This document shows, piece after piece, positions 1-64,000 of a DNA stretch of 64,000 nucleotides. Every line of letters starts with the position of its first letter. Within the stretch, counting starts at the first letter, position 1. The stretch is taken from positions 2,042,501-2,106,500 of the forward strand of contig NZ_CP035033.1 of assembly GCF_004028275.1 (NCBI RefSeq), in the 5' to 3' direction. This DNA is from Hydrogenovibrio thermophilus (GTDB lineage Bacteria; Pseudomonadota; Gammaproteobacteria; Thiomicrospirales; Thiomicrospiraceae). A program made the position numbers and the translations under genes. The notes under the pieces were generated by a model that had not been told where the DNA came from, searched no databases, and saw only the letters and a list, made by a program, of their open reading frames with translations.

Positions 1-53
1 CCGCAGACCTCCTGCGTGCAAGGCAGGCGCTCTCCCAGCTGAGCTATAGCCCC
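1..53 (-). tRNA. tRNA-Ala(TGC), 3' part outside window
   Basis: The minus strand begins GGGGCTATAGCTCAG at position 53 and runs through an alanine-type D arm and anticodon arm; the anticodon TGC lies at 18-20. The T arm and acceptor 3' strand lie beyond the window start. It follows tRNA-Ile in the 16S-23S spacer, the usual order in gammaproteobacterial rRNA operons. Confidence 0.93.
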
Positions 54-59
54 ATTCAT

Positions 60-136
<77 letters not shown>

Positions 137-213
137 AGGTCGTTCTCGTTTTTCTCAGTAATTCAGAGACAATTTATGTGAAAGCTAACTTAGGCTCGCG
201 GCCGTCTTTGTCT

Positions 214-1769
<1,556 letters not shown>

Positions 1770-1943
1770 TAATCTTTTTACTCGATTTTTTTGTGTGCTT
1801 GTCTGCACGAATTAAACACTCGAAATTAACAGGTACATGTTTCACATAAATGTGATTAACCATATACATAGTTGTCGAGATATTTATTTTTGGACAGCTA
1901 CTTACCTAAGCAACTTCCACATAAATTATCTCTGAATTACCTG

Positions 1944-1956
1944 ATTTTTAAAGAAC
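1944..1956 (-). promoter_or_regulatory. rrn leader boxA antitermination element
   Basis: The minus strand reads GTTCTTTAAAAAT, about 175 nt upstream of the 16S 5' end. This matches the boxA consensus used by the NusB/NusE antitermination complex in rRNA leaders. The surrounding 1770-2010 stretch is the untranslated rRNA leader and holds no credible gene. Confidence 0.7.
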
Positions 1957-2013
1957 TCTTGGTCTTGCTTTTCCTCAACTCAGTGCGCTGCACCCTGTCT
2001 CGGTAAGCCGCGT

Positions 2014-2043
2014 ATTATAGGCGCTTGATTTTGTTTCCGTCAA
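2014..2043 (-). promoter_or_regulatory. rrn promoter, proximal (P2-like)
   Basis: On the minus strand, TTGACG (2038-2043) is followed after 18 bp by TATAAT (2014-2019), then a GC-rich discriminator ACGCGGC. A/T tracts at 2044-2066 just upstream look like an UP element. The GC-rich discriminator is typical of stringently controlled rRNA promoters. Confidence 0.8.
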
Positions 2044-2133
2044 GCTTTTTTTACGCTTTTTTTCTGCCCCGTTTCCGCTTTATTCAACTCCGTTTGCAGT
2101 GTTGTTTTTGGCGTCTCCGTGAAAGAGATGCGT

Positions 2134-2161
2134 ATTCTATAGCCTCTCCAGTTTTTTGCAA
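2134..2161 (-). promoter_or_regulatory. rrn promoter, distal (P1-like)
   Basis: On the minus strand, TTGCAA (2156-2161) is followed after 16 bp by TAGAAT (2134-2139) and then ACGC, the same bases that follow the proximal -10. Long A tracts lie upstream. Two tandem promoters fit the P1/P2 arrangement of many rRNA operons. The rest of 2067-2337 is AT-rich and I see no gene in it. Confidence 0.6.
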
Positions 2162-2337
2162 TAGCTTTTTGCAGTTTTTTGACATTTTTTTATCACTTTT
2201 TTTTAAAACTCGCACCAAATCCAGTGAATTTCAGGATTTTATCCAAAAAGTTATCCACAGGATGTCATTGTTTTGTGTAAAACGATACAATCCTGTCACA
2301 TGACATTTAATCCATACTATAAAACGGTTATCAACAC

Positions 2338-2910
2338 ATGACACGCATCACAGCATTTTTGCTTTTCAGTCTCTCATTATTGTTATCCACGCACACTTTC
2401 GCCAAAGCCACACAAAGCTTGCATGAAGACTACAGCCTGACGACTTACCTCAACCCTTACACCCAAGAACCCGACCAAGTGGAATTATTCACCAAACAGG
2501 CCTCCAGCCAGGCTTTCTTCGGCATCACCTGCAGTGCAGGCAACTCGCTACCTTCTTTGAAAATCATTTTATTAAATAAGGCAATCATCAGCTCAACGCC
2601 CAAATTAATGACCGTCCAATATCAAATTCAACCATCCGACAAGCGTGCACCGATTCCATTACAAGGCATTTTAAAAATCCAATCTCAAAACAATCAAAAA
2701 CAGAATCGAATTCGACTGGAAATTCCAACCCAGAAAATCGGCACTTTCCAGCAATTGCAACAAAGTTATCAACAATTACTCAATCAACTTAAAAACGGTC
2801 AAACCCTTCGCATTAAAGTCGCACACCATTCTTTAGGTGAATACGACTATACATTTTCACTGAAAGGGCTAAACTATTTACTTACCGCGAATGAATCTCT
2901 TTGCTTTTAA
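2338..2910 (+). CDS. exported protein of unknown function
   Basis: The 190-residue product starts with a clear Sec signal peptide (basic MTR, hydrophobic FLLFSLSLLLS, cleavage probably after the Ala of THTFA near residue 22), so it should act in the periplasm or outer envelope. I recognise no family. The mature part is rich in Gln, Asn and Lys, has a Gln-rich predicted helix around residues 135-155, and only two mature cysteines (about 65 and 189), which could pair. It is more AT-rich than the next genes. There is no obvious Shine-Dalgarno sequence, though TATAAA just upstream (near 2318) could be a -10. The next gene begins 10 bp after its stop. Confidence 0.7.
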   Translation: MTRITAFLLFSLSLLLSTHTFAKATQSLHEDYSLTTYLNPYTQEPDQVELFTKQASSQAFFGITCSAGNSLPSLKIILLNKAIISSTPKLMTVQYQIQPSDKRAPIPLQGILKIQSQNNQKQNRIRLEIPTQKIGTFQQLQQSYQQLLNQLKNGQTLRIKVAHHSLGEYDYTFSLKGLNYLLTANESLCF

Positions 2911-2920
2911 AGGAGTGGTT

Positions 2921-4066
2921 ATGTCAGGAAGACGCGCATTCATAAAACAATTGGCCGCACTCGGTGCGCTGGGAGCAACGGCTTTTAGCCCTGTCAGTTA
3001 TGGCAAACCGGCCAGGCCTGGCGATTATTCGGTCGGCGTAGTGCTTGACCCATTATTTCTGAAACACGACCTGCCCAAGCACCCGGAAACCGCTCAACGG
3101 CTGGTTGCCATTAACGAAGAGATGGAACGCCAGAAAATCTGGGAACAGCTCACGCCGGTCGATACCCGCATGGCAACATTGGAAGAATTGCGTTTCGCCC
3201 ACCAGCAGAATTACATCGACGAAATCGAAATCCTGAGCAAAGGCGGTGGCGGTTTTTATGATGCTTATAATCAAGACACTTATTTAAACCACGCCACCTT
3301 CGATGCCGCAAAAATGGCCGCGGGCAGCAATATCAACCTGAACCTGGCCGTCCACGACCGCCAGGTCGACCGTGGCTTCGCTTTGTTACGTCCACCCGGA
3401 CACCACGCTTTGACCAATAAAGCGATGGGGTTCTGCATTTTCAATTCCGACATCATCGCGGCCCGTGCGCTCCAAAAATACCGCGACGTTGAACGGGTCG
3501 CCATCATCGACTTCGACGTCCACCACGGCAACGGCACTCAAGACTTGGTCGCGGACGACCCGTCCATTATGGCCATTTCCATCCATCAACACCCTTACTG
3601 GCCGATGACCGGCGGCGCCAAATTCACTGGCAAAGACGGCGCAGAAGGCACAGTGGTTAACTGTCCCTTCCAAAAAAAGGCCGGCAACGCCACTTATCTA
3701 TCGGTATACGACCAAGTTATCCAACCCAAACTGGAAGCCTTCAAGCCGGACCATATTATTGTATTCGCCGGTTACGACGCCCACTGGCAAGATCCCCTAG
3801 CCGAACACCAAGTCTCGGTAGTCGGTTTCAACCAACTGGTGGAAAAATGCCTGAACTCGGCCGACACCTTATGTAATGGCCGCATCAGTTTTTCACTGGG
3901 CGGCGGCTATAACCTCGAACCTCTGGCGCACTGCACCGTCGGCACCTTCCATACATTATTGAATAACCCGGAAAAACGCCTCAACCCATTGGGTGAGTCA
4001 CCGACTCCGGAAGCCGATTACAGCCAAACCATTCAAAAATTGGCTCAGCACCATCTCAAAACCTAA
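2921..4066 (+). CDS. Tat-exported histone deacetylase/acetylpolyamine amidohydrolase family protein
   Basis: This 381-residue zinc-dependent deacetylase-family protein should hydrolyse an amide such as an acetylated amine. The ATG at 2921 is preferred over 2891 because AAAGGAG lies six bases upstream and it places a twin-arginine signal (GRRAFIK, residues 3-9, then a hydrophobic Ala/Leu run) at the N terminus. Family motifs are intact: RPPGHH (157-162, catalytic His pair), DFDVHHGNG (197-205, zinc ligands D199 and H201) and AGYDAH (283-288, third zinc ligand D286). Most bacterial relatives are cytoplasmic, so Tat export of a folded metalloenzyme is notable. One CCAGGCCTGG copy (3012-3021) encodes residues 31-34, just after the signal peptide. 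The substrate is unknown; an exported amidohydrolase follows. Confidence 0.88.
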   Translation: MSGRRAFIKQLAALGALGATAFSPVSYGKPARPGDYSVGVVLDPLFLKHDLPKHPETAQRLVAINEEMERQKIWEQLTPVDTRMATLEELRFAHQQNYIDEIEILSKGGGGFYDAYNQDTYLNHATFDAAKMAAGSNINLNLAVHDRQVDRGFALLRPPGHHALTNKAMGFCIFNSDIIAARALQKYRDVERVAIIDFDVHHGNGTQDLVADDPSIMAISIHQHPYWPMTGGAKFTGKDGAEGTVVNCPFQKKAGNATYLSVYDQVIQPKLEAFKPDHIIVFAGYDAHWQDPLAEHQVSVVGFNQLVEKCLNSADTLCNGRISFSLGGGYNLEPLAHCTVGTFHTLLNNPEKRLNPLGESPTPEADYSQTIQKLAQHHLKT

Positions 4067-4074
4067 ACAACACG

Positions 4075-4923
4075 ATGACCATGAAAGCTTTTTTGCGACA
4101 CACCTTATTGATAACCAGCCTGGCTGCATTGATACCAACGAGCCAGGCCAATACCCTGCCGATTTTCGACAGCCATTCGCATTACTCCTTGGCCGACAGC
4201 CGCGTTCTCAGCCCGGCGCAAATCATTTCGCGCTATGACAAGTACAATGTCATCGGCGCCGTGATTTCCAGCACCCCGACATCAAAAGCCGAATTGCTGT
4301 ATCAACACGCCCCCAAACGCATTATTCCGTTTTTGAGCTTATACAAAACCAAAGCCAACAAACCCAACTGGATGCTGGACCTCAATACCTTAAACGACAT
4401 TGAAGCCCAACTTGATGCCTTCCCCTACCAAGGCATCGGCGAGTTCCACATCTTCAAGCAAGACACTTACAGCCCGGTTTTAAAACGCATCATTCAAATC
4501 GCTGGCGAGCGCAGCTTAATGCTGCAAATCCACGGCGATGCGGAAATCGTCGACCGCATATTCGAGATTTCACCCAACGTTCAAGTCATTTGGGCCCATC
4601 TCGGCACCAAACCGACACCGGACTTTCTGGCTTCGCTCCTGAAACGTCACCCCCAAAACCTATACATTGACACCTCGGTACGGGATGGCGAGTTTTTTGA
4701 CGACCGAGGTCGTCTTAACCCCGAATGGGAAGGCTTTTTCATCCAACACCAAGATCGATTACTGGCTGCCGTCGACACCTTCAGCACACTACGCTGGCTG
4801 ACCGTCGGCCATACCTTATCGAAAATGCGCCGCTGGCTGAGCCAATTGCCACCGGATGTAGCCCATAAAATTGCCTACCAAAATGCACTGAAGCTATTCG
4901 ATCGCCCGGACTTAACGCCCTAG
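4075..4923 (+). CDS. exported TIM-barrel amidohydrolase
   Basis: The 282-residue product has a Sec signal peptide (hydrophobic LLITSLAALI, likely cleaved after SQA at residue 25) and then an amidohydrolase metal motif DSHSH (32-36). Further candidate metal residues are the Glu in IGEFH, the His in QIHGD and the His in WAHLG, in the order expected for the TatD/amidohydrolase-2 superfamily. It starts 8 bp after the HDAC-like gene; ATG codons at 4075 and 4081 are both possible. Both proteins being exported suggests they act on the same periplasmic amide or acyl compound, but the substrate cannot be read from the sequence. Confidence 0.75.
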   Translation: MTMKAFLRHTLLITSLAALIPTSQANTLPIFDSHSHYSLADSRVLSPAQIISRYDKYNVIGAVISSTPTSKAELLYQHAPKRIIPFLSLYKTKANKPNWMLDLNTLNDIEAQLDAFPYQGIGEFHIFKQDTYSPVLKRIIQIAGERSLMLQIHGDAEIVDRIFEISPNVQVIWAHLGTKPTPDFLASLLKRHPQNLYIDTSVRDGEFFDDRGRLNPEWEGFFIQHQDRLLAAVDTFSTLRWLTVGHTLSKMRRWLSQLPPDVAHKIAYQNALKLFDRPDLTP

Positions 4924-5129
4924 CCCCCAAACCTGCCCCAATGCATCACACAGGGGCACCAAAAGAATGCAGCGCCGCATTCAAAATATCACCAAAAATA
5001 CATAACCCATTGAAAAACAAACAATAACCAGCTTGGTATAACGATTGCTTATTACGATTAAAGAAAAACGTAATAAATTTATCCTCCGAAGCAGAAGGCA
5101 TAAATAAGCATTTCGAGAGAGAGCAAGCT
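4924..5129. other. intergenic region before the guanidine operon
   Basis: This 206-bp gap holds a possible weak terminator for the preceding genes (TGCCCC and GGGGCA flanking 13 nt, near 4932-4956, no T run) and the operator described next. I looked for guanidine-I, -II and -III riboswitch hallmarks and saw none. No convincing -35/-10 pair stands out, although TATAAC occurs at 5037-5042. Confidence 0.6.
5049..5076. promoter_or_regulatory. 28-bp inverted repeat, operator O1 of the NikR-like regulator
   Basis: TTATTACG (5049-5056) and CGTAATAA (5069-5076) form a perfect 8-bp dyad with a 12-bp spacer. Measured on outer hexamers it is 6-16-6, the geometry of the known NikR operator (GTATGA-N16-TCATAC). 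It lies 53 bp before the start codon of an operon that encodes a NikR-like protein. Near-identical dyads occur at 46381-46408 and 49396-49423. Binding by that regulator is inferred. Confidence 0.75.
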
Positions 5130-6110
5130 ATGGCATTATTTTCAAAATCCTGGACAACGCCTCGCGTTCCCTTAGATAAAACATCGCGAATCTGGCTGAC
5201 CTTCGCCAGCTTCGCCATTCCGATTCTGCTTTGGTCATTGGTGAGCTACTCGCCTTACATCTGGCATCCGCAAATGAAAATCTCCGATCCCGGCGATGTT
5301 TCCTACTTCCGCAAAGACAGCCTGATCGATAAAGAAATCTATTATCGCGAAATGGACAAGTTGCTGACCAAACAGGCGGAAGAACAGGCTGAGATCAAGC
5401 TGCCGCAAGGCGTTCCGTCCAATCCGGTTTATCTGCCGGCGCCACACGAAGTGCTGACCGCGCTTTACACGGCCTTCACGACCCCGCCCAAACGCAGTAA
5501 CGAACCTTGGTTTCACGAAAGCCTGGGGCATTCGATTCAAGTCATCGCTTGGGGATTTTTCTGGTCAATGGTCTTTGGCTTGCCGCTCGGCATTTTAGCC
5601 GGTACCTATGAATCGGCATCACGTGTTATCGAGCCGTTCACCGAATTTTTCCGTTACTTACCGGCCCCCGCTTTCGGTGCCTTGGCCGTCGCCATTTTAG
5701 GGATTTACGACGCCCCGAAAATCGCCATTATTTTCATCGGAACCTTTTTCCAAATGGTGTTGATTACCGCCAACACCACACGCAAACTGAACATGGCGCT
5801 CATCGAAGCCTCGCTGACGTTGGGCTGCAAAGGACTCTCCTTGATTCGCCGCGTGATCATTCCGGGCATTCTGCCGGATCTGTATCGCGACATGCGTATT
5901 CTGCTGGGCTGGGCTTGGACTTACTTGATCGTGGCCGAGCTCATCGGCACCAGCTCCGGGATTACCTGGTTCATCACCCAGCAAGCCCGTTACAAAAACT
6001 TCGACAATGTTTTCGCCGCGATTTTAATTATCGGGATTATCGGCCTGGTGACCGACCTGGTTCTGGCCCGCATCGGCAAACGCCTTTTCCCTTGGCACGG
6101 TTCACACTAA
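5130..6110 (+). CDS. ABC transporter permease of guanidine operon (NitT/TauT type)
   Basis: This 326-residue inner-membrane permease has an N-terminal membrane segment (about 21-42), a long periplasmic stretch, and then the BPD_transp_1 core. Its cytoplasmic coupling loop is EASLTLGCKGLSLIRRVIIPG, typical of nitrate/taurine/urea-type importers. It pairs with the ATPase 10 bp downstream. The operon carries no substrate-binding protein; the orphan binding protein at 45387-46364, under a matching operator, is the best candidate partner. The substrate is probably guanidine or a related cation, judged from the downstream enzymes. Relatives next to such enzymes are usually annotated as putative urea transporters. 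Confidence 0.85.
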   Translation: MALFSKSWTTPRVPLDKTSRIWLTFASFAIPILLWSLVSYSPYIWHPQMKISDPGDVSYFRKDSLIDKEIYYREMDKLLTKQAEEQAEIKLPQGVPSNPVYLPAPHEVLTALYTAFTTPPKRSNEPWFHESLGHSIQVIAWGFFWSMVFGLPLGILAGTYESASRVIEPFTEFFRYLPAPAFGALAVAILGIYDAPKIAIIFIGTFFQMVLITANTTRKLNMALIEASLTLGCKGLSLIRRVIIPGILPDLYRDMRILLGWAWTYLIVAELIGTSSGITWFITQQARYKNFDNVFAAILIIGIIGLVTDLVLARIGKRLFPWHGSH

Positions 6111-6120
6111 GGAGCACGGA

Positions 6121-7032
6121 ATGACACAAGCACAACACCCCTTAGACTTATGGCAAACGCCGGAAATCCAGGACCGTAACCAACGCATACTCAAACGTCC
6201 CAAGGCGCTTGAAATCCAAAACCTGGAAATGTCTTTCGAACATAAAGGCAAAACCAACAAAGTCCTGGGCGGCATCGATTTCACCGCTTTCAAGCGTGAA
6301 TTCGTCTGCGTGGTCGGACCATCCGGTTGCGGTAAATCCACTTTGGCTCGCCTCATCGCCGGTTTGGAAACCAAGGACAGCGGCGACATTTTGGTGGAAA
6401 ACAAACAAGTGGTCGAGCCCGGCCCGGATCGCGGCATGGTTTTCCAAAGCTACTCGCTTTTCCCGTGGATGTCGGTAAAAGAAAACGTCATGTTCGGTCT
6501 CACCCAAGGCGGCATGTCGAAAAACACCGCCGAAACCGAAGCCTTGCAATGGATTGACCTGGTCGGGCTGGAGAAGTTCGCCGAAGCCTATCCGCACCAA
6601 CTGTCGGGCGGCATGAAGCAGCGCGTCGCAATTATCCGCGCCCTAGCGAACCAGCCGAAAATCCTGCTGATGGACGAACCGTTCGCCGCGCTGGATCCGC
6701 AGAACCGATTAAAGATGCAACAGTATCTGCTGGAAATCTGGCAGAACATCGACATCACCATTTTCTTTATCACCCATGATTTGGACGAAGCCATTTATCT
6801 GGCCGACCGAATCCTGGTATTGGATGCCAACCCGGGCCGGGTGCGCGAAGTGGTCAATGTGCCATTGCCGCGTCCGAGAGCGGACGACACGCTGCTAAGC
6901 CCGGCGTTCATGGCCACCAAAGAATATTTGGAAAGCCTGGTGCATCCACCCGAGCCCGAGCTGGACTTTGAGGAAAAACTCAGCATGGTCCGCCTCGTTC
7001 CCGTTAACGCAGAAGTTCCGGATGTATTTTAA
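6121..7032 (+). CDS. ABC transporter ATP-binding protein of guanidine operon
   Basis: The 303-residue cytoplasmic ATPase energises the preceding permease. It has Walker [10 protein letters not shown] (66-74), Q-loop VFQS (107-110), signature LSGGM (161-165), Walker B ILLMDEP (181-187) and an H-loop THD. It is longer than the 250-260 residues usual in this family because of an N-terminal extension of about 30 residues and a C-terminal tail of about 40. AAGGAG precedes the ATG. The stop codon abuts the start of the NikR-like gene with no gap, which indicates tight cotranscription. Confidence 0.9.
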   Translation: MTQAQHPLDLWQTPEIQDRNQRILKRPKALEIQNLEMSFEHKGKTNKVLGGIDFTAFKREFVCVVGPSGCGKSTLARLIAGLETKDSGDILVENKQVVEPGPDRGMVFQSYSLFPWMSVKENVMFGLTQGGMSKNTAETEALQWIDLVGLEKFAEAYPHQLSGGMKQRVAIIRALANQPKILLMDEPFAALDPQNRLKMQQYLLEIWQNIDITIFFITHDLDEAIYLADRILVLDANPGRVREVVNVPLPRPRADDTLLSPAFMATKEYLESLVHPPEPELDFEEKLSMVRLVPVNAEVPDVF

Positions 7033-7506
7033 ATGACTCAGAACAACAAAGGCCTTGTCCGCACCAGCGCTTCCCTACCCGCCAAAGTACTGGAAGACCT
7101 GGATCAGCTCGTAATCGACCGCGGTTTTAACAACCGCTCTGCCCTCTTGGCGGAAATGATTCAAAAGGAAGTCTCGGCGTATCGCCAAGACTACACCAAT
7201 GAAGTCATGGCCGGCACCCTGACACTGGTGTACGACCACGCCGTGCCCGGCTTGCAGGTCAAGCTGAATCAGCTTAAGCATCAATACGTGGCGGAAATCA
7301 TCTCCTCCACCCAAATTCAATTAATGGACCACCACACCTTGGAGGTCAATCTGATGCAAGGCGCGGCCGACCAGCTGAACCGCATCAGCCACGAAATGAT
7401 TTCCAACCGGGGCGTGAAAACCGGCAACCTTTACTTGACCCATTCGGCCCTACCACCGATTCACACTTCGGTCACCGACTCGTCACAGGAGACTCAAAAT
7501 GACTGA
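7033..7506 (+). CDS. NikR-like ribbon-helix-helix regulator lacking nickel ligands
   Basis: This 157-residue protein has an N-terminal ribbon-helix-helix domain (about 8-50: RTSASLPAKVLEDLDQLV) and a C-terminal ACT-like NikR domain recognisable from TLVYDH, VAEIISSTQIQL and ISHEMISNRGVKTGNL. In E. coli NikR nickel is bound by His76, the HVH pair (His87, His89) and Cys95. Here the first His survives in VYDH, but the HVH pair reads QIQ and the Cys position is not Cys. The protein has therefore probably lost nickel sensing and may sense another ligand, perhaps an intermediate of guanidine metabolism. Its likely operators are the 28-bp dyads at 5049, 46381 and 49396. It overlaps the next gene by 8 bp. 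Confidence 0.85.
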   Translation: MTQNNKGLVRTSASLPAKVLEDLDQLVIDRGFNNRSALLAEMIQKEVSAYRQDYTNEVMAGTLTLVYDHAVPGLQVKLNQLKHQYVAEIISSTQIQLMDHHTLEVNLMQGAADQLNRISHEMISNRGVKTGNLYLTHSALPPIHTSVTDSSQETQND

Positions 7507-8263
7507 CAACACTTCATCCAAAACCACCAGGCCTGGTGATTTCATCTGGCAAGAAAGCTTGCCGGGTGGCGGCCACTGGTCCGGCGTCATTCGCCGCGGC
7601 ACCGTTTTGCGTTTAACCGATGTGGAAGGCGGCGCCAATGTCGCCATGCTCATCAACAACCTGGAAGTCAAAAGCGAACGTTACAACATGCCGGACACCT
7701 TGAAAGCGCAGAAAACCGCTTTCCTGACCCGTCCGAACATGTGTTTCAGCGATATGGGGCGCGTGATGTGCTCGATTATCGAAGACACCTGCGGCTGGCA
7801 CGACACCATCGGCGGCTTGTCGCACGCGGCGTTGGTGCATAAAAAATACGGCGATAAGTCCTATCAGGAAGCCCACAACGACTACTACAAAAACGGCTAC
7901 GACAGCCTGTTGAACGAGCTTGGCAAATGGGGCCTAAACGCCAGCGACATCATGCCGAACATCAACTGGTTCAGCAAAGTGCGCGTCGAAGACGACGGCC
8001 AAATGACTTTTGTCCCGAACAACTCCAAAGCGGGCGACTACGTTGATTTGCGCTTTGAAATGGACAGCATCGTCTCTTTGTCCACCGCACAACATCCGTT
8101 GGATCCGAACTCGGAATACGCTCCGAAACCGATTCAACTGACCGTGTTCAAAGCGCAACCGGTCGCGCAGGACGACGCCAGTCGCCTCCACCGTGCCGAA
8201 AACGAACGCGCTTACTACAACACCAAAATTTACTATGGAGAAAACCCAAATGACGACATCTAA
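7499..8263 (+). CDS. cgdA: carboxyguanidine deiminase subunit (DUF1989, 'urea carboxylase-associated protein 1')
   Basis: The 254-residue product belongs to DUF1989. Proteins of this type beside 'urea carboxylase' were long called UAAP1/UAAP2; they are now known as the two subunits of carboxyguanidine deiminase, which converts carboxyguanidine to allophanate and ammonia. The conserved block [12 protein letters not shown] (near 98-109) supplies the metal-binding Cys/His pattern shared with the next gene. AGGAG lies just before the ATG. Length and first position fit the longer subunit; assigning it as A rather than B is from memory. A CCAGGCCTGG copy (7527-7536) encodes residues 10-13. Confidence 0.85.
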
Positions 8264-8894
8264 CGTTGATGAAAGCCGTATTGTCTATCGCGAAGTGGTC
8301 GAAGCGGGTAAACCATGGATGCACGAAGTCAAAGCCGGACAACATTTCCGCATTGTCGACCTGGAAGGTAACCAGGCGGTCGATACCCTGTTTTACAACG
8401 CCCACGACCACAGCGAGCGCTATTCGGCGGCGGACACCATCCGCGAACAAGGCAACATCTATTTGACCACCGGTTCGGTACTGCAATCCAACTTGGTCAA
8501 CCCGATGCTGACCATCACCGACGACACCTGTGGCCGCCACGATACCATCGGCGGTGCCTGTTCGGCGGAGAGCAACACCGTGCGCTACGCCATTGAAAAA
8601 CGCCACATGCACTCGTGCCGTGATTCCTTCCTGATGGCGTTGGGAGAATGTGAATGCAACCACGGTCAGCAAATGACCAAGGATGACCTCGCCAGCAACA
8701 TCAATTTCTTTATGAACGTGCCCGTTTCACCGGACGGCCATCTCGATTTCGACGACGGCATTTCCGCACCGGGGCGCTATGTGGAAATGAAAGCCCATAT
8801 GGATGTGTTGGTGTTGGTGTCCAATTGCCCGCAATTGAACAACCCTTGTAACGGCTACAACCCGACACCGGTTGAAATGATTATCTGGGAATAA
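8250..8894 (+). CDS. cgdB: carboxyguanidine deiminase subunit (DUF1989, 'urea carboxylase-associated protein 2')
   Basis: The 214-residue DUF1989 protein is the second subunit of carboxyguanidine deiminase. ATG 8250 is chosen over upstream in-frame starts because GGAG lies about seven bases before it and because it gives a 14-bp overlap with cgdA, as expected for translational coupling of complex partners. Conserved blocks are [14 protein letters not shown] and [18 protein letters not shown], with several Cys and His residues suited to metal binding. Together with cgdA it gives a cytoplasmic heteromer acting between guanidine carboxylase and allophanate hydrolase. Confidence 0.87.
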
Positions 8895-8943
8895 CGCAAT
8901 ACGCTTCCCAACACTCTTCAGAACGCGCTGAAAAGGAAAACAC

Positions 8944-11900
8944 ATGTTTAAGAAAGTTCTCATCGCCAACCGTGGCGCCATCGCCACCCGGATTATCCGT
9001 ACACTTCGCACCATGGGCATCCAATCAGTGGTGCTGGCGTCCGACGCCGACCGTACATCGCTGCACGTGCTGGAAGCCGACGAAGTCATTTCCCTACCGG
9101 GCAATGTCGCCACCGAAACCTATCTGAACGTGCCGTTGATTTTAGAGCACGCTCAGGAATTGGGCGTCGAAGCAATCCACCCTGGCTACGGTTTTTTGAG
9201 TGAGAACGCCGGTTTCGCCGAAACCTGTGAAAGCATGGGCATCCGATTCATCGGCCCCACGCCCGAACACATCCGCGATTTCGGTTTAAAACACACCGCA
9301 CGCGAACTGGCCATTAAAGCCGAAGTGCCCTTACTGCCCGGCTCCGATTTGCTCGAAACGCTCGAAACGGCGTTAGAAGAGGCCGAGCGCATCGGTTACC
9401 CGGTCATGCTGAAAAGCACGGCCGGCGGTGGCGGCATCGGCATGCAGCGTTGCGACGATGCCGAAGCGCTTTCCGAAGCGTTTGAGAAGGTTGCGCGTTT
9501 GAGCCAAAACGCCTTCGGCCAAAGCGGCATTTTTCTGGAAAAATTCGTCGTCAACGCCCGCCACATCGAAATCCAGATTTTCGGTGACGGCCTGGGCCAA
9601 GTCGTTTCCTTCGGCGAGCGTGACTGTTCCTTGCAGCGCCGTAACCAAAAGGTCGTTGAAGAAACCCCGGCCGTGGGCATCTCCCGCGAACAGGTCGCGG
9701 AAATGGAAGCCCACGCCGTGCGTCTCGGAGAGCTGGTCAGCTACCGCTCCGCCGGCACGGTGGAATACGTTTATGACGCGGACACCGAACAATACTATTT
9801 CCTCGAAGTGAACACCCGTTTACAGGTCGAACACGGCATCACCGAAGCGGTGCGCGACGTCGATTTGGTGGAGTGGATGATTCAAGTCGCCTTTGACCAA
9901 ACCTTCCCAGGCCTGGTCAAACCGGCGCAAGGCCACGCCATTGAAGTCCGTGTTTACGCCGAAGACCCGTTCAAGAATTTCCAGCCAAGTTCCGGCCGTC
10001 TCACCGGCTGGAAAATGCCGAGCGACTGCCGAGTGGATACCTGGTGCAGCAGCGGTCAGGAAGTCAGCTCCTTCTACGACCCGATGCTGGCAAAAATCAT
10101 CGTCAAAGGCCAAAACCGTGACGACGCCGTGGCCAAACTGCAAACGGCCATGGACGAAACCCGCATCGACGGCTTCGAGACCAATGCGACTTATTTGAAA
10201 ACCCTCAGCCATGCCGAGGCGTTCATCAAAGCCGAAAACCTCTATACGCGCTTTTTGAACGGCTTTACCCATCAGCCCGACACGGTCGAAATCACCAACG
10301 CCGGCACCCACTCCATGCTCATCAGTTATCCGGGCCGAACCGGTTATTGGGACATCGGCGTGCCGCCGTCCGGGCCGATGGACGCCTTATCGCACCGTTT
10401 GGCCAACCGCTGTCTGGGCAATGCCGATGACGCTGCGACCATCGAAATGACCGTGTCCGGCGTCAGCATGACCTTCGACCGCGATGCCGTCATCTGCATC
10501 ACCGGGGCTGATGTGCAACCGACGCTGGATAAACAGCCAATTCCGCAGTGGCAAGCCGTGGAAGTGAAAGCCGGTCAACAACTGAAATCCAAAGTCATCA
10601 AATCCTTGGGACAGCGGGCGTATCTCGCCATCCAAGGCGGCTTCAGCGTACCGGATTACATGGGCAGTAAAACCACCTTCTCACTGGGCGGTTTCGGCGG
10701 TCATGCCGGGCGATTGCTGCGCGCCGGCGACGTCCTGCACATTCCGGCGGACACCGCCGGCATCAGCGCCACCCAGCCGATTCCGGCCGAGCTGATTCCC
10801 AACTTGGAAAACGAGGTGGAAATCGCGGTGATTTACGGCCCGCAAGGCTCACCGGATTTTTTCACCGAAGGCGACATCGACACCTTCTTCTCCACCGCTT
10901 GGGAAGTCCACTATAACTCCAGCCGAACCGGCATCCGCCTGATTGGCCCGAAACCGACTTGGGCACGAACGGACGGCGGCGAAGCCGGTCTGCATCCGTC
11001 CAACATCCACGACAACGCTTACGCCATCGGTGCCATCGACTTCACCGGCGACATGCCGGTCATCTTGGCGCAGGATGGCCCGAGCCTGGGCGGCTTTGTC
11101 TGCCCGGCCACTATCATCGAAGCCGAGCAATGGAAAATGGGGCAATTGCGTCCCGGCGATACAGTGCGCTTCAAGCCGGTGTCCATCGACACCGCCGAAG
11201 TCGCACTCAAAGCGCAAGATGCCGCCATCAGCGCACTGGATGCCTCTGTCGTTTCCGACCTGACCTATCTGTCGGAACCGACCGAACAATCCTGCCTGGC
11301 GAAAGAACTGCCGGCCGGCGAACACGAGTTCGGCGTCAAATACCGCCGTTCCGGCGACAGCCATGTGCTCATCGAATACGGGGCTATGGAACTGGACTTG
11401 GCCTTGCGCTTCCGCATTCAAGTGCTGACCGACAAATTGAAAGAACTCAAAAACGACCAGGCCTGGGCATTTTTGAAGGATTTAACGCCGGGCATCCGCT
11501 CTTTGCAGGTGCACTACAATCCACGCCAAATTGCCCAAAACGACCTGATTCAAAAGCTGGTCGATCTGGAAGCGGAAATTTCATCCGCCAAAGACCTCAC
11601 GGTGAAAAGCCGCATCGTCAAACTGCCATTGTCATGGGACGATCCGAGCACGCGTCTGGCCATCGAAAAATACATGAATTCGGTGCGCCCGGATGCGCCT
11701 TGGTGTCCGAGCAATATCGAGTTCATCCGCCGCATCAACGGTCTGGATTCGATTGAAGACGTCAAACGCATCGTTTTCGAAGCCAAATACCTGGTCATGG
11801 GACTGGGCGACGTTTACCTCGGCGCGCCGGTTTCCACGCCATTAGACCCGCGTCACCGTCTGGTCACCACCAAATACAACCCGGCCAGAACCTGGACGCC

Positions 11901-12567
11901 GGAAAATGCCGTGGGCATCGGCGGCGCTTATATGTGTGTTTACGGCATGGAAGGCCCAGGCGGTTATCAGTTTGTGGGGCGCACTATCCAAATGTGGAAC
12001 GCCTATCGCAACACCCAATATTTCCCACCGGGCAAACCTTGGTTGCTGGATTTCTTCGACCAGATTCAGTTCTATCCGGTCAGTGAAGACGAGCTGAAAC
12101 AAGCACGCCACGACTTCCCGTTGGGCCGTTTCGACATCGACATTGAAGAAACCACCTTGTCTCTGGCCGATTATCAGGCGTTCCTGGCCGAAGAAGCCGA
12201 CAGCATCGCCGAATTCCAGACCAAGCAAAAAGCCGCTTTCGAAGCCGAACGCCAACGTTGGGAAGCCAACGGCCAAGCCAACTACGAAGACACGTCATCC
12301 CAAGAGGAAATTCAAAACGAACCGATGGCCGAAATCCCGGAAGGCTTTGAAGCCGCCCTGTCGCCGATTACCGGCAGCGTCTGGAAAATTCAGGTCAAAC
12401 CCGGCGATGCGGTGGCCGAAGGCGATGTCATCGCCATTCTGGAAACCATGAAAATCGAAATTCCGATTGAAGCGGAATACGACGGCACCGTCACCGAAAT
12501 TCTCATCAACGAAGGGGATTTGATTCAAAACGGCCAAGCCTTGCTGGTCATGGAGGTATCGGAATGA
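8944..12567 (+). CDS. guanidine carboxylase (urea carboxylase family), biotin-dependent
   Basis: This 1207-residue enzyme uses ATP and bicarbonate to carboxylate guanidine. Domains in order: biotin carboxylase with ATP-grasp (about 1-450; glycine-rich [12 protein letters not shown], later [12 protein letters not shown]), the KipA/KipI-like carboxyltransferase halves (about 460-1080), and a C-terminal biotinyl domain with ETMKIE, biotinylated Lys near 1170. Family members are usually annotated as urea carboxylase; in operons with cgdAB, as here, they prefer guanidine. It starts 49 bp after cgdB behind AAAAGG and overlaps atzF by ATGA. CCAGGCCTGG copies lie at 9907-9916 (PGL frame) and 11457-11466 (QAW frame). 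Confidence 0.9.
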
Positions 12568-14357
12568 TCGATTGTCGCATCGCGTCTTTACGCCAGGCCT
12601 ATGGCGAAGGCCAACTCACGCCGCGTCAAGTGGTCGAGAGCCTGCATCAACAGACGGGCCATTACACGGATTACAACCTTTTCATCCATGTGTTGACGGA
12701 TGAAGAACTGGCGCCTTATCTGAACCGCTTGGAAGAATCGGAGCCCAACAGCCTGCCGCTGTGGGGCATTCCGTTTATGATCAAAGACAACATCGATTTG
12801 GCGGGCATTCCCACCACGGCGGCCTGTGAAGAATTCGCCTACGTGCCGGAGCACTCCGCCACGGTGGTGCAACTGTTGATTGACGCCGGTGCCATTCCGC
12901 TTGCCAAAACCAATATGGACCAGTTCGCCACCGGCTTGGTCGGCACCCGTTCGCCTTACGGCGTGTGCCACAATGCGTTTGATTTCAACATGATTTCCGG
13001 CGGGTCCAGCTCCGGTTCGGCCGCCTCGCTGGCATTGAATTTATGCAGTTTCTCGCTGGGCACGGACACCGCCGGTTCCGGTCGAGTGCCCGCCGCGTTC
13101 AACAACCTGATTGGCCTGAAACCGTCCAAAGGCCTTTTGAGCACGTCCGGCGTGGTGCCTGCGGTTCGCTCGCAGGATGTGGTGAGCATTTTTGCCTTGA
13201 ACGCCCAGGACGCTTACAAGGTGTTTGACGTCGCCGCCCAGCCGGATGACACCGACGAATTCAGCCGAGACGAAATGGCCCTGACACCTCCAGCCTGGGC
13301 AGCCAAACCCGTCATCGGCATTCCCGACGCCGCCGGTTTGATTTTTTATGACGACCACGAGGCGCAAGCCAACTTTGAGGCCACGGTCACACAACTGAAA
13401 AGCCAAGGTTTTGACATTAAGGAAATCGATTTCACCTTATGGCTGGAAACCGCCAAACTCTTATACGGTGGCGCTTGGGTGGCGGAGCGCTACGCCGCCA
13501 TTGAAGCCTTTTTCGAAGCCCATGAAACCCAACTCGACCCGACGGTGGGCGGCATTATCGCCGGTGCCCGCAACTTGAGTGCGGCCGACGCTTACAAAGG
13601 CAGCTATGCCCTGCAGCAGGCGCAGCGCGATACCCGCGCCGTGTGGCAGGACATCAATTGTTTCATGACGCCGACCACGCCGACCATTTTCAGCACCGAG
13701 CAAATCGAACAAGACCCGGTGGGGCTGAATTCGGTGCTCGGCACCTACACCAATTTCATGAATTTATTGGATTACGCCGCCGTCGCCATGCCGACCGGCT
13801 TGCGAAACGATAGCTTACCGACCGGAGTGACCTTTTTCGCCCCCGCCGGCAGTGATCGCGCCTTGTTGAAACTGACCGACGCGTTACACAACCAGTTCAA
13901 CAAAACGGCGGGCGCCAAAGCACTGCCGATTCCGGCGCCAAAAGCCGAATTGTTCGACACGCCACACACTATTTCATTGGCGGTGGTCGGCGCCCACTTG
14001 GTCGGATTTCCATTGAATGGACAATTAATCGAACGCGGTGCGACCTTGTTGCAAACCACGAAAACCGCGCCGAAATACCGTTTTTACCAACTGGCCGGCG
14101 GCCCGATTCTGAAGCCAGGCCTGGTGAAAACCAATACTGACGGTGCCAGCATTGAAGTGGAAGTCTGGTCCATGCCCAAGCAGCATCTCGGCACCTTTTT
14201 GGCGTTGATTCCTTCCCCACTGGGGCTGGGAAAAGTGGAATTGATTGACGGCTCACAAGTGGTCGGCTTTATCTGCGAACCTTACGGCATTGAAGGCGCC
14301 ACCGACATCACCCATACCGGTGGGTGGCGCAATTGGATGAAACAAAATGCTTTATGA
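12564..14357 (+). CDS. atzF: allophanate hydrolase
   Basis: The 597-residue amidase-signature enzyme converts allophanate to CO2 and two ammonia. The Ser-cisSer-Lys triad is readable: Lys74 in MIKDNID, cis-Ser148 in GGSSSGSAA and nucleophile Ser172 in GSGRVPA, with the same 24-residue Ser-Ser spacing as Pseudomonas AtzF. The C-terminal domain (about 450-597) that completes decarboxylation is present. Its start overlaps the carboxylase stop by ATGA, and its own stop overlaps the LysR start in the same way. It would serve both guanidine breakdown (through CgdAB) and biuret breakdown (through BiuH). A CCAGGCCTGG copy lies at 14115-14124. Confidence 0.95.
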
Positions 14358-15259
14358 ACATTGATGAAAACTATGTAAAACTGTTGAAGATTTATGCCGC
14401 CGTCGTGGAGTCCAACGGTATTGCCAATGCGCAAGCGCGCTTGAATAAAGATGCATCCACCATCAGCCGAGCCATCACCCAATTGGAAAAACGCTTGCAA
14501 CTCACTTTATGTAATCGTGGCCGAAGTGGGTTTGAGGTGACGCCGGAAGGCAGTTTAGTCTATGAAGAGTCCTTAAAACTTTTTACAGGGTTCAGAGGGT
14601 TCGAAAAAAGAGTGGAATCCTTAAGCGGCAAAGGGTTACAAAGTTTAAGTATCGGCATTATCGACAATGTCATAACCGATCCAAATTGCCCGCTGCTTCT
14701 CGCCATTAAGCAATACTGCGCCGATAGTCATCCAGACGTAATGCTGAACATTGGGGTACAGACACCCCATGAATTGGAAAAGCAATTGCTCGACAAACGA
14801 ATTGACATGGCTTTGGGCATCTTTGAAAGCAAACACGATGCGATTAGCTACACTCCGATTTACCAAGAAACCGATTATCTTTACTGCGCGGTCGACAGTG
14901 ATTTGGGAAAGAAGATTCAAACCGAAAACACTGACGGCAACATATTTGATTGGTTAAACGGTCAAAACTTTGTGTCTCGCAATTTTCTCAAAGAAACCGA
15001 TTTAATTGAACTGAATCTTGAAACCTACGGGCACGTAACTTATACCGAAAACCTTGAAGCGATGATGTTTTTGATTCTTTCAGGACAATATATCGGCTTT
15101 ATTCCTCAACACTATGCCGATAGCTTTGAAAAACAGGGAATCCTCATTCCTGTTCTACCCAAACAGTTTTTTCATATCTCTGTTGTTGAAGCCGCACATC
15201 TCACAAGAGATGAGACGCTTCGAAACGTCATCGGACAATTTTTCAAGCAACTGAAGTAA
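14354..15259 (+). CDS. LysR-family transcriptional regulator
   Basis: The product has an N-terminal winged helix (about 6-65: LKIYAAVVESNGIANAQARL, then DASTISRAITQLEKRL) and a periplasmic-binding-like effector domain, 301 residues in all, normal for LysR. ATG 14354 overlaps the atzF stop (ATGA), so it may be translated from the end of the guanidine transcript. The biuret transporter operon begins 109 bp downstream on the same strand and is the most likely target. Base composition turns visibly more AT-rich from here on, unlike the guanidine genes. The effector is unknown; biuret or allophanate are reasonable guesses. Confidence 0.88.
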   Translation: MNIDENYVKLLKIYAAVVESNGIANAQARLNKDASTISRAITQLEKRLQLTLCNRGRSGFEVTPEGSLVYEESLKLFTGFRGFEKRVESLSGKGLQSLSIGIIDNVITDPNCPLLLAIKQYCADSHPDVMLNIGVQTPHELEKQLLDKRIDMALGIFESKHDAISYTPIYQETDYLYCAVDSDLGKKIQTENTDGNIFDWLNGQNFVSRNFLKETDLIELNLETYGHVTYTENLEAMMFLILSGQYIGFIPQHYADSFEKQGILIPVLPKQFFHISVVEAAHLTRDETLRNVIGQFFKQLK

Positions 15260-15368
15260 TCATGACGCAAGTCGCACGTATACTTGCAAACATCATCATT
15301 TAAGGCCGTCCTACTTTCCTCTAATCTAAACCAGAACACTTGTAATAGATTAACCAGAGGACAACCTG

Positions 15369-16424
15369 ATGTTTCATTTTTATAAAAAGCTTTCAGCATT
15401 CCTGCTCATGACATTTTTGATGAGTGTAACGACGCTATCTTACGCTAAAGATAAATACACCATTGCATGGACAATATACGCCGGCTCCATGCCATTGGCT
15501 TATGCACAAGACAGCGGAATTTTGCAAAAGTGGGGTCAAAAATACGGTTTTGATCTAGAGGCAGTACAACTAAACGATTATATCGAAGCCCAAACTCAAT
15601 TCACAGCTGGCACCTTCGATGCCGTCATTGCCATTTCATTGGATGCATTAACGATTCCGGCAGCTTCCGGGGTCGATACGTCGGCCGTCATGCCATTGAG
15701 TACATCGGCCGGAAGCGATGGGATCATCATTCGCGGCAAACAAAAAACGTTGAACGACTTGAAAGGTAAGAGTGTCAATCTAGTCGAGTTATCCGGATCC
15801 CACTATATGCTCATCAGAGCTTTGGAAAGTGTCGGTATGTCAGAAAAAGATGTCACCGTTATTAACACGTCTGATGCAGATATTGTCGCTATTTTCGAGG
15901 ATCCCAACAGTCAAGTCATCGCCACTTGGAAACCCCAACTAAGCGAAATTCTAACACAATACCCAGACTCGACTTTAGTCTTCGACTCTTCCGATATTTA
16001 TGGCGAAATTGTGGATATTATGGCGGTCAGAACAGAGGCATTAAAGAAGAACCCAAACCTGGGTAATGCCATCGCTAACGCTTGGTATGAAGCCCTGACA
16101 ATCATGCAAACCCCCAATCACCCTAAACACCAGGAAATGATGAGCTATATGGCCAAAGCATTAAACACGGATGAAACAGGATTGAAGGACCAACTGAAAA
16201 CCATTGATTTCTTTACGGCAGCCAAAGCGAAAGAGTTTGTAACGGATGCTAAATTTTCCAGCCAACTAAAAGAAATCACAAAATTTGCATTTAAAAATGG
16301 ATTGCTAGGTGAACAGGCATCTTCAGCAGAATATATCGGCATTGAAACCGGAAACCACCAAGTTATCGGCAACCAAGAGAACGTCAATTTGCGCTTCCCA
16401 ACTACTTGGCTGGAGTCTAAATAA
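15369..16424 (+). CDS. ABC transporter substrate-binding protein, probable biuret transporter
   Basis: The 351-residue NMT1/THI5-like (NitT/TauT) periplasmic binding protein has a Sec signal peptide (residues 1-26, FLLMTFLMSVTTLSYA). Mature motifs of the family include YTIAWTIYAGSMPLAYAQDSGIL and the hinge-proximal DAVIAISLDAL. The stop codon is followed directly by the biuH start, and permease and ATPase genes follow biuH, so this looks like a dedicated importer for the BiuH substrate. The 15260-15368 gap should hold the promoter; I see no strong sigma-70 pair in it. Confidence 0.82.
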   Translation: MFHFYKKLSAFLLMTFLMSVTTLSYAKDKYTIAWTIYAGSMPLAYAQDSGILQKWGQKYGFDLEAVQLNDYIEAQTQFTAGTFDAVIAISLDALTIPAASGVDTSAVMPLSTSAGSDGIIIRGKQKTLNDLKGKSVNLVELSGSHYMLIRALESVGMSEKDVTVINTSDADIVAIFEDPNSQVIATWKPQLSEILTQYPDSTLVFDSSDIYGEIVDIMAVRTEALKKNPNLGNAIANAWYEALTIMQTPNHPKHQEMMSYMAKALNTDETGLKDQLKTIDFFTAAKAKEFVTDAKFSSQLKEITKFAFKNGLLGEQASSAEYIGIETGNHQVIGNQENVNLRFPTTWLESK

Positions 16425-17132
16425 ATGAAGAAACCTCAATTCAACCTCTCCACGCCTTATAAGTGGCCTCTCAGCGGCCATTTCTCATTAACAACTACTG
16501 CGGTGATCGTGATTGATATGCAACGTGACTTCTTAGAAGATGGAGGCTATTTCGCGAGCATGGGGGAAGATATATCCCATGCTCAGAAAGCGATACAACC
16601 GGCAAAACACTTCCTTGAAACGGCGCGCAACTTGAACATGATGGTTATCCACACCCGAGAAAGTCATCGCACAAACCTTGACGACCTCAACGCCAATAAG
16701 TTCATTAAAAGTCAAAACCAAGGCGCCCCCATCGGCAGCAATGGCCCGATGGGACGCTTGCTGGTTAGAGGTGAATACGGTAGCGATATTATTGATGACT
16801 TGAAGCCTCTTAATAAAGAGACCGTCATTGATAAACCGGGAAATAGTGCTTTTTATGCCACAGATCTCGACATTATTTTAAAAACAAATCGGATAGAAAG
16901 CCTTGTTTTACTCGGTGTGACGACAGACGTCTGTATTTCTTCAACGATGCGGGATGCAAATGATCGCGGATTTGATTGCTTACTCTTAGAAGATTGCTGT
17001 GGTGCCGCAACGGAGTCCCTACACCATTCGGTTTTGAAAAGCATGGAAAGGGAGGGCGGTATTTTCGGGTGCTATGGCCAAAGCTTGGACTTTTGCCAAT
17101 TTTTATCCAATGCAGTGGAGCAGACGTCCTAG
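16425..17132 (+). CDS. biuH: biuret hydrolase (isochorismatase-like cysteine hydrolase)
   Basis: The 235-residue cysteine hydrolase probably converts biuret to allophanate and ammonia. The triad reads Asp31 (VIDMQRDF), Lys137 (VIDKPGN) and Cys170 (TTDVCISSTM). The spacings of 106 and 139 residues equal those of Rhizobium BiuH (Asp36, Lys142, Cys175), and blocks such as NANK, LVRGE, ATDL and LLLEDCCGA also match that enzyme as I remember it. The gene sits between a binding protein and a permease/ATPase pair and next to atzF, which uses its product. Other isochorismatase-family amidases, such as ureidoacrylate hydrolase, are less likely. Confidence 0.85.
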   Translation: MKKPQFNLSTPYKWPLSGHFSLTTTAVIVIDMQRDFLEDGGYFASMGEDISHAQKAIQPAKHFLETARNLNMMVIHTRESHRTNLDDLNANKFIKSQNQGAPIGSNGPMGRLLVRGEYGSDIIDDLKPLNKETVIDKPGNSAFYATDLDIILKTNRIESLVLLGVTTDVCISSTMRDANDRGFDCLLLEDCCGAATESLHHSVLKSMEREGGIFGCYGQSLDFCQFLSNAVEQTS

Positions 17133-17151
17133 CGGCAGCCCAGGGTAATTT

Positions 17152-17979
17152 ATGAAAAGATTCATCAATCAAGCTCCCCGTCGAGTGCCGGGCATTATTT
17201 TAGGGATTCTTCCTTTTGTCTTGATCGGCATTATATATCTGATGACATCAGACGCCCGACTCGCGCTCAACCCAAACGATAAACTCCTGCCCGGGGTTGG
17301 TCAAATGTGGGACTCTTTTTCCCAAATGGCACTGCAACCCAGCAAACGGACCGGCGAGTATTTACTGTGGACAGATACCTATAACAGCTTAATTCGGCTG
17401 TTGACCGGTATCTTCATTGCCGCCAGTTTAGGATTAATCTTGGGTGTATTATTGGGAAGTCTACCTTATCTTTATGCTGGATTTTCTCCGTTACTCACGG
17501 CTGTTTCACTCATTCCGCCTCTAGCCATCTTACCCATATTATTGATTCTTTTCGGTGTCGGAGAAGTTTCCAAAATAATCTTAATTGCAATTGGAATTAC
17601 ACCTTTTATCGCCCGCGATATTCAACGCAGTAGTCAGGAAATCCCCAGAGAACAACTCATCAAAGCACAAACATTAGGCGCGAACAGTTTACAGATTCTA
17701 ATAAGAGTCATTGTTCCACAAATAATGCCAAAACTTATTGATGCCGTCCGACTTTCGTTAGGTGCTGCTTGGTTGTTTTTAATCGCTGCTGAAGCCATCG
17801 CGTCAACCAATGGTCTGGGCTACCGAATCTTTCTGGTCAGGCGTTACATGGCAATGGACATCATTATCCCTTATGTAATTTGGATTACCTTACTGTCATT
17901 TTTAATAGATTGGCTACTCGCAACAATCAATCGGATGCTTTACCCCTGGTATTTTAAGGAGCAAATTCAACATGATTGA
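17152..17979 (+). CDS. ABC transporter permease, probable biuret transporter
   Basis: The 275-residue inner-membrane permease of the NitT/TauT class shows about six hydrophobic segments. The coupling loop contains AQTLGANSLQILIRVIVPQIMP, the family's EAA-like motif. It lies 19 bp after biuH and overlaps the ATPase gene by 8 bp. With the binding protein upstream and the ATPase downstream it completes an importer, whose substrate is inferred from biuH. Composition is AT-rich relative to the guanidine permease, and the two permeases are not close copies. Confidence 0.85.
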   Translation: MKRFINQAPRRVPGIILGILPFVLIGIIYLMTSDARLALNPNDKLLPGVGQMWDSFSQMALQPSKRTGEYLLWTDTYNSLIRLLTGIFIAASLGLILGVLLGSLPYLYAGFSPLLTAVSLIPPLAILPILLILFGVGEVSKIILIAIGITPFIARDIQRSSQEIPREQLIKAQTLGANSLQILIRVIVPQIMPKLIDAVRLSLGAAWLFLIAAEAIASTNGLGYRIFLVRRYMAMDIIIPYVIWITLLSFLIDWLLATINRMLYPWYFKEQIQHD

Positions 17980-18760
17980 AGTCAGAAACGCCTTTAAACA
18001 CTATGGCGAACAAGTCATTTTGGAAAAACTGAACATCACCATCCAATCCGGCGAATTTATTACCATGGTCGGGCCATCCGGCTGTGGTAAAAGCACCTTC
18101 CTGAAAATGATTCTCGGAACAGAAAAACCTTCCAAAGGAGAGGTGATCTTGAATGGAAACCCAATACCCAACGAACCCTCTTCGGATGTTGGCGTGGTTT
18201 TTCAACAATACTCCGTATTTTCACATTTAACCGTCCTGGACAATTTATTGATTGTCGGGCGTTTCAAGCGAAACAAAACGCTCGGTTTTTTTTCACGCCA
18301 ATCCAAACGAGCATTTACGGAAAAAGCCAGCCTCTTATTACAAAAAGTGGGGTTGAAACAGGTCCTAAACAAATACCCTCATGAGCTTTCTGGTGGGATG
18401 CGCCAACGTTTAGCCATTGCCCAAGCACTCTTAGGAGAACCCAAAATTTTATTATTGGATGAGCCTTTCGGTGCCTTGGATCCAGGAACTCGAAACGATA
18501 TGCACAAGCTGGTATTAGAGCTTTGGCGGGAACTCGGTATTACCGTCCTTATGGTAACCCACGACTTAAAAGAAGGATTTTATTTAGGCACGCGCCTTTG
18601 GGTTTTTGATAAGGCTAATCATCACAACATCGATAAACATCAAGGTTCGACCATCACTTATGACCTACCGATTGGCAACGCTTCGCCGGAGTTATACCAA
18701 GAGCTTGATGATAAAATACAACCAGTCGAAACACTCACTCGTCTAGAGAATGTGCGATAA
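17972..18760 (+). CDS. ABC transporter ATP-binding protein, probable biuret transporter
   Basis: The 262-residue ATPase has Walker [10 protein letters not shown] (about 32-40), Q-loop VFQQ, signature LSGGM and Walker B ILLLDEP, all intact. The C-terminal part after the H-loop (THDLKEGF) has the length usual for NitT/TauT ATPases. It ends the LysR-adjacent biuret transcript; the gap to the convergent regulator at 18869 shows no clear terminator hairpin. Confidence 0.88.
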   Translation: MIEVRNAFKHYGEQVILEKLNITIQSGEFITMVGPSGCGKSTFLKMILGTEKPSKGEVILNGNPIPNEPSSDVGVVFQQYSVFSHLTVLDNLLIVGRFKRNKTLGFFSRQSKRAFTEKASLLLQKVGLKQVLNKYPHELSGGMRQRLAIAQALLGEPKILLLDEPFGALDPGTRNDMHKLVLELWRELGITVLMVTHDLKEGFYLGTRLWVFDKANHHNIDKHQGSTITYDLPIGNASPELYQELDDKIQPVETLTRLENVR

Positions 18761-18868
18761 AGTACAATTCGTTTGGATGGAAACGGCATCTATCGTCAAA
18801 GGAAACGCTTTAGAGTGAAGACTTTATCTATAAATTTAGAAACGTCATGATGAAATAGAATTAAAAAA

Positions 18869-19240
18869 TCAAACCGCCCTAAAACAACGACTGGAGTATT
18901 CCAGAAACGTTTCGATCTTAGTAATGGCGATTGGTGTCAAGGTCACCAAACGAATGCGACGATCATAATCGCATTCGTGCTCCGCTAAAAACCCTTGTTC
19001 AATGGCTTTCTGCACATATTTCACCGCCGTACGGCGGCTAATGTTCGGCATCATCTTGTACAGTTCCGTTTTCGGCTTCGGAGCGTCATGGCGTTTGACC
19101 CACATCTGCGTCAGCAAATCACTGTAATGCAAATCCACCATATCCGTGCCGGCAAATGTCTCTGCCCAGAATGTATCGATATTAAAAATCGCCTCGGCTG
19201 CTTTAACGAAGTGAATTTCCGCGTTTATTTCTTCACTCAT
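18869..19240 (-). CDS. winged-helix (MarR-like) transcriptional regulator
   Basis: The 123-residue protein has a winged-helix DNA-binding core (about 55-105): helix-turn-helix ISRRTAVKYVQKAIEQGFL, then a wing with ECDYDRRIRLVTLT. It is shorter than typical MarR proteins (about 140). It diverges from the TIM-barrel/oxygenase cluster, with 234 bp between them that contain three copies of a TGCAAATTTGCA-type palindrome, one of them 38 bp from its own start; autoregulation and control of the divergent operon are likely. A similar palindrome precedes the second oxygenase gene (49434-49445). The ligand is unknown. Confidence 0.72.
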   Translation of the reverse strand: MSEEINAEIHFVKAAEAIFNIDTFWAETFAGTDMVDLHYSDLLTQMWVKRHDAPKPKTELYKMMPNISRRTAVKYVQKAIEQGFLAEHECDYDRRIRLVTLTPIAITKIETFLEYSSRCFRAV

Positions 19241-19278
19241 TCAGGGTTCCTTTAACCTGTCAAGACCATTCAACTTGG

Positions 19279-19290
19279 TGCAAATTTGCA
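19279..19290. promoter_or_regulatory. TGCAAATTTGCA palindrome, regulator-proximal
   Basis: This perfect 12-bp palindrome lies 38 bp upstream of the winged-helix regulator start. It is the same element as the pair at 19375-19403 on the other side of the gap, which suggests an autoregulatory operator. A further half-like GGTGCAAA occurs near 19306. Confidence 0.6.
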
Positions 19291-19374
19291 TAATTCTACC
19301 AAAAAGGTGCAAAAAAAGTGAGTTCCATCGCTTTCAACACGCAACCCTAATCATCATAAATCCCGCCAATTAGG

Positions 19375-19403
19375 TGCAAATTAGCATTTATTGCAAATTT
19401 GCA
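19375..19403. promoter_or_regulatory. tandem TGCAAATTTGCA-type operators at the oxygenase cluster promoter
   Basis: TGCAAATTAGCA (19375-19386, one mismatch to the palindrome) and TGCAAATTTGCA (19392-19403, perfect) are 17 bp apart centre to centre. The second overlaps a possible -35 TTGCAA (19391-19396), which stands 18 bp before TATGCT (19415-19420). The arrangement fits direct control of the cluster starting at 19475. Confidence 0.62.
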
Positions 19404-19474
19404 TATTTATGGCATATGCTTTGCTCTTACCCTAATCACTATTATTTGTAAAAACAACCAAAAAGGCGAGTAAA

Positions 19475-20320
19475 GTGCAATTTGAATTATTCAAAACCTT
19501 CTGGGGTCATGAAGGAAGTTTCAAGCAAGGCATGGATATGGCGACAGCCGCCGGCTTCGACGGGATTGAAGCGCCTTGTCCTTCAGATCCACAACAAATC
19601 GACACCATCGGGAAATTATTGCAAATCAGCGGATTAGGTTATATCGCTGAAATTTGCACCGCTGGCAGCTACGTTCCCGACCGCCAAGCCTCTCCGGAAG
19701 ATCACCTGAAATCACTGGAACAAAAGCTGGTGATGAGTTTGCCATTACAGCCAAAGTTTTTCAATGTCATGGCCGGTTGTGATGCCTGGCCTTTGGATGA
19801 ACAAATTTGGTTCTTTAACCGCGCCTTGGAAATTGCCGATAAACACAATGTTATTTGCAGCTTCGAAACCCACCGCAGTCGCTCTTTCTTCAACCCTTGG
19901 GTAACACGAGATGTACTCAGAGCGGTACCGGACTTAAAAATCACCATGGACATCAGTCATTGGTCGGTGGTGTGTGAACGCCTCATGGATTCGGAATGGG
20001 ACGTCATCGAAGAAATCGCTCCCAAGACACACCATATTCATGGTCGCATCGGTTACGACCAGGGGCCTCAAGTCCCTCACCCGGCTGCCCCGGAATACGC
20101 TCGAGCACGCCAAGTCCATGAAGACGCCTGGGAGCTGGTGTGGCAATCGCAACTCGAGCAAGGTTATGAAACCTCGACCCTCACCCCCGAATTTGGTCCC
20201 GACGGCTATTTACATACCTTACCGTTCACCAATGCCCCCGTAGCAGACCTATGGGAAATCAACCAGTGGGTGGGAAATCAACAACGTATTCACTTTGCCG
20301 ACTGGCAAAACGCACTCTAA
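19475..20320 (+). CDS. xylose-isomerase-like TIM-barrel protein
   Basis: The 281-residue protein is of the sugar phosphate isomerase/epimerase (AP endonuclease 2-like) superfamily. Candidate metal ligands in family order are Glu in SFETHRS, Asp and His in TMDISHW, His in HIHGRIG and Glu in LTPEFGPDG. It starts at GTG behind AAGGCGAG and is the first gene of an operon with a desaturase-type oxygenase 15 bp downstream, an ABC importer, rubredoxin and its reductase. In such clusters this fold usually isomerises or cleaves a hydroxylated intermediate. The exact reaction cannot be deduced. Confidence 0.75.
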   Translation: MQFELFKTFWGHEGSFKQGMDMATAAGFDGIEAPCPSDPQQIDTIGKLLQISGLGYIAEICTAGSYVPDRQASPEDHLKSLEQKLVMSLPLQPKFFNVMAGCDAWPLDEQIWFFNRALEIADKHNVICSFETHRSRSFFNPWVTRDVLRAVPDLKITMDISHWSVVCERLMDSEWDVIEEIAPKTHHIHGRIGYDQGPQVPHPAAPEYARARQVHEDAWELVWQSQLEQGYETSTLTPEFGPDGYLHTLPFTNAPVADLWEINQWVGNQQRIHFADWQNAL

Positions 20321-20335
20321 CGAAGGAGACGTCTG

Positions 20336-21349
20336 ATGAACCCCAGAGCTTTATTAATCGACCCCAAAGGCCTTTGGCCCAATATCTTCGCCCTCGCCTA
20401 TATTACGTTCACCTACTTCGGCGGGTGGGCCGCCCTTGTGTATGGCACCTACTGGAGTTTACCACTCGGTGTTTTACTGGTGGCGCACGGCATGATTATC
20501 GCCGCCTACCTGATGCACGATTGCGCTCACAACGCGCTTTTCAAGAAAACCGCGCACAACACCCTGCTCGGCCGCTGGCTGAATATGATTACCGGTGCGA
20601 ACTATGGTACCTATGAAGACATACGCTACAAGCACATGCGCCATCACGTCGACAATGGCGACCTAGTGACCTTTGACTATCGTACTTTTCTGAAAAAACA
20701 CCCTTTGCTCCTGAAAACGTTCCGCGCCTTGGAGTGGATGTACATACCGGCAGTTGAACTGATGATGCACGCCATGTTGATTGTTGCACCGTTCATCTAT
20801 GACTCCCATAAACCCCAAAGAGGTCGTGTCCTGCGCGTGCTGTTGGTGCGTGTCGGGCTCTTCAGCGCACTGATCTGGTTTGCCCCCTGGGCGGCACTTG
20901 GTTATGTGGTTGCCTACATCATTTTTCTGACCACACTGCGCTTTATGGACGCCTTCCAGCACGACTACGAACTGCTATACACCTTGATGGACAAAGACTT
21001 CGTCCCACCACACAAAGGTGACCGACAATACGAAGAAGAGCACACCTACAGCAATTTGTTGTCGACGAAATATCCTTGGGTAAACCTTTTAACCCTCAAT
21101 TTCGCCTACCACAATGCTCACCACACCAAACCCAACCTGGCGTGGTATGCGTTGCCCAAGTATCACCGTGAACTCTACCCTGAAAGCTGCCCCCAACAAG
21201 TCGACATTTGGAATCAATTGAGATGCTTCCATAAAAACCGTGTTCCACGCGTATTATCAGAGGAATATGGCGAAGAAGACGTCAAGGCAACGTTAAAACA
21301 AGGCACAGCGGTTGGCGTTGATGGAGTTTCTTTTTTAACAGCATTTTAA
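20336..21349 (+). CDS. desaturase-type membrane di-iron oxygenase, paralogue 1
   Basis: The 337-residue integral membrane protein of the fatty acid desaturase superfamily has three His boxes: HDCAH (61-65), HMRHH (100-104, after IRYK) and HNAHH (259-263), plus H209. Hydrophobic segments flank them in the usual pattern. AAGGAG precedes the ATG. The operon context (TIM-barrel hydrolase/isomerase, NitT/TauT importer, rubredoxin, rubredoxin reductase) argues for a catabolic hydroxylase or dealkylase of an imported small nitrogen compound rather than a lipid desaturase. A clear paralogue lies at 48305-49327; both end in GVDGVSFLTA. The substrate is unknown. Confidence 0.82.
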   Translation: MNPRALLIDPKGLWPNIFALAYITFTYFGGWAALVYGTYWSLPLGVLLVAHGMIIAAYLMHDCAHNALFKKTAHNTLLGRWLNMITGANYGTYEDIRYKHMRHHVDNGDLVTFDYRTFLKKHPLLLKTFRALEWMYIPAVELMMHAMLIVAPFIYDSHKPQRGRVLRVLLVRVGLFSALIWFAPWAALGYVVAYIIFLTTLRFMDAFQHDYELLYTLMDKDFVPPHKGDRQYEEEHTYSNLLSTKYPWVNLLTLNFAYHNAHHTKPNLAWYALPKYHRELYPESCPQQVDIWNQLRCFHKNRVPRVLSEEYGEEDVKATLKQGTAVGVDGVSFLTAF

Positions 21350-21375
21350 TGCCCTTAAAAGGATTTTAATTAACC

Positions 21376-22161
21376 ATGTGGTTTGACTTTAAACAAACAA
21401 TAGAATTCAAAGTAAAAGTCCTTTTGGGAATAATCGGAGTCCTTTCCTTTGTTGTTTTTTGGCATGTTTCTGCCCATTGGAACGGAGAAATCAGTCCAAT
21501 ATTTCCCGGTCCTAAGGAAGTGGTAACGGCTTTATATGAATTATTTTTTGAGCGTGAATTTATACACGATATAGGAAGCAGTGTACAACGAATCGCCCTC
21601 AGCTTCTTGTTGGCCGTGGCTGTGGCCGTTCCACTGGGTGTATTGATTGGCTCCTTCGCTACCGTTTCCGCTCTACTGAACCCATTGGTTTCTGCTTTCA
21701 GGTATCTCCCCGCACCGGCGTTCATCCCTTTGTTGCTGATGTGGTTCGGCACCGGAGACGAACAAAAAATCGCACTGCTGTTCCTCGGTGTCATCTGGTT
21801 TCTGGTCACACTCATTAGCGACGTCGTATCCAATGTACACAAAGACTATATCGAAACCTCCAAAACCCTAGGGGCTAACCGCAGGCTGATTCTATGGACA
21901 GTAGTGGTTCCAGCCTCACTACCCGGCATCGTTGATGTATGCCGACAAATGCTCGCGGTGAGCTGGACATATTTAGTAATCGCAGAGATTGTTGCTGCGA
22001 CTGATGGCATCGGCGCCATGATGATGAGAGCACGACGTTTTGTGCACGTGGACGACATTATGGCAGGCATTATCGTCATAGGTCTTCTTGGATTGTTATT
22101 TGACCTTTTATTTAGAGGAATTTATTGGGCTGCCTTCCCTTATTTAAGAAAAACAACCTAA
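21376..22161 (+). CDS. ABC transporter permease of oxygenase cluster
   Basis: The 261-residue NitT/TauT-class permease has about six hydrophobic segments. The coupling loop reads SKTLGANRRLILWTVVVPASLPG. AAAGGA lies 13 bases before the ATG. It forms an importer with the binding protein and ATPase that follow, and sits between the oxygenase and the rubredoxin genes, so the imported molecule is probably the oxygenase substrate. The N-terminal third is AT-rich compared with the enzymes around it. Confidence 0.86.
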   Translation: MWFDFKQTIEFKVKVLLGIIGVLSFVVFWHVSAHWNGEISPIFPGPKEVVTALYELFFEREFIHDIGSSVQRIALSFLLAVAVAVPLGVLIGSFATVSALLNPLVSAFRYLPAPAFIPLLLMWFGTGDEQKIALLFLGVIWFLVTLISDVVSNVHKDYIETSKTLGANRRLILWTVVVPASLPGIVDVCRQMLAVSWTYLVIAEIVAATDGIGAMMMRARRFVHVDDIMAGIIVIGLLGLLFDLLFRGIYWAAFPYLRKTT

Positions 22162-22207
22162 TAAAGAACGCTAATAAAAAACCTAAAAATCTAGTAGGAG
22201 AAACTAC

Positions 22208-23266
22208 ATGAAATCAACCGTTAATACTGCCCATAAAGAGAAGTGGCTCAAACTTACTCTTGCCGCCGTTTTAACATTAAATAGCAGCTTTATCATGGCC
22301 GCTGAAAAAGTAAACTTATCCATGTTATCTTGGCCTGGATACGGCTTTTGGTTCATCGCAAAAGAAAAGAATCTGGCACCTGAACTGGATATCAACATCA
22401 GCATTATCGAAGACCCTTATGAAAGCTATTCATTAATGACAGCGGGCAAACTGGATGTCACATCCAGCTCTGTTGAGTATGGGCCCATTGCAGCAGATAT
22501 TGGGGTGCCAATTAAGCTTGTCACTTACACAAACCCATCCTATGGAACCGATAAAATCATTTTAGCGCCCGGAGTCAAATCCGCAACAGACTTGATTGGT
22601 AAAAAAGTCGCTGTCATGGAGGGAGGATTACCTCAAATCTACGTTGGCATATGGCTCGACAAAAACGGCGTTAACTTTGATCAAGTCGAATATGTCAATG
22701 TCATTATGGATGAAGCCGTTGGTGCAATGATTGGTGGAAACGTAAGCGGTGGAGCCTTTTGGGAACCTTTTGGTGAAAATGTAATCAAAAACTTGCCAGG
22801 CTCCACAGTGGTTGCGGAATCCAGTCAACCGGAATGGATCAGTGAAGCCATCCTTGCAGATGGAATTTATATGAATGAAAACTTTATCGCTCAACGCCCG
22901 AAAGCCGCAAAATTGATGATAGAAGCCTATTTCAAAGCCGTTGACTGGTGGAAAAAACACCCTGAAGAAGGGAACAAAATCATTGCTAAAGGCATTCACT
23001 TCACCGTCAGTGACGTTGAAATGGTTTTGGGGAAAACCGGGAACGCTCATAAAGGAGGCCTAATGGTTTTCGACCAAACACAGGCCGCACAATTTATGGG
23101 TCTGCTTCCCGGGAACCCACCTTTAGGGATGAAAAATGGTCAAATCAAGACCAATTGGAACACCATGAGCGATTGGTGGAAAAAATTTGGTTTTGTTCAA
23201 AAAACTTATGACTGGCAAGCAGGCGTGGATACCGCACCTCTAAAAGCCGCGTTGGAGTCAAAATAA
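22208..23266 (+). CDS. ABC transporter substrate-binding protein of oxygenase cluster
   Basis: This 352-residue NMT1/THI5-like periplasmic binding protein has a Sec signal peptide (about 1-32, hydrophobic LTLAAVLTLNSSFIMAA). Family features include LSMLSWPGYGFWFIAKEKNL at the mature N terminus and LMTAGKLDVTSSSVEYGP. Ligand residues cannot be named, but Trp and Asp/Glu residues are frequent (WPGYGFW, DWWKK), as in binders of cationic amines. It lies 46 bp after the permease behind GTAGGAG and 2 bp before the ATPase gene. Confidence 0.84.
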   Translation: MKSTVNTAHKEKWLKLTLAAVLTLNSSFIMAAEKVNLSMLSWPGYGFWFIAKEKNLAPELDINISIIEDPYESYSLMTAGKLDVTSSSVEYGPIAADIGVPIKLVTYTNPSYGTDKIILAPGVKSATDLIGKKVAVMEGGLPQIYVGIWLDKNGVNFDQVEYVNVIMDEAVGAMIGGNVSGGAFWEPFGENVIKNLPGSTVVAESSQPEWISEAILADGIYMNENFIAQRPKAAKLMIEAYFKAVDWWKKHPEEGNKIIAKGIHFTVSDVEMVLGKTGNAHKGGLMVFDQTQAAQFMGLLPGNPPLGMKNGQIKTNWNTMSDWWKKFGFVQKTYDWQAGVDTAPLKAALESK

Positions 23267-23268
23267 CC

Positions 23269-24063
23269 ATGCTTTCAACGACGTCCGCAAAGGGATTGCG
23301 CATTCAGAATATTCGCAAGGATTTTATGGTTCACCGTAAACCCATGACGGTGGTGGATGACGTCAGTTTCGACGTGGAACCCCACCAGGTGTGTATTCTT
23401 CTCGGGCCATCCGGTTGTGGAAAATCGACCGTTTTAAGAATGATTGCAGGTCTGGAATCGCCATCCGACGGTTATATTCAACTCAATGGCGAAACCGTTA
23501 CCGGACCGCACAGGGACAGAGGCATGGTCTTCCAAGGCTATACCTCCTTCCCTTGGCTGACGGTGCGACAGAATGTCGCTTACGGACTGCGCATCAACGG
23601 AGATAGCGCAGCGCTCAATGAAGGAACGGTCGATTATTTTCTGGAACGAGTTGGCCTGTCCGACTTCGCCGACGTTTATCCGCACCAACTCTCCGGTGGT
23701 ATGCGCCAGAGAGTGGCCATTGCCCGAGCTATGGCAAATACGCCAAAAGTTCTGTTAATGGATGAGCCCTTCGGTGCGTTGGATGCGGAAACCCGCTGGC
23801 AAATGCAGGAATTACTGCTCAAGGTGATTCGCAAGGAACGGATGACGGTCGTCATGGTCACGCACGACGTTGAAGAAGCCTTACTGCTCGGCGATAAAAT
23901 CGTTTTTTTATCCCGCCATCCAGGCCGAGTCAAAACAACCCTTTATCCGCCATTCAAACAAGATGGCAGCATTTCCACTCGAGAAGAATTACGGGCCCAC
24001 CCGCAATTCAACGAAATGGAAAGCGAAATATTAACCCTCATGAGAACAGAAGGACAAAAATGA
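23269..24063 (+). CDS. ABC transporter ATP-binding protein of oxygenase cluster
   Basis: The 264-residue ATPase is complete: Walker [10 protein letters not shown] (about 47-55), Q-loop VFQG, signature LSGGM, Walker B VLLMDEP and H-loop THDVEE. It completes the importer encoded from 21376. Its stop overlaps the rubredoxin start (ATGA at 24060-24063), so transport and electron-transfer genes are translationally coupled. That coupling is the strongest local evidence that the importer and the oxygenase system serve one pathway. Confidence 0.9.
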
Positions 24064-24224
24064 AACAGTGGCAATGCATAGTATGTGGGCTCATCTACGA
24101 CGAGGCCGAAGGTTGGCCGGAAGACGGTATCCCACCTGGAACGCCCTGGGAAGAGGTTCCCGAAGACTGGGAATGCCCGGATTGCGGCGTCGGAAAAGAC
24201 GAATTTGAAATGATCGAAATTTAA
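24060..24224 (+). CDS. rubredoxin
   Basis: The 54-residue product is a classic single-domain rubredoxin with the iron-binding pairs CIVCG (6-10) and CPDCG (39-43) and the conserved PEDG/PPGTPW loop between them. It carries single electrons from rubredoxin reductase to an oxygenase in the cytoplasm. Its ATG overlaps the ATPase stop by four bases, and the reductase gene follows 13 bp later. Pairing with the desaturase-type oxygenase at 20336 resembles the AlkB/AlkG/AlkT alkane hydroxylase scheme, but here a NitT/TauT importer replaces alkane uptake. Confidence 0.96.
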
Positions 24225-24237
24225 GAAAGGAATTATT

Positions 24238-25395
24238 TTGACCGCCCCACCATTAATCATTATCGGCACCGGACTGGCCGGCTACACCCTGGCGAAAGAG
24301 TTCCGTAAATTGGATACCGAGCGCTCTCTGGTTCTGATTACCGAAGACAGCGGTGACTTTTACAGTAAACCCATGCTGTCCGAAAGTATTTCAAAACAGA
24401 AAACCGCCGACCAACTGATACGCTTCACCGCCGAACAAATGGCGCAGCAACTGAATGCACAGATACACACCTTTACCCGCGTCGAACACATCGATCCGGA
24501 ACACAACCGCTTATCGTTCAGTGACACCTCCCTGAGTTACGGTGACTTGGTGTTAGCCTGTGGTGCTCGCCCCAGATTACACCCCCTCAAAAATGATTTG
24601 TCAGACCGCCTGCATCACCTAAACCATCTCGACGACTACCGACGCTTTCACGGCGCTCTGACAGAAAACACCCGCGTCCTGATTATCGGCTCCGGCCTGA
24701 TTGGGACCGAAATCGCCAATGATTTGGCCAAGTCGAACATCGACATCACAATGGTTTCACCCTCCTCCAGCTTGATGGACGCCACTTTGCCGATTGAAAT
24801 CGCCAAGGAGTTGCAAAGCGCCTTACAGGATGAAGGCGTGCGGTTTTATCTAAATCAAAGCGTCGAGTCGGTGACGGACACGGATGACGGTGTCCTCGTC
24901 ACACTGGACGACGGCACCGAACGTCAAACCGATGTCGTACTATCCGCGATTGGACTGGAACCTGCAACCGACTTGGCGGAAAGCGCCGAACTGATTATCA
25001 GCAACGCCATTAACACCAACCGTTATCTTGAAACCAGTCAACCCAATATTTATGCTCTGGGCGATTGCGCCGAAGTCGATGGCGCACACCTGATGTATGT
25101 CATGCCGATTATGAACAGCGCCAGGGCGTTGGCCAAAACGCTCAGCGGCACACCAACCGAGGTTAATTATCCCATCATGCCCGTGTCGGTTAAAACGCCT
25201 TCATACCCCATCACTTTTGTTCTCCCGCCCAGCTCTAGCGAGCCACTGAAATGGCAGATCGAAGCGGATGAAAACGGCATCAAGGCTCTCCATTATGACA
25301 ACGATGGTGAATTAAACGGTTACATTCTCACCCGTGATAAAACCGCCGATAAAAAGCAGTTCAACCCACAAATCAAACCCAAATACCATTCCTAA
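24238..25395 (+). CDS. rubredoxin-NAD(+) reductase, FAD-dependent
   Basis: This 385-residue pyridine nucleotide-disulfide family oxidoreductase passes electrons from NADH to rubredoxin. FAD-binding IIGTGLAGYTLA (8-19), NAD-binding IIGSGLIGTEIA (about 149-160) and the second FAD motif ALGDCAE (about 275) are intact. There is no CxxxxC redox-active disulfide, as expected for rubredoxin reductases. It appears to start at TTG (24238) behind AAAGGA. It is the last gene of the oxygenase cluster; a long gap with a CCAGGCCTGG copy and a promoter follows. Confidence 0.88.
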   Translation: MTAPPLIIIGTGLAGYTLAKEFRKLDTERSLVLITEDSGDFYSKPMLSESISKQKTADQLIRFTAEQMAQQLNAQIHTFTRVEHIDPEHNRLSFSDTSLSYGDLVLACGARPRLHPLKNDLSDRLHHLNHLDDYRRFHGALTENTRVLIIGSGLIGTEIANDLAKSNIDITMVSPSSSLMDATLPIEIAKELQSALQDEGVRFYLNQSVESVTDTDDGVLVTLDDGTERQTDVVLSAIGLEPATDLAESAELIISNAINTNRYLETSQPNIYALGDCAEVDGAHLMYVMPIMNSARALAKTLSGTPTEVNYPIMPVSVKTPSYPITFVLPPSSSEPLKWQIEADENGIKALHYDNDGELNGYILTRDKTADKKQFNPQIKPKYHS

Positions 25396-25438
25396 GGTTT
25401 CTTAAAAACCCTTGTTAAAACGGTATCTCCAAAACGAA

Positions 25439-25448
25439 CCAGGCCTGG
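25439..25448. repeat. CCAGGCCTGG palindrome, intergenic copy
   Basis: This is an exact copy of the iterated palindrome, 43 bp after the rubredoxin reductase stop. The flanks AACGAA and TCAAATAA partly extend the dyad. It may mark the transcript end, but no T run follows. Confidence 0.85.
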
Positions 25449-25466
25449 TCAAATAACGGATTGGGC

Positions 25467-25494
25467 TTGTTTTCTGCGCCGGGTTTTGTACAAT
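25467..25494 (+). promoter_or_regulatory. candidate sigma-70 promoter of the sucrose operon
   Basis: TTGTTT (25467-25472) and TACAAT (25489-25494) are separated by 16 bp. Transcription would begin near 25501 and leave a leader of about 185 nt before sps. The leader has no gene; I see no clear riboswitch in it. The remainder of the 25396-25685 gap is unremarkable apart from the palindrome at 25439. Confidence 0.5.
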
Positions 25495-25685
25495 CATTCT
25501 AAAGTTCTTTTAAAGTTTCGTTCATAACAGCATTCGGAAACACTTGATTTTCCGACACTTTCAACTCTTCTTTTGCGTCAAACAAATGCCGAAAACGGCA
25601 ACGCATTTAACCGTTTCACTGAATTGCCATAACATCAAACTGCGCCCCTGACGGGCTTCTTTAACGTAACGTACGAAAAAACATT

Positions 25686-27866
25686 ATGAACCCAACGACA
25701 GGTGGTCTTTACATCGCCTTAATCAGTGTCCACGGACTGATCCGTGGCAACAATCTGGAACTCGGCCGCGACGCGGATACCGGGGGGCAAACGCTTTATG
25801 TATTAGAACTGGCGCAAGCACTCGCCGAAAAACCCGGCGTGGCACGCGTCGAACTCTTCACTCGCTTGGTTCGGGACGAACACGTCTCACCCGAATACGC
25901 CGAACCGTTTGAAAAACTGTCCGATACCTTACAGATTGTCCGCATCGAAGCCGGACCGGACGAATACATCCACAAAGAACAACTTTGGGATCACCTCGAT
26001 ACCTTCGCCGACAATATGGCGGACTATTTCCGCCTGCAAGAACGCACCCCCGACATCGTCCACAGCCATTACGCGGATGCCGGTTACGTCGGTTCCCATC
26101 TGGCGCACCAGCTCTCGATTCCGCTGATCCACACCGGCCACTCATTAGGTCGGGTCAAACGTGCCCGCTTGATTGCCGGCGGCCTGAGCGCGGAAGAAAT
26201 CGAACAACGTTACAACATGGCGCGACGCATTGACGCCGAGGAGCACACACTGGCCTCTGCGGAACGGGTCATCACCAGCACCCACCAGGAAATCGAAGAG
26301 CAATACGAGCTCTACGACTTCTATCAACCCGAACAAATGCGCGTGCTCCCGCCCGGCACCAACCTCAAACATTTCATGCCGCCGATGGGCAACGAACTCA
26401 ACAGCGACCTTTATCAGATACTGGTCAAGCACCTCAAGGAACCGGACAAACCGATTATCCTGGCGCTGTCTCGGCCTGACCATCGCAAAAATATCGCTTC
26501 ATTAATTGAAGCCTACGGCCAATCGAAAGACTTACAAGACCGCGCGAATCTCGTCATCATCGCCGGCAACCGCGACGACGTCGAAGACCTGGAGCCCGGT
26601 GCACAACAAGTGTTCCATGAACTCTGGGCGGCCATTGACCGCCATGACCTCTACGGCAAGGTCGCTCTACCCAAACACCATTGCCGAAACGACGTACCGA
26701 TGATTTACCGCATCGCCGCCGCCTCCGGCGGCGTCTTCGTCAACCCGGCACTGACCGAACCCTTCGGCCTCACCTTGATAGAAGCGGCCGCGTCGGGCCT
26801 GCCGATTGTCGCCACCGAAGACGGTGGTCCGCGCGACATCATCGGCAACTGCCACAACGGTCTGCTCATCGACCCGCTGGAACCGAAAACCATTACCGAT
26901 GCCCTGCTTACGATTCTCAAGTCGCCGAAAACACAACAGGAATTCATTCACAAAGGCCTGGTCGGCGTTCTGGAACATTATGCCTGGCAAGCCCACGCCG
27001 ATCGTTATCTCGATTTGATTTGCCCAATTGTCAAAGAATCCGAACGCCTTGAGCGTCGCCATATTTCGCGCCGTGCCGGCCTGTACCGCGACCGGGCCTT
27101 TGTCAGTAGCCTTGATCAAAATCTCATGGGCGATCCGGATGCCTTGAAAGTCTTGCTGGCGGAAATGAAAGCGCATAAAAAGTCCACGCTGTTCATTGTC
27201 GCCACCGGCCGCCGCCTCGATTCGGCCTTACGCCTGATGAAACAGCACAATATTCCCGAACCGGACATTCTCATTTCCAGTAGCGGCACGGAAATCAGCT
27301 ACGCACCGAAGCTGACCACCGACACCGCTTGGGAAGAGCACATCGATTACCACTGGGTGCCGCACAAAGTGCGCTCTTTGCTGGATAATTACCCCGGATT
27401 GGAACGCCAACCGAAATCGGAACAGAACCGTTTCAAAATCAGTTACTACATCGACCCGGAAATCGCCGATTTGGAAGAAATCAAACGCTATCTCCATCAG
27501 GAAGAACAATCCGTCAACGTACAACTCTCATTCGGCCAATACCTCGACATCCTGCCGATTCGGGCCTCGAAGGGCATGGCCTTACGTTACGTGGCCGACC
27601 GCTGGGAAATTCCGCTGGAACGCATTCTGGTGGCCGGCGGTTCCGGCGCGGATGAGGACATGATGCGCGGTAACGCCCTTGCGGCCGTGGTGGCGAACCG
27701 GCACGATGAAGAACTCTCACAATTGATTGACATCGACCGCATCTATTTCGCCAAAAAACCTTACGAAGAAGGCATTCTCGAAGCGCTTGAATACTATGAC
27801 TTTTTCGACAGCTGCCGTCCGCCGGAGACAGAGCACACATCCGAAAAAGTGGTGGAAGACGCATGA
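25686..27866 (+). CDS. sps: sucrose-phosphate synthase with degenerate C-terminal HAD domain
   Basis: The 726-residue enzyme makes sucrose 6-phosphate from a nucleotide-glucose and fructose 6-phosphate. The N-terminal GT4 glycosyltransferase (about 1-460) opens with ISVHGLIRGNNLELGRDADTGGQ and carries the nucleotide-sugar motif EPFGLTLIEAAASGLPIVAT. The C-terminal part (about 470-720) resembles sucrose-phosphate phosphatase, but the nucleophile motif DxDxT reads SLDQN near residue 475, so it should be catalytically dead, as in cyanobacterial SPS. A separate intact phosphatase gene overlaps its end by four bases. Sucrose probably serves as an osmolyte or carbon store. Confidence 0.93.
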   Translation: MNPTTGGLYIALISVHGLIRGNNLELGRDADTGGQTLYVLELAQALAEKPGVARVELFTRLVRDEHVSPEYAEPFEKLSDTLQIVRIEAGPDEYIHKEQLWDHLDTFADNMADYFRLQERTPDIVHSHYADAGYVGSHLAHQLSIPLIHTGHSLGRVKRARLIAGGLSAEEIEQRYNMARRIDAEEHTLASAERVITSTHQEIEEQYELYDFYQPEQMRVLPPGTNLKHFMPPMGNELNSDLYQILVKHLKEPDKPIILALSRPDHRKNIASLIEAYGQSKDLQDRANLVIIAGNRDDVEDLEPGAQQVFHELWAAIDRHDLYGKVALPKHHCRNDVPMIYRIAAASGGVFVNPALTEPFGLTLIEAAASGLPIVATEDGGPRDIIGNCHNGLLIDPLEPKTITDALLTILKSPKTQQEFIHKGLVGVLEHYAWQAHADRYLDLICPIVKESERLERRHISRRAGLYRDRAFVSSLDQNLMGDPDALKVLLAEMKAHKKSTLFIVATGRRLDSALRLMKQHNIPEPDILISSSGTEISYAPKLTTDTAWEEHIDYHWVPHKVRSLLDNYPGLERQPKSEQNRFKISYYIDPEIADLEEIKRYLHQEEQSVNVQLSFGQYLDILPIRASKGMALRYVADRWEIPLERILVAGGSGADEDMMRGNALAAVVANRHDEELSQLIDIDRIYFAKKPYEEGILEALEYYDFFDSCRPPETEHTSEKVVEDA

Positions 27867-28735
27867 CCGCATCACAAAGCGCTTCGACCTTATTGCTCTG
27901 CACCGACATGGATCGCACCGTCATTCCCAATGGCGCGCAACCGGAACATCCACACGCACGCGCGGCCTTCAAAGCCTTTTGCCAACAGCCAGAAATCACC
28001 TTGGTGTACGTTACCGGGCGGCATCTCGCACTGATGGAAGAAGCCATTCATGCTTATGACTTGCCACAACCCGATTACGCCATCACCGATGTCGGCACCA
28101 AAATCCGTCACCGTGAAAACGGCCACTGGCAAGCCGTCGAGGAATGGGAAACCGAAATCGGCCAGGCCTGGGGAAATTGCCGACACGATGACATCGCCCA
28201 ACCCTTAATGCAATTGGACGGTCTGACGCTGCAAGAAAAGGAAAAACAAAACACCCATAAGGTCAGCTTTTACGCCGACCTGTCCACGGCCAGCGAAGCC
28301 GATTATCTGGCACGGGCCGAAACCGCACTGGCCCCATTAAACATTCAGACGAGCTTGATTTGGAGCATCGACGAAGCGGCGGATGTCGGCTTATTGGACG
28401 TCTTGCCGCAAAACGCCACCAAACTGCACGCCATCGAATTTCTGCAACAGCAACTGGATTTCGCGTTACCCGACGTGATTTTCGCCGGTGACAGCGGCAA
28501 CGACCTGCCGGTGCTCACCAGCCACATACAATCGGTGCTGGTGGCCAACGCCTCGGAAGACATCAAACACCAGGCCTGGCAAGCATGTGTGCAACGCCAT
28601 ACCGAATCGGCGTTCTATCAAGCCCAAAACCTTCAAGACCACAACGGCAACTATGCCGCCGGCGTGTTGCAAGGCGTTGGCTATTACGCGCCCCGTTTTC
28701 AACCCATTCTGAACGAACAGGTCCTGCCTTTATGA
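27863..28735 (+). CDS. spp: sucrose-phosphate phosphatase
   Basis: The 290-residue HAD-family phosphatase removes phosphate from sucrose 6-phosphate. Motif I is intact (CTDMDRT: nucleophile Asp15, acid/base Asp17, Thr19), in contrast to the dead copy in SPS. Later motifs include YVTGR (motif II), Lys in the SPP-type substrate loop, and FAGDSGNDLP (motif IV). It is coupled to sps and to the kinase gene by ATGA overlaps on both sides. CCAGGCCTGG copies are at 28162-28171 and 28570-28579, both read as Gln-Ala-Trp. Confidence 0.92.
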   Translation: MTASQSASTLLLCTDMDRTVIPNGAQPEHPHARAAFKAFCQQPEITLVYVTGRHLALMEEAIHAYDLPQPDYAITDVGTKIRHRENGHWQAVEEWETEIGQAWGNCRHDDIAQPLMQLDGLTLQEKEKQNTHKVSFYADLSTASEADYLARAETALAPLNIQTSLIWSIDEAADVGLLDVLPQNATKLHAIEFLQQQLDFALPDVIFAGDSGNDLPVLTSHIQSVLVANASEDIKHQAWQACVQRHTESAFYQAQNLQDHNGNYAAGVLQGVGYYAPRFQPILNEQVLPL

Positions 28736-29616
28736 ATGCGAACCCTTCTTCCATCACCGTTTTCGGCGAAGTCTTATTCGACTGTTTTCCCAATGGCAAA
28801 CAGGTATTGGGCGGTGCGCCCTTCAATGTCGCCTGGCATTTACAGGCATTGGGCGACGACCCGACATTTATCTCCCGAATCGGCGACGACACCCTCGGCA
28901 AAACCATTTTAAAAAACGCCCAGGCCTGGGGCTTGCGAACCGACAACATTCAAATCGACCAAGCCCACCCCACCGGACGTGTCGACATCACCGTGCACGA
29001 CGATGAACCCCATTACGACATCACGCCGGGCAGCGCCTACGATTTCATTTCCGCGCAATCGGTTCAACTGACCAAACGCAGCGGCCTGCTCTACCACGGC
29101 TCTCTGGCGCTGAGAAGCCCTTATGCCCAACAGCAATTCAAAACCTTGCGCGAATCCGGCGATTGGTCGGTGTTTTTGGACGTCAACCTCCGTGCGCCCT
29201 GGTGGGATCAAGCCAGCCTGTTCGACTGGATTCAGTCCGCGCGCTGGGTCAAACTCAATGTCGACGAACTGCGTGAACTCGGCTTTCAGGAACCTGTGTT
29301 GGAAGTGGCGATGCGTAATTTCCAAACCCAGTTCGAACTGGAGCAGGTCATTGTCACCCGCGGCTCGGAAGGCGCCTCCGTCCTCACCCCCGAAGGTTTC
29401 TTCAGCCAGACACCGGGCGAGATTCCCGAATTTGTCGATACCGTCGGCGCCGGAGACGCCTTTACGGCGGTTTTCATTCATGGTCTAATAGAATCTTGGC
29501 CTATTCAAGACACCTTGGTCGCAGCACAGGCGTTTGCGAGTCAAGTCATCGGTTTACGCGGCGCGACGCCCGACAACCGGGCCTTTTATAAAACGATTCT
29601 CGAAATGCACGCCTGA
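28732..29616 (+). CDS. fructokinase (PfkB family)
   Basis: The 294-residue ribokinase/PfkB-family kinase probably phosphorylates fructose released by amylosucrase. Signature 1 is GGAPFNVAWHLQALG near residue 25 and signature 2 is DTVGAGDAF (about 235-243; catalytic Asp in GAGD). ATG 28732 overlaps the spp stop, which is better supported than the open upstream extension. In halophilic methylotrophs a fructokinase occupies the same place in the sps-spp-ams cluster. A CCAGGCCTGG copy at 28920-28929 encodes Gln-Ala-Trp. Confidence 0.9.
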   Translation: MNANPSSITVFGEVLFDCFPNGKQVLGGAPFNVAWHLQALGDDPTFISRIGDDTLGKTILKNAQAWGLRTDNIQIDQAHPTGRVDITVHDDEPHYDITPGSAYDFISAQSVQLTKRSGLLYHGSLALRSPYAQQQFKTLRESGDWSVFLDVNLRAPWWDQASLFDWIQSARWVKLNVDELRELGFQEPVLEVAMRNFQTQFELEQVIVTRGSEGASVLTPEGFFSQTPGEIPEFVDTVGAGDAFTAVFIHGLIESWPIQDTLVAAQAFASQVIGLRGATPDNRAFYKTILEMHA

Positions 29617-29658
29617 GTCTTCGCGACGACAGGCCCTCAAACTCGCACCGGGGAAGCT

Positions 29659-31614
29659 ATGTACGAGCAAATCTCACATTCGCTGCTGAACGATATCCTC
29701 AATAAAATCAAACCGGATATCTACGAAGAAGACCTGCGGCATTTCTACACCCGACTGGGCGCAAACTTCTACGCCATTCATTCCTTATTCGAACGCTTGT
29801 ACGGCCACCGGCCAGACTTCAACGACCAGGCGCTGCGTCTCGTGGAAACCATGGCACGCCAATACATCAAGCGTCCCGATTGTCTGAAAGACCTCGATAT
29901 CGAACGTGAAAAGGACTACAACTGGTTCCTCAGCCAAAAATGGGTCGGCATGGCCATGTACGCGCACGGTTTCGCCGGCGACCTCAACGGCATGCAAACC
30001 CACCTGCCGTATTTTCAGGAGCTCGGCGTGAACATGGTGCACATCATGCCGATCATGCGCTGCCCGGAAGGCGAAAGCGACGGCGGCTATGCGGTCAGCG
30101 ATTTCCGTGAAATCGACGAACGCGCCGGCACACTGGACGACCTCACCACTCTGTCCGGTGAAATGCGCGACCGCGACATGCTGCTGGCGTTGGACGTGGT
30201 CTTGAACCACACCTCCGACGAACACGAATGGGCCCAGAAAGCCCGTGCCGGTGACGCCAAATATCAGGACTACTACTACACCTTCGAGTCACGCAATATC
30301 CCGGATATGTTCGAGCAAAGCATGCCGGAAGTCTTTCCGGAAACCTCGCCCGGCAATTTCACTTGGGACGAGGAAATGCAACGCTGGGTGATGACGGTTT
30401 TCAACGACTATCAGTGGGATTTGAATTACAGTAACCCGGCCGTGTTCATCGAGATGCTCGATGTCATTCTGTTCTGGGCCAACCAGGGCGCGGACATTCT
30501 GCGTCTCGATGCCGTGGCTTTCCTTTGGAAGAAAATCGGCAGCACCTGCCAGAATGAACACGAAGCCCATTTGATTCTGCAACTGTTGAAAGACTGCTGC
30601 CAGGTCACGGCACCGGGCGTGTTGTTCATTGCCGAAGCCATCGTCGCGCCGGTGGAAGTCACCAAATACTTCGGTGAAGACGCCGTCATCGCCAAAGAGT
30701 GCGAAATCGCCTACAACGCCACCTTTATGGCGCTGATGTGGGATGCCGTCGCCACCAAAAACGCCAAACTGCTCAATCAAGGCATCAAGAGCCTGCCGGT
30801 CAAGCTGGAAAGAGCCACCTGGCTGAATTACGTGCGCTGCCACGATGACATCGGCCTCGGGTTTGACGACAAAGACATCATCCGCGCCGGATACGAACCG
30901 CATTCGCACCGCCGTTTCCTCATAGACTATCTGATCGGGAAATTCGACAACTCCCACGCCCGCGGCTTACCGTTTGCGGCCAATGCTAAAACCGGCGACG
31001 CCCGCATTTCCGGTTCACTCGCCTCCTTGGTCGGGCTGCAATACGCGCTGGAAACCGGCGATATCGAAGCCCTAGACAACGCCATCAAACTGATTATTCT
31101 GATGCACAGCATGATTTTCTCGTTCGGCGGGATGCCGCTGCTGTATTACGGCGATGAAATCGGCACCCTCAACGACGACTCCTATTTGTCCGACCCGAAT
31201 AAAATGGATGATAACCGTTGGGTGCATCGTCCCTCCATCAACTGGGAAAAGGCCGAACGACGCAATACACCGGGTGCGGTCGAATACGAAATTTTCAGCG
31301 CCATCAAAAAATTGATTGCCGTGCGTAAAGACATCCACGTCTTTGCCGATTTCAACAACCGTGAATTGATTGACGTCGCAAATCCGAATCTGTTCGTCAT
31401 CAACCGCTTCGACCCGCATAAATACACCGACCGGGTCTTGGTGGTGGCCAATTTCAACGGCAAACCGCAAAACCTGAAGATGGAGGAAGTCGCAGGTTGG
31501 GGCACCTATTCCGAAGGCCAGTTGATTGACCTGGTGACACGCCATAAACCGGAAATCTTCAACAACACCCTGGTCATTCCCGGTTTCAGTTTCTATTGGT
31601 TATACGAGATGTAA
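29659..31614 (+). CDS. ams: amylosucrase (GH13)
   Basis: The 651-residue glucosyltransferase uses sucrose as donor to extend alpha-glucans and frees fructose. GH13 motifs: DVVLNHTS (region I), ILRLDAVAF (region II, nucleophile Asp), FIAEAI (region III, acid/base Glu) and YVRCHDDIG (region IV). The N-terminal helical domain (about 1-90) and full length fit amylosucrase rather than sucrose phosphorylase. Together with SPS, SPP and fructokinase it closes a loop linking sucrose turnover to glycogen. Sucrose hydrolysis is a side reaction of the family. Confidence 0.92.
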   Translation: MYEQISHSLLNDILNKIKPDIYEEDLRHFYTRLGANFYAIHSLFERLYGHRPDFNDQALRLVETMARQYIKRPDCLKDLDIEREKDYNWFLSQKWVGMAMYAHGFAGDLNGMQTHLPYFQELGVNMVHIMPIMRCPEGESDGGYAVSDFREIDERAGTLDDLTTLSGEMRDRDMLLALDVVLNHTSDEHEWAQKARAGDAKYQDYYYTFESRNIPDMFEQSMPEVFPETSPGNFTWDEEMQRWVMTVFNDYQWDLNYSNPAVFIEMLDVILFWANQGADILRLDAVAFLWKKIGSTCQNEHEAHLILQLLKDCCQVTAPGVLFIAEAIVAPVEVTKYFGEDAVIAKECEIAYNATFMALMWDAVATKNAKLLNQGIKSLPVKLERATWLNYVRCHDDIGLGFDDKDIIRAGYEPHSHRRFLIDYLIGKFDNSHARGLPFAANAKTGDARISGSLASLVGLQYALETGDIEALDNAIKLIILMHSMIFSFGGMPLLYYGDEIGTLNDDSYLSDPNKMDDNRWVHRPSINWEKAERRNTPGAVEYEIFSAIKKLIAVRKDIHVFADFNNRELIDVANPNLFVINRFDPHKYTDRVLVVANFNGKPQNLKMEEVAGWGTYSEGQLIDLVTRHKPEIFNNTLVIPGFSFYWLYEM

Positions 31615-31622
31615 TCAAACGA

Positions 31623-31632
31623 CCAGGCCTGG
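31623..31632. repeat. CCAGGCCTGG palindrome, intergenic copy between convergent genes
   Basis: This exact copy lies between the amylosucrase stop (31614) and the convergent eutC stop (31666). The dyad extends outward (AAACGA on the left, CCGTTTT on the right) to about 22 bp without a loop. As the only structure in the gap it could help end transcription from both sides. Confidence 0.85.
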
Positions 31633-31665
31633 CCGTTTTGAGTGAATCGTTTTTCGCGCGGGTGT

Positions 31666-32448
31666 TTATTCAATCAACGGCGTTTCTTCGGAATCGTCTT
31701 TCAAACCCACGCCGGACAACCGCTTTTGCAAAGCACCTTCCATCAACCGCACCAGCAAATCCGCCGCCTGCTCGTAACTTTGGCCGCCCGGGCGGATATT
31801 GGAAATGCAGTTGCGCTCGGCATCGGAACGGCCGACACGCGGCTCGTAAGTCATGTAAATGCCCATACTGTTCGCCGCACTCAAACCGGGGCGTTCGCCA
31901 ATCAGAACCACCGCCAGTTTTGCACCGTACTGTTCTCCCACTTCATCCGCCAAGGCCACACGTGCCTGAGTGGCGAGATGCACCGGCGTCAGTCGCCAGT
32001 CTTTGGCCCGACACAGCGGCAACAAAACCGATAAAAACGGCACGGCATTCTGTTGAATCGCCTTGGACGACAAACCGTCGCCAATGACGATGCAGACATC
32101 GGCTTCCGTGCTTTCTTGTGCCTGTGATTGTGTTTGTTGCTGCAACAAGGTGCGGGACTCCAGCCCCAACTTGCGCCCCAAATCCGGGCGCTGTAAATAA
32201 GTCATACGGTCCGCGGCAGCCGATTCAATCGTCAGGGTCGACACGCCCAACGCCTCGATTGGCTCTGCCAAGGCTTCGGGTTGAAACGGCAAATGCACCG
32301 CATCGCGCGCACGGGCGTGGTCTAAATCGAACGTCAGCACCTCCTTTGACGCCAGACTGGAACCCGCTCGCTTCAAACCGATGCGCGCCTCGGTGATGTG
32401 TTTGAGTTTCGCCAAATCCTGTAAAACCTGCGGCTGAGACGCCTTCAT
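31666..32448 (-). CDS. eutC: ethanolamine ammonia-lyase small subunit
   Basis: The 260-residue small subunit joins EutB to form the adenosylcobalamin-dependent enzyme that splits ethanolamine to acetaldehyde and ammonia. Recognisable blocks: LKRAGSSLASKEVLTFDLDHARARDAVH, VCIVIGDGLSS, and a C-terminal NCISNIRPGG containing the conserved Cys/Arg region. It is shorter than E. coli EutC (295) at the N terminus, as is common outside enterics. Its ATG overlaps the eutB stop by four bases. No microcompartment or eutA reactivase gene is seen nearby. Confidence 0.93.
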   Translation of the reverse strand: MKASQPQVLQDLAKLKHITEARIGLKRAGSSLASKEVLTFDLDHARARDAVHLPFQPEALAEPIEALGVSTLTIESAAADRMTYLQRPDLGRKLGLESRTLLQQQTQSQAQESTEADVCIVIGDGLSSKAIQQNAVPFLSVLLPLCRAKDWRLTPVHLATQARVALADEVGEQYGAKLAVVLIGERPGLSAANSMGIYMTYEPRVGRSDAERNCISNIRPGGQSYEQAADLLVRLMEGALQKRLSGVGLKDDSEETPLIE

Positions 32449-33839
32449 ACTTCGCCCCCAAACGTTTGATTCGTCAATAACGGCGTCGGCTGGTTTTCGG
32501 GTAACAGGTGCCCGGCCGCATCCTGAATCCCCATATCCCGTAGCCAGCGCTCGAACTCCGGAGCCGGTTTTTTACCCAACACCTGTCGCAAATAATTGGC
32601 ATCGTGGAAGGACGTGGTCTGATAATTGAGCATGATGTCGTCGGCGCCGGGAATGCCCATAATGAAATTGACTCCGGCCGTGCCAAGCAACGTCAGCAGG
32701 TTATCCATATCGTTCTGGTCGGCTTCGGCGTGATTGGTGTAACAGATATCGCACCCCATCGGCACGCCCAGCAGCTTGCCGCAGAAATGGTCTTCCAGCC
32801 CGGCACGGATAATCTGCTTACCGTCGAACAGATATTCCGGGCCGATAAAACCGACCACCGTATTCACCAACAACGGCCGGAACTTGCGCGCCACGGCGTA
32901 AGCTCGTGTCTCCAGCGTTTGCTGATCGACGCCATGAAAAAAACCGGACGACAGGGCGCTGCCCTGACCGGTTTCGAAATACATCACATTATCGCCAACC
33001 GTGCCCCGCTTCAGCGACAAGGCCGCCTCATGCGCTTCGGCCAGCACCGCTAAATCAATACCGAAGGTTTTATTGGCACCCTCGGTTCCGGCAATCGACT
33101 GAAACACCAAATCCACCGGCTCGTTGCGTTCCATCATCACCATGCTGTTGGTGACGTGGGTCAACACGCAGGACTGCATCGGAATGTCGTAACGTTGCCG
33201 CACTTCATCAAGCAACCGAATCAAAGCCGAGGCCGCCTGAACATTGTCCGTGGCCGGATTGATGCCGATGACCGCATCGCCCGAACCGTTCAGTAAACCG
33301 TCCAAGGTCGAGGCAATAATGCCTTGCGTACTGTCGGTCGGATGATTGGGTTGCAGACGTGTCGACAGCCCGCCTTTCAAGCCTATGGTATTCCGGAAAC
33401 GCGTGACCACCTCTTTTTTGCTGGCCACCAGAATCAAATCCTGGTTGCGCATCAGCTTCGAGACCGCCGCCGCCATTTCCGGAGTTAAACCGGCTTCCAC
33501 CGTCGCCAAGGCCGCGGCATCGGTATCGTAATCCAACAACCAGTCCCGGAAGTCGCCCACCGTCAAATGGGCAATCGGTTCAAACGCGGTTTCGTCCCAA
33601 TCGTCCATAATCAGACGCGTCACCTCATCCGATTCGTAAGGCACCACGGCTTCATTCAAGAACGTTTTCAACGGCAATTCCGCCAGCGCGAAACGGGCCG
33701 CCATCCGTTCCTCTTCGGTTTTGGCCGCCACTTGTGCCAGCACATCGCCGGACCGCAAAGGCGTGGCTTTCGCCATCAAATCCTTCAAGTCGTCAAAGCG
33801 ATAGACCAGTTGCCCTAAAGTGTAGTGATACTGAGCCAT
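32445..33839 (-). CDS. eutB: ethanolamine ammonia-lyase large subunit
   Basis: The 464-residue TIM-barrel large subunit binds adenosylcobalamin and ethanolamine at the catalytic site. The N-terminal YHYTLGQLVYRFDDLKDLMAKATPLRSGDVLAQVAA and the central GDAVIGINPATDN and VGFIGPEYLFDGKQIIRAGLEDHFCGKLLGVPMGCD blocks are characteristic, and the length is normal. It is the second-to-last gene of a minus-strand run that starts with a polyamine-type ABC transporter, so uptake and deamination of an amino alcohol are linked. The ammonia would be the useful product. B12 must come from elsewhere; no cobalamin riboswitch was seen. Confidence 0.95.
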   Translation of the reverse strand: MAQYHYTLGQLVYRFDDLKDLMAKATPLRSGDVLAQVAAKTEEERMAARFALAELPLKTFLNEAVVPYESDEVTRLIMDDWDETAFEPIAHLTVGDFRDWLLDYDTDAAALATVEAGLTPEMAAAVSKLMRNQDLILVASKKEVVTRFRNTIGLKGGLSTRLQPNHPTDSTQGIIASTLDGLLNGSGDAVIGINPATDNVQAASALIRLLDEVRQRYDIPMQSCVLTHVTNSMVMMERNEPVDLVFQSIAGTEGANKTFGIDLAVLAEAHEAALSLKRGTVGDNVMYFETGQGSALSSGFFHGVDQQTLETRAYAVARKFRPLLVNTVVGFIGPEYLFDGKQIIRAGLEDHFCGKLLGVPMGCDICYTNHAEADQNDMDNLLTLLGTAGVNFIMGIPGADDIMLNYQTTSFHDANYLRQVLGKKPAPEFERWLRDMGIQDAAGHLLPENQPTPLLTNQTFGGEV

Positions 33840-33854
33840 AAATTGCGAAAAAAC

Positions 33855-34808
33855 CTATGAGAAAACCGATTTCGGAAAATAAAACGAGACGATCCAGTTG
33901 GGGGCATCGACGATTTCACTGATTCTCAAATCGCCGCACACACTGCACAACATATAAGCATCCATCGCCGCCAACTGATGCTGTTTCTGCAACTCGTCGA
34001 TCATGTAACGCACCGCATCACGGGCAGCGGTCATCAAGTCATGATTGACGCCGGTGGTGACGTGATACCCTTCGGCATCCAAATGACGCGTGACCGGCCC
34101 CGGTGTGGCAAATTTCGGCGCGGGCAGATTCTGCGCCTTTTCCAATTCCAGCTTCACCGATACCGTCATCGGACTTTCAATCGCGGTACCGCACACCTCG
34201 CCGTCACCTTGCGCGGCGTGGGTATCGCCAATGGAGAACAAGGCGCCTTCAACACCGACCGGCAGCCAAAGCTCGCTGCCTTTGGCAAGGTCACGAATAT
34301 CCATGTTTCCGCCCCAACGCCGCGGTGGCACAATGCTGTGAAACCCTTTTTCCGGCGGTGCCACGCCAATGGTGCCGGCAAAGGGTTTCAAGGGCACTTT
34401 CGCAAATTCATTGAATAACGCCGGCGACAAACTGTCCGGATCATACTGCCAAAGGTGTAAAGCCGCCTCTTCGAACTCGTCCGCCAATAAGCCGAAGCCC
34501 GGAATGTTGGCGGTCCAGCCCCAGCCGGACGGTTCGTAATCCAGCAGCGTGACTTTCAAGGCATCGCCGGGTTCGGCCCCTTCCACCCAAACCGGTCCGG
34601 TGACCGGATTGATTCGATCGAAATCGAAATTAATGACGTCATCCACGCCGGAGTCCAACGATAACTGACCGCCCGACGCATCGTGCACCTCTATGTCGAT
34701 GCAATCACCGGGCGCCACCGTCAATTCGGGACGATTATCACAATCCCATCCGCAATGGCTTTGCTGTTTGCCCAGCGCATGAATCGTATGTTGGCCGCAT
34801 TGACACAT
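33855..34808 (-). CDS. acetamidase/formamidase family hydrolase
   Basis: The 317-residue FmdA/AmdA-family zinc amidohydrolase hydrolyses short amides such as formamide or acetamide. Hallmarks: PGDCIDIEVHDASGGQ near residue 33, GPVWVEGAEPGDALKV, FAGTIGVAP, GGNMDIRDL, and GDTHAAQGDGEVCGTAIE (about 193-210), which contains the family's metal and substrate residues. It is translated 15 bp before eutB in a run with an SDR, an aminotransferase-fold enzyme and a kinase. In that setting it may release ammonia from an N-acyl or oxidised amino-alcohol intermediate; that role is inferred. Confidence 0.85.
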   Translation of the reverse strand: MCQCGQHTIHALGKQQSHCGWDCDNRPELTVAPGDCIDIEVHDASGGQLSLDSGVDDVINFDFDRINPVTGPVWVEGAEPGDALKVTLLDYEPSGWGWTANIPGFGLLADEFEEAALHLWQYDPDSLSPALFNEFAKVPLKPFAGTIGVAPPEKGFHSIVPPRRWGGNMDIRDLAKGSELWLPVGVEGALFSIGDTHAAQGDGEVCGTAIESPMTVSVKLELEKAQNLPAPKFATPGPVTRHLDAEGYHVTTGVNHDLMTAARDAVRYMIDELQKQHQLAAMDAYMLCSVCGDLRISEIVDAPNWIVSFYFPKSVFS

Positions 34809-34833
34809 GATGCTCTCCCAATCCGTTTAGCGG

Positions 34834-35607
34834 TTAACCGACCGCTTCCAGAGATTCCGGCAACACTTGTCCGCCGTCGACGACGATGGTTTGCCCGGTG
34901 ACGTAACCCGCTTCTTCCGACGCGAAATACAACATGGCATTGGCAATGTCTTCAACCGACCCCAAACGTTTCAGCGGAATCGAGGAAGCCATTTGTGTCA
35001 GGTAATCGTCGCCCATGTCTTCCAGGCCTTCGGTCAAAATATTGCCCGGCATGACGGCATTCACGGTGATACCGTATTTCGCCAATTCGATGGCGGCGGT
35101 GCGAATAAACCCGAGCTGCCCGGCTTTGGAGGCGCCATAATGGCTCCAGCCGGGGAATCCGGTAATCGGCCCGGTAATCGACGACGTAATCACCACCCGT
35201 CCGGCCCCGGACTTCTTCAATTCCGGCAAACAGGTTTGCACACTGAACAATGTCCCTTTCAGGTTGGTGTTCATCACCGTATCCCAATCCTCTTCGGTCA
35301 TTTCTTCCAAACTGGCGGACGGGAAAATCCCGGCATTGGCACACAGAATATCCAAACCGCCGTAGGCTTCAACCGCGGTTTGCACCGCGGATTGCAATGA
35401 AGCCTTGTCGGCCACATCGGCGGCCACGCCCATGGCTTCGTAACCGGCGGCCTTTAATTCATCGGCCACGGCTTGAGCGGCGTCTAAATGCCGCGCTACG
35501 ATGACGGTATTGGCGCCTTGCTTGGCGAACACTTTAGCAATGCCACGCCCAATGCCCTTACTGGCACCGGTGATTAAAACGGTTTTTCCTTGAATGGATG
35601 TCAACAT
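34834..35607 (-). CDS. short-chain dehydrogenase/reductase
   Basis: The 257-residue classical SDR has the NAD(P)-binding motif TGASKGIG (13-20), NAG at 91-93, and the catalytic Ser143, Tyr157 and Lys161 (YGASK). A strong AAAGGAGG precedes the ATG. It resembles FabG-like alcohol dehydrogenases; in an amino-alcohol operon it could oxidise a hydroxyl group of the substrate or reduce an aldehyde product. It sits 26 bp before the formamidase-like gene. Cofactor preference and substrate are not evident. Confidence 0.85.
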   Translation of the reverse strand: MLTSIQGKTVLITGASKGIGRGIAKVFAKQGANTVIVARHLDAAQAVADELKAAGYEAMGVAADVADKASLQSAVQTAVEAYGGLDILCANAGIFPSASLEEMTEEDWDTVMNTNLKGTLFSVQTCLPELKKSGAGRVVITSSITGPITGFPGWSHYGASKAGQLGFIRTAAIELAKYGITVNAVMPGNILTEGLEDMGDDYLTQMASSIPLKRLGSVEDIANAMLYFASEEAGYVTGQTIVVDGGQVLPESLEAVG

Positions 35608-35639
35608 ATAACCTCCTTTTAAACGACTTCAATAACGGC

Positions 35640-36896
35640 TTAGGTCTTCGGTAACGATTTCACCACCGCATCAATGGAATACTCCAGAATGTCCATAACC
35701 TCTTTCGATAACTCCAGCGACATCAACAAACCGGCTTTGAACTGCAACACTCTCGGGTCCAGCGCAGAATAAATCGCCCAAACGCCCTGTTTATAAAGTT
35801 CCTGCATTACCAGTTCGGCCCCTCTCGGGTAATCGAATTCCAGCCCCATCACCAGGCCGTTCTTACGAACACCGACGAAGAAGTCCGGGTACAGGGTCTG
35901 TAAGTCGGCCAGCGCCTGATCAAAATACTCGCTGATAAGCTGAATGTTTTCCAGTGTTTCGGGTCGTTGTGCCACTTCCAGAGTTTTAATGGCCGCGGCA
36001 CAACCGATTTCCGAGCCGCCGAAAGTGGACATATGCGCCCAACCGTCTTCGGTCAACCATTGACCGGCTTGCTCGGTCACCAACACGGCGGCGATTGGAT
36101 AAATCCCGCCGGACAATCCTTTACCGGTGACCAGTAAATCCGGTTCCACACCATAGCCGGTGCAACACCACATCTGGCCGGTTCGCATCAGGCCGGTCTG
36201 TACTTCATCCGCCACATACAAGGCCTGGTATTTTTCACACAAGGCCTTCACCGCTTGCAAATAGCCGGGGGCCGGCATCGGGAAACCGTAAGTCGCCGGA
36301 ATGCTTTCGATGATGACACAGGCTACATCCTTCCCGGACAACGCCTCTTCCATCGCCTCCAAATCATTAAACGGCACCTGAACGAACTGGTCAGCTTCGG
36401 GTTCGGTTAAGAAAATCTCATTGAAACGCGGCGCGCCGGTTTTCACCGACAGACCGGTATGGCCGTGGTAACAGTTCTGCAACGACACGATTTTCTTCTT
36501 GCCGGTGGCATGGCGCGCCGACTTCAAAGCGATGTCGATGGCCTCGCCCCCGCCGCTGGCGAAGATGGCGTATTGCATATTTTCCGGTGCCGTCGCCAGC
36601 AGTTTTTCCGCCAGTTCGGTACGCATCAAAGACGGAAAATGGTGGTTACCGATGTCAAAATGTTGCATGGCGTCGGTCACCGCCTGAATCACTTCCGGGT
36701 TGCGATGCCCGAGGTTATAGACCCCGCCGTTCAAATGCATATTGATCAGACGGTGCCCGTCCATATCCCAAAAGCAATAGCCTTCGCGTCGGTCGATGAC
36801 AATATCGACGCCGGTATCGATCCAATCCTGGGTTTTCCCCGGGTTCCAAACCTTTTTGGTTCTCTCTAAAAAGGCCTGTTTTTGTTCACTTGCCAT
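35640..36896 (-). CDS. class III aminotransferase-fold PLP enzyme, possible ethanolamine-phosphate phospho-lyase
   Basis: The 418-residue PLP enzyme has Asp230 (YVADEVQTG) and the Schiff-base Lys259 (VTGKGLSGG), with SGGGEAIDIALK around 114-125. A phosphotransferase gene directly precedes it in the operon. That pair, kinase plus class III fold enzyme, is the arrangement known for O-phospho-amino-alcohol phospho-lyases, which turn phosphoethanolamine or 1-aminopropan-2-ol phosphate into an aldehyde, ammonia and phosphate. An ordinary omega-transaminase remains possible. Confidence 0.8.
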   Translation of the reverse strand: MASEQKQAFLERTKKVWNPGKTQDWIDTGVDIVIDRREGYCFWDMDGHRLINMHLNGGVYNLGHRNPEVIQAVTDAMQHFDIGNHHFPSLMRTELAEKLLATAPENMQYAIFASGGGEAIDIALKSARHATGKKKIVSLQNCYHGHTGLSVKTGAPRFNEIFLTEPEADQFVQVPFNDLEAMEEALSGKDVACVIIESIPATYGFPMPAPGYLQAVKALCEKYQALYVADEVQTGLMRTGQMWCCTGYGVEPDLLVTGKGLSGGIYPIAAVLVTEQAGQWLTEDGWAHMSTFGGSEIGCAAAIKTLEVAQRPETLENIQLISEYFDQALADLQTLYPDFFVGVRKNGLVMGLEFDYPRGAELVMQELYKQGVWAIYSALDPRVLQFKAGLLMSLELSKEVMDILEYSIDAVVKSLPKT

Positions 36897-36925
36897 TAGT
36901 CAAATCCTTACATTAAATCACTGCG

Positions 36926-37927
36926 TTATGATTGAAATTGTGCCAGATAGGCGTTACCCAACTCCACCGTACCCTGTGCGAATGAATCGCCTAATTCCTG
37001 AGCCAAATCCGCCGTCGGATGCGAACCCAACCAGGCGAATAAGGTTAAACGCCGCATCATGATGAAGGTCGGAATTTCCCGTTCCTCTTCTTCGGAAAAC
37101 GATGCGCTGCGTCGATAGCCTTCCACCCACGCGTCAATCACCTTATCCAACCCGGGGTTGGTTTCGATAAAGCTGACCGCCGATGCCAGGTCATATAAAA
37201 ACCAGCCCAACCCGCAATCGTCAAAATCGATGACCCGGGTGTCGTCACCGCAAATCAGCAGATTCGCCAGGCGAATATCGGAATGAATCAAACCGAAACG
37301 TTGCGGCGATTGCCCGAAGGCGGCCAGCCGCTGTTTAATCAAATCGGAGACCGCTTCCAGTGTTCCGACATCTTCCGGTTTCAGGCCTGGCCCTTTTCGC
37401 CAGTCACCCCAATTGGGCGTGTCGCCGATGCAACCATCGTAATCCCACACCAAACGGTCGAAATAACTCGGCAACGTCCAACCGCGTGCGTGGTTGTGCA
37501 TTTTGCCGGTGACTTCGCCCAATTTTTTGAAGGGTTCGATTAGGTCCGATTCGTCCGGTTCTTCACCATCGATGAAATGAAATAACGTCACATAACGCAC
37601 TTCGTCCAAAGCCTCCGACACCACTTCCTGAATCGCGGAACCGTCACGACCATCGATGGACTGTGGCGTTTGGATACCAGCGTCTTCCTGCAAGGCTTTC
37701 ATCCAATCCAATTCGGTCTGTATGCCGTCGCGGGAATGGTAGTCGGTGCGGTGTACCCGCAAGATCAACGGATTCCGATCCGGTAAGTCGACACGGTAGG
37801 TGGCGTTTTCCGACAAACTCAACAGCTTCAAACCCGTCGGTTCGGGCAATGCCCACTTTTGCAACGCTTTTTCCGCAACGCCTTGCAGATAGGCCAGTTG
37901 CGCGTCATAACTCATTTGTTCAAACAT
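36926..37927 (-). CDS. APH/choline-kinase-like phosphotransferase, possible amino-alcohol kinase
   Basis: The 333-residue phosphotransferase has the catalytic loop HSDIRLANLL (Asp217, Asn222) and the metal-binding VIDFDD (Asp234), the APH superfamily pattern. It follows the transporter permease genes by 17 bp on the minus strand and precedes the class III PLP enzyme. It probably phosphorylates an imported amino alcohol, such as ethanolamine or 1-amino-2-propanol, for the phospho-lyase. An antibiotic resistance role is unlikely in this context. TAAGGA lies before the ATG; a near copy of the iterated palindrome (37381-37390) is inside. Confidence 0.82.
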   Translation of the reverse strand: MFEQMSYDAQLAYLQGVAEKALQKWALPEPTGLKLLSLSENATYRVDLPDRNPLILRVHRTDYHSRDGIQTELDWMKALQEDAGIQTPQSIDGRDGSAIQEVVSEALDEVRYVTLFHFIDGEEPDESDLIEPFKKLGEVTGKMHNHARGWTLPSYFDRLVWDYDGCIGDTPNWGDWRKGPGLKPEDVGTLEAVSDLIKQRLAAFGQSPQRFGLIHSDIRLANLLICGDDTRVIDFDDCGLGWFLYDLASAVSFIETNPGLDKVIDAWVEGYRRSASFSEEEEREIPTFIMMRRLTLFAWLGSHPTADLAQELGDSFAQGTVELGNAYLAQFQS

Positions 37928-37944
37928 AGATCCTTACGGCTACC

Positions 37945-38769
37945 TCACGTCTTTGCTCGTTGTTTTTTCTTTTTAAAATGCATGCCCAGCCAATAACTGC
38001 CGAACAGAATGATTGCTGCCATCAACACGGTCAGCGATCCCAATGCCGGAACCTGCGGGGTATAACCGGCCACCATTTTGGCGTAGAGCCATTCCGGCGC
38101 GGTTTGGTCGGCCCCGGTGGTGTAGGTGGACAGCGGGAAATTGCCCCAGGACAATAAGAAAGCGAACAAGGCACCGGAGAAGATGCCCGGCCACAGAATC
38201 GGCAAAGTGATTTCCTTGAAGACCTGCACACGGGATGCGCCCAGGTCATAAGCGGCTTCCTCCACCGACGGGTCGAAACCGTACACCTGAATGGCGATGA
38301 CCAGCGTGACGATCGGGACAATCCACACCAGGTGCGCGAAAATCGCGGTGTGCCAGGTCGGCGTAATGCCTAATGAGGACGTCCACAACAGAATCGCCAA
38401 GCCCAACACCGCCTGCGGAAAGAAAATCGGCAACAGAATCATTTTTTGATAGATGCTGCGCCCTTTCCAGTCATAACGTGCAAACGCCAGCGCACCGAAA
38501 ATGGCCATCACCACCGAAATCACGGTGACCACGGCGGCGATACTCAAAGAAGTGAAAACATACTCCCGAATCGACAAGGAATTGAAGACCGATTCATACC
38601 ATTTGGTCGACCAAATCTTCACCGGGAACATGAAAAATTTGATCTTCGAGAAAGACGCCAACACCACGGCCAGCATCGGCATATACAGGAACAAAATGAC
38701 AATCACCGTCCACCAGCGCATCAGCTTCTGGTTGGCGGAGGTGAATCGACTTTGATACATGGCTGACAT
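37945..38769 (-). CDS. ABC transporter permease, spermidine/putrescine type (PotC-like)
   Basis: The 274-residue inner-membrane permease has six hydrophobic segments and the coupling loop EEAAYDLGASRVQVFKEITLPIL of the PotC class. It pairs with the PotB-like permease 9 bp upstream in the operon, and AAGGAAG precedes the ATG. The importer as a whole (binding protein, ATPase, two permeases) belongs to the polyamine/opine family, so the substrate is probably an amine or amino alcohol handled by the kinase, phospho-lyase and EutBC enzymes that follow. Confidence 0.9.
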   Translation of the reverse strand: MSAMYQSRFTSANQKLMRWWTVIVILFLYMPMLAVVLASFSKIKFFMFPVKIWSTKWYESVFNSLSIREYVFTSLSIAAVVTVISVVMAIFGALAFARYDWKGRSIYQKMILLPIFFPQAVLGLAILLWTSSLGITPTWHTAIFAHLVWIVPIVTLVIAIQVYGFDPSVEEAAYDLGASRVQVFKEITLPILWPGIFSGALFAFLLSWGNFPLSTYTTGADQTAPEWLYAKMVAGYTPQVPALGSLTVLMAAIILFGSYWLGMHFKKKKQRAKT

Positions 38770-38778
38770 AAGACTTCC

Positions 38779-39696
38779 TTATTTCTTACGACCGAACAAA
38801 CGGTCTAAATCGAGTTTCGACAACAGGGTCAGAACCAAAGCCCCAATCAACAAAATCAACAGGGTCGCCAGTGCCGAGCCTAACGGCCAGTTCTGCGCAT
38901 AGGTAAACGCGGTTTCGATATCGTGCGAAATCATGATGATGGATTGGCCACCCAAGATTTTGGCTTCGGAAATCGACCCCATCACCAACACGAAGGTCAA
39001 CAGGGAACCGATAAGAATGCCCGGCATGGCCAACGGCAATTCAATTTCCTTGAACACCTGCCAGCGGTTGGCGCCCATATCGAAGCTGGCCTCGCGACAG
39101 GATTCGGGAATCATGGAAATGCCCAGCACCATCGGGAACAACATGAACGGCAGATAGGTGTACAGCAATCCCAGCAGAATCACCGGCACGTTGTACAGCA
39201 AACTCGGCAAATCCACGCCGAACATGGCGTTCAGGGAGCCGTCCAGCACCCCGTGATTCACCAGCATCAGCACCCAGCCGAACAGACGCACGTTTTCCGA
39301 TACGAATAACGGCAACACCAAAATCAGCGTCAAAATCATCGAGCGCTTAAAGCTTTTCGCCAACCCATAGGCGACCGGCCAGCTGATCAGAATCAACAAC
39401 ACCGTGGTCACCAATGCCAGAATCAACGACCAACCGAACGACAGGTAATAACTGCTGCTGAAAATATCAGCATAGTTTTCCAGCGTCGGCACATGGTCCA
39501 GTCCGAATTCTTTCGACGGCATGAAACTGTAGATACCGACCAACAGTAAAGGTCCGATGAAGCCGGCGAAAAACAGAATCATCACTGGCAGCGACAACAA
39601 AAACCCGGTCTGCTTCAACCAGTCTTTCAGCCAGGCCTGGCGAAAACGCTTAGGCGTTTCGGCGCCGTTTTCTTCTTTTTCGGATGTCGTTTTCAT
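38779..39696 (-). CDS. ABC transporter permease, spermidine/putrescine type (PotB-like)
   Basis: The 305-residue permease has six hydrophobic segments plus a polar N-terminal tail of about 40 residues; the coupling loop is REASFDMGANRWQVFKEIELPLAMPG. ATG 39696 is chosen because it lies 8 bp after the ATPase stop and has AAGG just before it; the longer reading would overlap the ATPase. It forms a heterodimer with the PotC-like protein. A CCAGGCCTGG copy at 39631-39640 encodes Gln-Ala-Trp in the N-terminal tail. Confidence 0.88.
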   Translation of the reverse strand: MKTTSEKEENGAETPKRFRQAWLKDWLKQTGFLLSLPVMILFFAGFIGPLLLVGIYSFMPSKEFGLDHVPTLENYADIFSSSYYLSFGWSLILALVTTVLLILISWPVAYGLAKSFKRSMILTLILVLPLFVSENVRLFGWVLMLVNHGVLDGSLNAMFGVDLPSLLYNVPVILLGLLYTYLPFMLFPMVLGISMIPESCREASFDMGANRWQVFKEIELPLAMPGILIGSLLTFVLVMGSISEAKILGGQSIIMISHDIETAFTYAQNWPLGSALATLLILLIGALVLTLLSKLDLDRLFGRKK

Positions 39697-39704
39697 AACA
39701 CACC

Positions 39705-40763
39705 TTATTCTTTCAACAGGATGGCGCTGTCGGTGGACCAACCCACCTTAACCTCATCCCCTTCGGATACATCAACACCGGCACCAAGCATTTCCACCAG
39801 CAGCGTCTTGCCGTTGACCATCACTTGATATTGGGTGCGTGAGCCCAGCGAATACTGGTTCACCAACGTGCCTTCCAATTCGTTTTCCGCCGTGTCTTCC
39901 GGCGACAGCAAACGCATGTCTTCCGGACGCACAATCAGAATGCCCGAAGAATTGTCGTAAGCCGGATTCGGCGAACGGTAGGTCGCCAACATTTTCGAGT
40001 CGGCCAGTTCGTCGCCGCGCACGTCCACTTCAAATTGATTGACCTCACCCATGAACTGCGCCACAAAGCCGTTCACCGGGCTGTTGTAGATTTCTTCGGG
40101 CGTGCCCACTTGAATCAGTCGACCGCGGCGCATAATGCCGATGCGGTCACTCATCACCATCGCCTCTTCCAATGAGTGGGTGATGTAAATAAAGGTTTTG
40201 CCGGTCTTACGTTGAATGTCTTTCAGCTCTTTTTCCAGCGTCTTACGTAGACGGTAATCCAGTGCCGACAAAGGTTCGTCGAAGAACAGAATCTCCGGGT
40301 CGAATGCCAGGGCACGCGCCAGGGCGACACGTTGTCTTTCCCCGCCCGAACATTCGGTAATCATCTTGTCGTAATAACTTTCCGACAGGTGCAATTGCTC
40401 GAGCAACTCGATGGCTCGTGCCTTGCGGTAATTCTTGAGTTCGCCCTTGATTTTCATTGGGAACTCGATGTTTTCACCGACCGTTTTATGTGGAAACAGG
40501 GCCAGCGACTGGAACACCATGCAGGTCGGCCGTTTATTGGCCGGCACGTCGTTGATGACCTTGCCTCGCAGCGAAATTTCGCCATTTGTCGGTTTGTCCA
40601 TGCCGACCAACATACGAATCATGGTGGTTTTCCCACTGCCCGACGGCCCGACGATGGTGAAAAATTCACCGTCTTTCACATCGAGATTGATTCGGTCGAC
40701 CGCCACAAAATCGTTAAAGAATTTGTCGACGTCTTTTAACTTCAGAATCGTTTCTTGATCCAT
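39705..40763 (-). CDS. ABC transporter ATP-binding protein, spermidine/putrescine type (PotA-like)
   Basis: The 352-residue ATPase has Walker A GPSGSGKTT, Q-loop VFQS, a signature that reads CSGGE rather than LSGGQ, Walker B ILFFDEP and H-loop THSLEE. A C-terminal TOBE-type domain (about 265-352: ILIVRPEDM and beta-rich sequence) is typical of the PotA/MalK class. The start at 40763 follows GAGAGA and avoids an N-terminal extension of 17 residues found only in the longer frame. It energises the amine importer. Confidence 0.9.
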   Translation of the reverse strand: MDQETILKLKDVDKFFNDFVAVDRINLDVKDGEFFTIVGPSGSGKTTMIRMLVGMDKPTNGEISLRGKVINDVPANKRPTCMVFQSLALFPHKTVGENIEFPMKIKGELKNYRKARAIELLEQLHLSESYYDKMITECSGGERQRVALARALAFDPEILFFDEPLSALDYRLRKTLEKELKDIQRKTGKTFIYITHSLEEAMVMSDRIGIMRRGRLIQVGTPEEIYNSPVNGFVAQFMGEVNQFEVDVRGDELADSKMLATYRSPNPAYDNSSGILIVRPEDMRLLSPEDTAENELEGTLVNQYSLGSRTQYQVMVNGKTLLVEMLGAGVDVSEGDEVKVGWSTDSAILLKE

Positions 40764-40821
40764 AGTCCATCTCTCTTTCAAGCCGGGCACGTGAAACGTG
40801 CCCGCCAGTTTCAATTACGAT

Positions 40822-41979
40822 TTATCCTTTCGCTTCACGACGCGCGGCCGTGTACAACTCCAGCATTTCGGCGTAATCCGGGTTCACGTCGTAATCGGCG
40901 CAATGCTCCAACTCCCACTCCAGGCTGTCGAACTGAATCGCATCCAATTCTTTCTTGGTGAAGGCGTTCATGACTTCCGGAATCCCCATTTGAGTAACCG
41001 GGTTATGGGACCCTTCCGCAAACGCCACATTTTTGGACACATCCGGTCTTTGGACATACTCCAAGAAATCTTCGGCTTTCGTGGACAGGTTCGGGTTATT
41101 GACGATGGAGGTTACTTCCACCCAGACAATCCCACCTTTGCCATTAATCGGCCCTTCTTTCGGCGTGATGCCACGAACATTCGAGAAGCCGTCATAACGC
41201 GCCACGGAGCACGAATAGGTTCCGCCGGTGAAGTAAGCGTCAATCTCGCCGGTAATCAAAGCCTGGTTCATCGCCAAATGGTCATCCGACGCCATCTTGG
41301 CGTTTTTAAAGATGTAAGTGGCCACTTCCTTGAACTTCTGCATTTCTTCTTTGGTGTGTTTTTTAAACGGCGAGAAGCCGGCCGTAATACACATGTGATA
41401 AATGTTCCAGTTCGCCCAGGTCAAAATCCCGTAACGTCCTTTCATCTTCGGATCCATAAACAGGTTAAACCCCTGATCTTCGGCCATCGGACGCGAAATC
41501 ACATCGGTATTGACCACAAAAGACAAAGGCCCGAAACGTTGCGTCATCCCCAACAGGTCTTTACCGTCCAGACTCATCGCCCACTTATACGGCCATTTGA
41601 ACTCGTCCATCATCTTGTCGAAATAGGGTTTAAAGCGTTCCTGATCCAACGGCTTGATCAATCCTTCCGGATAGAGAAGCTCCCGTGCCCAGGGGTTGTT
41701 CAGGTTAATCAAATCCCATACCTTGGTTTCGCCGGCGCGCAGTTTATTCACGGCATCCGGGTCGGAAATGACGTTTTCCGCCGACACTTTGGTGTCGAAC
41801 TCACGACGAAACGGGTCTAGAACATTGTCCGAGTTGTAACCTTCCCACACCAAAATATTCAATTCGTTGGTACGAGCGGCATTCGCCACCCCTGGAAACA
41901 ACCCTGGAATTGCCGCCGTCGCCGACATTGCCGCTGCAGCTTTCAGAAAATCACGTCTTCCAAAATTAGAACTTGCCAT
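40822..41979 (-). CDS. ABC transporter substrate-binding protein, spermidine/putrescine type, Tat-exported
   Basis: The 385-residue periplasmic binding protein is of the PotD/extracellular-solute-binding family 1 type (LNILVWEGYNSDNVLDPF near the mature N terminus). ATG 41979 has AGGAGG eight bases upstream and gives a twin-arginine signal, GRRDFLKAAAA, followed by a hydrophobic stretch and a cleavage site near GVANA. Tat export is common for this subfamily. It is the first gene of the amino-alcohol operon, with the promoter region facing the DeoR regulator. Confidence 0.9.
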   Translation of the reverse strand: MASSNFGRRDFLKAAAAMSATAAIPGLFPGVANAARTNELNILVWEGYNSDNVLDPFRREFDTKVSAENVISDPDAVNKLRAGETKVWDLINLNNPWARELLYPEGLIKPLDQERFKPYFDKMMDEFKWPYKWAMSLDGKDLLGMTQRFGPLSFVVNTDVISRPMAEDQGFNLFMDPKMKGRYGILTWANWNIYHMCITAGFSPFKKHTKEEMQKFKEVATYIFKNAKMASDDHLAMNQALITGEIDAYFTGGTYSCSVARYDGFSNVRGITPKEGPINGKGGIVWVEVTSIVNNPNLSTKAEDFLEYVQRPDVSKNVAFAEGSHNPVTQMGIPEVMNAFTKKELDAIQFDSLEWELEHCADYDVNPDYAEMLELYTAARREAKG

Positions 41980-42106
41980 TGCAAACCTCCTATGAGACAT
42001 CAATAAAATTGGTAAAAACCACAAAAACTTGGTTTTGAGCAAAAAAGCAAACATGCACCCAAATAAAAAATAATTCATTTAAATCAACATATTAATATTT
42101 TTCATC

Positions 42107-42125
42107 TCAATATGAACCATATTGA
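42107..42125. promoter_or_regulatory. perfect inverted repeat between the DeoR gene and the amine operon
   Basis: TCAATATG-AAC-CATATTGA is a perfect 8-bp dyad with a 3-bp spacer in the 263-bp divergent gap (41980-42242). A smaller palindrome ATATTAATAT lies near 42089. The dyad is the best candidate operator for the DeoR-family regulator, controlling both directions. No other gene or RNA was seen in the gap. Confidence 0.6.
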
Positions 42126-42242
42126 TGCCACATTTTATGCCCGCTTTTGCACCAAAATTTACATAAAAATGTTGTAATCACCACAAAATATTCCACCTAA
42201 ATACGGTAAGATAAGCACAAATCAATTGTTACGGACTTCGAC

Positions 42243-43028
42243 ATGCAACCCATCGCTCCCGCTCGTTTAAACAAAAACCAACGGCACGAACGCATCCTGC
42301 ATCTACTGCAAATCAAGCCGGTTGTGCTGATTTCCGAATTGGCGCAGGAATTCAATGTTTCCATCGAAACCATTCGACGCGACATCGACGCCCTGGCCGA
42401 GCAATCCCTTCTGCAACGCACCCACGGCGGCGCCGCAAATATGTCGACCGCCAAGGAAGGCGTGCTGAATCAGCGTAAGAACATTTTTCCGGAAGAGCGT
42501 ATGCGCATCGCCAAGGAAGCGGAAAAGCAAGTGAGCGACGGGCAAGTGTTAATGTTCGACTCCAGCGTGACCTGCACCTTTCTGGCGAATCGCCTCGCCA
42601 TCACCAAAAAAGAACTGACGGTCATCACCAACAGCTTTTCCATCGCCATCGCGCTCTCGGAAAACCCGACCCATCAAATCATCATGCTGCCCGGCCAATA
42701 CCGCGCATCGGAAGGCAGTTGCTATGGCGCGGCGACAGTTTCCGCCGTCCAGCAATTCAATGCGGACCATTGCTTTTCGAGTTGCGGTTCGATTACCTTG
42801 GAAGGCATTACGGAATACGACCAGGACGTGGCCGCGTTGAAGCGGGAAATGATTAAACGCTCACGCCAAACATCCATTCTGGCGGACCATTCAAAATTTG
42901 GTTTGGGGAAACTGGAGCGGGTGTGCGGGTTTGAAGACGTGGATTTATTGATTACCGACCAACCCATGCCGGAAGCGGTCACCAAGGCGCTGAATCAGAA
43001 CGACGTCAGCTGGACCGTGGTCAAATAA
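42243..43028 (+). CDS. DeoR-family transcriptional regulator
   Basis: The 261-residue regulator has an N-terminal DeoR helix-turn-helix (about 17-70: ERILHLLQIKPVVLISELAQEFNVSIETIRRDI, then a wing with RTHGGA) and a C-terminal sugar-phosphate-isomerase-like effector domain. DeoR proteins usually sense phosphorylated metabolites; here the divergent operon encodes a kinase and a probable phospho-lyase, so a phosphorylated amino alcohol is a sensible effector, by inference. No strong Shine-Dalgarno sequence precedes the ATG. It converges on the glutamine synthetase gene. Confidence 0.88.
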   Translation: MQPIAPARLNKNQRHERILHLLQIKPVVLISELAQEFNVSIETIRRDIDALAEQSLLQRTHGGAANMSTAKEGVLNQRKNIFPEERMRIAKEAEKQVSDGQVLMFDSSVTCTFLANRLAITKKELTVITNSFSIAIALSENPTHQIIMLPGQYRASEGSCYGAATVSAVQQFNADHCFSSCGSITLEGITEYDQDVAALKREMIKRSRQTSILADHSKFGLGKLERVCGFEDVDLLITDQPMPEAVTKALNQNDVSWTVVK

Positions 43029-43037
43029 CCAAAACGC

Positions 43038-43047
43038 CCAGGCCTGG
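43038..43047. repeat. CCAGGCCTGG palindrome, intergenic copy between convergent genes
   Basis: This exact copy lies 10 bp after the deoR stop and 51 bp from the convergent glutamine synthetase stop. The flanks AAACGC and CGATTT extend the dyad imperfectly to about 22 bp. As at 31623 it occupies a convergent gap. Confidence 0.85.
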
Positions 43048-43097
43048 CGATTTCCCACCTTGGCCCGAGCTGAACAGAATGAATCGAATACAGCCAA

Positions 43098-44459
43098 TCA
43101 GAACAAGTGGCTGTAACGCTTGATTTCCCATTCGGAAATCGTGCGGTGGTACTCCTCCCATTCTTCGGTTTTGTATTTAATGAACTCGTTGCGCAGTTCG
43201 GAACCCAGCACTTCCTCAACAAACGGATCGGCCGCAAAGGCTTCCACCGCCTCCGCCAAGTTTTGCGGCAGGAATTCGATACCTCTTTCCAAACGCTCGG
43301 CTTCCGACAACTCATACAGGTTGTCTTCCTGCGGCATGCCCGGATCCAATTTCTCACGCACCCCTTGCAAACCGGCCGCCAACACCAACGTCGCCGCCAG
43401 ATACGGATTCACCGAGCCGTCGGCATTACGCGACTCGAAACGCCCGCCGCCCATCGGCACTCGCACCGAATTGGTTCGGTTATTGGAACCGAAGGAATTG
43501 AACACCGGCGCCCAGGAGAAGGTTGCCATCGCCCCTTGGCGAATCAGGCGCTTGTAACTGTTGACCGTCGGCGAGAAAACCGCACACAAGGCCGGGCCAT
43601 GCTTCAAAACACCAGCAATGAAGTGGTAACCGATTTCGGTCAAGCCCAAACCGCGCGGATCGTCTTTCGGATCACAGGCAAAGACGTTTTCGCCGGTATC
43701 CTTATCGAACAACGACATATTGAAATGCGCCCCGTTACCGGTTTTATTCGCAAACGGCTTCGGCATAAAGGTCGCCAGCAAACCTTCTTCCTGCGCATAG
43801 TGTTTCGCCATGTAACGGAAGAAAATAAAACGGTCGCACATGGTCAGCGCATCGCTGAACTTGAAATCGAATTCATACTGACCGTTGGCGTCTTCGTGGT
43901 CGAGCGAGTACAAATCCCAACCCAAATCGTTGATGGTGGTCGCCATCTTATCCAGCCAGCTGAAGCGGTTCATAAAGCTGCGCACGTCATAACACGGCTT
44001 AATGAGCTTATCGTCCTTATCCGGCACGGACAAGGAACCGTCTTCTTCCTCTTTCAGCACGAACAACTCGCACTCGATTCCCAAGTTAAACCCGAAGCCC
44101 ATCTCTTCGGCTTCCGCCAAGACTTTCTTCAAAGCAACACGCGTGTTGATTTCATAAGGCTCGCCGTGCAAGGTATTGTCGGCCGCCATCCAAGCCACCT
44201 CCGGTTGCCAAGGCAGTTGAATCAAACTGTCCAGATCCGGCACCGAAGCGATTTCATCGTCGTTCGGCATCTGCCCCAAACCATCCAATGCGTACCCCGT
44301 GTACAATTCGGACCCTTCCACCATATGGTGCAAATGGTCAATCGGCACGAACTTCCCTTTCGGCACCCCGTGAATGTCCACATAAGCACCCAAACAATAT
44401 TTGATGCCCATGTCTTTCAAGCGGCGCTGCATCGCATCCACATCAATTTTCGAATTCAT
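43098..44459 (-). CDS. glnT: type III glutamine synthetase family protein (GlnT-like)
   Basis: The 453-residue glutamine synthetase-fold ligase has the N-terminal beta-grasp [22 protein letters not shown] and metal sites GIECELFVL and [10 protein letters not shown], and the substrate region [10 protein letters not shown]. The sequence looks like the GlnT ('type III glutamate-ammonia ligase') group of rhizobia and methylotrophs, which includes enzymes that glutamylate ammonia or alkylamines such as methylamine. It lies 12 bp after the creatininase-like gene, so it may capture the amine or ammonia that enzyme releases. Distinguishing ammonia from methylamine needs an alignment. Confidence 0.85.
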
Positions 44460-44471
44460 TTGTTTATCCTT

Positions 44472-45239
44472 TTATCCCTTTGTTTGATCAAAATAGCCAT
44501 GAGGCAAAGGCGCCTCTTCTTGTAAGCCTTTCACCACCAGAGCGCTGAGATCATCCACCATCCAATCGAACAGCTCCCGGCCTTTTTCAACCGAAGCGTC
44601 GCTCGGTTTTCCGGTCACGCCATTCAAACTGGTGCGATTCACCGGATGGGAAAACACGCAGTCTTCCGTCCGGTCCGGATCATCACTGGTTGTTAACTTA
44701 TCGTTCCGCACCAAGTTCGGCGCCAACGCCATCATCAATGACGTTTCCGCCTCATTGGCGTGCCAATCCTCGGCGTCGTCGAAATGCCGCTCCTTGACGC
44801 GTTCGCTGACGGTGGACGAATTAATCAGCGCCACCATAAAGCCGTCGTGCTCAGCACGCAGCATTTCCAACGCACAGCGTAACGGCGCGAAATTGGACAC
44901 ATGACTGTTGAGAATGAACAGGCGCTTGAACCCGGAAGCCGCCACCCAGTCGCCGATTTCCTTAACCACATCAATCAAGGTTTTCGGCTGCAAGGCAATG
45001 GTGCCCGGCCAGCGATGCGAGTGCCCAATGGAACAGCCGTAAGGCAAAGTCGGTAGCACCGCAACCTGGGTTTTGGCCGAGACCTGCTCACTCAAATGAC
45101 GGGCGATTTCCGAATCCATGCCACACCCCAAGTGCGGACCATGCTGTTCGGTCGCTCCGACCGGCAGCAATGCGGCATCCATGCCCTGTTCGACCAACTC
45201 GCCGATTTCTTCCCACGTCAGGTCATGCCATAACTTCAT
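44472..45239 (-). CDS. creatininase-family amidohydrolase
   Basis: The 255-residue creatininase-fold hydrolase has metal ligands Glu31 and His33 (GATEQHGPH) and Asp42 (MDSE), plus GHSHRWPGT. In creatininase itself the loop NGHYEN supplies His120 and Glu122; here it reads NSHVSN, so the Glu ligand is missing and true creatininase activity is doubtful. The ATG at 45239 follows AAGGAGA and is preferred over 45266. No creatinase gene is nearby. It may open another cyclic or linear amide, perhaps a guanidine derivative, given its neighbours. Confidence 0.8.
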   Translation of the reverse strand: MKLWHDLTWEEIGELVEQGMDAALLPVGATEQHGPHLGCGMDSEIARHLSEQVSAKTQVAVLPTLPYGCSIGHSHRWPGTIALQPKTLIDVVKEIGDWVAASGFKRLFILNSHVSNFAPLRCALEMLRAEHDGFMVALINSSTVSERVKERHFDDAEDWHANEAETSLMMALAPNLVRNDKLTTSDDPDRTEDCVFSHPVNRTSLNGVTGKPSDASVEKGRELFDWMVDDLSALVVKGLQEEAPLPHGYFDQTKG

Positions 45240-45335
45240 GGTTTTCTCCTTCAACTCGGTTTTCAAATAAGCCGCACCCCTTACCCCATACCAGGTACGT
45301 TGCGAATAACAGAAAACAGAGAGGTGTTAAAAGAC

Positions 45336-45361
45336 AAGGCCACTGGAACCAGTGGCCTTTT
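45336..45361 (-). terminator. intrinsic terminator after the orphan binding-protein gene
   Basis: AAGGCCACTGG (45336-45346) and CCAGTGGCCTT (45349-45359) form a perfect 11-bp stem with a tight loop. On the minus strand the stem is followed by TGTCTTTT, so it would end the transcript of the binding protein at 45387. On the plus strand it is followed only by TTGAG. The creatininase-glnT pair downstream probably has its own promoter or depends on read-through. Confidence 0.82.
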
Positions 45362-45386
45362 GAGTCCGATTCAGCCGTTCAGCCGA

Positions 45387-46364
45387 TTACAGACCCGTTG
45401 TGATGGAAGGATCGATATAAGCGTTCACGTCTTGTGGCGTATCGTAAACTTTGTTGGCGACGTTGAAGTCGTCAGACAATTGTGTCGAACCATACAGAGA
45501 GCTGAACCCAGATCCTTTTTGGAAGTGTTTCTTCGCTTCTTCCAAGGTCAGGATTTTGGTGCCGTCCACAAACCCTTTATACTCGTCCGGAGACAGGCCA
45601 ACACGAGAAGACATGATTTCGATGGCTTCGTCATAGTGCTTCGGATCCTTGATGAAATCCACAACGCGATACCAGACTTTGGCCACTTTTACCCAATCGT
45701 CGCGATTCGCCGACAAACTGCTTGGCGAGACACACAACATATCGTAAATCAAACCTGGCTCATCTTTACTGGTATAGATGGCTTTCGAACCCGGTACCAA
45801 GTTCAATGCCGAACCGGAGCTTGGCTGCCAAGCGACAATCGCATCCACTTGACCGGACGCCAAGACTTGTGGGGTTTCATTGGTCGGCACATTCACCAAC
45901 TCCACATCGCCTTCGCTCATGCCATTGGCTTTCAAAGCGTTCAGCAACAACAGGTGGCTCACGAAACCGACTTCCACGCCGACTTTCTTGCCTTTCAAAT
46001 CCTTAACGGATTCAATGCCCGGCGCACCGATCACCATATCGTTACCGTTACTGTAGTCATTCATTAGGAACATAACGCTGCGCGCACCGGTCGCACCGGT
46101 TACCAACGCATCACCGTTGGTCATGCCAACCGCGTCCAACTGTCCGGCCGCGAAGGCATCCATTGACGCCACATAGTCAAACCATTCGAATTTGACGTCC
46201 ACGCCTTCTTCTTTAAACCAATCTTTTTCGATTGCGACCTGCCAAGCCACCCATCCTGGCCAGTCACTGTATCCAATCTTCAACGGCTCGGCACTGACCG
46301 ACATCGCTTGAACAGAAAGCAACAGCCCCGCAAGACCACCTAATAGCTTTTTATATGAGAACAT
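45387..46364 (-). CDS. orphan NMT1/THI5-like substrate-binding protein, probable guanidine/urea-type
   Basis: The 325-residue periplasmic binding protein has a Sec signal (about 1-25, cleavage after SVSA). [42 protein letters not shown] and [13 protein letters not shown] match, as I recall them, the binding proteins annotated as 'urea carboxylase region' ABC components. It has no permease or ATPase beside it and is bounded by its own terminator. The operator just upstream (46381-46408) matches the one before the guanidine operon, whose permease and ATPase lack a binding protein, so the two halves probably form one importer encoded 40 kb apart. Confidence 0.83.
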
Positions 46365-46380
46365 GATTACACCACCTTAG

Positions 46381-46408
46381 TTATTACAATTTAAGAGAAA
46401 GGTAATAA
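46381..46408. promoter_or_regulatory. 28-bp inverted repeat, operator O2
   Basis: TTATTAC (46381-46387) and GTAATAA (46402-46408) are separated by 14 bp, giving the same 28-bp span as O1 at 5049-5076. The arms are identical and 10 of 14 spacer bases also agree, so 24 of 28 positions match O1. It lies 16 bp before the binding-protein start on the minus strand, beside TATAAA, a position suited to repression. Confidence 0.78.
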
Positions 46409-46484
46409 TTTATAAACACAGGTCGAACCAAAAAACTTTTTGTCTTTATTTTTCAACAACATAACAAAAACAACGTGATTTTAG

Positions 46485-46500
46485 CCGATCCTAAGATCGG
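46485..46500 (-). terminator. possible terminator hairpin after the EamA permease
   Basis: CCGATC-CTAA-GATCGG forms a 6-bp stem with a 4-nt loop; the flanks GATTTTAG and TTAAATC extend pairing imperfectly. It lies 45 bp past the stop of the minus-strand EamA gene but lacks a strong T run, so it could instead be an operator dyad. Confidence 0.4.
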
Positions 46501-46545
46501 TTAAATCGCATTACTTTGGGTCAAATATTTTTCATATGGTGCAAT

Positions 46546-47406
46546 TCAGTGCCCGTTTGCACGACGAGCTTCCAGGAACGCCGCCACCACAATTAACAAG
46601 CCGCCGACCATTTCCGTCGGGCTCATGGTTTCATTCAACAGAATACTGGCCGACAAGACCGCCGTCACCAGCTCCATAATAATGATGATCGAAGAACGTC
46701 CGGCTTCCATGTGCGTCACCGCCCATTGCGTCCCAAGGTTGGCCATCATCATCCAAACCGCGCCGAACAAGAACAAAATCCCCCAGGCCTGAAGACTGAC
46801 ATCCGGCAAGGTCGGCAAGGACATCACCTGAATGACCCCGCTGGCCATCAACACCGAACCGCCGAACATAAAGGCTAACTTTAGCGACACGTCCACCTTC
46901 GGCGACACCCGGAAAGCAATGTTATTCATGGCAAACAAAAAACCGGACAACAGCGCCAGCGCATCAATCCAGGACGGCGGCGATTCCAGGGCTTTCCAAC
47001 CGCCCACCACCAAGAAGGCGCCGGACACCGCCAGCCCTAACCCTAACCAACGCACCCGGTCGATGGCTTCCCCCAAAAACAGGCGGCCGCCAATCACGCC
47101 CCAAACCGGCAAGAGATAGAACAGCACCATGACCCGAATCACCTCGCCGTAAATCATCGCGGTATTGAACGCCAGCTGCGCCCCGCCACCCAACACACCG
47201 ATGGCCAGCAAGATTTTCCAGGACGGACGAATTTCCGAACGTTTGCGCCAAATCCACGGCAAAATCACCACCAACATAATGGTGTACAAAAACAAGGTCA
47301 GCGGAATGCCGTCAAACCCCATCTCATGCAAATACTTCAACGGCAACCAAGCCAGGCCCCATAAAACCGAGGAAAAAAACAGCACCACCGTGGCGACAAG
47401 TTCCAT
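46546..47406 (-). CDS. EamA/DMT-superfamily permease
   Basis: The 286-residue inner-membrane protein has about ten hydrophobic segments in two EamA repeats, the drug/metabolite transporter pattern. Members often export amino acids, amines or related metabolites. An intrinsic terminator (47436-47460) separates it from the MBL gene upstream, so it may be transcribed from its own promoter or by read-through; AAGGA lies before the ATG. Between an oxygenase/MBL pair and a guanidine-type binding protein, it may export a by-product. A near copy of the iterated palindrome (46783-46792) encodes Gln-Ala-Trp. Confidence 0.82.
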   Translation of the reverse strand: MELVATVVLFFSSVLWGLAWLPLKYLHEMGFDGIPLTLFLYTIMLVVILPWIWRKRSEIRPSWKILLAIGVLGGGAQLAFNTAMIYGEVIRVMVLFYLLPVWGVIGGRLFLGEAIDRVRWLGLGLAVSGAFLVVGGWKALESPPSWIDALALLSGFLFAMNNIAFRVSPKVDVSLKLAFMFGGSVLMASGVIQVMSLPTLPDVSLQAWGILFLFGAVWMMMANLGTQWAVTHMEAGRSSIIIIMELVTAVLSASILLNETMSPTEMVGGLLIVVAAFLEARRANGH

Positions 47407-47435
47407 AACCTAAAATCCTTAAAAATCCATCATCC

Positions 47436-47460
47436 AAAAAAAAGACAGCGTGACGCTGCC
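47436..47460 (-). terminator. intrinsic terminator after the oxygenase-MBL operon
   Basis: The minus strand reads GGCAGCGTCACGCTGTC, a short GC-rich hairpin, followed by eight T residues (plus-strand A run 47436-47443). It lies 44 bp after the MBL stop and should end the transcript that starts before 49327. Confidence 0.85.
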
Positions 47461-47503
47461 GGGTAAGTTACTAACGTAAAGCGGGCCTGACGGCTCCGCC
47501 TTT

Positions 47504-48286
47504 CTACTCGAAAAAGTTCGGGAATCGATTATGGCGCTGGAAAAATGCCCAATCATGATTCGGCCAAAGCGCCGCCTGCTGTTTCTCACTGAGGTATTTC
47601 AATTTACGGATACTCTCGATCGCCAATTGCTCGTTATCCTGCCAGCACAAACCGGGCGCGACTTCATCTTCGATATTCTCCGTCAAGTCCGCCGCATCAC
47701 CCGCCAACAAAATCGGCGGGCCTTTCGGCAACTCCACCAGCATCGACATATGCCCCGCAGTATGCCCCGGGGTTTCAATCGCACTGACCCCATCGGTTAA
47801 ATCGTACTCGCCGGTTTGCAACTTCCAATTCAAGGGCAACTCGAAATCGGATGCAAAATAAGCATCGTCCGCCGGCTCTTTCGCCGCCGCCATTTCCTGA
47901 GCGTGGACATGCACTTCGGCATGGCAGAATTCGCATAAGCCGCCGGCATGATCGAAATGCAAATGACTGCAAAACACCAAATCCACGTCTTCGGTTTTCA
48001 ACCCCAGTTCCTGCAAACGATTCGGTAAACGTTCTTCCTCATCCATTTCCGGCGGCCCGAATGGAAAACCGTCGTGCTCGTAATAATGGGCGCGCTGCTC
48101 TTTTTGCTGAATTTTTTGATAATCACACCCCACATCAAACAGAATGCGACCGTTTTTGGTTTCAATCAAATAGGCCAAAATCGGCGCCTGAATGATTTCA
48201 CCCTGTCCGCGCCCGCGCGTGGACAAGGTTTTTTCATAGGTATGACGGCCGGTGAGAATCGGCCAAAATTTGGTTACTTGCGTCAT
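47504..48286 (-). CDS. metallo-beta-lactamase-fold hydrolase
   Basis: The 260-residue MBL-fold hydrolase of the N-acyl-homoserine-lactonase-like group carries the dinuclear zinc motif HLHFDH (His108, His110, Asp112, His113), a third His in ETPGHTAGH, Asp in LAGDAAD and the final His in PNHDW. It lies 18 bp downstream of the second desaturase-type oxygenase in the same operon. It probably hydrolyses a lactone, cyclic amide or ester formed after oxygenation. Quorum quenching is possible, but the context favours catabolism. Confidence 0.85.
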   Translation of the reverse strand: MTQVTKFWPILTGRHTYEKTLSTRGRGQGEIIQAPILAYLIETKNGRILFDVGCDYQKIQQKEQRAHYYEHDGFPFGPPEMDEEERLPNRLQELGLKTEDVDLVFCSHLHFDHAGGLCEFCHAEVHVHAQEMAAAKEPADDAYFASDFELPLNWKLQTGEYDLTDGVSAIETPGHTAGHMSMLVELPKGPPILLAGDAADLTENIEDEVAPGLCWQDNEQLAIESIRKLKYLSEKQQAALWPNHDWAFFQRHNRFPNFFE

Positions 48287-48304
48287 GTTCGCTCCAATCT
48301 CGTT

Positions 48305-49327
48305 TTAATGCGCCGTCAAAAAAGACACGCCATCCACACCGATAAAGCTTTCGCCTTCATCCTGCTTCACCGGCAAATTGACAGGGTCGGCGTTTAAAAT
48401 GCGCGGCACACGATAACGGTGGAAACTTTTCATAAGATGGCGGAACGTCAACACTTGACGCTCGTCGTCGCCATAGGATTCCTGGTGCAATTTTGGCAAC
48501 CGATACCAAGGCTGTAACATGCTGTCATGATGGACATTGTGATAACAGAAATTCAGCACCAGCAAGTTCACCCAAGGGTGCTTTTCCGACAGCAGATTGG
48601 AATAAGTATTGTCGTGCTCGAATTGAGCGTCGCGCAGGCGCGCTTCCGGCCCGCGCTTTTGATCCAGAGTTTCATACACGTCATAAGTATGCTGATGCGT
48701 ATCCATAAAACGCATCACCGTCAAGAACATCAAATACGCAATCGGATACAACCACAATACATCAATCGACACCGAAGCCAGCGCCCAGAAAAACGCCACG
48801 CGAACCACCAAAAAGAACACCACGCGCGCCCGTCTGGAACGGCGGCTTTCTTTAATAAACGGCAAGACGATGACCAGAAAGTGCATCCAGACTTCCAACG
48901 CCGGAATGTAAAACCATTCCAGGGTTTTCAACAGTTTCAAAAATCGCGGATGCTTTTCCAACAACGGACGAAAGTCGAACGACACCACATCCGCCCGGTC
49001 GATATGATGGCGGTTGTGTTTGTTACGAATATCGTCGAAATGCGAATAACTGGTGCCGGTAATCCACAACAGAATTTCCGAAAACCACTGGTTATGCTCT
49101 TTTTTTCGGAACAAACTCAAATGCGCCGTTTCATGAATCAGATAGGCCGCAATCACCATCGAATGCGCCAGCGCCAAAACCCCCACCGCATTCAGCCAGC
49201 CCGAATCGGACAGCATAAAATACAACCCGAATCCGTAGGTCAATAACACATACCCAAATGCCAACGCATTCGGCAAGGCTGCATCGTCGTGCCGGAACAA
49301 ACCGGTTGCCTTATTTGTTTTCACCAT
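48305..49327 (-). CDS. desaturase-type membrane di-iron oxygenase, paralogue 2
   Basis: The 340-residue membrane protein has the His boxes HETAH, HNRHH (after DDIRNK) and HNVHH, arranged as in paralogue 1 at 20336-21349; identical or near-identical blocks include YSNLLS, HPWVNLL/YPWVNLL, RFMD and the terminal GVDGVSFLTA. ATG 49327 follows GAGGCGA and is preferred to the TTG at 49357. It is cotranscribed with an MBL hydrolase. Upstream lie both a NikR-type dyad (49396) and the TGCAAAT-type palindrome (49434) of the first oxygenase cluster. It has no adjacent rubredoxin and may share the one at 24060. Confidence 0.83.
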   Translation of the reverse strand: MVKTNKATGLFRHDDAALPNALAFGYVLLTYGFGLYFMLSDSGWLNAVGVLALAHSMVIAAYLIHETAHLSLFRKKEHNQWFSEILLWITGTSYSHFDDIRNKHNRHHIDRADVVSFDFRPLLEKHPRFLKLLKTLEWFYIPALEVWMHFLVIVLPFIKESRRSRRARVVFFLVVRVAFFWALASVSIDVLWLYPIAYLMFLTVMRFMDTHQHTYDVYETLDQKRGPEARLRDAQFEHDNTYSNLLSEKHPWVNLLVLNFCYHNVHHDSMLQPWYRLPKLHQESYGDDERQVLTFRHLMKSFHRYRVPRILNADPVNLPVKQDEGESFIGVDGVSFLTAH

Positions 49328-49362
49328 CTTCGCCTCACTTAATCCACTGATTCCCAAAACCG

Positions 49363-49372
49363 CCAGGCCTGG
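49363..49372. repeat. CCAGGCCTGG palindrome in the leader of oxygenase 2
   Basis: This exact copy lies 35 bp upstream of the oxygenase start codon. The flanks AAAACCG and TGATTATT resemble those of the copies at 3012 and 7527, giving a half-site consensus close to AAAYCRCCAGG. Confidence 0.85.
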
Positions 49373-49395
49373 TGATTATTCAGTCGATTGACACA

Positions 49396-49445
49396 TTATT
49401 ATGAAAGTTACATTTAGTAATAATAAAATTATGTGCAAATCTGCA
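49396..49445 (-). promoter_or_regulatory. dual operator region of oxygenase 2: 28-bp dyad O3 and TGCAAAT-type palindrome
   Basis: TTATTAT (49396-49402) and GTAATAA (49417-49423) give the third 28-bp dyad, one arm base off from O1 and O2. TGCAAATCTGCA (49434-49445) is one mismatch from the palindrome of the 18.9-19.5 kb regulator. On the minus strand TTGCAG is followed after 18 bp by TATTAC, so the palindrome would cover the -35 and the dyad the -10. The same layout, TTGCAA-N18-TATGCT, occurs before 19475. Confidence 0.65.
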
Positions 49446-49607
49446 AGCACCTTGTATGCCATCGAAACAATACTTTTATTAACAATAACTTATAATAATT
49501 TTGTGATTTTGAACGATTCCCTTATGCACCAGTCTAGTGCTCAACTGATCTCTTAAAGCACCATTCTGAAATACCAGAGTCTCCCCTCAAAAAACACCGC
49601 GCCCATC

Positions 49608-49666
49608 TTGGTCGAAAACCCGATTCACAGTATAATATTCTCTTTTATTTTCAACACGTAACGTGT
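49608..49666 (+). promoter_or_regulatory. promoter and downstream operator of gpt
   Basis: TTGGTC (49608-49613) and TATAAT (49631-49636) are 17 bp apart, a good sigma-70 promoter. ACACGTAACGTGT (49654-49666), a perfect dyad around a central A, lies just downstream of the expected start of transcription, where a repressor would block the polymerase. The regulator is not identified; the site does not match the E. coli PurR consensus. The stretch 49446-49600 shows nothing else. Confidence 0.65.
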
Positions 49667-49696
49667 AACCAAACACAGTGAAAGAGACACCTTATC

Positions 49697-50182
49697 ATGC
49701 CAAACAACACAGACCGTTACCTTGTATCCTGGGACCAACTACACCGCGACTGCCGCACCCTGACCAAAGAGCTTCTGACACTGGAAACCCAATGGGACGG
49801 CATCATCGCCATCACCCGCGGCGGCATGATTCCGGCCACCATCATTGCACGCGAATTGGGCATTCGCCTGATCGACAGTATTTCAGTGCGCACTTACAGC
49901 CACAAACAAATCAGCGAACCGGTCATTTTAAGTGACGTCACGGCGACACAGGATGGCGAGAACTTTCTTTTAATTGACGATTTAGTGGATACCGGGAAAA
50001 CGGCGAAATTTGTACGTGAACGTTTGCCGAAAGCGTATTTCGCCACGGTTTACGCCAAGCCGGAAGGCAAGCCATTGGTGGACACACACGTGACCGAAGT
50101 CAGCCAAGATACGTGGATTTACTTTCCATGGGATTTGGACTTGAGCTACGCCAAGCCCATTTCAAAAGACGCGGACGAATGA
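49697..50182 (+). CDS. gpt: xanthine(-guanine) phosphoribosyltransferase
   Basis: The 161-residue type I phosphoribosyltransferase salvages xanthine and guanine to XMP and GMP. The PRPP motif LLIDDLVDTGKTA (about 93-105) and the N-terminal WDGIIAITRGGMIPATIIARELGIR closely resemble E. coli Gpt, and the C-terminal DTWIYFPWD corresponds to its base-binding region. It has its own promoter and stands alone on the plus strand between the oxygenase operon and the purine-catabolic operon, so salvage and breakdown genes are neighbours. RBS AAAGAGA lies before the ATG. Confidence 0.92.
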   Translation: MPNNTDRYLVSWDQLHRDCRTLTKELLTLETQWDGIIAITRGGMIPATIIARELGIRLIDSISVRTYSHKQISEPVILSDVTATQDGENFLLIDDLVDTGKTAKFVRERLPKAYFATVYAKPEGKPLVDTHVTEVSQDTWIYFPWDLDLSYAKPISKDADE

Positions 50183-50219
50183 ACGACGCCCGCAGAATGG
50201 TGTTACGTATGGTGCTACT

Positions 50220-50717
50220 TTAGGCGTCGGAAACTAACTTACAAACGCGCAACTGCGCAATCTTAATCAGCTCGGCCAATGCCACTGGCCACTCCTGTTC
50301 GGGAGTGGCTTCGGAACGTGAACGCATCTGTTCCAAGATCGTTTCCTTGGTCATGCCAGCGACCGCAACCACAAATGGAAACCCCATTTTCGATTCATAA
50401 CGCTCGTTCAATTCCGCGAACAAGGCCATCTCCGGCTCGGTTAACTGACTCAGCCCCGCTCCCTTTTGTTCGGATTGCGAAAAGCCCGGTTGAGCTCGCC
50501 CCACTCCCAGCTTGGGGTGCTGGCATAAAGCCTCATGTTGCTGCTCGAGCGGTGCCGCCTGAATAAGCTGCGCCAGCCGCTCTTGCATGACCGCCAAGGA
50601 AGCGAACGGGCGTACCGCGGCCAGCTTCGGCAGCACCCATTCACAATGTTCCAACAGAGGCGCGCACGCCTCTACAAATTGAGACTCCGACAACTGGTTC
50701 AATTCCATTAACGTCAT
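50220..50717 (-). CDS. uraD: OHCU decarboxylase
   Basis: The 165-residue product is 2-oxo-4-hydroxy-4-carboxy-5-ureidoimidazoline decarboxylase, giving S-allantoin in the third step of urate breakdown. The catalytic His lies in HPKLGVG, with the conserved acidic and Phe residues of ELNERYESKMGFPFVVAVAG; HPDL is more usual than HPKL. ATG 50717 follows GGGAGG, better than the TTG at 50729. It is the last gene of the minus-strand operon with puuD, puuE and a transporter; hiuH, the preceding step, is on the divergent transcript. Confidence 0.92.
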   Translation of the reverse strand: MTLMELNQLSESQFVEACAPLLEHCEWVLPKLAAVRPFASLAVMQERLAQLIQAAPLEQQHEALCQHPKLGVGRAQPGFSQSEQKGAGLSQLTEPEMALFAELNERYESKMGFPFVVAVAGMTKETILEQMRSRSEATPEQEWPVALAELIKIAQLRVCKLVSDA

Positions 50718-50729
50718 CTTCCCTCCCAA

Positions 50730-51512
50730 TTAATTACGGAACGCCCAACGCGTCATGCGCTTTTCCAGCACAGCGAAGATGGTATACATCGCGAGACCTT
50801 CCAAGGCCAAAACGACCAGGCCTGCAAACACCAGCGGCACATCGAAGTTGGCCTGAGCCGACAACATCAAATGCCCGACACCGGAATTCGCGGCCACGGT
50901 TTCCGCCACCACCGACCCGACAAACGCCAGTGTGATGGAAATTTTCAAGGCGCCGAAAAAATACGGCAAGGTATTCGGAATGCCCACCTTAAATAAAATC
51001 TGGCGTTTACTGGCTTTCAGCGCCCGCATGACATCCACCACTTCCGGTTCCAACGTGGCCAGCCCGGTCGATACATTCACCACAATCGGGAAGAATGAAA
51101 TCAACCAAGCGGTCAAAATGGCCGGGGTGGTGCCAATGCCAAACCACAGCACCAAAATCGGCACCACGGCCACTTTCGGTACGGTTTCAAACGCGATGAA
51201 CAACGGGTAGAGTGCATTATAAAGCGTCTTGGAGTTACCGATCACGGCTCCAATCGCCACCCCGAACACCACCGAAATACCAAATCCGATGACCGTGGTT
51301 TTCAGCGTCTGCCAACCGTTTTCCAACAGGGCTTCCTGATATTCCACCATGGTCGCGGCGATTTTCGCCGGTGTCGGAAGGAAATACTCGGGAATCCCGG
51401 CCCACATACAGACCAGCTGCCAAAGCGCCAGCGCCGACACAAAAATCGTGACCGGAGCGCCATATTCAAACGCCTTGGTTTGCGAGAAAGAAGACCAAAG
51501 AGTACGTTTCAT
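50730..51512 (-). CDS. ABC transporter permease of purine operon (NitT/TauT type)
   Basis: The 260-residue inner-membrane permease has about six hydrophobic segments and the coupling loop VMRALKASKRQILFKVGIPNTLPY. It overlaps the ATPase gene by four bases and lies 12 bp before uraD, inside an operon of urate and allantoin enzymes. The importer probably takes up a purine-ring product such as urate or allantoin, although related systems in other bacteria import pyrimidines. A near copy of the iterated palindrome lies at 50816-50825. Confidence 0.86.
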   Translation of the reverse strand: MKRTLWSSFSQTKAFEYGAPVTIFVSALALWQLVCMWAGIPEYFLPTPAKIAATMVEYQEALLENGWQTLKTTVIGFGISVVFGVAIGAVIGNSKTLYNALYPLFIAFETVPKVAVVPILVLWFGIGTTPAILTAWLISFFPIVVNVSTGLATLEPEVVDVMRALKASKRQILFKVGIPNTLPYFFGALKISITLAFVGSVVAETVAANSGVGHLMLSAQANFDVPLVFAGLVVLALEGLAMYTIFAVLEKRMTRWAFRN

Positions 51513-52303
51513 GCAGCCTCCTTCGCGGACTTAATAAAGCCTCTCAACTTCTGCACCAGTTTGGAAAACGTCGGTTCATAACGAATATCAATGGCACGCG
51601 GCCGTTCAAACGTCACCTTTTCATGATGCGTAATCCGCCCCGGACGGGTCGACATTACATAAATGTCATCCGCCAAATAAGCGGCCTCTTCCAGATCATG
51701 CGTCACCAGCAAAACGGTGAACTTTTTCGCCTGCTGCAATTCGCTCAACATAATCCAAAGCTCTTCACGCGTAAACGCATCCAAGGCCCCGAAAGGCTCG
51801 TCCAAAATCAACAAACTCGGCTCATGCACCAACGCTCGGCAAATCGACGCCCGCTGTTGCATACCGCCGGACAGCTCCCACGGAAAATGATGCTCGAACC
51901 CTTTCAGGCCGACTTGCTCCAACAAGCTCATGGCTTTGTTAACGTACTCCGACTTTCTGCGTCGATAACGGTGTTCATAATCCGGGCTGACTTCAAACGG
52001 CAACAACACATTGTCGATAATGTTTCGCCAAGGCAGCAAGGTGGACTTCTGAAATGCCATGCCTACGCCGGACACCGGGCCATTGACTTCCCGGTTATCC
52101 AGAAAAACGTAGCCCAGCGTCGGTGCCTGCAAACCGGATAAAAGCTTCATCATCGTTGATTTACCACAACCACTTGGTCCGACCACAGCCGTGAAGCTGC
52201 CTTGCTGGATGGACATATCCACTTCATGAATCGCCATATCCTGAAGTTCGGTCGAGCCGTTGTAGCTCAGGGAAACTTTTTCAAGCTTGATAAACTCGGA
52301 CAT
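51509..52303 (-). CDS. ABC transporter ATP-binding protein of purine operon
   Basis: The 264-residue ATPase has Walker [10 protein letters not shown] (about 42-50), Q-loop AFQK, signature LSGGM, Walker B LLILDEP and H-loop THDLEE, all intact. It couples to the permease that overlaps its stop codon and to the binding protein encoded 2 bp upstream. The set of three is arranged binding protein, ATPase, permease in transcription order, unlike the guanidine operon where the permease comes first. Confidence 0.9.
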   Translation of the reverse strand: MSEFIKLEKVSLSYNGSTELQDMAIHEVDMSIQQGSFTAVVGPSGCGKSTMMKLLSGLQAPTLGYVFLDNREVNGPVSGVGMAFQKSTLLPWRNIIDNVLLPFEVSPDYEHRYRRRKSEYVNKAMSLLEQVGLKGFEHHFPWELSGGMQQRASICRALVHEPSLLILDEPFGALDAFTREELWIMLSELQQAKKFTVLLVTHDLEEAAYLADDIYVMSTRPGRITHHEKVTFERPRAIDIRYEPTFSKLVQKLRGFIKSAKEAA

Positions 52304-52305
52304 AC

Positions 52306-53310
52306 TTACAGCTCTCTTTCCGATTTCGCAGGCAAGAATTCTTCAGTAAACACAGCTTCCGGCGTTGGCTTATTCTTAAAGTCATACGTCAAACCAACCT
52401 GGTCGATGGCTTCCGCCATCCGTGCCGAATCGACGCCACCAAAGCCATTCGCTTTTACATTATCGGTCACGACATTGTCGTCGATGCACATTTGCAAACG
52501 CTGGGTTTCCACCGCCTTCTTGGCAATTTTATTCCGTTCGATGACATATTGAATACTCTCTTCCGGATGCGCCACCGCGTATTGCCAACCCTTGATGGTC
52601 GCTTTAACAAAGCCTTTGACCAGCTCCGGGTTTTGCTTGGCAAATTCCGGGTTCACCAAAATGGTGTTGCCGTAGAGTTTTAGACCATAATCCGCCATCA
52701 ACATCACATTGATGTCCTCCGCTGGCAGACCGATTTTGCGCAGGTTCAGGAAGGAAGAGAACGAATAACCGGTAATGGCATCCACACGCTTTTGCACCAG
52801 CATGGATTCGCGCACCGCAAAACTGACGTTATCGATATTCACCTCCGACGGATTGATGCCGGTCACGTCGGTAAACGCTTTCCATTGGGCATAAGCCCCA
52901 TCCGGTGCCGGCGCGCCCAATGTTTTACCTTCTAAATCTTTCGGCTTGGCCACACCGGTTTGCTTGGAACCGATAATCGCAAACGGCGGCTTGTCATAAA
53001 CCATCAAAATCCCTTTCAATTCCGAATTCGGGTTCTGGTCTTTGAATTTGATCAAGGAGTTAATATCGGCAAAACCGAACTGGTACGTGCCGGAAGCCAC
53101 TTTTGGAATGGCATCCAATGACCCTTTACCGGAATCAATGGTTACGTCCAGGCCCGCGTCTTTATAGTAGCCTTTTTCTAAGGCCACCAAATAGGCCGCG
53201 GCTGGGCCTTCGAATTTCCAATCCAGCGTAAATTTAACCGGGGTGGCCGCCAAAGCCGGTAAGGCCGTCATTGCCGTCAGCGCAAGCGCAAAAAACCGTT
53301 TGAGTTTCAT
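52306..53310 (-). CDS. ABC transporter substrate-binding protein of purine operon
   Basis: This 334-residue NMT1/THI5-like periplasmic binding protein has a Sec signal (about 1-21, FALALTAMTALPALA). The mature start VKFTLDWKFEGPAAAYLVALEKGYY resembles the group of binding proteins for thiamine-precursor pyrimidines, riboflavin-like and purine-related heterocycles. Its position between puuE and the ATPase suggests a ligand such as urate, allantoin or a purine base; the exact ligand is open. GGAGACAAC precedes the ATG. A gap of 107 bp separates it from puuE. Confidence 0.86.
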   Translation of the reverse strand: MKLKRFFALALTAMTALPALAATPVKFTLDWKFEGPAAAYLVALEKGYYKDAGLDVTIDSGKGSLDAIPKVASGTYQFGFADINSLIKFKDQNPNSELKGILMVYDKPPFAIIGSKQTGVAKPKDLEGKTLGAPAPDGAYAQWKAFTDVTGINPSEVNIDNVSFAVRESMLVQKRVDAITGYSFSSFLNLRKIGLPAEDINVMLMADYGLKLYGNTILVNPEFAKQNPELVKGFVKATIKGWQYAVAHPEESIQYVIERNKIAKKAVETQRLQMCIDDNVVTDNVKANGFGGVDSARMAEAIDQVGLTYDFKNKPTPEAVFTEEFLPAKSEREL

Positions 53311-53417
53311 ATTGTTGTCTCCAGTGTCGATAAAATATGAACACCTAAACCGTTAACCCCGTTGCCAACGTTGATAGGATTCAATCGTTAATAAAATGGT
53401 TGTAAAAAATACGTCGG

Positions 53418-54344
53418 TCAAGCCGGGTGATTGGCCGCCCAATGCCGAGCAATATCGGCCCGGGTACATAACCAAACATCGTCGTGCTGACGCACATATT
53501 CGATAAAGCGTTTCAAAGAAGCAAAGCGCCCCGGCCGGCCGACCAAGCGGCAATGCAACCCAACGGACATCATTTTCGGGGCCACATCGCCCTCGGCATA
53601 CAGCACGTCAAAAGAATCTTTTAAATACGTAAAGAATTGGTCGCCCGAGTTAAACCCTTGCGAAGTGGCGAAACGCATGTCATTGGCGTCCAAGGTATAA
53701 GGCACCACCAAGTGCGGTTGGCCACCTTCCTGTACCCAAAACGGCAGTTCATCGGAATAAGAATCCGAATCGTACAAAGGTGTGGTCTCTTCCAGCAAGA
53801 TGCGTCGGGTCTGGTCGCTGTTACGCCCGATGTACCACCCCAAGGGTTCTTGCCCGGTCAAGGCGGTGTGAATTTCCAGCGCTTGACGAATATGACTGCG
53901 TTCCACTTCCGGGTCGACCGCCGCGTAGTCAATCCAGCGGTAACCGTGACTGGCGATTTCCCAATCCGCATCCAGCATGGCTTGAACCGCCTCCGGGTTG
54001 CGCTGCAAGGCCATCGCCACCCCGAACACCGTGACCGGAATGCCCATTTCGGTGAACAATCGATGCAATCGCCAGAAACCGACGCGCGAACCGTACTCGT
54101 ATATCGTTTCAATGCTCATATGACGTTGGCCCTGCCAGGGCGAAGCGCCCATGACTTCGGATAAGAAGGCTTCGGAGGCCGGGTCGCCGTGCAAGATACA
54201 GTTCTCGCCGCCCTCTTCATAATTGATGACAAACTGCAAAGCCAGCTTGGCTTTACCCGGCCAGGTCACTTTCGGCGGATTCGCCCCGTAGCCCACCATG
54301 TCCCTTGGATAATCTGGATACGTTAAACCGTTTGATTCTTCCAT
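53418..54344 (-). CDS. puuE: allantoinase, polysaccharide-deacetylase type
   Basis: The 308-residue PuuE-type enzyme opens allantoin to allantoate without the metal centre of classical allantoinases. The N-terminal YPRDMVGYGANPPKVTWPGKAKLALQFVINYEEG and ASHGYRWIDY are characteristic of PuuE. It follows puuD with only 5 bp between them on the minus strand. Allantoate would need further enzymes (allantoicase or allantoate amidohydrolase) that are not in this window. Confidence 0.93.
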   Translation of the reverse strand: MEESNGLTYPDYPRDMVGYGANPPKVTWPGKAKLALQFVINYEEGGENCILHGDPASEAFLSEVMGASPWQGQRHMSIETIYEYGSRVGFWRLHRLFTEMGIPVTVFGVAMALQRNPEAVQAMLDADWEIASHGYRWIDYAAVDPEVERSHIRQALEIHTALTGQEPLGWYIGRNSDQTRRILLEETTPLYDSDSYSDELPFWVQEGGQPHLVVPYTLDANDMRFATSQGFNSGDQFFTYLKDSFDVLYAEGDVAPKMMSVGLHCRLVGRPGRFASLKRFIEYVRQHDDVWLCTRADIARHWAANHPA

Positions 54345-54349
54345 CTTGA

Positions 54350-55540
54350 TTACGACTCCTTGTTTTTAAGGGTCAAATACCATTGCCCCAACAGCGCGCG
54401 TTCGTCCGGCGTCATCTGAGTCAAATTGCCAATCGGCATCGCCTTTGAAGTGACCGTCTGCGCGTAAACCGCATCGGCCTGCTGCTCAATTTTGGCGCGC
54501 GTGTCCAACTCCACGCCTTTCGGCGCCACTTTAAACGCCGGATCGGTTGGATTGGCCGCGTGACAAGTGGCACAACGTTGCGCCATAATCGGTTCAATTG
54601 CCTCGAATGTCACCTCACTCTCCAACACCGTTTCTTGCGGTTTCGGCATGGTTAGGTAGGCTAATAACGCCATCAATACCGCCGCCAGAGGCAAAATCCA
54701 ATGATGCACCTTGCCTTGGTTTTTCAAGTTGAAGTAATGACGCACCAACACGCCAATCAAGGCAATCGCGGCCAAAATCATCCAGTTGTATTCGCTGCCA
54801 AACGTGAGCGGATAATGCCCGCTGATCATAATAAAAAGCACCGGCAAGGTGAAATAGTTATTGTGGAAAGAGCGTTGAAAACCGGCTTTGCCGGTCGCCG
54901 GATCCGGCACCTCGCCTTGCTTCATGGCGTCCACCATCTTGCGTTGCGATGGAATGATGACGAAAAAGACATTGGCCACCATCAAGGTGCCGATAATGGC
55001 ACCCATTTGAATGTAAGCGGCGCGAGCGCTGAACAGTTCGGTAAACAGATAGGCGAGCAATGTTAACCCAATGAACATCACCCAAAAGAATCGTGCGTTG
55101 TTTTCGACCAGAGCGGTTTTGCAGAGACGGTCGTAAATCAGCCAGACAACGGCCAGCGAGAGAACACTAATGGAAATGGCCAGGCCTGGTGAAAGATTGG
55201 CCACCGAAGGGTCAATCATGTAAAGCGTTGGCGACATATAAAACACCAACACCAAAAGCGTGAAGCCGGTAATCCAGGTCAGATAGGCTTCCCATTTGAA
55301 CCAATGAAGCGTTTCCGGCAGTTTTTCCGGCGCCACTTCGAACTTCTCGACATGGTAAAAACCACCGCCGTGCACGGCCCACAAGTCGCCAGCCACGCCT
55401 TTATTCAACCCCGCTTTCTGACGTTCAAGGTTGCCTTCCAGCCAGTTGAAATAAAAAGACGCCCCTATCCAGGCAATCCCAACAATCAAGTGAATCCACT
55501 TGACGTTTAAATTCAGCCACTCCAGAATCTGCGGGTCCAT
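54350..55540 (-). CDS. puuD: membrane urate oxidase with C-terminal cytochrome c domain
   Basis: This 396-residue PuuD-type urate oxidase feeds electrons to the respiratory chain instead of making hydrogen peroxide. About eight transmembrane segments (WIHLIVGIAWIGASFYFNW near the start is diagnostic) are followed by a cytochrome c domain with the heme motif CATCH near residue 325 and a later Met ligand candidate in IGNLTQM. The product, 5-hydroxyisourate, goes to HiuH on the divergent transcript. A CCAGGCCTGG copy at 55180-55189 encodes Pro-Gly-Leu. Confidence 0.92.
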   Translation of the reverse strand: MDPQILEWLNLNVKWIHLIVGIAWIGASFYFNWLEGNLERQKAGLNKGVAGDLWAVHGGGFYHVEKFEVAPEKLPETLHWFKWEAYLTWITGFTLLVLVFYMSPTLYMIDPSVANLSPGLAISISVLSLAVVWLIYDRLCKTALVENNARFFWVMFIGLTLLAYLFTELFSARAAYIQMGAIIGTLMVANVFFVIIPSQRKMVDAMKQGEVPDPATGKAGFQRSFHNNYFTLPVLFIMISGHYPLTFGSEYNWMILAAIALIGVLVRHYFNLKNQGKVHHWILPLAAVLMALLAYLTMPKPQETVLESEVTFEAIEPIMAQRCATCHAANPTDPAFKVAPKGVELDTRAKIEQQADAVYAQTVTSKAMPIGNLTQMTPDERALLGQWYLTLKNKES

Positions 55541-55636
55541 CTAACACTCCTCTGCTAATCCGCACCTGAATCAGATTCCACTGGCTGGCCATCACGCGGC
55601 AACGATTAGCCGATAGGAGCATCGACCGATGAAACG

Positions 55637-56323
55637 TTACTCGGCTTTGAACAGAGAATATAAATCTGGTTCAAGTTCTTTTTTACTTAAAGACAAACCG
55701 TCTTCAATGTGTCGGATATGAGTGTCCATTAAAGCTTCTGCTTCATCTTCTGTCCCGTTGACAATGACATCCACCAGGGCGGAATGGTCAACACACGCAC
55801 AACCACCCGAACCGGACAAATTGTACTGCGCCACGATCAACGAGGTTCTGGAAATCAAATGCCGCGCGGCTTCCGCCAGAGGATGATTTCCAGACAGGTC
55901 GGCAATCAAAAAATGGAATTCGGTCGACTTCCGCAATCCTTTGGCGCGATTGCTGGTTTCGAAATACCGGCTCTCTTCCCGCACCATCGACTTCAGCGTT
56001 TCCACCTGGTAACTGGTCAATTTCCCCACCACCATTCGAATCAACGCGCATTCGATAATCCGTCTTGCTTCAAAGTATTGCGACACTTCTTCCACCGGCG
56101 TGCGAATCACACTGGCCCCGACATTCGGCTTGATTTCCACCACCCCTTCGTGCGAAAGGCGTAATAACGCCCGTCGTACGACGGTTCGGCTGACCCCGAA
56201 AATTTCCGCAAGCGGAACTTCGGTCAAGCGCGCGCCGGGCTGAAGTTTCTGTTCCAAGATGACATCAAACAGACGGTCATAAATAATCTGTTCCTGACTC
56301 TTCGAACCCTTATTCTTTTCCAT
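55637..56323 (-). CDS. GntR-family (FadR subfamily) regulator of purine catabolism
   Basis: The 228-residue regulator has an N-terminal winged helix (about 12-75: RLTEVPLAEIFGVSRTVVRRALLRLSHEGVV) and an FCD effector domain with EARRIIECALI, an EFH metal-site residue pair and HIRHIEDGL. ATG 56323 follows AGGAG and is preferred to the upstream extension. It is encoded upstream of puuD and divergently from hiuH-xdh; dyads ATTGTATACAAT (56387) and ATTGTGTACAAT (56662) flank the gap and are probable operators. Urate or another ureide may be the effector. Confidence 0.88.
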   Translation of the reverse strand: MEKNKGSKSQEQIIYDRLFDVILEQKLQPGARLTEVPLAEIFGVSRTVVRRALLRLSHEGVVEIKPNVGASVIRTPVEEVSQYFEARRIIECALIRMVVGKLTSYQVETLKSMVREESRYFETSNRAKGLRKSTEFHFLIADLSGNHPLAEAARHLISRTSLIVAQYNLSGSGGCACVDHSALVDVIVNGTEDEAEALMDTHIRHIEDGLSLSKKELEPDLYSLFKAE

Positions 56324-56386
56324 GATTGGCTCCTGCAAGTTGCAAGGCTTAACACCGAACACTCATATCATTCAATGTTAAAGCAG

Positions 56387-56673
56387 ATTGTATACAATTT
56401 AAAAAAAATTAGTAAGAAATATTTTTTCCACCGGGTTCAAAACACATTCCATTTTCGCTTAAAACCCCGCAGACAACGCACAAATAAAATAAAAAAGCTT
56501 TATTTAAACAACAAGTTACAAAAACAATGCTTTTAAACCGTTTTTTTTGATAACGATTTCTTATTATCACCTAAACCCAATCCGAATTCACCTCACCGTA
56601 GAACAAAAACGGTGAAAAAATGATCAAAAACCGACAATTGATCAAAAACTTAAAACACAAAATTGTGTACAAT
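56387..56673. promoter_or_regulatory. paired GntR-type operators in the puu/xdh divergent region
   Basis: ATTGTATACAAT (56387-56398, perfect) near the gntR end and ATTGTGTACAAT (56662-56673, one mismatch) near the hiuH end are FadR/VanR-style dyads 275 bp apart. Between them lie a hairpin TCACCGT-N9-ACGGTGA (56593-56615) and a direct repeat TGATCAAAAAC (56621-56631, 56639-56649). The 418-bp gap (56324-56741) is AT-rich and has no gene. Coordinated repression of both transcripts is inferred. Confidence 0.68.
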
Positions 56674-56741
56674 ATTTTTATTATTTTGTTTAATACTACC
56701 TATTATCCCCCATAACATTGAGTGATTAAGAGCGAAAACAT

Positions 56742-57098
56742 ATGACCGGTTTAACCACACACATTTTAGACACCAGCTCGGGGCAACCCGCTGACCAGGT
56801 TTCCATCAAACTGTACGCCCTTAACGAGGACGGTACTCGGCAACTTTTGACCGAAACCCGCTCCAACGACGACGGCCGTACCGATGCCCCCTTACTGAAC
56901 CCAGACGCAATCGCCGTCGGACGCTATGAACTCGTCTTCGAAATGGGCGCTTATTTCAAACAACACCATCCAAACTTACCGTCCCCTTTATTTCTGGACG
57001 ACATCGTATTGCGGTTCGGCATTGCAGACGTCACGAGCCACTACCACGTTCCACTCTTGGTGTCGCCGTATGGATACAGTACTTACCGAGGTAGTTAA
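56742..57098 (+). CDS. hiuH: 5-hydroxyisourate hydrolase (transthyretin-like)
   Basis: The 118-residue protein hydrolyses 5-hydroxyisourate to OHCU, between PuuD and UraD. The N-terminal LTTHILDTSSGQPA and the C-terminal YRGS signature are diagnostic of the family, and length is typical. There is no signal peptide, so it acts in the cytoplasm. It starts the plus-strand purine transcript, and the xdhA start codon follows its stop after one base, so xanthine oxidation and urate breakdown are coexpressed. Confidence 0.95.
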   Translation: MTGLTTHILDTSSGQPADQVSIKLYALNEDGTRQLLTETRSNDDGRTDAPLLNPDAIAVGRYELVFEMGAYFKQHHPNLPSPLFLDDIVLRFGIADVTSHYHVPLLVSPYGYSTYRGS

Positions 57099-57099
57099 G

Positions 57100-58611
57100 A
57101 TGAAGGATACCCCTCCCGACCAACCGATTCGTTTTTTACTCGGTAACGAACTCAAAACACTGGCCGATGTCTCGCCGACGATGACGGTCTTAAACTATCT
57201 TCGGACGGAAGAAAAGGCCATCGGCACCAAAGAAGGCTGTGCGGAAGGTGACTGTGGCGCCTGTACCGTGGTATTAGGCGAGCTGATAGACGGCCAATTG
57301 CAGTACCGCGCCGTGAACGCCTGCATTCTGTTTTTACCCATGCTGGACGGAAAACAACTGCTCACCGTTGAACATTTAAAAGAGACCAACGGCCAACTGC
57401 ACCCGGTGCAACAAAGCATGGTGGACCGCCATGCCTCTCAGTGCGGATTCTGCACCCCCGGCATCGTGATGTCCGGTTTTGCCTTATACCAGAATGTCCG
57501 CCAAAACCACCAGGCCTGGTCGGAATTGAAACCGGAAAACACCGTCAGCGAATTGAACAAAATCTACGCCGGCAACCTGTGCCGTTGCACCGGCTACGGC
57601 CCGATTCTGGAATCCGGAAAAGACATTCTCGCCCAAGCCCAACAGGATGCCGCCGCTTATCAGGCCGAAGCCCAAACAATCACCCAACAACTTCAAGCCA
57701 TTCAACCGCGGGAAGCCAAACGCTGGCAACATGACCAACAAACCTACATCCAACCCAGTAACATCACGGAACTGACGCACGCTTACCAACAGCATCCGGA
57801 CGCCAACCTACTGGCCGGCGGCACCGATCTCGGGCTCTGGGTCACCAAACAACACCGAGAATTGGACACCGTGATCCATCTCGGTCACATTCCAGCGTTA
57901 AAAACCATTCAGGAAACACCGCAACACATCGAACTCGGTGCCGCGGTCACTTACAGCCAAGCCATACCGATTCTGTGCAAACACTTCCCGGTATTGCAAC
58001 CTTTCCTCGAACGTCACAGCTCCACGCAAATCCGAAATTCCGGCACCATCGTCGGCAACATCGCCAACGGCTCGCCGATTGGCGACATGCCGCCGCCGCT
58101 GATTGCATTAGGCGCGTCCATCACCTTAAACAGCGCTCAAGGGCCTCGTACCTTGACTCTGCAGGATTACTTTATTGATTACGGCCAGCAGGATCGCCAA
58201 CCCGGCGAATTCATCGAAAAAGTGACCATCCCGTTGTTGAACACAAACATTCCGGGCGAAACCGTGTTGTTCAAAGCCTATAAAATTTCCAAACGGCAGG
58301 AGCAAGACATCTCCAGCGTCAGTGCGGCCTTTTATATCCGGCTCAACGGCGGCACCGTGGAAGACGCGCGGCTCTGCTACGGCGGCATGGCCGGCATTCC
58401 AAAACGCGCGACCGCAACCGAGAAATCCCTAATCGGCCAGGCCTGGTGCGACGAAACTATTTTCAATGCCTGCGACGTCATGATCACCGACTACCAGCCA
58501 CTCGACGATTTCCGAGCTTCCAGCCGCTATCGCATGACGGTTGCGCAAAACCTGCTGCGCAAATTCTTTATCGAACACCGTTTGGACAACCAGGAAAAAC
58601 AGCATGCCTAA
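57100..58611 (+). CDS. xdhA: xanthine dehydrogenase small subunit (FeS/FAD)
   Basis: The 503-residue XdhA carries electrons from the molybdenum site to NAD. The first 2Fe-2S cluster is bound by CAEGDCGAC plus a later Cys (NAC), and the second by CGFCTPG with CRCTGY, followed by the FAD domain (LLAGGTDLGLWV, about residue 235). ATG 57100 is chosen, with GAGG 11 bases upstream; the longer open frame overlaps hiuH. xdhB overlaps its end by 8 bp. CCAGGCCTGG copies at 57510-57519 and 58437-58446 both encode Gln-Ala-Trp. Confidence 0.94.
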   Translation: MKDTPPDQPIRFLLGNELKTLADVSPTMTVLNYLRTEEKAIGTKEGCAEGDCGACTVVLGELIDGQLQYRAVNACILFLPMLDGKQLLTVEHLKETNGQLHPVQQSMVDRHASQCGFCTPGIVMSGFALYQNVRQNHQAWSELKPENTVSELNKIYAGNLCRCTGYGPILESGKDILAQAQQDAAAYQAEAQTITQQLQAIQPREAKRWQHDQQTYIQPSNITELTHAYQQHPDANLLAGGTDLGLWVTKQHRELDTVIHLGHIPALKTIQETPQHIELGAAVTYSQAIPILCKHFPVLQPFLERHSSTQIRNSGTIVGNIANGSPIGDMPPPLIALGASITLNSAQGPRTLTLQDYFIDYGQQDRQPGEFIEKVTIPLLNTNIPGETVLFKAYKISKRQEQDISSVSAAFYIRLNGGTVEDARLCYGGMAGIPKRATATEKSLIGQAWCDETIFNACDVMITDYQPLDDFRASSRYRMTVAQNLLRKFFIEHRLDNQEKQHA

Positions 58612-60952
58612 CCCAGCTTCTTTGTCACCCCAACGCTTGCCGAAAACCCTGAAAACCGGCGTTAAAGCCGCCGTCAAACACGACAGCGCACACAAGCACG
58701 TCAGCGGTGAAGCCCTGTACATTGACGACCTGCCCGAACCACGGGATTTATTACACGTCTACATTGCGCAAAGCCAACAGGCTCACGCCAAGCTCACTCG
58801 GTTAGACGTCTCCGCCGTGCAAAATTTTCCCGGTGTGGTCGCCGTCTTAACCGCCGCCGACGTCACTGGCAAAAACGATGTCGGCCCGGTTTTGGACGGC
58901 GACCCGATTTTTGCCGACGGTTTGGTGGAATACATCGGGCAATCCCTGTTTGCGGTGGCGGCTAAAGACATTCACACGGCGCGTAAAGCCGCCAAACTGG
59001 CCATTGTCGAATACGAACCGCTGCCGGCCTTTATCACCGTCAAGGAGGCTCTGGAAAACCAATCCTTTGTGTTGGATTCCAAAACCTTCCGTCGCGGCGA
59101 GCCGGAAGCTCAACTTCCCCAAAGCACGCACCGCCTTCAAGGCGAAATTGAAATCGGCGGGCAAGATCACTTTTATTTGGAATCGAATGTTGCGATGGCG
59201 TTACCGGGCGAGGATTGCGACATCAAAGTGTTCAGCTCCACCCAGCACCCATCGGAAGTGCAACATTGTTGCGCTCGCGCCATTGGGATTCCCGATCACG
59301 CCGTCCACGTTGAAGTACGCCGCATGGGCGGCGGCTTCGGCGGCAAAGAATCGCAACCGGCGCTGTTCGCCAGCATCGCCGCGCTGGTCACACATCACAC
59401 CCGGCGCCCGGCCAAAGTGCGCCTGGACCGCGACGACGACATGACCATGACCGGAAAGCGCCACGACTATCTCATCCGTTACGATATTGGATTCGACGTC
59501 AATGGTCGCATTGAGGCCGCCGCGTTTGAAGCCGCTTCGCGTTGCGGCATGTCGGCCGATTTATCAGCCTCCATCAACGACCGCACCATGTTCCACTTGG
59601 ACAACGCTTATTATCTGGAAAACGTGTCCATCATGTCGCATCGCTGCAAAACCCATACCGTCTCCAACACCGCCTTCCGTGGTTTTGGCGGCCCGCAGGG
59701 CATGGTGGCAATCGAGCGCGTCATCGACGAAATCGCCCACCACCTCGGCGAAGACCCGTTGACCATCCGCAAACGCAATTACTACGGCATCGACGAACGC
59801 AACGTCACCCCGTATCACATGACGGTGACGGATAACATCATCCACGACATCACCGCCGAACTGGAACAAAGCGCCGATTACGCCAAACGTCGCGCCGACA
59901 TTATCGCCTTCAATCACACCAGCCCTTACCAGAAAAAAGGCTTGGCGCTGACACCGGTAAAATTCGGCATTTCCTTCACCGCTACCCACTTGAATCAGGC
60001 CGGTGCTTTGGTGCACATTTACACCGACGGCAGCATTCATCTTAACCACGGCGGTACCGAGATGGGACAAGGCCTGTTTACCAAAGTGGCGCAAATCGTC
60101 GCCGAAGAATTCCAGGTGGAAATCGACCGTATCAAAATCACCTCCACCAATACCGAGAAAGTGCCGAACACCTCGCCCACCGCCGCTTCCAGTGGCTGCG
60201 ACCTCAACGGCAAAGCGGCTCAAAATGCCGCCATCACCTTAAAAAACCGCCTCATTGAATTTGCCGCTCAACAGTACAGCGTGGCGGAAAGCGACATTAC
60301 CTTCACCCCGGACGGCGTGCACATCGGCACGCAAACCGTGCCTTTCCAAGAACTGGTGATGCAAGCCTATCTGGCGCGCATTTCCTTATCCACCACCGGT
60401 TATTACCGCACCCCGAAAATTCATTTCGATCAAAGCACCGGAAAAGGCCACCCGTTCTTTTATTTCGCCTACGGGGCGGCCGTCTCGGAAGTCACCGTGG
60501 ATACCTTGACCGGCGAATACACGGTAGATCGCGTCGATATCGTCCACGATTGCGGCGACACCCTGAACCCCGCCATCGACACCGGCCAGGTGGAAGGCGG
60601 TTTTATACAAGGCATGGGCTGGCTCACCACCGAGGAATTGGTGTACAATCCATCCGGTCGTCTGCGCACCCATGCACCCTCCACCTATAAAATTCCGTCT
60701 TGCGGCGACCGTCCACAGGAAATGCATATCCACTTGCGTTGCGATGCCAATCGTGAAAATACCGTTTACCGCTCCAAGGCGGTCGGCGAACCGCCATTGA
60801 TGCTCGGTATCAGTGTCTTCAACGCCCTGACCGATGCGGTGGCCAGTGTCGGAAATTACCAGGCTTGCCCGAAACTGGACGCCCCCGCCACGCCGGAGCG
60901 TGTACTTTTGGCGTGTGAAGCCTTACGTTCATTCAACAGAGCCGGAGGCTAA
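58604..60952 (+). CDS. xdhB: xanthine dehydrogenase large, molybdenum-binding subunit
   Basis: The 782-residue XdhB oxidises hypoxanthine and xanthine to urate at a molybdopterin centre. The molybdenum-domain motif MGGGFGGKE (about 245-253), the substrate-side Arg in NTAFRGFGGPQG, and the catalytic Glu near the C terminus (VGEPPLMLG) are intact. ATG 58604 follows AGGA and overlaps xdhA, as expected for subunits. It needs XdhC, encoded next, for insertion of sulfurated cofactor. Confidence 0.94.
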   Translation: MPNPASLSPQRLPKTLKTGVKAAVKHDSAHKHVSGEALYIDDLPEPRDLLHVYIAQSQQAHAKLTRLDVSAVQNFPGVVAVLTAADVTGKNDVGPVLDGDPIFADGLVEYIGQSLFAVAAKDIHTARKAAKLAIVEYEPLPAFITVKEALENQSFVLDSKTFRRGEPEAQLPQSTHRLQGEIEIGGQDHFYLESNVAMALPGEDCDIKVFSSTQHPSEVQHCCARAIGIPDHAVHVEVRRMGGGFGGKESQPALFASIAALVTHHTRRPAKVRLDRDDDMTMTGKRHDYLIRYDIGFDVNGRIEAAAFEAASRCGMSADLSASINDRTMFHLDNAYYLENVSIMSHRCKTHTVSNTAFRGFGGPQGMVAIERVIDEIAHHLGEDPLTIRKRNYYGIDERNVTPYHMTVTDNIIHDITAELEQSADYAKRRADIIAFNHTSPYQKKGLALTPVKFGISFTATHLNQAGALVHIYTDGSIHLNHGGTEMGQGLFTKVAQIVAEEFQVEIDRIKITSTNTEKVPNTSPTAASSGCDLNGKAAQNAAITLKNRLIEFAAQQYSVAESDITFTPDGVHIGTQTVPFQELVMQAYLARISLSTTGYYRTPKIHFDQSTGKGHPFFYFAYGAAVSEVTVDTLTGEYTVDRVDIVHDCGDTLNPAIDTGQVEGGFIQGMGWLTTEELVYNPSGRLRTHAPSTYKIPSCGDRPQEMHIHLRCDANRENTVYRSKAVGEPPLMLGISVFNALTDAVASVGNYQACPKLDAPATPERVLLACEALRSFNRAGG

Positions 60953-60953
60953 A

Positions 60954-62003
60954 ATGCTGAACTGGCAAACCCTCTCCACCCTGGTCAATGCCGAAGACCC
61001 GTTCGTGTTGGTCACCGTCGGTCGGGTGTCCGGCTCCTCGCCGCGGGAAACCGGTGCCAAAATGCTGATACAGTCTCACCGCACGCTCGGCACCATTGGC
61101 GGCGGCAACCTGGAATTTTTTGCGCAAACCCATGCCCGCGAATTGCTCGCCACGGCGCCCGACAACCAACTCAGCGAATACACCACGTCCTTGGTACCGA
61201 AATTTGATCAATGTTGTGGCGGCGTGGTGCAGTTAATCTTTGAAAAGGTTCACCCCGCCAGCTCAACCTGGTTAAACCAACTGCAATACGTGATACAGCA
61301 AAACGCCCAGGCCTGGCTGAAATCGGATTTAATCCGTGGCGAACGCAGCCTCATCACGGCAACCGAAGAGCGGCCTTCGTACGCAGAAAACCAGGAAGAG
61401 ATCTCGTTTCAGGACGTAACAGTCCCGCAATGGCACGCCTTGCAACACCAATTGATTGAACCGATTCAATCCACCGCTCTGCCGATCTTTCTTTTCGGAG
61501 CCGGACACGTTGGCCGGGCTTTGCTGAACCAACTGCAATGGCTGGATGCCGACATCACCTGCATCGACAGTCGTGCCGAGCAACAACCGGCCTTACGAGC
61601 CGACAATGTGCAGTACCGAATCACCGACGACTGGGCATCGATTATTGAACACGCGCCGGATCACGCCTATTTTTTGGTTATGACCCACAGTCACGAGCTG
61701 GACTATCGTCTGACACAAGCCATTCTGGAAAAAGGCCGCTTTGCCTATTTCGGCCTGATCGGTTCACGAACCAAAAAAGTCCGTTTCGAACGCCAACTCA
61801 AACAACACAGCCTTTCGGACACAACCCTGGCGCGCATGACCTGCCCCATCGGCTTGCCGCAAATTACCGGAAAATCGCCCGAGGTCATTGCCGCGTCGGT
61901 CACGGCGCAATTACTGCAAGTGCAAAGCGAGCACACGCAAACCGCCAAATCTGCCGCCTTTGAACAGGACGCTCACGCGACCTTCTTAAACCAAACACCA
62001 TAG
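60954..62003 (+). CDS. xdhC: xanthine dehydrogenase accessory protein
   Basis: The 349-residue XdhC binds molybdopterin and delivers the sulfurated cofactor to XdhB. The N-terminal XdhC/CoxI domain (VTVGRVSGSSPRETGAKML, GTIGGGNLE) and the C-terminal Rossmann domain (FLFGAGHVGRALL near residue 180, then HSHELDY and FGLIGSRTK) are both present. ATG 60954 follows GGAGG and lies 1 bp after the xdhB stop. A CCAGGCCTGG copy at 61307-61316 encodes Gln-Ala-Trp. Confidence 0.93.
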   Translation: MLNWQTLSTLVNAEDPFVLVTVGRVSGSSPRETGAKMLIQSHRTLGTIGGGNLEFFAQTHARELLATAPDNQLSEYTTSLVPKFDQCCGGVVQLIFEKVHPASSTWLNQLQYVIQQNAQAWLKSDLIRGERSLITATEERPSYAENQEEISFQDVTVPQWHALQHQLIEPIQSTALPIFLFGAGHVGRALLNQLQWLDADITCIDSRAEQQPALRADNVQYRITDDWASIIEHAPDHAYFLVMTHSHELDYRLTQAILEKGRFAYFGLIGSRTKKVRFERQLKQHSLSDTTLARMTCPIGLPQITGKSPEVIAASVTAQLLQVQSEHTQTAKSAAFEQDAHATFLNQTP

Positions 62004-62014
62004 GAAAACGTTTT

Positions 62015-62509
62015 ATGTGTGACTGCCAATCCAACACCACAACCCCCGAAGACTTTATGCGCCAAGCCATTGCCCTTTCCAAAGAAAAAATGGAAGCCGG
62101 GTTCGGCGGCCCCTTCGGTGCGGTCATCACTCAAAACGGTCGAATCATTGCGGAAGGCTATAACCAGGTCACCTCGGCCAACGATCCCACCGCGCACGCC
62201 GAAGTCACCGCCATCCGCAACGCCTGTGCGGCGCTGGGTACCTTCGATTTGGCCGGTTGTGAAATTTACACCAGCTGCGAACCCTGCCCCATGTGCCTGA
62301 GCGCCATCTACTGGGCCAGACTGGACAAAATGTACTACGCCAATTCGCGTGAAGACGCCGCGGACATCGGGTTTGACGATGCCCTGATTTACGAAGAGAT
62401 TTCAAAGCCGATTCTCAGTCGCAACCTGCCGACCTTCCGCCTTCTGGAAGACGAGGCCATCCAGCCGTTTAACGACTGGAAAAACAAAACCGACAAAACC
62501 CCTTACTAG
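62015..62509 (+). CDS. guaD: guanine deaminase, cytidine-deaminase fold
   Basis: The 164-residue zinc deaminase converts guanine to xanthine, the substrate of XdhAB. The zinc site is HAEVTAIR (His and catalytic Glu) with PCPMC (two Cys), and GGPFGAVI is the family's substrate loop. Size and the C-terminal segment match B. subtilis GuaD type rather than the larger amidohydrolase-type enzymes. It follows xdhC by 11 bp and precedes a nucleoside-type ABC transporter, giving a full guanine-to-allantoate route apart from hypoxanthine supply. Confidence 0.93.
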   Translation: MCDCQSNTTTPEDFMRQAIALSKEKMEAGFGGPFGAVITQNGRIIAEGYNQVTSANDPTAHAEVTAIRNACAALGTFDLAGCEIYTSCEPCPMCLSAIYWARLDKMYYANSREDAADIGFDDALIYEEISKPILSRNLPTFRLLEDEAIQPFNDWKNKTDKTPY

Positions 62510-62523
62510 CGCCGACTGGCAAC

Positions 62524-62540
62524 GGGCCTGCCACAGGCCC
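62524..62540. terminator. hairpin between guaD and the ABC ATPase gene
   Basis: GGGCCTG-CCA-CAGGCCC is a perfect 7-bp stem in the 52-bp gap after guaD. No T run follows, so it is more likely to stabilise the mRNA 3' end or reduce read-through than to be a full terminator. Confidence 0.4.
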
Positions 62541-62561
62541 TAACAGCAGAGGATGTTGCAC

Positions 62562-64000
62562 ATGACGGAACCCCGACTACAACTGGAAAACATTACCAAA
62601 CGTTTTCCCGGCTGCCTGGCCAATGACCAGGTGAATCTCAATATATTACCCGGCGAAATTCACGCGTTACTCGGTGAAAACGGTGCCGGAAAGAGCACGC
62701 TGGTCAAAATGATCTATGGTCTGCTCAAACCCGATGAAGGTCAGATGCTCTGGGAAGGACAAGCGGTCGACATCGACAGCCCGAAAACGGCCCGCCATTA
62801 CGGCATTGGCATGGTGTTTCAGCATTTTTCGCTGTTCAATGCCATGACAGTGTTGGAAAACATCGCCGTCGGTATGGACGAAGCCTTTGATTTGAAGGCT
62901 TTGGAAAAGCGCATTCTCAACGTTTCCGCCGATTACGGCCTACACATTGACCCGAAAAAACTGATTCACGACCTTTCGGTTGGCGAACGTCAGCGCGTGG
63001 AGATCATCCGCTGCTTGCTGCAACACCCGAAACTGCTGATTATGGACGAACCCACCTCGGTTTTAACCCCGCAGGAAGTGGACAAGTTGTTCGTCACTCT
63101 GCGCCGTTTATCGTCGGAAGGGGTTTCCATTCTTTACATCAGCCACAAGCTCGACGAAATCAAAACCCTGTGCCATCGTGCCACCATTCTTCGCGGCGGC
63201 CAATTCATTCAAGAAATCGACCCCACCCAGGAAACCGCGGCCAGCATGGCACAACTCATGGTCGGCCAAAAAATCATTCCGCCGAAACGCCAATCCAACA
63301 AAACCTTTGAAGACGATGTCATTCAAGTGCAGCACTTATCATTGAAGTCCTCGCAACCTTTCGGCAACGATTTAAAAGACATCAATTTCACCATCAGCCA
63401 AGGCGAAGTGCTCGGCATTGCCGGGATTGCCGGAAACGGTCAAACCGAATTGCTCTCCGCCCTCAGCGGCGAAGCGGACACCGACGTCGACACCATCATT
63501 ATTCACGGCCGCCCCAGTGGCAATCTGCCCAGCAACCAACGCCGCATGATCGGCATGGCGTATGTGCCGGAGGAACGGTTGGGCCATGCGTCGGTGCCGG
63601 ATAATGCCTTGCACGAAAATGCGTTTTTAAGCGGCTATCAAGCCAAAAAACTGCACCATCGCGGCTTTATCAATTTCAAAAAACGCAATGAATACGCGCA
63701 AATGGTGTGCGATAAATACAATGTCAAACACGCTGGCATCGGCAGTGCCGCCAAAAGCTTATCCGGCGGGAACTTGCAAAAATTCATCGTCGGACGGGAA
63801 ATCGAACAAGGCCCCAGCCTGTTGATTGCCGCTCAACCGACCTGGGGCGTCGATGCCGGCGCCGCGGCCGCCATCCACCAATCCATCCTCGATTTGGCGG
63901 AAAAAGGCAGTGCGGTGCTGGTGCTGTCGCAGGATTTGGATGAAATTTTCGAGGTCTGTGATTCGGTGTGCGTGATCTACGAGGGCACCTTGTCCGACGC
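62562..64000 (+). CDS. ABC transporter ATPase, BMP-family purine nucleoside type, 3' end outside window
   Basis: The readable 479 codons encode a double-ATPase protein of the sugar/nucleoside importer (BmpA/NupA, YufO-like) type. The first half has Walker A GENGAGKST (about 38-46), Q-loop VFQH and signature SVGERQ with Walker B LLIMDEP. In the second half Walker A is degenerate (GIAGNGQTE), the signature is LSGGN, and Walker B reads LLIAAQP, without the catalytic Glu, as usual for this family. AGAGGA precedes the ATG. The neighbouring purine genes suggest uptake of nucleosides or purine bases; permeases and binding protein should follow. Confidence 0.9.
   Translation, partial: MTEPRLQLENITKRFPGCLANDQVNLNILPGEIHALLGENGAGKSTLVKMIYGLLKPDEGQMLWEGQAVDIDSPKTARHYGIGMVFQHFSLFNAMTVLENIAVGMDEAFDLKALEKRILNVSADYGLHIDPKKLIHDLSVGERQRVEIIRCLLQHPKLLIMDEPTSVLTPQEVDKLFVTLRRLSSEGVSILYISHKLDEIKTLCHRATILRGGQFIQEIDPTQETAASMAQLMVGQKIIPPKRQSNKTFEDDVIQVQHLSLKSSQPFGNDLKDINFTISQGEVLGIAGIAGNGQTELLSALSGEADTDVDTIIIHGRPSGNLPSNQRRMIGMAYVPEERLGHASVPDNALHENAFLSGYQAKKLHHRGFINFKKRNEYAQMVCDKYNVKHAGIGSAAKSLSGGNLQKFIVGREIEQGPSLLIAAQPTWGVDAGAAAAIHQSILDLAEKGSAVLVLSQDLDEIFEVCDSVCVIYEGTLSD

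Follow-up and report, generated by a model that had tools for sequence, protein, structure and literature searches.

Analysis of a 64,000-nucleotide stretch of Hydrogenovibrio thermophilus (assembly GCF_004028275.1, contig NZ_CP035033.1, positions 2,042,501 to 2,106,500 of the forward strand; hereafter, the window) points to three 28-bp dyads as putative operators of a NikR-fold repressor. This repressor probably responds to guanidine or a derivative of it, acts on top of nitrogen control and includes an oxygenase module among its targets. At the level of sequence, this reading is drawn from the sites and their conservation, the content of the regulon, the loss of the nickel ligands, the promoter elements, the alternation of the regulator with riboswitches and the riboswitches found at the oxygenase in other genomes. 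A broader reading, to which we give an even chance, is that a NikR-fold clade has swapped nickel for guanidine or methylguanidine and provides the first guanidine-responsive transcription factor, governing a new oxygenase/MBL route. If true, the guanidine-I riboswitch would have its equivalent in a protein, in charge of a membrane oxygenase/MBL route from substituted guanidines.

Inverted repeats of the window

5049..5076, no strand: dyad 1, exact TTATTAC-N14-GTAATAA, presumed operator of the guanidine operon, directly after the -12 element
46381..46408, no strand: dyad 2, an exact match and the presumed binding-protein operator
49396..49423, no strand: dyad 3, carrying one mismatch; the presumed oxygenase operator

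Pattern matching found the dyads where a preliminary description had placed them and, as it had also held, in promoter regions, each in front of a gene (permease, starting at 5130; binding protein, at 46364 on the minus strand; oxygenase, at 49357 as listed, minus strand). The agreement of dyads 1 and 2 at 24 of 28 positions, also claimed there, is correct on the plus strand but drops to 19 of 28 in gene direction because their genes lie on opposite strands; the figure is tied to the plus-strand reading and was therefore given no weight. The spacing of the arms is constant at 14 bp, with a variable spacer sequence. The 6-16-6 layout coincides, as had been proposed, with that of the 28-bp E. 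coli NikR operator GTATGA-N16-TCATAC, as given in PMC7055735, although the arms differ (TATTAC/GTAATA here). Dyad 3 is the weakest, since it has one mismatch and lies 23 bp from the -12 element, versus 0 or 7 bp elsewhere.

When up to three mismatches were allowed, five matches were found in the window versus a shuffle mean of 1.14, and five were reached in 1/100 shuffles. The genome-wide search suggested in the preliminary description was run on the 2.61-Mb genome and gave the two exact sites and the one-mismatch site, with no others at up to one mismatch; all three fall within a single 45-kb stretch, the one described here. The nine two-mismatch sites of the genome are all outside the window. 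No enrichment was obtained genome-wide at up to three mismatches (91 sites versus 169 for a reversed control pattern) and therefore only near-exact sites carry weight.

Gene content of the putative regulon

5130..6110, plus strand: ABC transporter permease (perm), type A; Pfam BPD_transp_1
6121..7032, plus strand: ABC transporter ATPase (atp), type A; profile matches
7033..7506, plus strand: NikR-like ribbon-helix-helix (RHH) regulator; RHH_1 and NikR_C, with H83, Q94, Q96 and T102 at the nickel-ligand positions
7499..8263, plus strand: carboxyguanidine deiminase subunit (NCBIfam name UAAP1); TIGR03425
8193..8894, plus strand: carboxyguanidine deiminase subunit (NCBIfam name UAAP2); TIGR03424
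8944..12567, plus strand: guanidine carboxylase (NCBIfam name urea carboxylase); TIGR02712
12564..14357, plus strand: allophanate hydrolase; TIGR02713
43098..44459, minus strand: type III glutamine-synthetase-like ligase; TIGR03105 above cut-off
44472..45266, minus strand: creatininase-family amidohydrolase; Pfam Creatininase, under NCBIfam cut-offs
45387..46364, minus strand: substrate-binding protein (sbp), presumed to serve the type A transporter; profiles and gene order in relatives
46546..47406, minus strand: EamA-family transporter; profile match
47504..48286, minus strand: MBL-fold hydrolase, lactonase-like; profile matches
48305..49357, minus strand: FA_desaturase-family membrane oxygenase (oxy2); Pfam FA_desaturase

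The genes gca, cgdA, cgdB and that of the allophanate hydrolase occur together and all four products score above the NCBIfam cut-offs. We take UAAP1 and UAAP2 to be the deiminase and TIGR02712 to be the guanidine carboxylase, assignments that follow general background and PMC12508155, PMC12186494 and PMC11410670. With deiminase genes beside it, the carboxylase would be specific for guanidine and not for urea. The binding protein, previously described as an orphan, appears from gene order in relatives to be instead the missing subunit of the ABC transporter of the guanidine operon. Judging from sequence, the creatininase-family and glutamine-synthetase-like genes are also part of the putative regulon. 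Alignment places the true start of oxy2 probably at an ATG near 49327. The EamA gene trails oxy2 and mbl in relatives as well.

A NikR-like regulator without the nickel site

The NikR-like nature of the protein encoded in the guanidine operon was corroborated by Pfam, in which RHH_1 and NikR_C, the two domains shared with NikR, score above cut-off, and by a Foldseek search with its AlphaFold2 model (pLDDT 78), for which all 50 matches listed are NikR chains. The protein falls below the NCBIfam NikR equivalog cut-offs (98.1 bits versus 105, 65.5 versus 83 and 60.1 versus 175.45). The four-ligand nickel site of E. coli NikR consists of His76, His87, His89 and Cys95 (PMC7055735). The window regulator has H, Q, Q and T at these positions, versus H, H, H and C in NikR. 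The complete HHHC set is found in 20/20 ordinary NikRs and in 0/26 members of the NikR-like clade, all of which lack the cysteine ligand. In 24 of these 26, either the first histidine or the histidine pair, or each of them, is altered as well, and the other two, L127 and L129, keep the three histidines (HHHT). Its location with guanidine genes also sets the regulator apart from NikR. The two sets, initially split by profile score, are separated in the tree by one branch with support 100/100; three near-identical rows had been removed beforehand and the tree analysis warned of long branches.

As the regulator is devoid of the NikR nickel site, nickel control is unlikely, and nickel control of the regulon was rejected on the loss of the ligands. 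A NikR relative without this site would be a candidate for sensing guanidine by means of a protein instead of an RNA, and the clade offers a concrete and testable candidate with a defined operator. The residues at the old nickel site differ widely between branches, so that they do not point to one conserved ligand pocket. The open-licence literature, in which absence is weak evidence, yielded, among the papers listed, none linking NikR (judged by title and opening of the abstract) or a ribbon-helix-helix regulator to guanidine, and none joining at least three of ykkC, fatty acid desaturase, creatininase and guanidine.

Promoter elements

Candidate elements were scored against the consensus of sigma-54 promoters (-24/-12, GG-N10-GC) and of NtrC sites.

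4942..4958, no strand: NtrC-like site, guanidine operon; 11 of 14
5034..5048, plus strand: sigma-54-type -24/-12 element TGGTATAACGATTGC of the guanidine operon; score 12 of 14
46416..46430, minus strand: weak sigma-54-like element TGGTTCGACCTGTGT, 7 bp before dyad 2; score 9 of 14
49447..49461, minus strand: sigma-54-type element TGGCATACAAGGTGC of the oxygenase operon; score 12 of 14
49525..49541, no strand: NtrC-like site, oxygenase operon; 12 of 14

Both kinds of element had been overlooked in the preliminary description. Given their positions, the dyads would cover the presumed transcription start or directly follow it. Of 41 dyad promoters, 26 scored 11 or more out of 14 for sigma-54, versus 3.9% of random window stretches; a Fisher-combined p from the promoter comparison is inflated by the relatedness of the genomes. 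These 41 were hand-chosen, leaving out dyads inside the L127 and L129 operons, matches inside coding sequence, the G008 contig 33 site and L132, as well as L087, L089, L094 and L095, which repeat G009, G008, G005 and G007. In 8 of them the dyad begins right at the -12 element. In Gammaproteobacteria the dyad is usually downstream of the sigma-54 promoter, and this placement at sigma-54-type start sites is a further difference from NikR. The dyad also occurs at five loci of another class (L211-L215), none of which shows a convincing sigma-54 element; when L208-L215 were scored apart, 2/9 sites reached 11. For NtrC, 7 other places of the window also scored 11 or more out of 14, and no NtrC-like site was found at the sbp promoter of the window. 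The NtrC scan covered 33 hand-chosen upstream regions, with shuffles preserving only single-base content. Both rpoN and ntrC are present.

Conservation of sites and genes

That the three operons form a shared regulon, as had been proposed, is favored by the conservation of the sites, the co-occurrence of the genes, their order in relatives and the guanidine riboswitches preceding the oxygenase elsewhere. Across 11 genomes of the genus there are 12 exact dyads, each standing before guanidine-operon, binding-protein or creatininase genes; of 19 one-mismatch dyads 10 are at regulon promoters, one probably is and 8 are not. The NikR-like gene, the binding-protein orthologue and the oxygenase are found in the same 9/11 genomes; the two without the NikR-like gene are also devoid of the other two and of any exact dyad. 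The oxy2 genes of G007 and G008 have a sigma-54-like element in front, but a dyad was not detected there even when two mismatches were allowed.

The wider surveys sampled 369 class genomes and 398 phylum genomes. Thiomicrorhabdus sp. ZW0627 and a Thiotrichales MAG carry the three modules side by side. In five distant Gammaproteobacteria (L127-L131) the regulator gene shares its operon with sbp, perm, atp, cgdA, cgdB, gca and atzF; the dyad precedes sbp in all five, and crnA-gsl is within the operon in three. The phylum survey, whose loci were searched with three arm variants of the dyad (two in the control of the class-survey search), added 8 genomes, with the dyad in the promoter region in 7 and carboxylase-pathway genes in the locus in 6. 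No carboxylase gene was seen within the 19 kb read of L209, and L210 has only the creatininase/glutamine-synthetase pair and no dyad. In G309 (91% complete) the dyad is present and the NikR-like gene was not found.

Alternation with guanidine riboswitches

The class survey gave 33 carboxylase places, of which 8 are cut off by contig ends and one is an atypical copy that was excluded. Among the 24 assessable places, 7 have the NikR-like gene without a guanidine-I riboswitch, 17 have the riboswitch without a NikR-like gene in the operon and none has both (Fisher p 2.9e-6, relatedness not corrected; since related genomes are not independent, p-values are indicative only). G309 would have neither sensor if contigs L143 and L174 form one operon. 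In G223 the NikR-like gene is beside transporter genes and the carboxylase is elsewhere, under a guanidine-I riboswitch. The regulator and this riboswitch (RF00442) share the same operons, the head-of-operon position and presumably a related signal, but the latter is an RNA aptamer and the former a protein that would act on DNA. This suggests that one operon type has switched between RNA and protein control. A guanidine riboswitch in front of guanidine carboxylase operons is common without being universal. In the window itself, a guanidine riboswitch was rejected, as only rRNA and tRNA families pass the gathering threshold of an Rfam scan.

In 6/11 surveyed genomes the oxygenase operon is headed by a known guanidine riboswitch, which points to an unassigned source of guanidine.

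Proposed regulation and rival explanations

We infer that, under nitrogen starvation, NtrC and sigma-54 would activate the three promoters, namely those of the guanidine operon, of the binding protein with the creatininase-like and glutamine-synthetase-like genes, and of the oxygenase with the MBL and EamA genes. The 7033-7506 protein would bind the dyads, which cover the start site or directly follow it, and block these promoters until its ligand, guanidine or a close derivative and no longer nickel, is present. Since its own gene is part of the guanidine operon, it would be autoregulated.

A variant in which the regulator acts at the dyads in response to a metal or another nitrogen signal, and not to a guanidino compound, is unlikely. 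In its favor, the regulator shares its fold and its operator layout with NikR, HHHT persists in L127 and L129, and the regulators of G223 and L209 stand with transporter genes and without adjoining carboxylase genes; however, the cysteine is gone in the whole clade, the histidines are altered in nearly all its members and the NikR-like gene occupies the place where other genomes carry a guanidine riboswitch. Quite improbable is a different regulator of the dyads, with other targets for the NikR-like protein. G309 and a LysR-family gene (14324-15259) after the guanidine operon would agree with it, but the LysR gene was rejected because it was not found in the loci of the sibling G006, which have the same three dyads. 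Moreover, the NikR-like gene accompanies the dyad in Hydrogenovibrio and as far as other classes, and the 6-16-6 arrangement over 28 bp matches that of NikR. Finally, the dyads are inverted repeats near presumed transcript starts and might be RNA hairpins (attenuators) instead of DNA operators. This was rejected as extremely improbable, considering the fixed spacing with variable spacer and the absence from the window of Rfam families above threshold other than rRNA and tRNA. Furthermore, at the 8/41 promoters where the dyad begins at the -12 element, overlapping the downstream edge of that element, part of the left arm should escape transcription.

The oxygenase/MBL module

The link of the oxygenase and the MBL hydrolase to guanidine metabolism, already suspected, gains support from the content of the regulon and from the riboswitches mentioned above. 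In the proposed route, the transporter would import guanidine or a substituted guanidine, the oxygenase would hydroxylate the carbon next to a guanidino nitrogen, the MBL protein (in relatives perhaps also a TIM-barrel protein) would complete the release of guanidine, and the carboxylase, deiminase and allophanate hydrolase would convert it to ammonia. The substrate of the oxygenase and each chemical step of its module are likewise inferred. GntB, the L-arginine gamma-hydroxylase of guanitoxin, is a transmembrane enzyme that acts on a guanidino compound (PMC10367076), as is proposed for oxy2. The GntB profile weakly matches oxy1 as well as 5 distant relatives of oxy2, at 15.9 to 27.7 bits (cut-off 380), whereas gene context differs and window oxy2 and L179 have no GntB match at E 0.1. 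No match was obtained in a PDB sequence search with the oxygenase profile, and the two Foldseek matches under E 0.001 are chloroplast motor complex subunits, uninformative on the substrate.

There is a small but appreciable chance that the oxygenase is a lipid desaturase protecting membranes from guanidinium, with no catabolic role. It belongs to Pfam FA_desaturase and its best NCBIfam matches, although weak, are DesA and carotenoid enzymes. Nevertheless, all named families are far below cut-off, six of the scanned family members match GntB weakly, the oxygenase gene of L159 is inside a guanidine operon, and oxy2 and the assimilation genes are alike in their sigma-54-type promoters. There is also a precedent for an oxygenase feeding the guanidine pathway, the methylguanidine demethylase MgdH/MgdL of Vreelandella, in which an oxygenase and a second enzyme are added to a guanidine carboxylase operon (PMC12508155). 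According to the same source, the oxygenase of this pair, MgdH, is a 2-oxoglutarate dioxygenase and its partner MgdL is a lyase with a beta-barrel model, whereas oxy2 is an FA_desaturase-family membrane protein with histidine clusters and an MBL hydrolase as neighbour. The oxygenase/MBL module probably frees guanidine from substituted guanidines.

The dyad in the genome and in the genus

The preliminary description had placed a presumed operator, the dyad TTATTAC-N14-GTAATAA, at three positions of the window, and these were confirmed, two being exact and one carrying a single mismatch. The genome-wide search that it had proposed as a check gave no further site below two mismatches in the 2.61-Mb genome. 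The relevant features are:

5049-5076, exact dyad
5130, operon start: permease, ATPase, NikR-like regulator (7033-7506), both carboxyguanidine deiminase subunits, guanidine carboxylase and allophanate hydrolase
45387-46364, substrate-binding protein gene, sbp
46381-46408, exact dyad
47504-48286, MBL hydrolase gene
48305-49357, oxygenase gene, oxy2
49396-49423, dyad with one mismatch

The dyad was then sought with up to one mismatch in 11 genomes of the genus (Hydrogenovibrio, broadly defined), including our own, and 31 sites were obtained (12 exact and 19 with one mismatch) vs. 17 for the reversed pattern used as control at equal stringency. All 12 exact sites lie upstream of a guanidine operon, an sbp gene or a creatininase gene. 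Among the one-mismatch sites, 10 of 19 are upstream of a guanidine operon, an sbp gene or the oxygenase and eight are at other places; the other one, on contig 33 of genome G008, has the same letters, reversed, as the guanidine-operon site of G007 and probably also belongs to the regulon. No exact dyad was found by this search in G002 and G010, both of which lack the NikR-like gene.

The NikR-like regulator defines a separate clade

The regulator has the NikR fold. At the four nickel-ligand positions of NikR, as given in PMC7055735, it carries H, Q, Q and T. The ligand cysteine is replaced by T, S or I in all 26 clade members, and the 20 ordinary NikRs compared keep the four ligands. In a tree of 43 rows both groups are divided by one branch with a support of 100/100. 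The class survey (369 genomes) yielded clade members in eight genomes, scoring at least 119 bits, the next match having 92 bits; seven of them are within the carboxylase operon and that of G223 is beside transporter and glutamine-synthetase-like genes only. Eight further genomes with a member appeared in the phylum survey (398 genomes), and six of their loci contain carboxylase-pathway genes. Locus L209 has transporter, creatininase and glutamine-synthetase genes next to the regulator, and L210 the latter two only. Allowing one mismatch to any of three arm variants, the dyad was found in 7/8 of these phylum loci, with nine sites altogether: eight immediately precede either the operon or the gene for the regulator, and the ninth, in L215, lies farther upstream by about 300 bp. 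No dyad was detected, using two arm variants, at the 26 carboxylase places of the class survey that lack the regulator.

By eye, locus L132 shows at about 3240-3290 a dyad with swapped arms, GTAATAC-N14-GTATTAC, downstream of a sigma-54-like element and next to a diverged regulator, possibly reflecting a changed operator specificity.

Distribution of the regulator and the guanidine riboswitches

The class survey gave 33 carboxylase places in 32 of the 369 genomes. Seven have the NikR-like regulator without the guanidine-I riboswitch; in 17, guanidine-I lies upstream and the operon lacks a NikR-like gene. The two alternate in these 24 places, none having both; the remainder are eight places cut by contig ends and one atypical copy without deiminase genes. 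The guanidine-II riboswitch sits between the deiminase gene cgdB and the carboxylase gene, and occurs together with the NikR-like regulator in L127, L130 and L131. Two genomes are exceptions. G223 has the regulator with transporter genes and its carboxylase operon elsewhere, under guanidine-I; by eye, a dyad with arms GTAATAC/GTATTAC lies upstream of its sbp, downstream of a sigma-54-like element. G309 has one dyad, on a contig other than its carboxylase place, and neither guanidine-I upstream of sbp nor a NikR-like gene in the genome was found. The five phylum loci L211-L215 contain the regulator and dyads with the transporter type that elsewhere accompanies guanidine-I, and no guanidine-I was found in them. 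In locus L159 (5432-12674), a single operon with oxygenase and TIM-barrel genes carries two guanidine-I and one guanidine-II. A literature search among open-licence papers found no report of either a NikR-like guanidine regulator or an oxy2-type oxygenase.

Promoters of the dyad-bearing operons

Within the 60 bp upstream of the dyad in 41 chosen gammaproteobacterial promoters, a sigma-54 element scoring at least 11 of 14 was present in 26, vs. 3.9% of random 64-bp stretches of the window; single-base shuffles gave a mean of 0.25 per 41 and a maximum of 4. The gap between element and dyad is 7 bp in 23 promoters and 0 in eight, at which distances the dyad would extend from about -11 to +24. The dyad of the window oxygenase, with a gap of 23, would be at about +13 to +40. 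NtrC-like sites at the same threshold numbered 17 in 33 chosen upstream regions (8.4 kb) vs. 0.17 in shuffles; the whole 64-kb window has nine, two of them at dyad promoters. Our genome encodes one ntrC above the cut-off and one rpoN. A repressor bound at the dyad under an NtrC/sigma-54 promoter would make expression depend on nitrogen hunger and ligand together. The scored upstream regions of L211-L215 have dyads without a convincing sigma-54 element and, therefore, the dyad also exists apart from such elements.

The binding protein and its predicted transporter

The operon at 5130 lacks a binding-protein gene. Because the sbp orthologue (68 to 75% identity) is the first gene, ahead of permease and ATPase, in six distant Gammaproteobacteria (L127-L132), the protein at 45387 is, judged by gene order, the predicted missing partner of the 5130 transporter. 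The preliminary description was not right in considering it an orphan. Three of these six operons also include both creatininase-family and glutamine-synthetase-like genes, and one further operon has the latter without creatininase.

The guanidine, oxygenase and binding-protein modules adjoin each other in two relatives (L090 and L092) and do not in Hydrogenovibrio. There, sbp and oxygenase genes form one operon with a single dyad in G003, G004, G005 and G009, and are separate in the other genomes having both; the separate oxygenase has its own dyad in our genome, G006 and G001, and none in G007 and G008. A G+C-rich inverted repeat, observed by eye at 45267-45386 between sbp and the creatininase gene, is perhaps an attenuating terminator.

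The oxygenase

The oxy2 product conserves the clusters H-x3-H, H-x2-HH and H-x2-HH, and its model, in which the first 14 residues were omitted, is of membrane type and confident (pLDDT 88.9). At E up to 1e-40, members of its family are present in 11 of the 369 class genomes, nine of which also have the carboxylase (hypergeometric p 4e-9, ignoring kinship of the genomes). A known guanidine riboswitch is found at the oxygenase operon in 6/11: guanidine-II is immediately upstream of oxy2 in L090, L092, L159, L174 and L176, as is guanidine-I in L175, and guanidine-I heads the operon in L177 and L178. Three genomes have a dyad instead at the oxygenase, namely our own, G202 (upstream of sbp-oxy2) and G345 (imperfect). 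Neither was found at the oxygenases of G177 and G223, which are the most distant oxygenases of the 11 genomes, nor at oxy1, the second copy in the window.

According to PMC12508155, guanidine-II of Vreelandella binds methylguanidine besides guanidine, and in its operon an oxygenase and a lyase demethylate methylguanidine. By this analogy, oxy2 and the MBL hydrolase probably release guanidine from a substituted guanidine, which would be our guess for the oxygenase substrate.

The guanidine-I-headed operons of L177 (6395-11613) and L178 (2572-9642) comprise sbp, oxygenase, creatininase-like, isochorismatase/biuret-hydrolase-like and MBL genes. No carboxylase match was found by the class survey in G273, the genome of L177.

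A probable variable insertion with a second transporter

In the sibling G006, whose regulator is 99% identical to ours, the stretch matching 14324-25395 was found without the LysR gene, the sbpB-biuret-hydrolase-like-permB-atpB genes and the oxy1-permC-sbpC-atpC-rubredoxin reductase genes. This region is probably a variable insertion with a second transporter, of the type accompanying guanidine-I, plus the second oxygenase. Upstream of its tim-oxy1 operon, an NtrC-like site at 19295 and a sigma-54-type element, TGGCATATGCTTTGC at 19410-19424, are present with no dyad. Finally, the region 31666-55540 is dense in nitrogen-scavenging genes, with ethanolamine ammonia-lyase, formamidase/acetamidase-like, urate-oxidase-like and OHCU decarboxylase genes and several ABC importers.
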